Part shown: positions 1 to 33,563 of the stretch, in pieces | Position numbering within the stretch: position 1 is the stretch's first letter | Layout: each line of letters opens with the position of its first letter | Assembly (NCBI GenBank): GCA_013203595.1 | Contig: JABMNT010000113.1 | Span: 1-33,563 of the forward strand | DNA: 33,563 nucleotides | Reading direction: 5' to 3' | Source: Rhodospirillales bacterium | GTDB taxonomy: Bacteria > Pseudomonadota > Alphaproteobacteria > Rhodospirillales > Casp-alpha2 | Program-made: the position numbers and the translations under genes | The notes under the pieces: model-generated | Told to the model about the DNA's origin: nothing | The model's input: the letters and a program-made list of their open reading frames with translations, nothing else | The model's database searches: none

Positions 1-88
1 CGAAGAGTCCAAGCTAAGAGTCCAATCGAAGAGTCCAAGCTAAGAGTCCAATCGAAGAGTCCAAGCTAAGAGTCCAATCGAAGAGTCT
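1..88. repeat. 26-bp tandem repeat, three full copies plus a partial fourth
   Basis: Three identical 26-bp units (1-26, 27-52, 53-78) are followed by a 10-base partial copy that decays at its last base. Each unit is itself two 13-bp half-units, cgaagagtccaag and ctaagagtccaat, sharing the core aagagtcca. The array runs off the left edge, so its real copy number is unknown. There are no spacers, so it is not a CRISPR. It could be a variable-number repeat from replication slippage or the end of a longer intergenic array. Confidence 0.9.
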
Positions 89-181
89 AAATATATTGGG
101 TTCGTTTATCACGCAGGTTCGGACTATAAACGGTGCCCAGGCATCGGTCTGATAACAGCTGGAAACAGCCCTGCGTCAATG

Positions 182-210
182 TTGAACTGAAGTGTTTGTT
201 ATTGTATGGT
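182..210 (+). promoter_or_regulatory. candidate sigma70-type promoter for the kinase at 303
   Basis: TTGAAC (182-187) and TATGGT (205-210) are separated by 17 bases, roughly 90 bases before the proposed start. The match is modest, and such pairs occur by chance in AT-rich spacers. Nothing else was recognised between the repeat and the gene. Confidence 0.22.
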
Positions 211-302
211 GATTTGCGACCTGCAGATATAGGGCAACCAGCATTTGTTTCCCTTTAAAACGTGTTCCGGAAATTTTGGAATGTGCGCTTATTTTAGAGT
301 GA

Positions 303-2072
303 GTGGTGCAAGTGTTCAGGCTACTTCGTTATTTTTCCATCGCCAGCGCTGTCGGAATCGTCATTATGATGGCGTTTCTTATGGTTTTCTTTCGCCATTT
401 ATCCATTGAAGATCTGATCAGTGTGGGCGAGCGTCAGAACGAAATTCTGACGCGTTCAATCGGCAACCCGATCTGGAGCCGGTTTGGACCCTATTTAAGT
501 TCTGTCAACGAGGTGGAAAGCGGGTCGGATTTAGCCAGATCAAATACCCTGGAAATTGCCAAAAACCTGGCTGTTCAGTTAAAAGACCTTCCTGTTTTGA
601 GGGTGGATATCCTCAATCTCAAAGGAGACATTGTTTTTTCTACCACGCCAGGAAAAATTTTCAAAAACATCAGCGCGGATATTGATTTTATCGAGGCGCT
701 GTCGGGGCGCGTAAATTCCAGACTTGTCCCCTTGAACGGTGACGATGAATGGCATCCCTCTACCGAGGGGCAGAAAATTCTTTCAAGCTATTTACCCCTT
801 TATGACGATCAGAGACGTGTCGCAGGTGTGTTTCAGATATTCACTGATATCACGATACTTTTCGATGACATCGAGCATCATGTTATTCATGTGTTCCTTG
901 CTCTGATTGCGGCGTTAGGCCTGCTTTACGTGGTGTTGTATCAGGTTGTCCGGCGGGCGGATCAAACGATTAAGAAGCAGCACTTCGAATTGAAATCAAG
1001 TGAAACGGAACTGCGCGAGAGTGAAAAGCGCATCCGTGCGTTGGTTGATTCCGCTGCCGACGGGATCGTCACGTTCGACCAGTCAAATGTGATAAAATCT
1101 TACAATGCAGCGGCTAAGGGTATTTTTGGGCTGCTCGATACAGATGTTATCGGCAGGAATGTATCTGTTCTTATCGACCATGGCAGCGATCAGAAATTCC
1201 AGAATGAGTTAAAGTTAGTGTCCGAACAATATGAGCCGGGGGACACCAGCCATACTTTTGAAATTCAGGGCCTGAAAAAAGATGGTTCGGGCGTGCCATT
1301 GGAAGTGGCGCTTTCTGTATCAAGATACGAAGGCGTTACATTCTTCGCTGCGATTATGCGCGATATCAGCGAGCGTAAGAAACTTGATCAGTTGAAGAAC
1401 GAGTTTATTTCAACCGTCAGCCATGAACTGCGTACACCACTGACGTCTATAGCGGGCTCATTGGGGTTGATCGCAAGTGGTGCTTTGGGAAAACTGCCAA
1501 AAAAAGCAAACGAAATGGTTGAAATTGCCTACCGCAATTCAAGTCGACTGGATGAACTGATTAACGATATTCTGGACATCGATAAGCTTGAGTCAGGCAT
1601 GATGGTGTTTAATTTCCAATCCCTGGACATCTCCGAACTGGTAAGAAATGCTGTCACCAACAATCAGGGATACGCGGCCAGGCACGGGGCAAAATTCGTT
1701 CTCGCTGACCTTATGCCCGGGGTGATCGTGCGCGGCGATGAGAAACGTCTCACACAGGTGGTCGCGAACCTGCTGTCCAATGCGGCGAAGTTTTCGCCTG
1801 ACAGTACGGAGGTTAGTATAACTGTAACCAGTCACGGTGGTCTGGCACGGGTATCTGTCTCGGACCTTGGGGCAACAGTGCCCGAAGAATTTCGTGAGAA
1901 TATATTTGAAAAATTTTCTCAAGTGGACTCGTCTGATCGCCGGCAAACGGGTGGTTCGGGATTGGGCCTGAGTATCGCAAAATCCATTGTCGAAAAACAT
2001 GGCGGATCAATAAATCTGAATGCTGACGCGGCGGGCGGAAACACCTTCTTTTTCAATCTGCCAATGGCATAA
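303..2072 (+). CDS. membrane sensor histidine kinase with PAS domain
   Basis: This 589-residue protein should sense a signal in the periplasm or membrane and autophosphorylate on histidine. TM1 spans about residues 12-31 and TM2 about 194-216, with an extracytoplasmic sensor region of some 160 residues between them. A PAS domain follows (about 243-357), then the dimerisation/phosphoacceptor domain with SHELRTPL (His374) and an ATPase domain. The N box (N489, N493), F box (FEKF) and G2 box (GGSGLGL, 550-556) are present. The G1 box reads DLGATVP at 521-527, where DxGxGI is usual, so its second glycine is Thr525. There is no receiver domain. The start is GTG at 303 with only a weak ribosome binding site; GTG at 312 is an alternative. 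No response regulator is adjacent. Phosphorelay with the downstream hybrid kinases is possible but inferred. Confidence 0.88.
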   Translation: MVQVFRLLRYFSIASAVGIVIMMAFLMVFFRHLSIEDLISVGERQNEILTRSIGNPIWSRFGPYLSSVNEVESGSDLARSNTLEIAKNLAVQLKDLPVLRVDILNLKGDIVFSTTPGKIFKNISADIDFIEALSGRVNSRLVPLNGDDEWHPSTEGQKILSSYLPLYDDQRRVAGVFQIFTDITILFDDIEHHVIHVFLALIAALGLLYVVLYQVVRRADQTIKKQHFELKSSETELRESEKRIRALVDSAADGIVTFDQSNVIKSYNAAAKGIFGLLDTDVIGRNVSVLIDHGSDQKFQNELKLVSEQYEPGDTSHTFEIQGLKKDGSGVPLEVALSVSRYEGVTFFAAIMRDISERKKLDQLKNEFISTVSHELRTPLTSIAGSLGLIASGALGKLPKKANEMVEIAYRNSSRLDELINDILDIDKLESGMMVFNFQSLDISELVRNAVTNNQGYAARHGAKFVLADLMPGVIVRGDEKRLTQVVANLLSNAAKFSPDSTEVSITVTSHGGLARVSVSDLGATVPEEFRENIFEKFSQVDSSDRRQTGGSGLGLSIAKSIVEKHGGSINLNADAAGGNTFFFNLPMA

Positions 2073-2423
2073 TGACTGTCACAGCTCTGGCAGCCCCCTT
2101 CGCTACCACCTGAATAGGTGACGGCCGACAGGGCAGGGGCGGGATCAACAGATCCACTGGCCCGACCTGGTAGGCGTCAATCGAGGTCCGGTTTGCGGGG
2201 CCTTACCGGCCCGATCCGCTTGTCAAAGGCCCGAGCCGTTTTCGTTACGGTTGTTAACATGTCGAAATATCTTGAAACGTAACTCCCCGGTACTTTGTGG
2301 TAAAAAAGAAAATGAAACCGTAGTGATCACTTCGCTTCGATAGGAGTTGCTTAGGGTCAGCGGACAGATTTTACGCCCGCCTGAAGGCAGATGGGGCGGC
2401 CAAGGGTAAAACGGAGGTATGAC
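2073..2423. other. intergenic spacer without a recognised gene
   Basis: About 350 bases separate the first kinase from the binding-protein gene. The first half is GC-rich and the last 150 bases are AT-richer, as expected for a promoter region. I see no convincing open frame, strong terminator or clear -35/-10 pair. Confidence 0.5.
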
Positions 2424-3416
2424 ATGATGCGCCTGTTAAGTATGTTTCGCTCCTGTATCGGACGCAGCGTGGCGCCGGTTGTTATCCTGTCGGCCCTTGT
2501 CGGTGTCGCTTCGATCGCGGCTGCCGCCGTGCCTGAGTCGTCAAAACCGGTGCGCATCATCCTCAACAACTGGACCAGCCAGATCGTTTTGTCAAAGGCC
2601 CTGGGCGAAATCTACACACAGCGCGGCTATACAGTCGAATTTGTCACCCTGGAGACAAAACACCAGTGGAACCATCTGCACCGTGGCCTCGCGCATATTC
2701 AGGTTGAGGTGTGGGAAGGCACTATGGCCGATGACTATGAGCGGGTACGAAAATTCGGCAACATAATCGACGCCGGCAACCACAGCGCAACCACACGCGA
2801 AGAATGGTGGTACCCTACATACGTGGAAGAGGTTTGCCCGGGATTACCCGACTGGCGTGCATTGAAACGTTGTGCACAGCTGTTTGCCGATGATCCGGCC
2901 AGCAAGCTGGGGCGCTATGTGGCCGGGCCCTGGGAAAAACCCGAGCGCGCACGGGTCCGAGCGCTTGACCTGGGGTTCCGCGTTGATGTGGTCGAGAAGG
3001 CAGATGATTTATGGGTCGAACTTAAAAAAGCCGTAGCCAGCAAGAAACCGGTGGTGTTGTTCAACTGGAGTCCAAACTGGGTGGAAGACCGGTTCGACGG
3101 TAAGTTTGTTGAATTTCCTGATTATGACGCGCGTTGCGCCACCGATGCCTCCTGGGGTGTCAACAAGGACCGTACCTTTGATTGCGGCAACCCCAAGAAC
3201 GGCTGGCTGAAGAAGATCGCCTGGAAGGGACTGGATGATACCTGGCCCTGTGCGGCGGCCATTCTTCGAGATCTGGATTTCACCAATGCCATGATCAGTC
3301 ATCTGGCGGCGCTGGTTGACGCGGATGGTCTTACCCATGATCAGGCGGCGGCCAAGTGGGTGGCGGAAAACAAGCCCCTCTGGTCAAAACTGGGGCAGGC
3401 AACCTGTGCCGGGTAG
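2424..3416 (+). CDS. periplasmic glycine betaine/proline-type substrate-binding protein (OpuAC/ProX-like)
   Basis: This 330-residue exported protein resembles the OpuAC domain family that binds quaternary amines such as glycine betaine, choline or proline betaine. A signal peptide (about residues 1-34, ending SIAAAA) precedes a typical beginning of the mature fold with VRIILNNWTSQ. Tryptophans and aromatics such as WNHLH, WEG, EEWWYP and NWSPNW could form an aromatic cage, as is known for this family. The start at 2424 is chosen over the in-frame ATG at 2391 because GGAGG (2413-2417) sits six bases before it. No ABC ATPase or permease gene is nearby. The gene ends three bases before the next start (GTG 3420), so it is probably co-transcribed with the hybrid kinase. 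That arrangement suggests a ligand-presenting sensor subunit rather than a transporter part (inference). Confidence 0.85.
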   Translation: MMRLLSMFRSCIGRSVAPVVILSALVGVASIAAAAVPESSKPVRIILNNWTSQIVLSKALGEIYTQRGYTVEFVTLETKHQWNHLHRGLAHIQVEVWEGTMADDYERVRKFGNIIDAGNHSATTREEWWYPTYVEEVCPGLPDWRALKRCAQLFADDPASKLGRYVAGPWEKPERARVRALDLGFRVDVVEKADDLWVELKKAVASKKPVVLFNWSPNWVEDRFDGKFVEFPDYDARCATDASWGVNKDRTFDCGNPKNGWLKKIAWKGLDDTWPCAAAILRDLDFTNAMISHLAALVDADGLTHDQAAAKWVAENKPLWSKLGQATCAG

Positions 3417-3419
3417 ATT

Positions 3420-5987
3420 GTGCATGCGGGGCATACAGCAGCTGGTTCCGGGGCCCCATCCCCTGCGCCCGACAAAGTCTTTTCCTGTCGCCCTTTTTCA
3501 GGTGCGGGGGAACCGCCGGTGACCGGTACAAGCCCCAGGATTCCATTTCGGCGGCGCATCGCTTACAAGCAGGCCCGCGATGTGGTGCTGATCGCATTCA
3601 CCGTGGGATTCCTGCTGAGCCTGGTGCAGGTTTACTTCGATTTTCGTACAGAGGCACAGTCGTTCGACGATACCATTAAACAGGTTGTGAATACGGTACA
3701 TCAACCGGCGGCGCGGGCGGCCTACAATCTGGAAGTGGAGCTGGCTGAAGAAGTGGCCCGCGGCCTGTTCGAGTTCCGCTCGATCATTGAGGTCAGTATC
3801 CACGACAGCATCGGCACCGAGTTGACCCATCAGCTCCGCTCTGATCTGAGGGCCGGTTCCAGTCAGGCATTGGCGCATTTGAGGTGGATTTCGGAAGCCG
3901 TGTTTGGCGGCAAACGGACGCATGAGATTACCCTGAAATTCGCCGAAGACACCTCTGTCGTTACCGGTTTCATACGTGTGATAACGGACCCGCATGTGAT
4001 GGCCATTGACTTTTTTGAGCGGTCTTTCGTTGTTCTGACTCTGGGTCTTGTCCTCGCCCTGATTTTGGCAGCTCTTCTGAGTGTGGTGTTTTATTTTTTA
4101 CTGGCAAAACCCCTGTCTGAGATGTCCAAGGTACTTTCCAATGCCGATCCAAACCAGCCCGAACTGACGCGCCTGCGTGCGCCGGAACGAAACCGTGATG
4201 ATGAAATTGATATTCTGGCGGAATCAGTGAATTCCCTGCTGCGGGTTATTGGCCAGCGAAACCTGGAGCGCGATGAAGCCGAGCGTGCGCTGATCGAAAC
4301 GAGTCAGTCTCTGGAGATCACGGTCAAGATAAGAACCGCTGAATTGGAGGCGACGGTACTGGCTGCCGAAGCGGCCAACCTGGCCAAGTCGAATTTCCTG
4401 TCAACCATGAGCCACGAAATCCGCACGCCCCTGAACGGGGTTCTGGGGCTGGCTCAACTGTTGACGGATACGGATCTGGATAAAAACCAGCAGCAAAAGG
4501 TTGATACCATACTTTCATCGGGCCAGACCCTGTTGGCCATTATCAACGATGTTCTCGACATGAGCAAAATTGAGGCGGGTGGTATTGAGCTTGAGCACAG
4601 CGCGTTCAGTCTTGGCGGTCTGATTTCGACGGTTACAACCCCGTTTCAAAGCCTGGCCGACGACAAGGGGCTTCGGCTGCTTGTAAAGGATGACGTGGGC
4701 GGCCTCGCCCTCAAGGGTGACCCGCTTCGGCTGCGGCAGATTTTGTGGAACCTGTTGAGCAACGCCATCAAGTTCACCGACGAGGGGAGCGTTACCCTCG
4801 CCATTGAGCAGCGCAATGATGGCGCTGGCCTGGTGTCTCTTGAAAAGGCCCATGTGCTGCATTTTGCCATCAGTGATTCCGGCGCCGGCATCGCGCCAGA
4901 CCGGCTGGATGCTATTTTTGACGCCTTCACCCAGGAAGACAGTACGATCACCCGCAAACATGGGGGCTCCGGTCTGGGGCTTTCCATTGTCAAACAACTG
5001 ACGGAATTGATGGGCGGTACCATCACCGCCGAAAGTCGGCTGGGAGAGGGGGCCACGTTCAATGTTTATCTTCCCTTCGATGGGACGACCGGGCAAGAAG
5101 CCGAAGCCATTTCCATGCGTAAAGCCTTCGACAGGGGCGATAGGGCGGAACCGCTGAACGTCCTGATTGCCGAGGACAATGAAGTCAACGCCCTGATCGC
5201 CAAATCGTTCCTGGAAAAATTCGGGCACCGGGTCAAACATGTGGAAAACGGCAAGCTGGCGGTTGCCGCAGCTGCAGAAGGCTGGGCCGATCTAATTTTG
5301 ATGGACGTGCATATGCCGGAGATGAACGGCATTGATGCGACCAAAGCGATCCGGCAAACAGCGTCAGGCACGTCTATTCCCATTGTCGGCCTAACCGCGG
5401 AGGCCTTCGCGGAAAGACACGTTTTGTTCAGAGACGCGGGAATGAACGGCGTCCTGACCAAGCCGTTTACGGAGCAGCAACTGGCTGACACGCTGGCCAC
5501 ACACAGGTCCATTGTCGGGCGAAGCGAACGGTATAATGCGGAGTTGCCTGTTGGCTTGGACAGTCCTTCCGTGCCGTCAGTTGTCGGAAAACCGGTCGAT
5601 AAAGGCGCGCCCGGTGAAAAGGGTTCGGATGCGGACAAGCCAGTGGTCGGTGATGAAATAAAACTGGATGAGTTTCGCCAGCAACTGGGCCAGGAAACGG
5701 TTTCGATTCTGTTAAACGAAGCGCAAACATCCCTGCAAACGCGCCTGACCGAATTGAAGCAAAGTGTGCGGGATGAAAATTCGACACATATTCGTGAAGC
5801 CGCCCATTCCATAAAAGGCGCCTCCGGGTCCTTATTTGCGGTGCAGGTTGCTGATCTGGCGGCGCAGATCGAACATCGATCGGAAGATCTGGGGTTCGTT
5901 CAGAAAACCCTGCCGGATTTTGAAATCGCAGCGCAGGATGCCCTGGAATGGTGGCGCCAGCAGGCGCTACACCATCCTGACGAATAA
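3420..5987 (+). CDS. membrane hybrid histidine kinase (HisKA-HATPase-REC-HPt)
   Basis: This tripartite phosphorelay kinase has up to 855 residues. TM1 is at about 54-73 and TM2 at about 203-228, enclosing a periplasmic region of about 130 residues that could contact the upstream binding protein. A HAMP-like linker and coiled coil follow, then SHEIRTPL with His332, N box N444/N448, G1 DSGAG (486-490) and G2 GGSGLG (515-520). The receiver has the LMDVHMP motif with Asp629 as acceptor and Lys681. The C-terminal HPt has AHSIKG with His796. The GTG at 3420 starts three bases after the previous stop. The first 33 residues are Pro/Ala-rich and non-conserved in appearance, so GTG 3519 is a possible true start. 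From the kinase domain on, it is closely similar to the next gene. Its final output regulator is not in the window. Confidence 0.9.
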   Translation: MHAGHTAAGSGAPSPAPDKVFSCRPFSGAGEPPVTGTSPRIPFRRRIAYKQARDVVLIAFTVGFLLSLVQVYFDFRTEAQSFDDTIKQVVNTVHQPAARAAYNLEVELAEEVARGLFEFRSIIEVSIHDSIGTELTHQLRSDLRAGSSQALAHLRWISEAVFGGKRTHEITLKFAEDTSVVTGFIRVITDPHVMAIDFFERSFVVLTLGLVLALILAALLSVVFYFLLAKPLSEMSKVLSNADPNQPELTRLRAPERNRDDEIDILAESVNSLLRVIGQRNLERDEAERALIETSQSLEITVKIRTAELEATVLAAEAANLAKSNFLSTMSHEIRTPLNGVLGLAQLLTDTDLDKNQQQKVDTILSSGQTLLAIINDVLDMSKIEAGGIELEHSAFSLGGLISTVTTPFQSLADDKGLRLLVKDDVGGLALKGDPLRLRQILWNLLSNAIKFTDEGSVTLAIEQRNDGAGLVSLEKAHVLHFAISDSGAGIAPDRLDAIFDAFTQEDSTITRKHGGSGLGLSIVKQLTELMGGTITAESRLGEGATFNVYLPFDGTTGQEAEAISMRKAFDRGDRAEPLNVLIAEDNEVNALIAKSFLEKFGHRVKHVENGKLAVAAAAEGWADLILMDVHMPEMNGIDATKAIRQTASGTSIPIVGLTAEAFAERHVLFRDAGMNGVLTKPFTEQQLADTLATHRSIVGRSERYNAELPVGLDSPSVPSVVGKPVDKGAPGEKGSDADKPVVGDEIKLDEFRQQLGQETVSILLNEAQTSLQTRLTELKQSVRDENSTHIREAAHSIKGASGSLFAVQVADLAAQIEHRSEDLGFVQKTLPDFEIAAQDALEWWRQQALHHPDE

Positions 5988-6131
5988 CTCCATATTGATT
6001 TGGGTGATTAAAACAGAAGAATTACATTAATACTTCGTAGGTTAACGATCGTTGAATTTGTGGTCTTCGCCGGATTCCGGTCGGGTGTTTACGGTTAGCT
6101 ATTTGTCGAATTAAAAGGATCGGTTCTTATT

Positions 6132-8486
6132 GTGAATAAGTGGGAACATTTTGCCAAGCTCATAGATGGTTGGTTCTGGGAAACCGATAAAGATAATAAA
6201 TTCATCTATATGAGCGAAAGTATAGAAGCGATTACCGGAAAATCACCTGAATGGCATTACGGAAAATCGCGCACGGACTGGCGTTTGGAAGGAGTTTTGG
6301 AAGAAGACTTTAATCAACATCTGGAGGATCTGAAAAACCGTCTCCCTTTTTATGATTTTACCTTTTACCGAAATTACCCGGCCGGTATTTGCTGGATGGC
6401 GGTTAGTGGTGAGCCCGTTTATGATGAAGTCGGTGATTTTTCTGGATACCGCGGCGTTACGCGAGACATAACTTCGAAAGTGTTATTGTCTGAAGAGGCT
6501 GTCCGTTCAAAATCCCAGCTGCTTTCGGCACTTGAAATTATGGATGAAGGGTTCGTTTACTTCGACGCCGACGATCGCCTGGTTCTCTGCAATGAAAAAT
6601 ACCGTGAATATTATCCAATAACCCGGCACCTGATGAAGCCTGGTGTGAAATTTGAAGAGCTTATTCGCGAAAGTGCTTTGAAAGGTCAGCATCTGGCAGC
6701 TGAAGGCCGCGTTGAAGCATGGGTTGCGGAACGCATGGCATCACATCGGGGAGGTAATCAGGTTGTTGACCAGCAATTGGCTGATGGGCGGTGGTTGCGG
6801 GTCGCCGAGCGCAAAATGCCGGATGGTGGGATCGTCGGCATGCGGGTTGATATTACGCCACTGAAAATGGCCCAGGAAAACGCCGAGGCTGCCAACCTCG
6901 CCAAATCAAACTTTCTGGCGACCATGAGTCATGAAATCCGCACCCCCCTGAATGGAGTCCTGGGCCTGGCTCAACTGTTGACGGATACCGATCTGGATAA
7001 GAATCAGAGGCAGAAAGTTGACACCATTCTTTCTTCCAGTCAGACGCTTCTGGCGATTATCAATGATGTGCTGGATATGAGTAAAATTGAGGCCGGTGCC
7101 ATTGAACTTGAAAACAGCGCCTTCAATCTGGGCGTTTTGATTTCAACAATCACCACCCCTTTCCAAAGTCTAGCCGATGACCGGGGGCTGAAATTAATTG
7201 TGAAGAATAACACAGGCAGGCCGACGATTAAGGGCGACCCGGTCCGCTTGCGTCAGATTCTATGGAATTTGCTGAGCAATGCCATCAAGTTCACCGAGCA
7301 AGGCAGTGTCACACTGACCATCCGGAAGGTCACAAATAGGGAGGACCCTGAGGTAAACGACAAGGCGAACAGATTCCATTTCTCCGTTCGCGATACAGGG
7401 GCAGGGATCGCCGCTGACCGTCTTGAAGCGATCTTTGATGCGTTTACACAGGAAGACAATACAATCACCCGCAAGCACGGCGGCACCGGCCTCGGTCTTT
7501 CCATCGTCAAACAGCTGAGCGAACTCATGGGCGGGGCCATCAGCGCCGAAAGCCGCCTTGGCGAAGGCACCGATTTTCATGTCTGTCTGCCTTTCGATCC
7601 GGCGACCAAAGAAGAAATTGCTGCGGTTTCCCTGCGTAATGTCGGTGGAGGAAGTAACCGGAGCGAACCGTTGAATGTGTTGGTTGCCGAAGACAATGAG
7701 GTGAATGCGGTGATTGTACGCGCCTTTCTTGAAAAATTTGGCCACACCACCAGACTTGTGGAAAACGGCAGGCAGGCTGTCGTTGCTGCCAGGGAGGGAT
7801 GGGCCGATCTGATTTTAATGGATGTCCATATGCCTGAGATGAACGGTATCGATGCGACCAGGGAGATTCGCCTGACCGAAGAGGGGGAGCGGATACCCAT
7901 TGTTGGGTTAACCGCAGAAGCGTTCACCGAACGCCACAGCCAGTTTAAAAAAGCTGGAATGAACGGGGTTTTAACGAAACCATTTACCGAACAACACCTG
8001 GCGGACGCGATTGCCACATATCGCATTCTTGAAAATCATGGACCTGGCAGTGAAGAAAATCGGGCAGGTGCCATAGCCCCTAATAATTCTTCCGGACAAT
8101 CGCCAGGCGGTGCTGACCAAGCCATTGATCCTTCAGAGAATTCCATTTCGCTTCCTCAGGTGGGAGACGCCGGAAAGTTGCAGGAATTGTGCGAGCAACT
8201 TGGACCGGAAACCGTTTCAATTCTTCTAAACGAAGCGCAAATGTCCCTGCAGGCGCACCTGACAGAATTAAGGCAAAGTGTACGGGATGAAAATTCCACG
8301 CATATCCGCGAAGTCGCCCATTCCATAAAAGGCGCCTCCGGGTCCTTATTTGCCGTGCAGATTGCCGATCTGGCGGCGCAGATCGAACAGCGATCGGAAG
8401 ATCTGGGGTTCGTTCAGCAAATCCTGCCGGAATTTGAATCGGCAGCGCAGGATGCGCTGGGCTGGTGGCGCCAGCAATCCAACTGA
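6132..8486 (+). CDS. soluble PAS-containing hybrid histidine kinase (PAS-PAS-HisKA-HATPase-REC-HPt)
   Basis: This 784-residue kinase has no membrane segment. Two PAS-type sensor domains occupy about residues 5-115 and 130-245. The second has the form seen in PAS-7-type sensors (ALEIMDEGFVYFDADDRLVLCN). The transmitter follows: SHEIRTPL with His267, N box N379/N383, G1 DTGAG (421-425), G2 GGTGLG (450-455). The receiver has acceptor Asp564 and Lys616, and the HPt has His730. The start is GTG 6132 with AAAGGAT about a dozen bases upstream. From about residue 250 to the end it is a paralogue of the preceding gene, so the pair share a transmitter but differ in input: membrane/periplasmic versus cytoplasmic PAS. 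They lie 144 bases apart and may be one transcription unit. Confidence 0.9.
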   Translation: MNKWEHFAKLIDGWFWETDKDNKFIYMSESIEAITGKSPEWHYGKSRTDWRLEGVLEEDFNQHLEDLKNRLPFYDFTFYRNYPAGICWMAVSGEPVYDEVGDFSGYRGVTRDITSKVLLSEEAVRSKSQLLSALEIMDEGFVYFDADDRLVLCNEKYREYYPITRHLMKPGVKFEELIRESALKGQHLAAEGRVEAWVAERMASHRGGNQVVDQQLADGRWLRVAERKMPDGGIVGMRVDITPLKMAQENAEAANLAKSNFLATMSHEIRTPLNGVLGLAQLLTDTDLDKNQRQKVDTILSSSQTLLAIINDVLDMSKIEAGAIELENSAFNLGVLISTITTPFQSLADDRGLKLIVKNNTGRPTIKGDPVRLRQILWNLLSNAIKFTEQGSVTLTIRKVTNREDPEVNDKANRFHFSVRDTGAGIAADRLEAIFDAFTQEDNTITRKHGGTGLGLSIVKQLSELMGGAISAESRLGEGTDFHVCLPFDPATKEEIAAVSLRNVGGGSNRSEPLNVLVAEDNEVNAVIVRAFLEKFGHTTRLVENGRQAVVAAREGWADLILMDVHMPEMNGIDATREIRLTEEGERIPIVGLTAEAFTERHSQFKKAGMNGVLTKPFTEQHLADAIATYRILENHGPGSEENRAGAIAPNNSSGQSPGGADQAIDPSENSISLPQVGDAGKLQELCEQLGPETVSILLNEAQMSLQAHLTELRQSVRDENSTHIREVAHSIKGASGSLFAVQIADLAAQIEQRSEDLGFVQQILPEFESAAQDALGWWRQQSN

Positions 8487-8695
8487 ATCCCGCCGTATTG
8501 TAGAGCCAGCCGGTTCTCTGTGGCGAGATGGCTTATTATTCTGACTTACCGAGCCTAGCCGGATATTGAGGCTACTGTAGCAGAGCGGGCCACCGTCTCG
8601 CTGCAATTGGACATTGTAAGTAATTGTGCCTAAGCTCATTTAATAGCTATTCTTATCCTTACAAAAAGACAAATAGACGAAAACGGGACGAATTC

Positions 8696-9103
8696 ATGAC
8701 AACGGCAGTCAGCCAGAAATACAATCTTGTTTCTGCTGCTTTTGCTTTTGTGTTGTGGGGGGCCTGGGCTTCTGCTGTGAACGGAGAAAACGGTCTCAGT
8801 GGCCGTATTTTCGCTGGCCTGTCACAAGGGGCGGCGAGTTTTATCATCACCTTGCTGATGGTTAGATTGCTGGTTTTTGTAAATGGTAAGATTTCGTTCC
8901 TTGCCGCTTCCGAAACCGTTTCCAGTATTTTTACAGTCCTGATCACCGGCAGCTTTTTGACCCTGGTTCACCTCACCGCCCATACGCCGAATATCGGGCT
9001 GACAATTTTTCCGGCGATCACTGTCGCCTTTCTGTATTGCCTGTATACCGCTCATACAAGGTTACGCCAGGATGCGTCGAAAAAATTGAGAGGGCGAATA
9101 TGA
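8696..9103 (+). CDS. small four-helix membrane protein of unknown function
   Basis: This 135-residue hydrophobic protein has about four predicted membrane segments (near residues 10-30, 40-62, 72-92, 100-118) and a basic C-terminus. I do not recognise a family. ATG 8696 is preferred to an upstream in-frame GTG at 8624, because the intervening 24 residues are polar and low in likelihood and a GGGACG purine stretch lies just upstream. Its TGA overlaps the next ATG (ATGA at 9100), so it is translationally coupled to a lipid-synthesis operon. It may assist or anchor that pathway (inference only). Confidence 0.72.
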   Translation: MTTAVSQKYNLVSAAFAFVLWGAWASAVNGENGLSGRIFAGLSQGAASFIITLLMVRLLVFVNGKISFLAASETVSSIFTVLITGSFLTLVHLTAHTPNIGLTIFPAITVAFLYCLYTAHTRLRQDASKKLRGRI

Positions 9104-9765
9104 AATCAAATGAGTCGCGACGTCCGTTGAAAGTTCGCCAACTGGGTCTTATCCAGGACCTGGCAAGCTGGATGAGTCGAAAAAACATTTCACCAAACCA
9201 AATTTCCCTTGCCAGTGTCGGTTTCGCATTTTTGGCGTCACTGTGCTTGTTTCAGTTTCCTTCTGCGGACGACTGGCTGGTCTGGACCTATCCGCTGCTT
9301 GCTGCGGTTTTTATTCAGTGCCGCCTGCTATGCAATCTGTTCGATGGAATGGTTGCCGTCGAGGGGAAGAAGGGGACAGCGTCCGGCGAACTGTTTAACG
9401 ACATTCCTGACCGCATTGCCGATCCTCTTATTCTGGTGTCGGCGGGCTATGCCGTAATCGCATTTGATTACGCAGTTGCGCTTGGATGGGCTGCCGGGCT
9501 GTTAGCGGTAATGACAGCTTACATACGTGTTCTGGCGGTCTCGATCGGTGCGCCAGCTGATTTTTCCGGACCCATGGCCAAACAGCACCGGATGGCGGTA
9601 ATGACCGGCCTGTTGGTCGTAACAGCGCTGCCCTTGCCCTGGGCGGCCGACGGGTTCGTCCTCTATCTCGGGCTTATTGTTATTGTTGTCGGGGAAATTG
9701 TTACGGTTGGCAGGCGCTGCCGTGCTGCCTCTCTGGCGCTTGAGAAACCCGGCGGATCCGAGTGA
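9100..9765 (+). CDS. CDP-alcohol phosphatidyltransferase family protein with altered motif
   Basis: This family joins a CDP-activated lipid to an alcohol in the inner membrane, releasing CMP. The protein has 221 residues and several membrane helices. The family signature is D-G-x2-A-R-x8-G-x3-D-x3-D. Here it runs from D82 as D82-G83, A86, V87 in place of Arg, G96, N100 in place of the third Asp (with D101 next to it) and D104. Two signature positions therefore deviate, as expected of a divergent subfamily or changed chemistry. ATG 9100 overlaps the previous stop and follows GAGAGGG; the in-frame ATG at 9037 lies inside the previous gene. The gene order (transferase, CdsA-like) resembles the E. 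coli ynbA-ynbB pair as I recall it. Confidence 0.82.
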   Translation: MKSNESRRPLKVRQLGLIQDLASWMSRKNISPNQISLASVGFAFLASLCLFQFPSADDWLVWTYPLLAAVFIQCRLLCNLFDGMVAVEGKKGTASGELFNDIPDRIADPLILVSAGYAVIAFDYAVALGWAAGLLAVMTAYIRVLAVSIGAPADFSGPMAKQHRMAVMTGLLVVTALPLPWAADGFVLYLGLIVIVVGEIVTVGRRCRAASLALEKPGGSE

Positions 9766-10721
9766 TGGAACTCGCTATTCCCCAAACTGTTGCCGTAACC
9801 TTAGGGACACTTTTCACCGTTCTCGTTTTTTCTCACTTGATCGCTTTTGTCCTGAAAAAGGCAAACCCAAAGAAAGACTATTCAGAACTTTTTCAGCGTA
9901 TCAATTCGTGGTGGGTGATTATCATCATTTTCGCGGTCGCCGTGGTGATGGAGCGAACCGCTGCAATTATATTTCTGGGTTTTGTCAGTTTCCTTGCGCT
10001 TAAGGAATTTTTTTCCTTAATCCCGACCCGCAGGGCCGACCGGCGGGTCCTGTTTTGGGCTTATCTGTCGGTTCCGCTGCAATTTTATTGGGTGTACGAT
10101 TACTGGTACGGGATGTTTATCATTTTCATTCCGGTGTGGATATTTCTATTTTTACCGCTACGCATGCTCGTCATTGGTACCACTGACGGATTTTTAAAGG
10201 CCGCAGGCACCATTCACTGGGGACTCATGATCACGGTTTTCAACCTCAGTCATGCGGCCTACTTTCTTTCCTTGCCGGCGATCGATAATCCGCAGGCAGG
10301 CGGCGTTGGTTTGCTGCTATTTCTCGTCATCCTGACTCAATTTAACGACGTTGCCCAATATGTCTGGGGAAAGAGTCTTGGCAAAACCAAAATCGTGCCG
10401 AAATCCAGCCCAGGAAAAACCTGGGCTGGATTTCTTGGCGGCGTTGTCACAACCGGTGCAGCGGCCTATTTCATCGCGCCCTATTTGACGCCACTGGAAG
10501 GTGGCATGGGCGCAATTGGCGGCGCAATAATTGCGGTCGCCGGATTTATTGGTGACGTTACTGTGTCGGCGATAAAGCGGGATCTGGGTGTAAAGGACAG
10601 TTCCAGTTTCATCCCTGGACACGGTGGAATTCTCGACAGGGTCGATAGTCTGACTTTCAGCGCCCCGGTGTTTTTTCATTTCATATTTTATCTTTATTAC
10701 GGGCCGACACTGGCCTCTTAG
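9765..10721 (+). CDS. phosphatidate cytidylyltransferase (CdsA family)
   Basis: This polytopic membrane enzyme of about 318 residues is predicted to convert phosphatidate plus CTP to CDP-diacylglycerol. The C-terminal signature is intact: SAIKRDLGVKD, then IPGHGGILDRVDS, which contains the K-R, K-D, H-G-G and D-R-x-D elements of the family. The start ATG 9765 overlaps the previous stop as TGATG; the GTG one codon upstream (9762) is also possible. Together with its neighbours it would supply the CDP-lipid used by the upstream transferase. Because cells have a housekeeping cdsA elsewhere, this copy is probably specialised, possibly YnbB-like (inference). Confidence 0.9.
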   Translation: MELAIPQTVAVTLGTLFTVLVFSHLIAFVLKKANPKKDYSELFQRINSWWVIIIIFAVAVVMERTAAIIFLGFVSFLALKEFFSLIPTRRADRRVLFWAYLSVPLQFYWVYDYWYGMFIIFIPVWIFLFLPLRMLVIGTTDGFLKAAGTIHWGLMITVFNLSHAAYFLSLPAIDNPQAGGVGLLLFLVILTQFNDVAQYVWGKSLGKTKIVPKSSPGKTWAGFLGGVVTTGAAAYFIAPYLTPLEGGMGAIGGAIIAVAGFIGDVTVSAIKRDLGVKDSSSFIPGHGGILDRVDSLTFSAPVFFHFIFYLYYGPTLAS

Positions 10722-10729
10722 GAGCATTC

Positions 10730-11368
10730 ATGTCCCGGTTGTTGCGGTTTTTGTTCTTCGCTCTTATTGTCCGCCCGATTATTTATGTGCTTCTCGGGCT
10801 TAACGTCCGTAACTACAAACGGCTGCCGAACAAGGGCCCGGCAATATTGGTGGCTAATCACAACTCTCACCTCGATACCCTCGTCCTGATGTCTCTTATC
10901 CCCTTGTCTCGCCTGAGTGAAATACATCCTGTTGCGGCGGCGGATTATTTCCTCCGCAATAAACTGTTGTCGTGGTTCGCACTCGAGATCATCGGGATTA
11001 TTCCGATCCGACGCGCGAGCAAAGGCGGCAATCCCCTGCGCCTCGTGTTTGATGCAATTCAGAACGGAAAGATCCTCATTCTATTCCCGGAAGGAACCCG
11101 GGGGCAGCCTGAAAAAATGGAGGATCAGTTCAAGGAAGGCATCCGCCTGATCGCCCGGAAATTTCCCGACATGCCGGTTTATCCGATTTTTCTGCATGGA
11201 TTGGGTAAATCATTACCAAAGGGAGAAGGCCTTTTTGTCCCCTTTTTCTGCGACATTTTTATCGGTGAACCTTTGACTTACCAAGAGAGTGGCAAACAAA
11301 TGACCCAACAAATTCATAGTCGAATAACTGCCCTCGCCGCTGAAGGCCAGTTCCCTGCCTGGGAGTAA
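10730..11368 (+). CDS. 1-acyl-sn-glycerol-3-phosphate acyltransferase-like protein (PlsC family)
   Basis: This 212-residue acyltransferase has the catalytic H-x4-D motif as NHNSHLD (His44, Asp49) and the substrate-binding FPEGTRG at 119-125. A hydrophobic N-terminus (about 6-24) suggests membrane association. It would acylate lysophosphatidate or a related lipid, providing the phosphatidate for the upstream CdsA-type enzyme. AGGAG lies a few bases before ATG 10730, and the gene follows its neighbour by eight bases. It is the last gene of the operon, after which 158 bases separate it from the catabolic island. Confidence 0.88.
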   Translation: MSRLLRFLFFALIVRPIIYVLLGLNVRNYKRLPNKGPAILVANHNSHLDTLVLMSLIPLSRLSEIHPVAAADYFLRNKLLSWFALEIIGIIPIRRASKGGNPLRLVFDAIQNGKILILFPEGTRGQPEKMEDQFKEGIRLIARKFPDMPVYPIFLHGLGKSLPKGEGLFVPFFCDIFIGEPLTYQESGKQMTQQIHSRITALAAEGQFPAWE

Positions 11369-11480
11369 TTGATCAGTGGTTCCGACGCATGTATCAGTGC
11401 CGGATGAACCGGTTGCGCCTGTCGCGTAAGGCGGATCATTCATTTGGACGGGGGAAAAAGGCTATTTGTAATTCACAATA

Positions 11481-11490
11481 ATACTAGTAT
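11481..11490. promoter_or_regulatory. palindrome ATACTAGTAT, candidate operator for the dehydratase gene
   Basis: This 10-bp perfect palindrome lies 36 bases before the ATG at 11527. It carries the same half-sites (ATACTA / TAGTAT) as the 18-bp palindrome at 17815-17832 between the TRAP genes and the GntR gene, but with no spacer. It could be a second site for the same regulator. The spacing differs, so this is tentative. Confidence 0.35.
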
Positions 11491-11526
11491 GGTAGGCGCT
11501 GATTGTTGATCATTCACTGAGGTAAA

Positions 11527-12696
11527 ATGGCAGAAACCATCGACCGGATTGAAGCGTTCGCCCTTCGCATTCCGCGAAATATTCCCTATCTGGGTGCCCT
11601 TGAGGACGGGGTTGCGGTCAACCATCACGGTTACTTCGTGCGCAGTAAAAACAAAACCCTTTATCCGGCCGCCGACCAGAGCGTTTTGGTCAAGATTACT
11701 TCGTCCGGCGGGGCCATTGGCTGGGGTGAATGTTTTGCATCGGTGGCACCCCACGTGGTCAGCCATCTGATCAACACCATTATCGGGCCGTTCCTGATCG
11801 GCCGTGATCCGGCCGATGTCTCAGTCATCTACGAAGACATGTACGACATGATGCGGGTGCGAGGCTTCTTTGGCGGCTTTTACGTGGACTCCCTGGCTGG
11901 TATCGATATCGCGCTGTGGGACCTGAAGGGCAAGCTGGCCGGGCAATCCGTTGCCAAACTGCTGGGTGGTGTCCGCAACACGAAACTGCCGTGCTATGTG
12001 TCGGGTCTGCCGAAACCGACCCTGCCCGAGCGGGCTGCCCTGGCCGGCGAATATGTCAACCGCGGCTTCAGGGCGGTCAAGTTTGCGGCGGCGGTATCGT
12101 TCGAAGGAGAAGTTGCCGAAATGAAGGCGCTGCGCGATAGTGTAGGGCCTGATGTGCAAATTCTCTGCGATATGCATTGGCAGCATACCGCCCACCAGGC
12201 GATCAAGATTATCAATGCCATGGATGCCTATGACCTGGCGGTTGCCGAAGCGCCGGTCAACGCCGAAGACCAGGAAGGCCAGGCCCATGTCAGCGCCGCC
12301 GTCGCGGTGCCGGTTGCCATCGGCGAGGAACTGCGCACCCGCTACGAATTTCGTCCGCGCTTTGTCAACCGCTGCATGTCCATCGTTCAACCCGATGTTG
12401 CCCATACCGGGATCACCGAGTTTATGAACATCTGCCGGATGGCCGCCGGTTTCCATTGCCAAGTGATGCCCCATGCCACCATTGGCCTGGGGCTGCAGCA
12501 GGCCGCCAGTCTGCAATGTGCGGCAACCCTGGCCAATTCACCCCTGCAGGAATATCAGCATTCGGTGTTTGATAAAAACCTGCAGTTTGTCGATACCGAT
12601 ATGAAAGTCGAAGCCGGCTTTTTCCATTTGCCGACGGGTCCGGGCATTGGTGCGGAGCCGACACCCGAGGTTTTCGATCTGGTTTTTGACGCCTGA
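11527..12696 (+). CDS. mandelate racemase/enolase-superfamily protein, probable acid-sugar dehydratase
   Basis: This 389-residue TIM-barrel enzyme should abstract a proton alpha to a carboxylate and use Mg2+. Metal ligands are recognisable as Asp215 (CDMHW), Glu241 (AEAP) and Glu267 (IGEE). An Asp290-His316 pair (QPD...MPHATIG) matches the general-base dyad. His217, two residues after the first metal Asp, fits the D-x-H pattern of galactonate/mannonate-type dehydratases. Only one lysine of the usual KxK motif is visible (K185, followed by F-A), so dehydration is favoured over racemisation. GAGGTAAA precedes the ATG. It is followed 16 bases later by the aldolase gene, a dehydratase-aldolase pairing typical of sugar-acid breakdown. 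Substrate unknown. Confidence 0.85.
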   Translation: MAETIDRIEAFALRIPRNIPYLGALEDGVAVNHHGYFVRSKNKTLYPAADQSVLVKITSSGGAIGWGECFASVAPHVVSHLINTIIGPFLIGRDPADVSVIYEDMYDMMRVRGFFGGFYVDSLAGIDIALWDLKGKLAGQSVAKLLGGVRNTKLPCYVSGLPKPTLPERAALAGEYVNRGFRAVKFAAAVSFEGEVAEMKALRDSVGPDVQILCDMHWQHTAHQAIKIINAMDAYDLAVAEAPVNAEDQEGQAHVSAAVAVPVAIGEELRTRYEFRPRFVNRCMSIVQPDVAHTGITEFMNICRMAAGFHCQVMPHATIGLGLQQAASLQCAATLANSPLQEYQHSVFDKNLQFVDTDMKVEAGFFHLPTGPGIGAEPTPEVFDLVFDA

Positions 12697-12712
12697 CCCC
12701 AAGGACAATGCA

Positions 12713-13618
12713 ATGCCCCATCATCCCTACAAAGGTATATTCCCGATCCTCTATACGTTCTTCAACAAGGACGGTTCCATCGACAGGGACGCCATGAAAC
12801 GCCAGGTTGATGTGTGCATCAACGCCGGTGCCCACGGCATTGCCATTCTGGGCATCGTCGGCGAATTTGATAAACTGGATGTCAACGAAAAGTGCCGGAT
12901 TACCGAGATCGTTGCCGAAGCTGTGGCCGGGCGGGTGCCGCTGGCGGTTACGGTTTCTGAGCCGAGTGTGCCCGGTCAAATTGAGTTTATGAAGGCCGCC
13001 GAAGGCATGGGCGCCGACTGGACAATCCTGCAGCCACCGCAACTGAAAGGTATCCCCGAGATAGAGATTATCCGCTTTTTTGGCGCCGTGGCCGAACAGG
13101 CGGGTAAACCCGTCGCCCTGCAAAACAATCCAGTCAATCTGAACGTCTGGCTGAGCAATGACGGCTTGAAAACGGTCAACCGCAACCATCCGAATGTTAA
13201 TCTCCTGAAAGGCGAGGGGCCGATCCCGGTGGTGCAGAAACTGATGGAGGAAACCGATGGTGTGTTTGACGTCTTTACTGGTCTGGGCGGCCGCGAGCTG
13301 ACCCTGACCCATGCGCTCGGCTGCGTCGGCTGTATACCGGCGCCCGATTGCATTGATATTCAGTGCAGGATGTTTGAATTGCTCGACGCCGGAGATGCCG
13401 CCAGTCTTGAGGCGGCCGAAAACCTGCACCGCTCGATCCTGCCGATGATTCAGTTTGCCCTGCATTCGCCGGCCCACATGCTGGCCTATGGCAAACAGAT
13501 GTTTGCCTGGCGCGCAGGCATTGGTCAGGTCCATCCCCGGGCGCCCGCATTAACGGCCGATGCCTACAACCTGGGTGTGGCGAAAGCCTTTATTGATCCG
13601 CTGGCGCCGCTGGCCTGA
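12713..13618 (+). CDS. DHDPS/NAL-family aldolase or lyase
   Basis: This 301-residue class I aldolase-type TIM barrel forms a Schiff base with a 2-oxo acid. The G-x-x-G-E motif is present as GIVGE (47-51), and Lys166 in LLKGEGP is the expected Schiff-base lysine. The segment that normally reads Y-N-x-P is LQNNP, so the catalytic tyrosine is replaced by Gln137. The enzyme is therefore unlikely to be a true dihydrodipicolinate synthase. It probably cleaves or dehydrates a 2-keto-3-deoxy acid made by the upstream dehydratase (inference). ATG 12713 is preferred, with AAGGA (12701-12705) seven bases upstream; in-frame codons further 5' lie inside the previous gene. Confidence 0.87.
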   Translation: MPHHPYKGIFPILYTFFNKDGSIDRDAMKRQVDVCINAGAHGIAILGIVGEFDKLDVNEKCRITEIVAEAVAGRVPLAVTVSEPSVPGQIEFMKAAEGMGADWTILQPPQLKGIPEIEIIRFFGAVAEQAGKPVALQNNPVNLNVWLSNDGLKTVNRNHPNVNLLKGEGPIPVVQKLMEETDGVFDVFTGLGGRELTLTHALGCVGCIPAPDCIDIQCRMFELLDAGDAASLEAAENLHRSILPMIQFALHSPAHMLAYGKQMFAWRAGIGQVHPRAPALTADAYNLGVAKAFIDPLAPLA

Positions 13619-13642
13619 ACAGCCATTTTCCAGGGCCCGGAG

Positions 13643-13662
13643 CCGATAAATTATCGGTTTTT
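13643..13662 (+). terminator. rho-independent terminator candidate after the aldolase
   Basis: CCGAT (13643-13647) pairs with ATCGG (13653-13657) around an AT loop and is followed by TTTTT. The stem is short, so efficiency is uncertain, but the position 25 bases after the stop codon is right. Confidence 0.5.
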
Positions 13663-13710
13663 GGAATCTCGGCACGGAAATTGCTCATTCAACAGGGTTA
13701 TACACGACAA

Positions 13711-14307
13711 ATGGTGGACCGGATGAAACCAGATATCTCCCTCAGGGGCCCTCAGATTAACACAGACCAGGCTTTTGGACTGCGGCGTAAAGCGCCCTCA
13801 CCATCGGCGGGTTTTGCGTCGATGCTGGATGCTGACCAGTTAAAGGCGGAAGTTGCGGCCAATAGAAACCATGTTTTCGCCCGGCAGAAACAAGCCCCGG
13901 AATCCATAGCTAAGGAAGATATTGCATTTATACGCAAGCACGGGATGAGTGCCTATGTGGAACAGGTGCATAAGGAAAAAATCGCCGAAATGCGGGCTAA
14001 AATCCTGACTGCCATGGGCCTGTCCGAAGACAGTCTCGGGCAAATGCCGGCTGGCCAGCGACGTATTATTGAGCAAATGATTACCGATGAAATTCAGAAA
14101 CGATTAGAGGCGAATTCTGTTATGAACAATAAATCCACAAATGATAACGGCTCCTACCTGAAAACAATGATGATGGCCAATGGCAGCAACGGGTTCTTTA
14201 CCGGACCATCCCTGTCTGCCTTCGTCAGCTTCAAAGACCATTTTTCCCATGATTCAGATAATGATCCGGCTTTCGCTTTTTTCCGCAGCAAACCGGAAGA
14301 AAAGTGA
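13711..14307 (+). CDS. hypothetical protein
   Basis: This soluble protein of about 198 residues has no signal peptide or membrane helix. The N-terminus is polar and probably disordered. A charged helical core runs from about residue 65 to 140, including AMGLSEDSLGQMPAGQRRII, and the C-terminal part is Asn/Ser-rich. I do not recognise a domain; the core looks conserved rather than random. The start is uncertain: ATG 13711, ATG 13723 (with GGTGGA just upstream) and a TTG at 13681 are all possible. It stands alone between two terminators and is probably a housekeeping gene unrelated to the flanking catabolic genes. Confidence 0.65.
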   Translation: MVDRMKPDISLRGPQINTDQAFGLRRKAPSPSAGFASMLDADQLKAEVAANRNHVFARQKQAPESIAKEDIAFIRKHGMSAYVEQVHKEKIAEMRAKILTAMGLSEDSLGQMPAGQRRIIEQMITDEIQKRLEANSVMNNKSTNDNGSYLKTMMMANGSNGFFTGPSLSAFVSFKDHFSHDSDNDPAFAFFRSKPEEK

Positions 14308-14348
14308 CCGGCAATAATTGCCCGGGTCAATCCATCGACAAACAAACA

Positions 14349-14379
14349 GACAAAAGCGGGCTGCAAGGGCAGCCCGCTT
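14349..14379. terminator. strong bidirectional rho-independent terminator
   Basis: A perfect 12-bp stem, AAAAGCGGGCTG (14349-14360) with CAGCCCGCTTTT (14367-14378), has a 6-base loop. T-runs occur on both strands. It lies between convergent genes and can serve the hypothetical gene (plus) and the TRAP operon (minus). Confidence 0.92.
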
Positions 14380-14408
14380 TTTCATGTGTTCGATGAAACG
14401 GACTGGCT

Positions 14409-14534
14409 TTAAGAAAAGCCGTCAGACAGAACAAACATAATCACCGTAATAAAAATACCAAACCCGATGCCGGCGATCCACGGCCAGGGACCGTACATTC
14501 TCATTTCATCGTCATGTGCATCTTGATCAATCAT
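14409..14534 (-). CDS. 41-residue single-helix membrane protein in the TRAP operon
   Basis: This short frame starts at ATG (complement of 14532-14534) with an AGGAG ribosome binding site upstream and stops at TAA (14409-14411). The product has an acidic N-terminus (MIDQDAHDDE) and one strongly hydrophobic helix containing WPWIAGIGFGIFITVIMFVL. It begins 24 bases after the permease gene ends, on the same strand and just before the terminator, so it is very likely the last gene of the TRAP operon. Such a peptide could be a permease-associated subunit. I know of no named family for it. Confidence 0.7.
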   Translation of the reverse strand: MIDQDAHDDEMRMYGPWPWIAGIGFGIFITVIMFVLSDGFS

Positions 14535-14558
14535 TTTGGGGCTCCTGTAAGGCGGCTA

Positions 14559-16598
14559 TCAATTAAGCAGTTTCGGTAAATAGAGGGCAATTTCCGGGAC
14601 AAACATGACGGTCAGCAGACCAATGATCTGCAGTCCGATAAATGGAATTACCGAGGCAAATATTTCCTGCAGGGTGACGTCTTTCGGGGCTACGGATTTG
14701 AGCCAGAAACAGGCCGGGCCAAAGGGTGGCGAGAGGAAATAGATCTGGATGTTCATGACGAACAGAACGCCAAACCAGACCGCCGCCCATTCGGGTTCCA
14801 TCCCCAGTTCAGGGGCCAGGGTGACGATAACCGGTGCGAACACCGGAACCGTGATAAAGGCGATGGCAATCCATTCCATGAAGGTTCCGAGAACAACCAG
14901 AATTCCCATCATCACGAAGATGATACCAATAGCCGGCAGGCCAAGTCCGGTGAACAGGCTGCGCATGAAATCGGCACCGCCGATCAGATTGTAAATGCCG
15001 ACAAAGGCGATGGCACCCAGGATCAGCCAGATGATGGTGCCGACCGTCGACATGGTGCCGGCCAGGGCCTGCTGCATGAGTGGCCAGCTGAACTTGTTGC
15101 GCACGGCCGCCACCAGCATTCCACCAAGAACGCCAACGCCTGCGGCCTCGGTGACCGAAGCGACACCGCCGTAAATGGAGCCCATGACACCGGCAATCAA
15201 CAGGATGCACAGAGCAACGGCGACCATGCGTTCCTTGGACAGCTTGGTGTCGCCGCCGGTCATTTTCGCAACTTCTTCGGCGGTGGGAGCCAGAGACGGG
15301 TTGAGATGGCAACGGATCAATACGAAGATGGCATAAAACACGGCCAGCATGAGACCGGGCAGGGCGCCGGCCAGGAACAGATCACCAATCGAAATTTCGG
15401 CGGACAGGGCATAGACGATCATGATGATACTGGGCGGGATCAGGGTCGCCAGCGAGCCCGACGCGCAGATCACGCCGATGGACAATTTCCGGTCATAGCC
15501 AAGGCGCAGCATCTGCGGCAGGGCGACCAGGCCGAGCATGACAATCTCGCCGCCCATGACACCGGACATGGCGGCCAGAATGACGGCAACGGCAATGGTT
15601 TGTACGGCCACACCACCGCGCAGGTTGCCGGCAAATATGGACATGGCATCGAACAAATCCTTGGCGATGCCGGCGCGCTCGAGAATTGATGCCATCAGGA
15701 CAAACAACGGTACGGCAACCAGCGGATATTTTTCAAGCAGGCCAAAGGCGTTGCTGGAAACCAGATACAGGCCGTTCGGGCCAAAGAACAGCAAGGCGCA
15801 CAGCACGGAAACGATCAGTGTGACAATACCCAGCGGCATCCCGGTCATCATCAAAAAGACCAGAGTGACGACGATACCCAGGCTGATGATGCCGAGGCCC
15901 CATTCGCGGGCGTCAAACAGTTCGGATGGATCGAGGGCAATCAGAAAGCTGGCAAAAACGTCGTTGAGTGAACCGGCGGCACTCTCTTCACCCATATAGT
16001 GGGTGATGACTTGAACGGTCATGCGGAAAACGATAAAGGCGGCAGCGCCAATGACCACATTCTGCCAGAACGGCGAGGTGAAATGCCGTTTCAGGTTGAC
16101 CAGCAACTGGACCATGTAAACCATCGAGCCGAATGTCAGGGCAATTTTGAGAAGCATGGGGGCCGGTGAATTGAAGGAGGAGCCGACCCGCTCGACCACA
16201 TCGATGGATTCGAGGGTTTGAACCAGGGTGTCGCTGGCCAGCAAAAACAGGGCAAGCACACCAACGACCATGGCAACCAGATCAAGCCACCAGCGCTTGT
16301 TCTCGCTAACCAACAAATAGATGACGGTGATACCGATGTGACGTTTGTGAAAGGTGATATATCCGGCCGAGAGCATCCAGGCGGTGGCGCACAGGACCAT
16401 GACCACTTCAAAGGCCCACTGGGTCGGCGCATTGAATACATAGCGCATGACAACTTCATAAACGGTCACAAGTGCGCAGAGCAGGTAGAGCTGACCGACA
16501 GCAAGACCGCTGAAACGACTGAAATGATCAATGGCGTTTTCGACTTTTGATTTCGGCCCGTCAATGACGACAGCGGGTGCGGTGATTTGAATGTCCAT
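14559..16598 (-). CDS. TRAP transporter fused permease (DctQ-DctM)
   Basis: This 679-residue inner-membrane protein fuses the small and large permease subunits of a tripartite ATP-independent transporter. Residues about 25-190 are DctQ-like (YEVVMRYVFNAPTQWAFE). Residues about 235-675 are DctM-like, with the typical GSLATLIPPSI segment and many helices. Fusions of this kind are known in sialic acid and other TRAP systems. Uptake is driven by Na+ or H+ gradients with a periplasmic binding protein, here the gene at 16710-17756. AGGCGAG lies just upstream of the ATG. Confidence 0.93.
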   Translation of the reverse strand: MDIQITAPAVVIDGPKSKVENAIDHFSRFSGLAVGQLYLLCALVTVYEVVMRYVFNAPTQWAFEVVMVLCATAWMLSAGYITFHKRHIGITVIYLLVSENKRWWLDLVAMVVGVLALFLLASDTLVQTLESIDVVERVGSSFNSPAPMLLKIALTFGSMVYMVQLLVNLKRHFTSPFWQNVVIGAAAFIVFRMTVQVITHYMGEESAAGSLNDVFASFLIALDPSELFDAREWGLGIISLGIVVTLVFLMMTGMPLGIVTLIVSVLCALLFFGPNGLYLVSSNAFGLLEKYPLVAVPLFVLMASILERAGIAKDLFDAMSIFAGNLRGGVAVQTIAVAVILAAMSGVMGGEIVMLGLVALPQMLRLGYDRKLSIGVICASGSLATLIPPSIIMIVYALSAEISIGDLFLAGALPGLMLAVFYAIFVLIRCHLNPSLAPTAEEVAKMTGGDTKLSKERMVAVALCILLIAGVMGSIYGGVASVTEAAGVGVLGGMLVAAVRNKFSWPLMQQALAGTMSTVGTIIWLILGAIAFVGIYNLIGGADFMRSLFTGLGLPAIGIIFVMMGILVVLGTFMEWIAIAFITVPVFAPVIVTLAPELGMEPEWAAVWFGVLFVMNIQIYFLSPPFGPACFWLKSVAPKDVTLQEIFASVIPFIGLQIIGLLTVMFVPEIALYLPKLLN

Positions 16599-16626
16599 GG
16601 TTCTCGCCTGCGATTCTGATAAGCAT

Positions 16627-16652
16627 CCGGCCCGTCAAATGCGACGGGCCGG
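16627..16652 (-). other. intra-operon hairpin between binding protein and permease genes
   Basis: CCGGCCCGTC (16627-16636) pairs perfectly with GACGGGCCGG (16643-16652) around a 6-base loop. No T-run follows on the minus strand. It most likely protects or partially terminates the upstream dctP message so that binding protein exceeds permease, a common arrangement for SBP-dependent transporters (inference). Confidence 0.6.
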
Positions 16653-16709
16653 ACGACTGATTGTGGGTGATTTTTAACAGATGATCGGCTTGATTGCCGA
16701 CTCGTTCAA

Positions 16710-17756
16710 TTAAAAGTCAGGTCCCAAAAGTCCATATTCCTTCATGAACTTGATGTTCGCATCATATGCTTCCTGAGCCAATGGCGATTTTTCGGCGAAG
16801 GCTTTCCATGCGCCAACGGCGATTTCGCGGAACTTTGTACGTTCTTCCAACGTCCAGTCGATGACTTCCGTGACATTGCCATTTCCGGCTTTGTCGCGTG
16901 ACACCAGTTTGCGATCTTCCAGGTCGGAAGCGCGGCGGATGTCGTTGCTGTAGGCCAGATACCAGACATCAAGGATTGTCCGTTCCTGCTCCGACATTTT
17001 GTCCCATACCTTCTGGTTAATTACCATCTGGATAACAGCCATCGAGTGGATGCCCGGGTAAATGGGGAACTTGGCGATCTTGTGCAGGCCGCTGGATTCG
17101 TTGTTCACATAGGCGCTGGCGTCGGCCGCATCAACGATACCTTTTTCAAGCGATGTATAAACTTCGGAGAACGGGATCGCGACCGGAGCTGCACCGGCAC
17201 GTCTGAAGACTTCAGAAGCCAGGCCTTCTGGTGAGCGTACTTTTACGCCTTTGAAATCGGCGACGGAACGAATGGGTTTGGTGGCGACAAAGGCTTCGCG
17301 GGCGAAGGGACCGCAACCGATAACATGGATGCCTTTTTGTGCGTATTTGTCGAACAGTTTTTGCAGCATTTCCTTGCCGCCGCCGTTCATGCAGAACATG
17401 CCCATTTGATCGGTGGTATCGTACCCGGCGATCAAATCACCCATCAGGCCGAAACCCGCATCAAGACCCGAGAAATAGGCAACAGCGTTCAAATCACCGT
17501 CCAGAATACCGTTTTTGACGGCACTGATGGTTTCCCGGTGAGGAACGATTGCCCGGGTCGGTGCAATATCGATTTCCAGGGCACCGCCGGACATGGCTTT
17601 CAGTTTTGGTGCCCAGACTTCCGTCATGTATTTATAAGTAAAGCTGCCCGCAGAGGAGCTGGTTTGAAATTTAAGGACTTTCGCTTCGGCACTGCCCAGC
17701 GAACCTGTCATTGCAAAAGCACCAAGTGCCATTGCAAGTGTTACTTTTTTTAACAT
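16710..17756 (-). CDS. TRAP transporter periplasmic substrate-binding protein (DctP family)
   Basis: This 348-residue exported protein has a signal peptide (about 1-25, ...GSAEA) and a DctP-type body. The conserved arginine region reads DFKGVKVRSPEGLASEVF; this Arg binds the substrate carboxylate in known members. Later segments such as SLEKGIVDAADA and FPIYPGIHSMAV recall the 2-oxoacid (TakP-like) branch, but I would not assign a substrate. GGGAG precedes the ATG. It is first in the operon, followed by a strong hairpin, the fused permease and a small membrane protein. Its promoter faces the GntR gene and contains several palindromes. Confidence 0.92.
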   Translation of the reverse strand: MLKKVTLAMALGAFAMTGSLGSAEAKVLKFQTSSSAGSFTYKYMTEVWAPKLKAMSGGALEIDIAPTRAIVPHRETISAVKNGILDGDLNAVAYFSGLDAGFGLMGDLIAGYDTTDQMGMFCMNGGGKEMLQKLFDKYAQKGIHVIGCGPFAREAFVATKPIRSVADFKGVKVRSPEGLASEVFRRAGAAPVAIPFSEVYTSLEKGIVDAADASAYVNNESSGLHKIAKFPIYPGIHSMAVIQMVINQKVWDKMSEQERTILDVWYLAYSNDIRRASDLEDRKLVSRDKAGNGNVTEVIDWTLEERTKFREIAVGAWKAFAEKSPLAQEAYDANIKFMKEYGLLGPDF

Positions 17757-17773
17757 GTATATAGTCTCCCTAT

Positions 17774-17794
17774 TTGTACAATTATTTTGTACAG
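17774..17794. promoter_or_regulatory. paired TTGTACA sites upstream of dctP
   Basis: TTGTACAA (17774-17781, a perfect palindrome) and TTGTACAG (17787-17794) have centres 13 bases apart, close to the dctP start. Short palindromes with a GTAC core are typical of GntR/FadR-type operators. They could be repressor sites overlapping the dctP promoter or leader. Confidence 0.4.
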
Positions 17795-17814
17795 ATTGAT
17801 TGCCAATAAAGTGG

Positions 17815-17832
17815 ATACTAATATATTAGTAT
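17815..17832. promoter_or_regulatory. perfect 18-bp palindrome, likely operator of the divergent GntR regulator
   Basis: ATACTAATATATTAGTAT reads identically on both strands. It sits between the divergent dctP (start 17756) and GntR (start 17885) genes, 58 and 52 bases from the two starts. Autoregulated FCD regulators commonly bind such sites. The half-site recurs at 11481-11490. Confidence 0.65.
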
Positions 17833-17884
17833 CATTGGTCAACCCTAATGAGACCTACAACCCGACTGACATCAGGTTTTTTTT

Positions 17885-18571
17885 ATGAAAATTGATCGCC
17901 GCCAATCAACCGCCTATCAGATATACGACAGTTTGCATCAGCAGATTATCGATATGTCACGGGTGCCGGGATCGGTTATATCCAAGCAGGATATCGCCAA
18001 ATCCTTCGAGGTCAGCCCGAGTCCGGTTCGCGATGCCCTGTTGCGGCTGCAATCGGAAGGTCTGGTTGATATCGTCCCGCAATCGAAAACGTCGGTATCC
18101 CTTATCGATGTGCAGAAGGCGCGTGAACTTCATTTTTTGCGTCTGAGTGTGGAAATTGAAGTGGTGCGCGAACTTTCGAAACGAATCACTGCGGAGCAAC
18201 TGGCTGAACTGGAAGTCTGGAACGCGCGGCTTTCCGTCGAGTTCAAGGCGGAAAACACAACCGCATTTCGGCTGACCGATACGGCCTTTCATGAACGTTT
18301 GTATGATTTTGCCGGGGTGCCTGGAATCGTCGATATCATTCAGGCCCATCGCGGCCACTACGATCGGATTCGTGGTCTGTATCTGGCCTTTGGGCAACGC
18401 CAGAAACGTGTGATTCTGGAACATAAGGAAATCCACCGGGCCATTAAAGCCGGTGACCCCTTGGCTGCTGAAAACGCGGTGCGTCAGCATCTCGGCAAAT
18501 CGCTGGCCATTATTGAAGAAATTCGCGCCCAGAACCCGACCTATTTCAAGAAAGAAGATACCGGTTTATGA
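17885..18571 (+). CDS. GntR-family transcriptional regulator, FCD subfamily
   Basis: This 228-residue DNA-binding protein has an N-terminal winged helix (about 10-75, with ISKQDIAKSFEVSPSPVRDALLRL as recognition region, split around residue 48). Its C-terminal all-helical FCD domain binds a metal and an organic acid. Candidate ligands are the Asp/His of TDTAFHERL, the histidine of HRGHYDR, EHKEIH and QHL. It is divergent from the TRAP operon and coupled to the aminotransferase gene (ATGA at 18568), so it probably senses the imported acid or a breakdown product. The start ATG 17885 follows an eight-T run with CAGG as a weak ribosome binding site. Confidence 0.9.
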   Translation: MKIDRRQSTAYQIYDSLHQQIIDMSRVPGSVISKQDIAKSFEVSPSPVRDALLRLQSEGLVDIVPQSKTSVSLIDVQKARELHFLRLSVEIEVVRELSKRITAEQLAELEVWNARLSVEFKAENTTAFRLTDTAFHERLYDFAGVPGIVDIIQAHRGHYDRIRGLYLAFGQRQKRVILEHKEIHRAIKAGDPLAAENAVRQHLGKSLAIIEEIRAQNPTYFKKEDTGL

Positions 18572-19794
18572 CCTTTGAATTTGGCTCCCTGTTTCGTCCC
18601 CGCTTACCCGCCGCCGCCGCGGCACCCTTTGCCGGTTACCCCAAATATTATTTCGTTGGTGGCAACAATGATGCAGACACAGTGCCGACCAAAAAACTGG
18701 GTGAAATCGCCAAGGCGGTTCTCGAACGCGAAGGAAGCATCCTGGCCCTCTATGGGGTCGGCCACGGACCGCAGGGTTACCTGCCCCTGCGCCAGTTTAT
18801 CGCCAAAACATTGCATCAAAAAGCCGCCCTTGCCTGCCACGTGGACGAAATACTGGTGACGTCGGGATCCCTGCAGGCCCTTGATTTGGTCAACAACCTG
18901 TTTCTCGAACCGGGTGATACGGTGCTGGCTGAGGAAGCCTCCTATGGCGGCGCGGTGTCGCGTCTGAAAGCGCTCGGTGCCAACGTCATCGGCATCGATA
19001 TGGACGAGGACGGAATGCGGATGGATCATCTGCGCCAGGTTCTGGCTGATCTGAAGCGCCACGGGATACGGCCCAAGTTTATCTACACCATTCCAACCGT
19101 GCAAAACCCGTCGGGAACCGTATTGACGACGGCGCGCCGTCTGGAGCTTCTGGAAATTGCCGAGCTCTTTGAAATCCCCATATTCGAAGACGACTGCTAT
19201 GCCGATTTGTTGTGGGAAGGCGAACGTCCACCGGCGATCCGGGCTTTGGATAAAACCGGCCGCGTGATCTATTGCGGTTCCTTTTCCAAATTGATTGCAC
19301 CGGGTTTTCGGGTCGGCTACATCGTTGCCGACTGGCGGATTATTGCCCAGATACTGCCAACCAAAAAAGACGGCGGCAGCGGGGCCCTCGAGCAAATGGT
19401 GCTGGCCGAGTTTGCGGCGTCGGAATTTGATCAGCACGTCGCCAAACTGAGCGGCGTATTGCGTGACAAATGCCAGGTCATGGCCGATGCCCTGGAAGAG
19501 CATTTTGGCACCACCGCCGAATTTGCCATGCCGAAAGGCGGCATCTTCATCTGGATCACCTTGCCGGACATCGTCAATACCTCGGAACTTGCAAAAGCCG
19601 CCCTTGCCGAAGGCGTGGAAATCAATCCGGGAGCGGAATGGGTTGTCGATCCGGCGACCGGGAAAAACCGCATGCGCCTGTGCTTTGCCAGTCCGTCGAA
19701 GCAGCAAATTCGCGACGGTGTGAAATTGCTTGCTGAAATCTGTCACCGCGAGACCGGTGTGCCGGTCCGCAGTGCCAACGTCGCCCGCCCATGA
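18568..19794 (+). CDS. PLP-dependent aminotransferase, class I/II (2-aminoadipate/MocR-like fold)
   Basis: This 408-residue fold-type I aminotransferase should swap an amino group between an amino acid and a 2-oxo acid. PLP contacts are visible: QNPSG (Asn180), EDDCYADL (Asp208, Tyr211) and the Schiff-base lysine Lys241 in GSFSKLIAPGFRVGY. A terminal substrate-carboxylate arginine is expected in the MRLCFASP segment. Its ATG overlaps the GntR stop, and its own TGA overlaps an ATG at 19791 that may or may not be used by the next gene. Coupling to the regulator and the RraA-like gene suggests transamination of the imported compound or an intermediate (inference). Confidence 0.9.
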   Translation: MTFEFGSLFRPRLPAAAAAPFAGYPKYYFVGGNNDADTVPTKKLGEIAKAVLEREGSILALYGVGHGPQGYLPLRQFIAKTLHQKAALACHVDEILVTSGSLQALDLVNNLFLEPGDTVLAEEASYGGAVSRLKALGANVIGIDMDEDGMRMDHLRQVLADLKRHGIRPKFIYTIPTVQNPSGTVLTTARRLELLEIAELFEIPIFEDDCYADLLWEGERPPAIRALDKTGRVIYCGSFSKLIAPGFRVGYIVADWRIIAQILPTKKDGGSGALEQMVLAEFAASEFDQHVAKLSGVLRDKCQVMADALEEHFGTTAEFAMPKGGIFIWITLPDIVNTSELAKAALAEGVEINPGAEWVVDPATGKNRMRLCFASPSKQQIRDGVKLLAEICHRETGVPVRSANVARP

Positions 19795-19823
19795 ATTCAA
19801 CCGTAGCCGACAGAGGAACTGAA

Positions 19824-20522
19824 ATGACACATCCATCCAACGCAGACATCCAGAAACTGGCGCAATGGGACACGCCGACGATCTGTAACGCCCTTGAAGT
19901 GGTCTGTCCCGACCGCCGTGGTTACGGCTACACGGTTGATCCGTTTGTCTGTTTTGACCCGTCCCTGGGGTCCATGGTTGGCCGGGCACGGACGGCCAAG
20001 CTCAGAGCCTGCCAGCCGCAGGCCGGCGGCTACAAGGGCCTGCAGGATCGCATTGGCTGGTACGAATATGTGGCTGAAGCCGACGGACCAACCATCGTGG
20101 TCATTGAGGATATCGATCCGAAACCCGGCGTTGGCGCGTTCTGGGGCGAGGTCCATACCCATGTGCACGGCGGACTGGGTGCACTGGGTGTCATTACCAA
20201 CGGGGCATTCCGCGACATTCCTGACAACAAACCGGGCTTTCAGTTGCTGGGCGGCTCGGTCTGCCCGAGCCATGCCTTCGTCCATCTGACGGCCTACAAC
20301 ATACCGGTTATCGTCAACGGGATGGAGGTCAATCCCAACGACATTATTCACGCCGACCAGCACGGCGCCATTGTTGTTCCCGAAGACATGGTCTGCGAAT
20401 TGCCCGGCGGTGTGGAATTTATGATTCGCAAGGAGGCGGTGATCCTCGATGCGGCGAAAAAGCCAGGCTTCAATATCGATGTCCTGAAGGCGGCGATCAA
20501 GAATCAGGGTGAAATTCATTAA
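19824..20522 (+). CDS. RraA / 4-hydroxy-4-methyl-2-oxoglutarate aldolase-like protein
   Basis: This protein of about 232 residues is from the RraA fold family, which includes divalent-metal pyruvate aldolases that cleave 4-hydroxy-2-oxo acids. The diagnostic G-x-x-R-D element is present as ITNGAFRD (Arg130, Asp131), preceded by GEVHTHVHGGLGALG. ATG 19824 is preferred because AGAGGA lies eight bases before it. An in-frame ATG at 19791 overlapping the previous stop would add 11 residues. A retro-aldol activity acting on the 2-oxo acid made by the upstream aminotransferase would make chemical sense, but this is inferred. Confidence 0.83.
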   Translation: MTHPSNADIQKLAQWDTPTICNALEVVCPDRRGYGYTVDPFVCFDPSLGSMVGRARTAKLRACQPQAGGYKGLQDRIGWYEYVAEADGPTIVVIEDIDPKPGVGAFWGEVHTHVHGGLGALGVITNGAFRDIPDNKPGFQLLGGSVCPSHAFVHLTAYNIPVIVNGMEVNPNDIIHADQHGAIVVPEDMVCELPGGVEFMIRKEAVILDAAKKPGFNIDVLKAAIKNQGEIH

Positions 20523-20585
20523 AAGGGGGTTTCCGCACCCTTGATCTAGTGCTAGCAAATTAGCCTGACTTTTAAGGGAGGGGAT

Positions 20586-21365
20586 ATGATGGGTGCCAGT
20601 GGCATTAAGGATCAACGGGTTCTGGTAACGGCCGGGGCGTCGGGCATCGGTCGGGCAATTGCTGATTTGCTGATTGCCAATGGCGCGCGGGTTCATATCT
20701 GCGATATTGGCGACGAATTTCTGGATGATTTTGCCAAGGCCCATCCGACTGCGGGAATAACAAAGGCGGACGTCTCCAGTGAAGCGGACGTTGAGCGGAT
20801 GTTTGCCGATGCCAGCGCAGGGCTTGGCGGACTGGACGCGCTGATCAATAACGCCGGTATTGCCGGGCCGACGCAGCCGGTTGAAGATATTTCCCCGGCC
20901 GACTGGCGGCGATGTCTGGATATTGGCCTGACCGGGCAGTTTTTGTGTACCCGTCTGGCCGTGCCGATGTTGAAAAAAGCCGGCGGCGGATCGATTGTCA
21001 ATATGTCGTCGGTGGCCGGTAAATATGGCTTTCCGTTCCGTTCGCCCTATTCGGCCGTCAAGTACGGGGTGATCGGGATTACCGAAACCTGGGCCCGCGA
21101 ACTGGGCCCTTCCAACATCCGGGTCAATGCCATCCAGCCCGGCGTCGTTGAGGGTGCGCGCATTGAAGCGGTGATCAGCGCAAGGGCCAAGTAATATGGC
21201 AAATCCTACGGAGAGATTGAAGCCGGGTTGCTCGAACATGTTTCCCTGCGGCGTATGGTGACCGCCCATGATGTGGCCGAAATGACCATGTTTTTACTGT
21301 CTGACGCGGCCCGCAATATTTCCGGGCAATCGATTGCCGTCGATGGCAACGTTGAAACCCTTTAG
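20586..21365 (+). pseudogene. short-chain dehydrogenase/reductase gene interrupted by one in-frame TAA
   Basis: The frame encodes an SDR with TAGASGIG (15-22) for NAD(P), NNAG, the S-Y-K centre (SPYSAVK, Tyr155 and Lys159) and PGVVEGARIEAVI. At codon 203 (21192-21194) it meets TAA. Reading on in the same frame gives YGKSYGEIEAG and then a typical SDR C-terminus with NISGQSIAVDGNVETL before TAG at 21363-21365. So a single base change, plausibly CAA to TAA, splits an otherwise intact 259-codon gene. The truncated 202-residue product would lack the last beta strand and substrate-side helices. Two ATGs (20586, 20589) follow GGGAGGGG. A sequencing error is possible. Confidence 0.85.
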
Positions 21366-21376
21366 GGAGATCATGC

Positions 21377-22336
21377 ATGAGTAAGATTGCCATTATCGGA
21401 AGCGGCTTCATCGGCCGCGCCTGGGCCATCAGCTACGCCCGCGCCGGCCACGATGTGGTCATCTGGGATATTGAAGGCGATGCGCCGGTCAAGGCCGTCT
21501 CCTATATTGAAGGGGTGCTGGGGGATCTGGATTCGAACGGTTTGCTGAACGGCAACACGCCGGTTCAGGTGCTGCGCCGCCTATCGACGACGTCGGATTT
21601 GCAGGCGGCCCTGAGGGATGTGGATTACGTTCAGGAAAACACCCCGGAAAACGTCGACATCAAGAAAAAGATATTTGCCGAACTCGACGTGCTGACACCA
21701 CAAGACGCGGTGATCGCCAGTTCGACTTCGGCTATATTGCCATCCAAGTTCACCGAAGAACTGGCGGGCCGCGGCCGTTGTCTGGTGGTGCACCCGATCA
21801 ATCCACCTTATCTGGTGCCGGCCGTCGAAATTGTCCCGGCGCCCTGGACAACCCCGGAGACGGTTGCCAAGGCAAAGGACCTGCTGGTCTCGGCCGGTCA
21901 TAAACCGATTGTCATGAAACGCGAGCTGGATGGCTTTGTGATGAACCGGCTGCAGGGTGCGTTGCTGGAAGAGGCCTTTCGTCTGGTTGAAGACGGTTAT
22001 GCGAGCATCGAGGATGTGGATATCGGGATCCGTGAGGGACTGGCCCTGCGCTGGTCGTTCATGGGGCCGTTTGAGACCATTGATCTGAACGCGCCGGGTG
22101 GTGTCCGTGATTATGTGGAACGCTACCAGAGCATTTATCAGAACATTTTCCCGTCCATGTGCCACCGGGCCGACTGGGGCGGCAAGGTGCTGGATCAGAT
22201 CGAGGCCGACCGGCGCCAGGTGCTGGCCGAAGACAAACTGGTGGATCGCCAGATCTGGCGGGACAAACGATTGATGGCACTGGCCGCTCATAAATTGCAG
22301 GCGGCTGAAGACTTAGACACCGAACAGGGAGAATAG
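21377..22336 (+). CDS. 3-hydroxyacyl-CoA dehydrogenase-like protein (lambda-crystallin / L-gulonate or carnitine dehydrogenase type)
   Basis: This 319-residue NAD-dependent enzyme should oxidise a 3-hydroxy acid or 3-hydroxyacyl compound to the 3-oxo form. The Rossmann motif is GSGFIG (8-13). The catalytic region has ASSTS (Ser115-118) and His139 in HPINPPYLVPAVEIVP with Glu151, the form seen in lambda-crystallin-type 3-dehydrogenases acting on free acids. A C-terminal helical dimerisation domain follows. GGGAG precedes the ATG. It sits four bases before the BKACE gene, and such pairs are known in carnitine-type catabolism, where the dehydrogenase makes the beta-keto acid that BKACE cleaves. 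Confidence 0.88.
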   Translation: MSKIAIIGSGFIGRAWAISYARAGHDVVIWDIEGDAPVKAVSYIEGVLGDLDSNGLLNGNTPVQVLRRLSTTSDLQAALRDVDYVQENTPENVDIKKKIFAELDVLTPQDAVIASSTSAILPSKFTEELAGRGRCLVVHPINPPYLVPAVEIVPAPWTTPETVAKAKDLLVSAGHKPIVMKRELDGFVMNRLQGALLEEAFRLVEDGYASIEDVDIGIREGLALRWSFMGPFETIDLNAPGGVRDYVERYQSIYQNIFPSMCHRADWGGKVLDQIEADRRQVLAEDKLVDRQIWRDKRLMALAAHKLQAAEDLDTEQGE

Positions 22337-22339
22337 ATT

Positions 22340-23272
22340 ATGGCGAGCTCAAACAAAGTTATTATTACCTGCGCAATTACCGGCGGTATCCATACCCCGA
22401 CGATGACCCCGCATTTGCCGATCACGCCTGATCAAATCACCAACGAAGCGCTGGCGGCGGCGGAAGCCGGGGCGTCGATTTTGCATCTGCATGCCCGCGA
22501 CCCTGAAAACGGCAAGCCGGATCAGTCGCCGGAAGCCTTTCAGAAGTTTCTGCCGCGGATCAAACAGGCAACGGCTTCGGCCATCAACATCACCACCGGT
22601 GGCGCGCCCAATATGACCGTGGAAGAGCGGGTCCGCCCGGCCGCCCAGTTTGCCCCGGAAGTGGCGTCTCTGAACATGGGAACCATGAACTTCGGGCTGT
22701 TTCCCCTGGGTGAGAAATACAAGGAATTCAAATACGACTGGGAGCAGCCGTTTTTTGAAGGCACCCGGGCCGGGTTTTTCCGCAATACCTTCGCCGATAT
22801 CGAATATGTGCTGGAAACCTGCTACAACAACGACACCCGTTTCGAGTTCGAATGCTACGACATTTCCCATCTCTATAACCTCAACCATTTTGTCCAGCGC
22901 GGCCTGGTCAAGGCGCCGTTCTTCGTGCAGTCGGTATTTGGTATTCTGGGTGGCATCGGCACCCATCCGGAAGATGTCATGCATATGAAACGCACCGCCG
23001 ACCGCCTGTTCGGCGACGACTTGCGCTGGTCGGTTCTGGGCGCCGGGGCTTCGCAAATGCGCATCGCCGCGCAGGCCGCAGCCATGGGCGGCAATATCCG
23101 GGTTGGCCTGGAAGACAGTATCTGGGCCGGTAAGGGCGTGCTTGCCAAATCCAATGCCGATCAGGTGATCATGGCCCGCAAAATCATCGAGGGCCTGGGC
23201 CTTGAAGTCGCCTCTCCCGATGATGCCCGTGAAATCCTGCAACTCAAAGGCGCCGACCGGACGAATATCTAA
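22340..23272 (+). CDS. beta-keto acid cleavage enzyme (BKACE, DUF849)
   Basis: This 310-residue zinc-dependent TIM-barrel enzyme condenses a beta-keto acid with acetyl-CoA to give acetoacetate and a new acyl-CoA. The zinc-binding LHLHARD motif (His49, His51) is intact, as are NITTGG and the downstream GLEDS (Glu258), and an FEFECYD segment carries a further conserved acid. The ribosome binding site AGGGAGAA lies at the end of the dehydrogenase gene, so the two are co-translated. It is the last clear gene of the plus-strand catabolic block. Which side chain it accepts cannot be read with confidence. Confidence 0.92.
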   Translation: MASSNKVIITCAITGGIHTPTMTPHLPITPDQITNEALAAAEAGASILHLHARDPENGKPDQSPEAFQKFLPRIKQATASAINITTGGAPNMTVEERVRPAAQFAPEVASLNMGTMNFGLFPLGEKYKEFKYDWEQPFFEGTRAGFFRNTFADIEYVLETCYNNDTRFEFECYDISHLYNLNHFVQRGLVKAPFFVQSVFGILGGIGTHPEDVMHMKRTADRLFGDDLRWSVLGAGASQMRIAAQAAAMGGNIRVGLEDSIWAGKGVLAKSNADQVIMARKIIEGLGLEVASPDDAREILQLKGADRTNI

Positions 23273-23281
23273 AGCAGACTA

Positions 23282-23323
23282 ACATTTCTCCTGATTTGGA
23301 TGACATTTCTCCTGATTTGGATG
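23282..23323. repeat. two exact tandem copies of a 21-bp unit
   Basis: A 21-bp unit (starting acatttctcctgattt and ending ggatg) occurs at 23282-23302 and 23303-23323, with four bases of a third copy. It marks the junction between the catabolic block and the CBS gene. It could be slippage or a leftover of a mobile-element end. Confidence 0.85.
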
Positions 23324-23384
23324 ACATGTGCAGGCTCAAATTTAGCGTTTTCAGTATCAGGGTTTAGATGGAGGAAATTTATTT

Positions 23385-23819
23385 TTGAGCGCTATAACAC
23401 TTATTCCAGACGTCGTTAGAAACCAGGATATCCATTCTCTATCAAGTGTCGAAACAGCAACTGCTGCGGCAAAATTGATGATGGAAAAAGATATATCTGC
23501 TGTGTTGGTCTACGATGATAAATCTGCGTTGATCGGAATTGTTACTGAAAGGGATATTGCGCGCCGGGTCGTTGCTCAGGAACAGGATCCAAAAACGGTC
23601 CTTTTATCTGATTTGATGACACGTAATGTGTTCTCAGTCTTGCCGACAGATTCTCCTACCTATGCTCTTAGAAAGATGGTCGACAAAAAATGCCGTCATT
23701 TACCCATTGTCGAGCAAGGACGTGTTCTGGGAATGGTGTCCATGCGTGATTTGCGTATATCTCTTTCGATGATGACGGGGACGCGAGGAAGATCTTTGTT
23801 CTCCCGCTTTTTTGGATGA
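23385..23819 (+). CDS. CBS-domain pair protein
   Basis: This 144-residue soluble protein is made almost entirely of two CBS motifs (about residues 8-66 and 76-132), which bind adenine nucleotides and regulate partner proteins. Typical elements are LIGIVTERDIARR, the DLMT linker and VLGMVSMRDLR. The start is TTG 23385 with GGAGGAAA ending nine bases before it; no in-frame ATG fits. The stop overlaps the next ATG (ATGA at 23816), so it is coupled to the membrane protein that follows and may gate it by energy state (inference). Confidence 0.85.
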   Translation: MSAITLIPDVVRNQDIHSLSSVETATAAAKLMMEKDISAVLVYDDKSALIGIVTERDIARRVVAQEQDPKTVLLSDLMTRNVFSVLPTDSPTYALRKMVDKKCRHLPIVEQGRVLGMVSMRDLRISLSMMTGTRGRSLFSRFFG

Positions 23820-24718
23820 GCTTGAAGTTGTCGGCTGCAACCGGAAATCATGACCTTTATGACCGTCTATGTCGGTTTGAAATCGATGAGCTGTCACCTT
23901 CGCTCACTTTTGTGCAGAGACTTGCCAGAGAAAACAACTGGACGGAATCCTATAGCGACCGGGTTGTTGTCGAATACAAACGGTTTTTATATCTAATGGT
24001 CGTCTCTGGTCATCCTGTTACGCCGTCAGATCAGGTTGATCAAGCCTGGCATCTTCATTTGACCTATACGAAATCCTATTGGGAGCGTTTATGCGCGGAC
24101 CTGATTGGGCGACCACTTCACCACACACCGACCAATGGCGGGCCGAGTGAAAGTGAAAAATTTGAAAATTGGTATGACCGTACCAAGCAGGTGTACCGCT
24201 CTGTATTTGGTGAAGAGGCACCAACGGATATTTGGCCGAAGCCCTCTGTTCGATTTGGGACTGATCTTTATTTTCAGAGATTGAACGTAAAGCGAAACTG
24301 GATTTTTTCGAAACCAACATGGCTGCTGCGTCTGAGCGAGGACATATCAAGAAAATGGCGGCAGGTATCCGTATTATCGGCTTTGAGCCCGGCCATGGTG
24401 ATTACTCCTACTTCGTACGCGCAGGCTTACCAGAACAGCTCATCGAGCAATGTCAAAATTATCAGTTTTTTTATATTGGTATGTATAGGGGCGGTGTTGT
24501 TTATATTTAAGCTGACACAACATATATGCCCAAATTGCTATGGGTTTAAGCTATACGAGATTGACCGTTATCACACCGAAGAAGAGGATATCGTTTTTGA
24601 TTACGGGTGTTCAAAATGCGGCCACCGATTGTCACGAACGGTTAGGTCTAAAGATTCTGGGGGCTCTGGAGGCTGTGGCAGTGCGGGTTGTGGTGGCTGT
24701 GGTGGATGCGGGGGATAA
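23816..24718 (+). CDS. membrane protein with GRDP-like N-terminus, zinc-ribbon-like pair and Gly/Cys-rich tail
   Basis: This 300-residue protein has an unusual layout. The cytoplasmic N-terminal region (about 10-135) contains VDQAWHLHLTYTKSYW (Trp78, His79, His81), which resembles the glycine-rich-domain protein-like family. One membrane helix lies at about 213-233. After it come CPNC (238-241) and CSKCGH (265-270), a probable zinc ribbon, and a tail of Gly and Cys (GGSGGCGSAGCGG). Similar Gly/Cys tails occur in bacterial proteins near the TIGR04222 group. Codon usage is more AT-rich than its flanks, suggesting separate ancestry. Function unknown; coupled to the CBS gene. Confidence 0.75.
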   Translation: MSLKLSAATGNHDLYDRLCRFEIDELSPSLTFVQRLARENNWTESYSDRVVVEYKRFLYLMVVSGHPVTPSDQVDQAWHLHLTYTKSYWERLCADLIGRPLHHTPTNGGPSESEKFENWYDRTKQVYRSVFGEEAPTDIWPKPSVRFGTDLYFQRLNVKRNWIFSKPTWLLRLSEDISRKWRQVSVLSALSPAMVITPTSYAQAYQNSSSSNVKIISFFILVCIGAVLFIFKLTQHICPNCYGFKLYEIDRYHTEEEDIVFDYGCSKCGHRLSRTVRSKDSGGSGGCGSAGCGGCGGCGG

Positions 24719-24789
24719 CAAGATGGTCGGCGGAGATTAAAAATAGCGTTGCGGGCATTTTTAAGCACTCTCGCAGGTGTCCCCGATTA

Positions 24790-25680
24790 TCAGCCAGACT
24801 TTTTATAGATGCCCCGGTCGGCCTTGCTCTGGGACTGGTATATCGACGTTGCATCGCTGTGGCGGGGCAGGGGCATGCGGACCGGGACGTCTTTCAGACG
24901 GGGGTGCAAAGTCGGCTCACCACATAACAGTTTGGCGTCGAATTCTTGCAGACTGACAATCTCGCTCATGCCGCCGGCAATGGGAAAGGCGTCGCCTGCC
25001 GCCATCTCATAGAGCAGCAGAGCCCGGTCCTTGTCGGACCGGTTGGCGTCGGAGCCGTGTAACATACGGACATGGTGAAAGCTGACGGAGCCGGCCGGGG
25101 CAATGCAGGGCACCGCTGTCGACAGATCGATGCCTTCCTTTTCGATATCGACGGCCCCACAAAAGACGCCGTCGTGGTGATGGTCATAGGTCGGGCCCTT
25201 GTGTGAGCCCGGCAGGAAATTCAGGGGACCATTGTCCGGCCCCACATCGTTGAGCAGAACACCGACCGCCGTCAGGTCGTCGTTGGTATGGGGGTAAAAG
25301 GCCCAGTCCTGGTGCCATTCCACCGGTGCCCCGTAGCCCTTAGATTTCATGTTCAGCTTCGAGGTCTTGAAGCGCACGGCGGGCCCGAGCAATTGTCTGA
25401 GTGGTCCGAGCAGGCGTTCATCGCGCATCAGATCATCGAAAATTTTGTGCTGCAGGACCGGGTTCTTGATCCGCCGGACCTTCGGGTTTTCCGGGGTATG
25501 GCTGTCTTCCAGATCGTAGACGTCGTCGCCTTCGCTCATGCCGGCGGCACCGGCACAGATTTCGTCGGTCACCCGCCGCATGTCGGCAACTTCGTCGGCA
25601 CTCAGAACCGACGGCAGGATGACAAAACCGGCGTCCCTGTATTGGGCTAACTGTTGGTCGGTAAGCAGGGGGCTTTGCAT
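24790..25680 (-). CDS. phytanoyl-CoA dioxygenase (PhyH) family protein
   Basis: This 296-residue Fe(II)/2-oxoglutarate-dependent oxygenase hydroxylates a small acid or acyl compound. The iron triad is visible as His123 and Asp125 in EWHQDW and His208 in HHVRMLHGS. Arg219 (DRALLL) is placed to bind 2-oxoglutarate. ATG 25680 is preferred over GTG 25689 because AAGG lies about ten bases upstream of the ATG but abuts the GTG. It is convergent with the CBS block and followed upstream by a TetR gene on the same strand, 65-75 bases away. It may hydroxylate a precursor for the catabolic island (inference). Confidence 0.88.
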   Translation of the reverse strand: MQSPLLTDQQLAQYRDAGFVILPSVLSADEVADMRRVTDEICAGAAGMSEGDDVYDLEDSHTPENPKVRRIKNPVLQHKIFDDLMRDERLLGPLRQLLGPAVRFKTSKLNMKSKGYGAPVEWHQDWAFYPHTNDDLTAVGVLLNDVGPDNGPLNFLPGSHKGPTYDHHHDGVFCGAVDIEKEGIDLSTAVPCIAPAGSVSFHHVRMLHGSDANRSDKDRALLLYEMAAGDAFPIAGGMSEIVSLQEFDAKLLCGEPTLHPRLKDVPVRMPLPRHSDATSIYQSQSKADRGIYKKSG

Positions 25681-25754
25681 GGGCGGCACCTTAACAAGGA
25701 AGTGATTGAGATCAACAAATGCTAGCTCAAAGCGATCAAAAAGTCCCGTCTCGT

Positions 25755-26363
25755 TTAACCGGCAGGTGGTGTCACCAACAACATCCGGGTGATCGCGTCG
25801 ATGATCTGCGCGCGGCTGAGGTTGCCGGTCATTTTGTTATGGATCACGTCGTGGGTCAGCAACATGGCGAGGCCGTGCATCATCGCCCAGGAGGCCACGA
25901 CCGTTGCGTCCGAGGGCAGTGGATCGGCCTTGCCCTGGCAGTTGGCGACGACCCTGGCGAGAACCTGAAACGATGCGGTCGCCGCCTCGACCATTTCCCG
26001 GTCGGCGCATTTGGGCAACAGATCACTCAGGAACATCAGATGGAAAACCCCGGAGCGTTGCTGGGAAAAATCGATATAAGCGCGGCCCAATGCCGCCAGC
26101 TGATCCCGGGGCGGCTGCGCTGCCGCCGCATCGACGGCCTTTTGCAGGGCCTCGGTAAAGTCCATAAACCCGCGGGTAGCGACCTTAATAAGCAAGGCGT
26201 CCTTGTCGGCAAAGTGACGATAGGGGGCGGTCTGCGACACCCCGGCTTTGCGCGCCAGACCGCGCAGGCTCAAGCCTTCATGACCGGCGCTGTCGAGCAA
26301 ATCCTCGGCCGCATTTATCAGCGCGTCATGCAGGTTGCCGTGGTGGTAGGTGGATTTCGCCAT
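25755..26363 (-). CDS. TetR-family transcriptional regulator (WHG-type C-terminus)
   Basis: This 202-residue repressor-type protein has an N-terminal TetR helix-turn-helix (about 8-55: GLSLRGLARKAGVSQTAPYRHF) and a C-terminal ligand domain of the kind found with WHG motifs (ASWAMMHGLAMLL). It is divergent from the DUF2306-like gene with a 164-base shared promoter region carrying two matching 13-base sites. It most likely represses itself and that gene; the PhyH gene lies downstream on its own strand. Confidence 0.88.
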   Translation of the reverse strand: MAKSTYHHGNLHDALINAAEDLLDSAGHEGLSLRGLARKAGVSQTAPYRHFADKDALLIKVATRGFMDFTEALQKAVDAAAAQPPRDQLAALGRAYIDFSQQRSGVFHLMFLSDLLPKCADREMVEAATASFQVLARVVANCQGKADPLPSDATVVASWAMMHGLAMLLTHDVIHNKMTGNLSRAQIIDAITRMLLVTPPAG

Positions 26364-26405
26364 GAATTGATTCCGGATGGACCTCTGAGCGGCGACAGTA
26401 AGGCA

Positions 26406-26476
26406 TTAAGTTGACAGAGTAAACTTAATGTTGACAGGGACAATATCAAGCCGTTATATGTCCATAAGTTTACACT
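26406..26476. promoter_or_regulatory. two operator-like sites for the divergent TetR regulator
   Basis: Site 1 contains AGAGTAAACTTAA (26416-26428). It lies within a larger inverted repeat with TTAAGTT at 26406-26412 and AACTTAA at 26422-26428. Site 2, on the opposite strand, is AGTGTAAACTTAT (complement of 26464-26476) and matches 11 of 13 bases. They flank the predicted promoter at 26431-26459. Confidence 0.6.
26431..26459 (+). promoter_or_regulatory. sigma70-type promoter for the DUF2306-like gene
   Basis: TTGACA (26431-26436) and TTATAT (26454-26459) are separated by 17 bases, a near-consensus arrangement about 70 bases before ATG 26528. The two operator-like sites lie on either side, consistent with repression by the divergent TetR protein. 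Confidence 0.6.
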
Positions 26477-26527
26477 GAGTACATACCACTTATTACCCTG
26501 TCCCGGACGCCGGAGAAATCAGCCGAA

Positions 26528-27148
26528 ATGCACTCAACCACCTTGAAAACCGGGCGTCGGCTGCGATACAGCCTTTATGCCATGACCGCATTAAGTCTGT
26601 TTGTCGGCCTGGCCTCGGTGCGGTTTCTGTTCCTCGATCTGGCTGTCGCCGCACCGGGGCTGGCGGCCCATGCGCCCGAGCGGTTGTTGAGTTTTTATTT
26701 GCATGTGGGGGGCGCGACCGTCGCATTGATGCTCGGCCCGCTGCAGTTCTTTGGCTCGATCAGGCGCCGGTTTCTCATGATCCACCGCCTGATCGGCGGC
26801 GGCTATGTGGTCGCCTGCCTGGTCGGTGGTATGTATGGGATCTATATCGGCTATTATTCTCCCAACGGGCCTGTCGCTGCGGCGGGCTTCATGACGCTCG
26901 GCGTCTTGTGGATAATCACCACGGGACGGGGGTTCACGAAGGTCCTGGCCGGCCAGTTCACCGCCCACAGGCGCTGGATGATCCGCTCCTTTGCACTGAC
27001 ATTTGCCGCTGTCACCCTGCGTATCTATTTGCCGCCGCTGTTTGCCATGGATCTGGATCCGGTGACCATATTCAGCCTTGTCGCCTGGGTCAGCTGGATT
27101 CCCAATCTTGTATTCGCCGAACAGGTTTTCGTTAAACAGACGGATTAG
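26528..27148 (+). CDS. DUF2306-family membrane protein
   Basis: This 206-residue protein has about six predicted membrane helices. The segments HVGGATVALMLGPLQF, IHRLIGGGYV and FTAHRRWMIRSFALTFAAVTLR are typical of the DUF2306 family, whose conserved histidines hint at haem or metal binding, although its function is not established. GGAGAAA precedes ATG 26528. It is probably controlled by the divergent TetR regulator, which suggests an inducible stress or detoxification role (inference). Confidence 0.8.
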   Translation: MHSTTLKTGRRLRYSLYAMTALSLFVGLASVRFLFLDLAVAAPGLAAHAPERLLSFYLHVGGATVALMLGPLQFFGSIRRRFLMIHRLIGGGYVVACLVGGMYGIYIGYYSPNGPVAAAGFMTLGVLWIITTGRGFTKVLAGQFTAHRRWMIRSFALTFAAVTLRIYLPPLFAMDLDPVTIFSLVAWVSWIPNLVFAEQVFVKQTD

Positions 27149-27232
27149 AGCCAGGCGCCAAAACCCTGTACAGCCCGTCGCGCATCAGGTAATCGGTATC
27201 CGCTAGCTGTCTGCAATAACCTGCCCCTGGAT

Positions 27233-29212
27233 ATGTTCAAAAAACCTGCCCCCCGCCTGAAATTCTGGCTGCTCTGTCTGGCTCTTTTTATCGGTGTCGA
27301 GAGTTTGCTCCGCCTGACCCTGACGGGCTGGCTGGCGCTGGACAGACCGGATCTGCTGGCACCCGCCTTAGCTCTGTTTCCCCTGGGCCTTGTCCAGGAC
27401 ATGGCCATGGCGGCCGTCCTCGGGCTGCCTTTTATCCTCGGCTTGCTGGTCTGGCCCGGTCTTTGGCGGCGAAAGCTGGCCCGTGGCGCCGCCCATGGGG
27501 TGTTGATCACCATGGCCGCGGCGCTGGTCTTTATCTCCGTGTCGGAGCTTTTTTTCTGGAACGAATTTGGCGGGCGCTTCGACAGTATCGCTGTCAATTA
27601 TCTGATTTTTCCGCGCGAAGTTATCGGCAATATCCGCGAATCCTTCGATTTGGGGTTAATTCTGACGGCTGTTTTCATGCTGTCTGTGGTTGTCTATCTG
27701 GCCTTGCGCAAGCCACTGATCAGGGCGCTGGACAGCCCGCCCGTTGCCGGTGAACGACAGCGGGCATTTGGGTTGGCCGCCATCGTCGGTCTGATCGCGG
27801 CACCGGTTCTTTATCTGGCCCCCTTTGATCTGGATGAGCACCGGGAAGTCAATGAAGTCGCCGCCAACGGCCTGCACAGTTTCCTGCGCGCTGCCCTCAA
27901 CAATGACGCGCGCTATGTCGGGCTCTATCCGGTTATGACTGAAGAGGAAGCACTGGCCACGGCCCGGCGCCTGGTCCGTCAGGACAATTCCAAAGCCATC
28001 GATACGGGCAGTGAGCTGAGTGTGCTCCGCCATGTGGATAACGGGAACAGCCCGAACAAGCTCAATGTGGTGCTGGTCATTGAGGAAACCTTTGGTTCGA
28101 CCTTTGTCGACGGCCTCGATTACGACCGCCTTGATCCCCGGTTCGAGAAGCCGGTTGTTGAAATCATTTCGCCGAACCTGATACGGCTTGCCGCGGACGG
28201 GCTGTTTTTCACTAATATATATGCCACGGGCAGCCGCACTGTTCGCGCCCTGGAGGCTATCCTCACGTCGTTTCCGCCGATTCCCGGAATTTCTACCGCC
28301 CGGCGGCCGGGATCCGTGGGTATGAATTCGCTGGCCTATATCCTGCGTCAACAGGGATACCGGACGGGCTTCCTCTATGGCGGACGCGCCCTGTTTGATA
28401 ATATGGGTACATTCTGGTCAACCACCGGGTTCGAGGACGTCTGGGAACAGGGCGATATCGAAGACCAGGGGTTTACCACGGCCTGGGGGGTCGCCGACGA
28501 ATATCTGTTTGCCGAAGCCCTGAAGCGCCTGGACCAGCATGCCGATGGCAAGACGCCCTTTCTGTTGAGCCTGCTGACCGTATCCAATCACCGTCCCTAT
28601 ACCTATCCACCGGGGCGAATCGACAAGGACCCGGCGGCCAAACGCCAGGAAAATGCCACCACCTATGCCGACTGGGCCTTTGGCCAGTTTATGGAACTGG
28701 CGAAGACGCGGCCCTGGTTCGACAATACGGTGTTTATTTTTATCGGTGATCATGGCCCGCGCCTATCCGGGTCCGCCGTGGTTCCGGTACCCAATTACCG
28801 GGTGCCGCTGTTGTTCTATGCGCCGAAACATATCAAGCCGGCGCGGCGCGAGGTTATCGGCTCAAGCATGGATTTTATCCCGACCTTGCTGGGGCTGCTG
28901 GGCATCAGTTATGACAGCCCGTTTTTTGGCCTGGATCTGATGCGGGTCAGGAAAGGCGAGGGACGTGCGGTGATGGAACATAATTTCTCGGTCGCCTATG
29001 CGGACGGGGAAAACGTAGCCATCTTAAGCCCCGGCCTGGTGACCAGGGGCTACACCATGCAGGTTGGAAATTACCCATTGATACCGCGGGCAAACGGCGC
29101 TGATCCGGAGGTTCTGAACAAGGCCATCGGACTGTATCAGACTGCGCATAAAATGTTTTACGGGCAGAAATACCATTCCCTGCAGAAGCAATTTTCACAA
29201 CCGGAAAATTAA
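27233..29212 (+). CDS. LTA synthase / OpgB-like phosphoglycerol transferase (sulfatase fold)
   Basis: This 659-residue inner-membrane protein has about five N-terminal helices (roughly 11-28, 50-77, 88-106, 140-158, 180-197) and a large periplasmic alkaline-phosphatase-superfamily domain. Catalytic positions can be placed by analogy to LtaS: Glu284 (LVIEETFG), nucleophile Thr336 (GSRTVRA), His453 (SNHRPY) and Asp506-His507 (GDHGPR). In Gram-negatives such enzymes move phosphoglycerol or phosphoethanolamine groups onto periplasmic glucans or lipids. The ribosome binding site is weak. It follows the DUF2306-like gene by 84 bases and may be read from its own promoter. Confidence 0.88.
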   Translation: MFKKPAPRLKFWLLCLALFIGVESLLRLTLTGWLALDRPDLLAPALALFPLGLVQDMAMAAVLGLPFILGLLVWPGLWRRKLARGAAHGVLITMAAALVFISVSELFFWNEFGGRFDSIAVNYLIFPREVIGNIRESFDLGLILTAVFMLSVVVYLALRKPLIRALDSPPVAGERQRAFGLAAIVGLIAAPVLYLAPFDLDEHREVNEVAANGLHSFLRAALNNDARYVGLYPVMTEEEALATARRLVRQDNSKAIDTGSELSVLRHVDNGNSPNKLNVVLVIEETFGSTFVDGLDYDRLDPRFEKPVVEIISPNLIRLAADGLFFTNIYATGSRTVRALEAILTSFPPIPGISTARRPGSVGMNSLAYILRQQGYRTGFLYGGRALFDNMGTFWSTTGFEDVWEQGDIEDQGFTTAWGVADEYLFAEALKRLDQHADGKTPFLLSLLTVSNHRPYTYPPGRIDKDPAAKRQENATTYADWAFGQFMELAKTRPWFDNTVFIFIGDHGPRLSGSAVVPVPNYRVPLLFYAPKHIKPARREVIGSSMDFIPTLLGLLGISYDSPFFGLDLMRVRKGEGRAVMEHNFSVAYADGENVAILSPGLVTRGYTMQVGNYPLIPRANGADPEVLNKAIGLYQTAHKMFYGQKYHSLQKQFSQPEN

Positions 29213-29288
29213 GGCTTTTCAAATTCCGTGATCTCAGCATGATACAGGCCATGTTCTGTTTGATAATAATTAGGGTAAGGAAATAAAA

Positions 29289-29576
29289 ATGATTGGTGTT
29301 GTTGCAACCATTACCGTGGCTGAAGGAAACACGGCCGAATTTGAACGTAAGTTCATCGCCCAGATGGCGGCTGTTCACGCCAACGAGCCCGCCTGCCACC
29401 TGTATACTCTGTGCCGTACGGACGATGCCAATGTCTTCGTTGTCATGGAACGCTACGATGATATGGCCGGATTCGAATTTCACCGGGATTCCGCGCATAT
29501 GGCCAAGCACCGGGCCGGCATCGGGCCGCTGTTGGCGGGACCCGTCGATGTCAAGATCATGGAAGAAGTCGAATAG
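29289..29576 (+). CDS. small ABM (antibiotic biosynthesis monooxygenase)-fold protein
   Basis: This 95-residue protein is a single dimeric alpha-beta barrel unit. Features are IGVVATITVAEGN, ACHLYTLCRTDD and FVVMERYDDMAGFEFH, with HRDSAHM near the end. Such proteins are often quinone-related or stress-linked monooxygenases, or merely fold relatives. TAAGGAAA precedes the ATG. It is probably a single-gene unit. Confidence 0.85.
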   Translation: MIGVVATITVAEGNTAEFERKFIAQMAAVHANEPACHLYTLCRTDDANVFVVMERYDDMAGFEFHRDSAHMAKHRAGIGPLLAGPVDVKIMEEVE

Positions 29577-29664
29577 GCCGGCGGAGCGCTTATTTCGCTT
29601 ACATATCCGGTGATTTGGGTTATTGTCCGGCCCGGTTCAGGGCTGCAGACAACAGGGTTAAATC

Positions 29665-30612
29665 ATGACAGCACGCATATTCATTGACGGCGACGTGGGC
29701 ACCACCGGGCTGCAGATCAGAACCCGGCTGGAAGCCCGGGACGATATTGAGCTGTTGCGGCTGGACGAGGCGTCCCGCAAGGATCCGCTCAAGCGTGCGG
29801 AGTTGTTGAATACGGCTGATATATCGATCCTCTGCTTGCCGGACGCGGCGGCCCTGGAAGCTGTTTCGCTGGTCACCAATCCCGCCGCGCGGCTTATCGA
29901 CGCGTCGACGGCGCATCGGATCGCCGACGGCTGGGCTTACGGCTTCCCCGAATACAGCAAGTCCCAGGCCGCACATATTGCAGCCTCCGGGCGGGTGGCA
30001 AATCCGGGCTGCTACGCGCTGACATCGGTATCGATCCTGTACCCGCTGGTCGAAGCGGGCCTCATTCCTCGTGACTGGCCGGTCACGATAAATGCCGTCT
30101 CCGGCTATTCCGGCGGCGGCAAAGACATGATTGCCGAGTTTGAAGACGTCGATAATGCGGCCTATACCCGGTCACCATTTTTTGCCTATGGTCTGGGCCT
30201 GCAGCACAAGCATCTGCCGGAAATCACCCGTTGGGGCGGGCTTGCCCATTCTCCCTTGTTTGTGCCCAGTGTCGGGCGCTATGCCCAGGGCATGCTCGTG
30301 CAGGTCCCGCTGCCCTTGTGGTCCATGCCGGGCCCTGTCAGCGCAGGGGATATTCATGCCGCCCTGAGCGAGCACTACCAGGGACAACGGTTCGTATCCG
30401 TGGTTCCGCTCGCCCAGTCACGGCAAATAACGCGTCTCGATCCGGAGCAACTGAACAATACCAACGAACTGCATCTGCATGTGTTCGCCGACGAGGCGAA
30501 CGGCCAGGCGGTGGTCGCCGGTGTCCTCGATAATCTGGGCAAGGGGGCATCGGGACAGGCCGTGCAAAACCTGAACCTGATGCTTGGCATGGATCCGGCT
30601 ACCGGCCTGTAG
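29665..30612 (+). CDS. argC: N-acetyl-gamma-glutamyl-phosphate reductase, type 2
   Basis: This 315-residue NADPH-dependent enzyme catalyses the third step of arginine synthesis, making N-acetylglutamate semialdehyde. The nucleotide-binding loop is GDVGTTG (9-15) and the catalytic cysteine is Cys116 in ANPGCYAL. SGYSGGGK and the later histidine HKHLPE complete the family picture. The length and lack of the longer insert match the short ArgC type common in alphaproteobacteria. AGGG lies eight bases before the ATG. No other arg gene is adjacent. Confidence 0.93.
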   Translation: MTARIFIDGDVGTTGLQIRTRLEARDDIELLRLDEASRKDPLKRAELLNTADISILCLPDAAALEAVSLVTNPAARLIDASTAHRIADGWAYGFPEYSKSQAAHIAASGRVANPGCYALTSVSILYPLVEAGLIPRDWPVTINAVSGYSGGGKDMIAEFEDVDNAAYTRSPFFAYGLGLQHKHLPEITRWGGLAHSPLFVPSVGRYAQGMLVQVPLPLWSMPGPVSAGDIHAALSEHYQGQRFVSVVPLAQSRQITRLDPEQLNNTNELHLHVFADEANGQAVVAGVLDNLGKGASGQAVQNLNLMLGMDPATGL

Positions 30613-30666
30613 GCAGACCTAATGGCGACGCCAGGGCATCGCCACCGTTAAGATCATTTTAATGGC

Positions 30667-30852
30667 TCAGCTGCCGGATGGTTTGGGAGTTTGCAGCGGC
30701 TTGGTTTGGGCAACCTGCTGGGCGCTGGACTGGGCGGTTTTCAGGCTGTGACCAAAGGCGCAGTCACCTTCTGCGCTTGCCGGGCCACTGAAACTCAAGG
30801 CGATCACGGAAGCGGCAAATAAGGTGGCTGACAAAAAGGCTGTTTTTTTCAT
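30667..30852 (-). CDS. small secreted protein of unknown function
   Basis: This 61-residue product has a clear signal peptide (MKKTAFLSATLFAASVIALS to GPASA). The short mature part of about 34 residues has one Cys and one His (CAFGHS) and a Gln/Pro/Ser-rich end. AGAGGA lies about nine bases before the ATG. It may be a small periplasmic metal- or envelope-associated peptide; no family was recognised. Confidence 0.7.
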   Translation of the reverse strand: MKKTAFLSATLFAASVIALSFSGPASAEGDCAFGHSLKTAQSSAQQVAQTKPLQTPKPSGS

Positions 30853-30952
30853 AATTCAGATTCCTCTATCCCTATGAACAAATGCAGGCTGATTATAGCA
30901 TGGTTCAGGTTCAAACCGGGATAAAAAATAAAAATCGCTGATATCAATTAAA

Positions 30953-30968
30953 TGTGATCTTCATCACT
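30953..30968. promoter_or_regulatory. CRP/FNR-family-like binding site
   Basis: TGTGA-TCTTCA-TCACT matches the CRP-type consensus TGTGA-N6-TCACA at nine of ten defined positions. It lies between divergent small genes, 101 bases from the start at 30852 and about 90 from the start at 31057. Which family member would bind is unknown. Confidence 0.5.
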
Positions 30969-31056
30969 GATTGATCCCAGCCGTTTTCATACATTGGTAC
31001 CCACGATAAAGAATTGCCTGAATGAAAATTACAGCCAATCGCGTAGAGAGGGTAAA

Positions 31057-31179
31057 ATGTTAAAATTTGAACTTTCGAAATTATCGGGACTGATTGCCGG
31101 CTCGCTGGTTGCCACACTGGGTCTCACTTATTGCGCAGGAACAATCGTCAGCTACTGCTTAAAAAGCCTGATTCCTTAA
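31057..31179 (+). CDS. 40-residue single-helix membrane peptide
   Basis: ATG 31057 follows GAGAGGG at a good distance; an in-frame ATG at 30994 would add 21 polar residues and has no good ribosome binding site. The product has a short amphipathic start (MLKFELSKLS) and one hydrophobic helix (about 11-33, GLIAGSLVATLGLTYCAG), with two cysteines. No family was recognised. The CRP-like site upstream suggests regulated expression. Confidence 0.55.
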   Translation: MLKFELSKLSGLIAGSLVATLGLTYCAGTIVSYCLKSLIP

Positions 31180-31223
31180 AGCGAGAGCGGCCAATGAATT
31201 AACAGCGTCCGATCAGCCGGGAT

Positions 31224-31439
31224 TCAGTGCGATTTTTCCCGGTTCCAGCGCGGCTCAGGGAGCAAGGCAGGCACAGGCCCGGTATTGGAAATCAGTTTCA
31301 CGCGAAGCATATCGAGGGATCCGGCCAGATCCAGCAGCGCCCGCGCCTCTTGTGGCTCAAGGGTTTCTGCTTCTTCGATCAAACCCAGGGCCGTAACCGA
31401 CAGGTCATGGATCAGTTGGGGGCGATGAATGGGTCGCAT
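31224..31439 (-). CDS. small hypothetical helical protein
   Basis: This 71-residue acidic, helix-rich product contains LIEEAETLEPQEARALLDLAGSL, split here around residue 30, and a Pro-rich tail. AGGGGA lies nine bases before its ATG. The opposite-strand frame here has unbalanced Cys, Trp and Phe content and no ribosome binding site. No domain was recognised. Confidence 0.6.
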   Translation of the reverse strand: MRPIHRPQLIHDLSVTALGLIEEAETLEPQEARALLDLAGSLDMLRVKLISNTGPVPALLPEPRWNREKSH

Positions 31440-31682
31440 AATTTATTCCCCTTTTGCTGTTGGTGCCAATCGTAGCGTTCACTCTTATAGAAAACCAAAG
31501 TGTCAAAAATAAGTCAAAACACAATATTATGATATTATGGTGTTATTTTGTGTATATGTAGATGACTGGCTGGAAAAGCGGATAAATCCTGTTGGCAATT
31601 CTTTCGAAATTTTGCCATGATACAGTCAAAATCAGGGTAAAAGTCAGTGTTCGGGTTAGCAATTGGGGAGGGCGATTTGAAT

Positions 31683-31961
31683 ATGAGCGATTCTGATGAA
31701 TCCGGGCAAATGAACCGCCGGGCCGACGAGGGGAGTTCCTACGGGGGAACGGAACGCCGGAAAAGGATGTATGGGGTGCTTTACACCTGTTATGGTGCGA
31801 TCGGCGAGGTTGAAGATTGGCTCGATGATCATTGCCAGCAGGAATTTCACCTGGTGATTGAAGACATTGATGATGATTTGATTCGCAAGTCGCTGAAGAT
31901 CATGTTCGAATCAGAAGCGGATAAAATTGTATTCATCAATCAGTTTGCCAAGAAAAGCTAA
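31683..31961 (+). CDS. small conserved hypothetical protein
   Basis: The product has 92 residues from ATG 31683, which follows GGGGAGGG. A charged disordered N-terminus (SDSDESGQ...ERRKR) precedes a compact alpha/beta domain with LYTCYGAIGEVEDWL and DKIVFINQF. An in-frame GTG at 31647 is less likely. It is the first of four closely spaced plus-strand genes ending with the aspartic protease. Function not recognised. Confidence 0.65.
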   Translation: MSDSDESGQMNRRADEGSSYGGTERRKRMYGVLYTCYGAIGEVEDWLDDHCQQEFHLVIEDIDDDLIRKSLKIMFESEADKIVFINQFAKKS

Positions 31962-31979
31962 CCACAAAGCAGGTAACGC

Positions 31980-32255
31980 GTGACGTCCAGGCCCCATGTC
32001 TTTTTTCTTTTTTCTGCAGCAGGCATTCTTGGCAGTGGCGTCTCCGCTGGTCTGATCTGGTTGTTTGGCATTGAAATATCCGCCTTTGAGCGGTTCTCGA
32101 ACTTTCCCGATGAATGGACGCTGCTGGAACTGGTCTGGAATGCCACGGCGGCCCTGCTCGTGGTCGGCTGTATACGCGCCGCCTATGTGGCCCTGCATGC
32201 CCATTATTACGGTGATCCCTCCGACAGGCCACCAAACCCCGGCGCGGGCTGGTAG
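31980..32255 (+). CDS. small membrane protein with two helices
   Basis: This 91-residue product starts at GTG 31980 after GCAGG. Two membrane segments (about 5-29 and 48-70) flank an acidic loop (FPDEW), and the C-terminus is Pro-rich. It ends three bases before the next ATG, so it is part of the same transcription unit. Unknown function. Confidence 0.6.
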   Translation: MTSRPHVFFLFSAAGILGSGVSAGLIWLFGIEISAFERFSNFPDEWTLLELVWNATAALLVVGCIRAAYVALHAHYYGDPSDRPPNPGAGW

Positions 32256-32258
32256 CCC

Positions 32259-32522
32259 ATGAAACCCCTGTTGATACCCGGATTGATCGGTTTGGTATTT
32301 GCTGTTGGTGGCTGCGCGGTCAGCGATGAAGGCGGCGAGGTATCGGTTCGCCATTCCATCAATCAGGAGATTGTCGGCCAGTGGGCGGCGGAAACCCATT
32401 GTGGTAAACAGGGAATGCGGGCGAAGCTGTTAAAAATATCGCCGGCAACAGCCACCATTTCCACCTTGTATTTCAGAACAAAAACCAGCGTCTATGCCTG
32501 CGTAGCCGGTGATCCGGGTTGA
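32259..32522 (+). CDS. small predicted lipoprotein
   Basis: This 87-residue product has a lipoprotein signal ending in VGGC, with Cys19 as the predicted lipidated residue. The mature part of about 69 residues is mixed polar with two further cysteines. The stop overlaps the TTG of the protease gene (TTGA at 32519). It could be the substrate or partner of that protease (speculative). Confidence 0.68.
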   Translation: MKPLLIPGLIGLVFAVGGCAVSDEGGEVSVRHSINQEIVGQWAAETHCGKQGMRAKLLKISPATATISTLYFRTKTSVYACVAGDPG

Positions 32523-33217
32523 GCGGCCGGCCGGCGCGCTGGCTTGGCATTGGCCTCATTCTCACCGCCTTGACGGCGCTGCTCGGCTACCTCGCCTGGC
32601 GGTTCCCGGGTGTTCTTGACGACAGGGATTCCCAGATCCGGCTGGTCCAGGCCACCCTGTTGTTGTCGGTATTCCTTCTGCCATCGTTGTTCTACAGGCA
32701 ATTGAAAGCCCGCCAGATGTTTGGCTACGCCGCGATCTGGCTGGGGCTCGGATTTGTGCTGTTTGCGGGTTATGCCTTTCGCGATGAGGCGGCATCGGTT
32801 TTCCAGCGCCTTGCCGGCGAACTGGTGCCGGGCGCTGCCCAGGTCTCCGGTTCCGCCATGGAAGTGCGCATGGGACGCGACGGCCATTTTGCAGTTGAAG
32901 CGCAGGTCGACGGAGTCGGTCTGATGTTCCTGGTTGATACCGGGGCCAGCGATGTTGTGCTGTCGCCGGCCGACGCCCGGCGGCTGGGATTTGATCTGGA
33001 AAAGCTGGATTATTCGAAAACCTATCGAACCGCCAACGGTCTGGTCAAAGGCGCTCCGGTAACGCTCGGCCAGGTCACCATCGGCTCCATTCAGGTCAAT
33101 GGGGTTTCGGCATCGGTAAACGGTGCCGACATGAACCGCTCCCTGCTGGGCATGAGTTACCTGAGGCGGTTATCGGGGTTCGAGATCAACGGCAACAGTC
33201 TGATCCTGTCACCTTAG
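32519..33217 (+). CDS. membrane-anchored retropepsin-like aspartic protease (TIGR02281 type)
   Basis: This 232-residue protein has three hydrophobic segments (about 8-26, 42-58, 66-84) and a periplasmic or cytoplasmic retropepsin fold. The catalytic element is FLVDTGASDVVLS, with D-T-G-A as in clan AA proteases that act as dimers. The C-terminal LLGMSYLRRLSGFEINGN is typical of the alphaproteobacterial TIGR02281 group. The start is TTG 32519, overlapping the lipoprotein stop; no in-frame ATG lies before the first helix. Substrate unknown. Confidence 0.82.
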   Translation: MSGRPARWLGIGLILTALTALLGYLAWRFPGVLDDRDSQIRLVQATLLLSVFLLPSLFYRQLKARQMFGYAAIWLGLGFVLFAGYAFRDEAASVFQRLAGELVPGAAQVSGSAMEVRMGRDGHFAVEAQVDGVGLMFLVDTGASDVVLSPADARRLGFDLEKLDYSKTYRTANGLVKGAPVTLGQVTIGSIQVNGVSASVNGADMNRSLLGMSYLRRLSGFEINGNSLILSP

Positions 33218-33491
33218 GTCGGCACGGGAAATAATAATGCCGCGCCTGTTGGGGGTCATAGTTACTGAGAAATAGCCGCGTAGGCGGGTTACTCTTCCCT
33301 CAACTCGGGATACAGATTCCCGGAGAAGATCAGGATAATCCCGCTGCTTATCCGGCGCGTTGAGACAAAATGTCCGAAGTCCCCTTGAGACCCGACGTAA
33401 TCTGGCGGCGCGGTTAATGGCAGGGATGGGCCACAGGACTAAACCGCTGACGCGGTAACTTGCATTATATTAGCTCTTAAGATTAACGGGC
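33218..33491 (+). other. structured non-coding region before a gene cut by the window edge
   Basis: No open frame of note was found. Several short stems are visible: GGATAA (33333-33338) with TTATCC (33348-33353), and GCGGTT (33410-33415) with AACCGC (33442-33447), followed by an AT-rich patch at 33462-33485. This would suit an untranslated leader, or the non-coding left end of an IS110-type element with its bridge RNA. That last reading is only a hypothesis. Confidence 0.35.
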
Positions 33492-33554
33492 TGGGTCTGT
33501 CCCGTGTTGAGATTGTGGTTCCCCAACCATGAACTCAAGACAGGAGCAGACCCA
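33492..33554 (+). promoter_or_regulatory. long hairpin sequestering the ribosome binding site and start codon
   Basis: TGGGTCTG (33492-33499) pairs with CAGACCCA (33547-33554). The adjoining arms continue with TTGAG/CTCAA (33507-33511 and 33534-33538), and an apical TGGTT/AACCA stem (33516-33520 and 33525-33529) encloses a CCCC loop. About 18 of 20 positions in the outer arms pair. The 3' arm contains AGGAG (33542-33546) and the A of the ATG, so translation should be throttled, as is common for transposase genes. Confidence 0.7.
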
Positions 33555-33563
33555 TGACAGATA
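33554..33563 (+). CDS. start of a gene truncated by the window edge, possibly an IS110-family transposase
   Basis: ATG 33554 follows AGGAG at seven bases and encodes Met-Thr-Asp before the sequence ends. Many alphaproteobacterial IS110-family transposases begin with MTDI, which fits, but three residues cannot establish identity. The hairpin over the start supports a mobile-element gene. Confidence 0.3.

Follow-up and report, generated by a model that had tools for sequence, protein, structure and literature searches.

The window, that is, the whole stretch of 33,563 nucleotides analysed here, belongs to a Rhodospirillales bacterium (contig JABMNT010000113.1), and the features of its central part are given in Table 1.

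Gene content of the locus

The protein families named for this stretch by the initial annotation, which was made from the sequence alone, were all found in place with scores above the Pfam cut-offs. The three parts of the TRAP importer, DctP, DctQ and DctM, passed their thresholds and the TIGR00786 model was matched with 270.8 bits for a cut-off of 268.45. The DHDPS gene starts with the ATG at 12713. No match to a lactonase family was obtained among the 20 window proteins scanned, and the window contains no glycerate kinase. Two genes left unnamed by the initial annotation, coding for a CBS-domain and a Gly-rich protein, are absent between BKACE and PhyH in two other genomes of the genus (G002 and G003) and, judging from this comparison, are lineage-specific.

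Table 1. Features of the locus, in window coordinates.
Feature	Position	Strand	Evidence or remark
Enolase-superfamily acid-sugar dehydratase (MR_MLE)	11527..12696	+	Pfam MR_MLE_C 176 bits; neighbour, judged outside unit
DHDPS-family lyase	12713..13618	+	Pfam DHDPS 85 bits; MR_MLE partner, judged outside unit
TRAP permease, DctQ-DctM fusion (TRAP-QM)	14559..16598	-	Pfam DctM 220 bits, DctQ 58 bits
TRAP substrate-binding protein DctP (TRAP-P)	16710..17756	-	Pfam DctP 148 bits
Operator-like perfect palindrome GATACTAATATATTAGTATC, 20 nt	17814..17833	.	Divergent gap TRAP-P / FCD
GntR-FCD regulator (FCD)	17885..18571	+	Pfam FCD 79 bits, GntR 54 bits
PLP aminotransferase, MocR / LysN type, without HTH	18568..19794	+	Pfam Aminotran_1_2 117 bits
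RraA-like aldolase-family protein	19791..20522	+	Pfam RraA-like 56 bits
SDR dehydrogenase gene, in-frame TAA 21192-21194	20586..21365	+	Open frame 20586-21194
L-3-hydroxy-acid dehydrogenase, HCDH / lambda-crystallin type	21377..22336	+	NF004783 470.8 bits (cut-off 347)
BKACE	22340..23272	+	Pfam BKACE 354 bits; NF053538 532 bits (cut-off 430)
CBS-domain gene	23385-23819		Between BKACE and PhyH
Gly-rich gene	23816-24718		Between BKACE and PhyH
PhyH-family Fe(II)/2-oxoglutarate oxygenase	24790..25689	-	Pfam PhyH 124.5 bits

The SDR gene is present beside BKACE, though its frame, otherwise open to the TAG at 21363-21365, is interrupted by the in-frame TAA; no such interruption occurs in the three loci of the genus that were read (in G002, in G003 and on a G001 contig). 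The next gene had been called a 3-hydroxyacid dehydrogenase. Its type was corrected to the 3-hydroxyacyl-CoA-dehydrogenase / lambda-crystallin type (NF004783), lambda-crystallin being also its best PDB match. Lambda-crystallin oxidises L-gulonate at C3. BKACE was matched over its full length by PDB entries 3e49 and 8rio. The NCBIfam name of the window BKACE refers to 3,5-dioxohexanoate and not to a sugar acid; NF053538 is a broad criterion, because the model also takes in distant BKACEs such as that of Thalassospira marina. The best PDB match of TRAP-P, 4pe3, is named merely as a TRAP subunit. The aminotransferase (408 aa) has no HTH or GntR domain in Pfam, unlike the MocR transcription factors with their N-terminal GntR HTH, and scored 231.9 bits with the PdxR model, below the cut-off of 320.

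Conservation of the unit and origin of its modules

In G002 and G003, the unit genes keep their order and strand, namely TRAP-QM, TRAP-P, FCD, aminotransferase, RraA, SDR, HCDH, BKACE and PhyH, except in G003, where the aminotransferase was found but FCD and RraA escaped detection. The aminotransferase, SDR, HCDH, BKACE and PhyH thus stay with TRAP in both genus loci of sufficient length, and FCD and RraA in one of the two. The identities are 90-94% for TRAP-QM, 94% (G002) and 79% (G003) for TRAP-P, 77% and 71% for the aminotransferase, and 83% and 69% for PhyH, which adjoins BKACE in both genomes; FCD and RraA of G002 are 73% and 87% identical to those of the window. The association goes beyond chance because gene order and strand are kept in both genomes and the perfect 20-nt palindrome is identical in one of them. 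The initial annotation had described a single 14-kb island. Genus synteny retains TRAP, FCD, the genes from the aminotransferase to BKACE, and PhyH in it, and removes the MR_MLE-DHDPS pair, absent beside the rest in G002 and G003. The grouping of the TRAP importer, the divergent FCD regulator and the dehydrogenase-BKACE branch is supported by the same co-conservation. The refuting condition set with the initial annotation, enzyme genes independent of the TRAP/GntR genes in relatives, gave a mixed answer: inside the genus the enzymes stay with TRAP, whereas outside it SDR-HCDH-BKACE mostly occurs without this TRAP, the aminotransferase stands alone (14 loci) and TRAP and FCD accompany an L-arabinonate-type dehydratase.

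The neighbourhoods of TRAP-P were read in 5 of the 11 same-family, other-genus genomes that possess it, and in 12 of the 14 non-own TRAP-P genomes of the class sample. In same-family genomes, TRAP-P relatives (62-65% identity) adjoin an aldonate dehydratase; FCD, TRAP, the dehydratase and RraA occur together in the five loci, with PhyH in four and BKACE in none. The dehydratase exceeded the L-arabinonate dehydratase cut-off in the three cases tested, one of them being the copy of the own genome, which sits alone with its RraA on a contig (G000:C63) outside the window operon. The palindrome in the TRAP-P/FCD gap has no other match in the window (0.14 expected after shuffling, with up to two mismatches). 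Its 14-nt core, with at most one mismatch, was recovered in 9/9 other loci in which FCD lies beside this TRAP family, in 0/13 TRAP loci devoid of FCD and in 0/83 other BKACE loci.

A different origin was observed for the three enzymes of oxidation and cleavage. Among the best 80 of 586 BKACE loci, an SDR lies within 3.5 kb of BKACE in 59, an HCDH in 61 and both in 56; the neighbours of these 56 include SMP-30 (46 loci), a GntR regulator (46) and a sugar ABC importer (43). SDR-HCDH-BKACE is therefore a separate operon, mostly accompanied by a sugar ABC importer and an SMP-30 lactonase. In a BKACE tree of the window and 59 of 99 loci, from which near-copies above 93% had been removed, the genus sits among the ABC and SMP-30 loci with an SH-aLRT of 94, a value below the 95 mark and obtained in a quick search. 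Its group includes loci of A. tumefaciens and R. ruizarguesonis, both carrying a glycerate kinase. The complete ABC and SMP-30 form is found in a genome of the same family (G011, locus L212), and in T. marina a TRAP of this family is again paired with SDR and BKACE.

Plasmid relatives of RraA (37-46% identity) are mostly accompanied by HisD-like and SDR dehydrogenases, hydrolases and sugar importers in the six loci read; one of them adjoins an L-arabinonate dehydratase, and in Microvirga sp. VF16 an RraA relative directly follows HCDH-BKACE. These neighbourhoods point to sugar acids without being decisive. PhyH matches were obtained in 28 of 240 class genomes and in 4 plasmid records, two plasmid loci of which were read.

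Proposed pathway and alternative substrates

We propose, with a probability of about 0.55, that the unit encodes a pathway in which a short sugar acid, supplied by TRAP, undergoes oxidative cleavage, and that it is a chimera of two older modules. FCD, the palindrome, TRAP, PhyH and possibly RraA would come from a module that, in related genera, supplies an L-arabinonate-type dehydratase with an imported sugar acid, and SDR, HCDH and BKACE from the operon normally found with a sugar ABC importer and SMP-30 lactonases. Gene content, co-conservation, the conserved operator and the origins of the modules were observed; the reactions and the substrate class are predicted. The acid captured by TRAP-P and imported by TRAP-QM would most likely be a 2-deoxyaldonate, 2-deoxyribonate being the leading single candidate. 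Its C3 hydroxyl would be oxidised by HCDH, plus SDR where intact, and the resulting beta-keto acid would be cleaved by BKACE with acetyl-CoA into acetoacetate and an acyl-CoA, glyceryl-CoA in the case of a 2-deoxypentonate. The acyl-CoA would give glycerate, entering glycolysis via glycerate kinase, and the acetoacetate would give acetyl-CoA. A glyceryl-CoA hydrolase is noted as not known in the accessible part of PMC9007349. A glycerate-kinase-type gene, with MOFRL above cut-off and 53% identity to an A. tumefaciens protein, lies on contig G000:C128; the enzyme is not diagnostic, because it is present in all 7 genomes searched, and among the best 80 of 586 BKACE loci only 2 have it nearby, once at 31% identity. 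FCD would repress from the palindrome until its ligand binds. The aminotransferase, RraA and PhyH are not required by this scheme; they probably feed or tidy side compounds, and these roles are putative. Of the 2-oxo, hydroxy, amino and sugar acids initially eligible as substrate, only short sugar acids would then be retained, 2-deoxyaldonates first.

An unlikely alternative replaces the sugar acid by a beta-hydroxy acid, plain or amino-substituted (carnitine-like, or an acid from polyester or fatty-acid breakdown), with HCDH and BKACE acting as in carnitine catabolism. HCDH is indeed related to the carnitine dehydrogenases, the T. marina HCDH scores higher with the carnitine dehydrogenase model (260 bits) than with NF004783 (239 bits) while below both cut-offs, and, according to the accessible part of PMC11961710, the in vitro substrates of a homologous BKACE include beta-ketohexanoate, beta-ketopentanoate and 3,5-dioxohexanoate. 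However, the window HCDH scored 199 and 175 bits with the carnitine dehydrogenase models, far below their cut-offs (592 and 414), and lies above the cut-off of its own model NF004783; BKACE reached 233 bits for a cut-off of 382 with NF052387, the model for 3-keto-5-aminohexanoate cleavage in lysine fermentation. The sugar ABC importers and SMP-30 that usually neighbour SDR-HCDH-BKACE, and the aldonate dehydratase that accompanies the TRAP module, also argue against such an acid. A carnitine- or lysine-type BKACE substrate was rejected on these scores under the curated cut-offs.

It is less probable still that an amino acid is imported, converted by the aminotransferase to a 2-oxo acid and cleaved by RraA, BKACE handling a side product. 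The physical coupling of this transaminase-aldolase branch, put forward in the initial annotation, is real: FCD and aminotransferase genes, then aminotransferase and RraA genes, overlap by 4 bases each, and the aminotransferase is retained in both same-genus loci. Against it, RraA was not found in G003 whereas the aminotransferase was, no counterpart of the branch turned up outside the genus in the searched data, and the TRAP and FCD relatives accompany a sugar-acid dehydratase, not aminotransferases. Aminotransferase matches at 1e-100 occur in 27 of 318 class genomes, the own one included; around its relatives in 14 other loci, no window protein recurs save weak SDR (29-31%) or TRAP (28-30%) matches in four, and the families common to three of these loci are not island genes. 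The aminotransferase was consequently discarded as a guide to the substrate, having no conserved partners there.

That TRAP feeds MR_MLE and DHDPS, the whole stretch forming one pathway, is improbable. Their adjacency in the window is consistent with it, as are a Skermanella plasmid, in which PhyH, a TRAP of this family, LacI, two MR_MLE proteins and DHDPS share one stretch, and two TRAP-PhyH loci with a distant MR_MLE about 5 kb off. However, the Skermanella MR_MLE proteins are merely 28-31% identical, and the relatives read reveal an independent cassette, contrary to the branch placed within the island by the initial annotation: in G002 a close pair (80% and 82%), DHDPS after MR_MLE, lies on another contig, in Roseibium a close MR_MLE belongs to its own sugar ABC-DHDPS cluster, no pair was detected in G001 or G003, and no MR_MLE or DHDPS lies near the 56 SDR-HCDH-BKACE loci drawn from the best 80 of 586. 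Both G002 contigs end near these genes, and the pair could therefore lie about 14 kb or more from the unit. A single 14-kb island with three branches was rejected, the pair being away from the rest in G002 and undetected in G003.

Equally doubtful is a dehydratase-free route for ordinary aldonates, in which the sensor and importer would still take an L-arabinonate-type acid, HCDH would oxidise it at C3 in the manner of lambda-crystallin with L-gulonate, BKACE would cleave the 2-hydroxy-3-keto acid, a new substrate class for BKACE if true, to a hydroxylated acetoacetate, and PhyH, RraA or the aminotransferase would process the product.

Comparison with known systems

The unit was compared with four kinds of systems. 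The FCD-TRAP-L-arabinonate-type dehydratase-RraA modules of same-family genomes and of three other alphaproteobacterial genomes share with the window TRAP-P (47-65%), FCD, the operator core, the RraA family and, in the family, PhyH; they differ by a dehydratase inside the operon, missing from the window operon, and by the lack of SDR-HCDH-BKACE. The ABC-fed SDR-HCDH-BKACE-SMP-30 operons of Rhizobiales, for example on A. tumefaciens pQ15_94_2, on R. ruizarguesonis pRlX3 and in Phyllobacterium zundukense, possess the three enzymes in the same order (55-78% identity) and a GntR regulator, but they carry an ABC importer and lactonases and, at those loci, no TRAP, aminotransferase, RraA or PhyH. 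If the proposed reading is right, this widespread operon, whose annotation refers to 3-keto-5-aminohexanoate, would probably encode a deoxy-sugar pathway. On plasmid unnamed1 of Sagittula stellata the layout is the same, with TRAP divergent from a GntR-led SDR-HCDH-BKACE-SDR operon, but the TRAP is of another subfamily and the aminotransferase, RraA and PhyH are lacking.

The oxidative 2-deoxyribonate pathway has been described in P. simiae, P. bryophila and B. phytofirmans (Price et al. 2019, PMC6365646). According to the accessible part of that paper, mutants of P. bryophila indicate a role in 2-deoxyribonate use for the clustered SDR, HCDH, BKACE and transporter genes, the lactonase is less important on deoxyribonate itself, and the authors regard deoxyribonyl-CoA, not the free acid, as the suspected substrate of HCDH. 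Within the same part, the likeness to the window, by gene type and not by sequence, lies in a cluster that unites SDR, HCDH and BKACE with genes for transport and regulation, and in C3 oxidation followed by BKACE cleavage, as would occur in the window. The window differs from those clusters, as far as that part describes them: TRAP takes the place of the MFS transporters and FCD that of AraC, a lactonase is missing, SDR is interrupted, and the aminotransferase, RraA and PhyH are added. No paper describing the gene combination of the window was found in the open literature searched. Each half resembles something known and the combination looks new; if the proposed reading is right, it would be a case of pathway re-plumbing, in which sensor, operator and importer were kept and the enzymes swapped, the displaced dehydratase being still in the genome.

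Gene layout and neighbours of the importer

The ORF list and the Pfam and NCBIfam scans bore out every gene family named in the initial annotation. The plus-strand genes run in the order of the table, with 4-base overlaps at FCD/aminotransferase and aminotransferase/RraA and a 3-base gap separating HCDH from BKACE. The SDR frame is ended by an in-frame TAA, without which it would close 11 bases before HCDH. Because this frame is uninterrupted in the same-genus genomes G002 and G003 and in the G001 contig, and is still conserved past the TAA, the stop apparently reflects either a loss of recent date or an error in the sequence. Among solved structures, PhyH comes nearest to EvdO2 and hydroxylases. 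The CBS-domain and Gly-rich genes, which overlap by 4 bases between BKACE and PhyH, have a GC content of 0.44-0.47 versus 0.54 for the window; the Gly-rich protein had no Pfam match.

Features of the window and their coordinates
Feature	Position	Strand	Remark
MR_MLE	11527-12696		
DHDPS	12713-13618		
208-aa ORF	13681-14307		no Pfam or NCBIfam match
TRAP-QM	14559-16598	-	DctQ-DctM fusion
TRAP-P	16710-17756	-	DctP binding protein
FCD	17885-18571	+	GntR-FCD regulator
Aminotransferase		+	
RraA		+	
SDR		+	TAA at 21192-21194; end without it 21363-21365
HCDH	21377-22336	+	3-hydroxyacyl-CoA-dehydrogenase/lambda-crystallin type
BKACE	22340-23272	+	
CBS-domain gene	23385-23819		
Gly-rich gene	23816-24718		
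PhyH	24790-25689	-	
Sulfatase-fold protein	27233-29212		membrane type; weak likeness to phosphoglycerol transferase/lipoteichoic acid synthase models, under their cut-offs

Among same-genus genomes, a close MR_MLE (80%) was found only in G002, on a contig separate from the TRAP-BKACE unit, where DHDPS (82%) and a gene related to the 208-aa ORF (49%) come next; another relative of this ORF lies near TRAP in G003 (36%). In Roseibium, a close MR_MLE relative belongs to a sugar ABC-DHDPS cluster. Among the plasmid rows listed, 6 of 20 have a DHDPS that overlaps the same match. One stretch of Skermanella rosea pSR-2 brings together PhyH, a TRAP of the window family, LacI, two MR_MLE proteins and DHDPS, a different set of partners for this importer family.

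A unit conserved in the genus and its palindrome

In G002, TRAP-QM, TRAP-P, FCD, aminotransferase, RraA, SDR, HCDH, BKACE and PhyH occur in the same order with 73-97% protein identity to the window. The order is also maintained in G003, in which FCD and RraA were undetected, and a 3.5-kb G001 contig carries SDR, HCDH and BKACE between parts of aminotransferase and PhyH. The conservation is supported by DNA matches too; the CBS and Gly-rich genes were not found at these three loci. A perfect 20-nt palindrome, identical in G002, separates TRAP-P from FCD. Its 14-nt core (at most 1 mismatch) was detected at all 9 other loci where FCD adjoins this TRAP, at none of 13 TRAP loci that lack FCD and at none of 83 other BKACE loci, and just the outer half-sites remain in G003, which lacks FCD.

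Two modules and their proposed meeting

FCD-TRAP neighbourhoods were read in 5 of the 11 genomes that have TRAP-P and belong to the family but not to the genus; these five represent three genera. In all five, the TRAP (62-65%) is accompanied by FCD, a dehydratase and a PRK08245-type RraA, and BKACE is absent (0/5). The dehydratase scored 1120 bits against an L-arabinonate dehydratase cut-off of 882 (both of 2 loci tested). PhyH adjoins this set in 4/5, an oxygenase without evident role in an aldonate operon. The window genome has its own dehydratase (1044 bits, same cut-off) adjoining RraA on another contig, with no TRAP match on that contig; the palindrome core is missing upstream of the gene, which thus gives no sign of regulation shared with the FCD-TRAP module. 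In a wider class sample of 12 TRAP loci, three had FCD, dehydratase (75-100% of the reference) and RraA, three others had PhyH, and the rest showed neither, or at most a remoter match to the dehydratase.

Window and reference proteins served as queries in a scan of the best 80 of 586 BKACE loci from genomes that have a name. Within 3.5 kb, SDR was found at 59, HCDH at 61 and both (the trio) at 56. Of these 56, GntR accompanied 46, SMP-30 46 and a sugar ABC importer (identity of 45% or higher) 43, all 43 also carrying SMP-30; TRAP occurred in 2, glycerate kinase in 1, aminotransferase plus PhyH in 1 (the same-genus contig), and RraA, MR_MLE or DHDPS in none. The other 24 include contigs ending early and other contexts, among the latter four loci with TRAP from SAR116 or other Alphaproteobacteria. 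The ABC layout is visible on annotated plasmids of Phyllobacterium, A. tumefaciens and R. ruizarguesonis, the last two of which add glycerate kinase and the last also a LarA-like racemase. Sagittula and Cereibacter have a LIV-type ABC importer, and another Sagittula plasmid has a TRAP and the layout of the window; two Roseovarius-type loci have TRAP and CoA-transferase. An Azospirillum BKACE departs from the pattern, with no annotated SDR or HCDH within 8 kb. The widespread GntR-ABC-SDR-HCDH-BKACE-SMP-30 operon, sometimes with glycerate kinase (Rhizobiales loci), has genes named generically or after lysine metabolism and looks like a deoxy-sugar pathway.

Its complete ABC form is present in a same-family genome, G011. 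A BKACE tree (60 rows, quick search) placed the genus inside the ABC plus SMP-30-type loci (SH-aLRT 94, not starred), in a set of 12 that includes those of A. tumefaciens and R. ruizarguesonis. The simplest history would have the trio move behind the FCD-TRAP module, with the dehydratase left elsewhere; we only infer this direction, since the tree lacks an outgroup. In Thalassospira marina, a TRAP of the same family (56%) stands with SDR and a distant BKACE beside a LIV-type importer, probably through an independent event.

Substrate and published counterpart

The neighbours of the importer and sensor and those of the enzymes converge, on gene content, to point to a short sugar acid and, because BKACE needs a beta-keto acid, to a 2-deoxyaldonate. 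A C5 acid fits the glycerate kinase adjoining some trio operons, a rare neighbour (2 of the best 80 BKACE loci, one at 31%). SDR enzymes of the D-3-hydroxybutyrate type and HCDH enzymes of the L type act on substrates of opposite C3 configuration and, since its SDR is broken, the window strain may be able to use just one epimer. The published counterpart of the trio, likened by published gene types, is the P. bryophila cluster of SDR, HCDH, BKACE, transporter and AraC regulator. This cluster matters when deoxyribose or deoxyribonate is the growth substrate, HCDH to a lesser degree, and deoxyribonyl-CoA is the HCDH substrate suspected by the authors of that work (PMC6365646).
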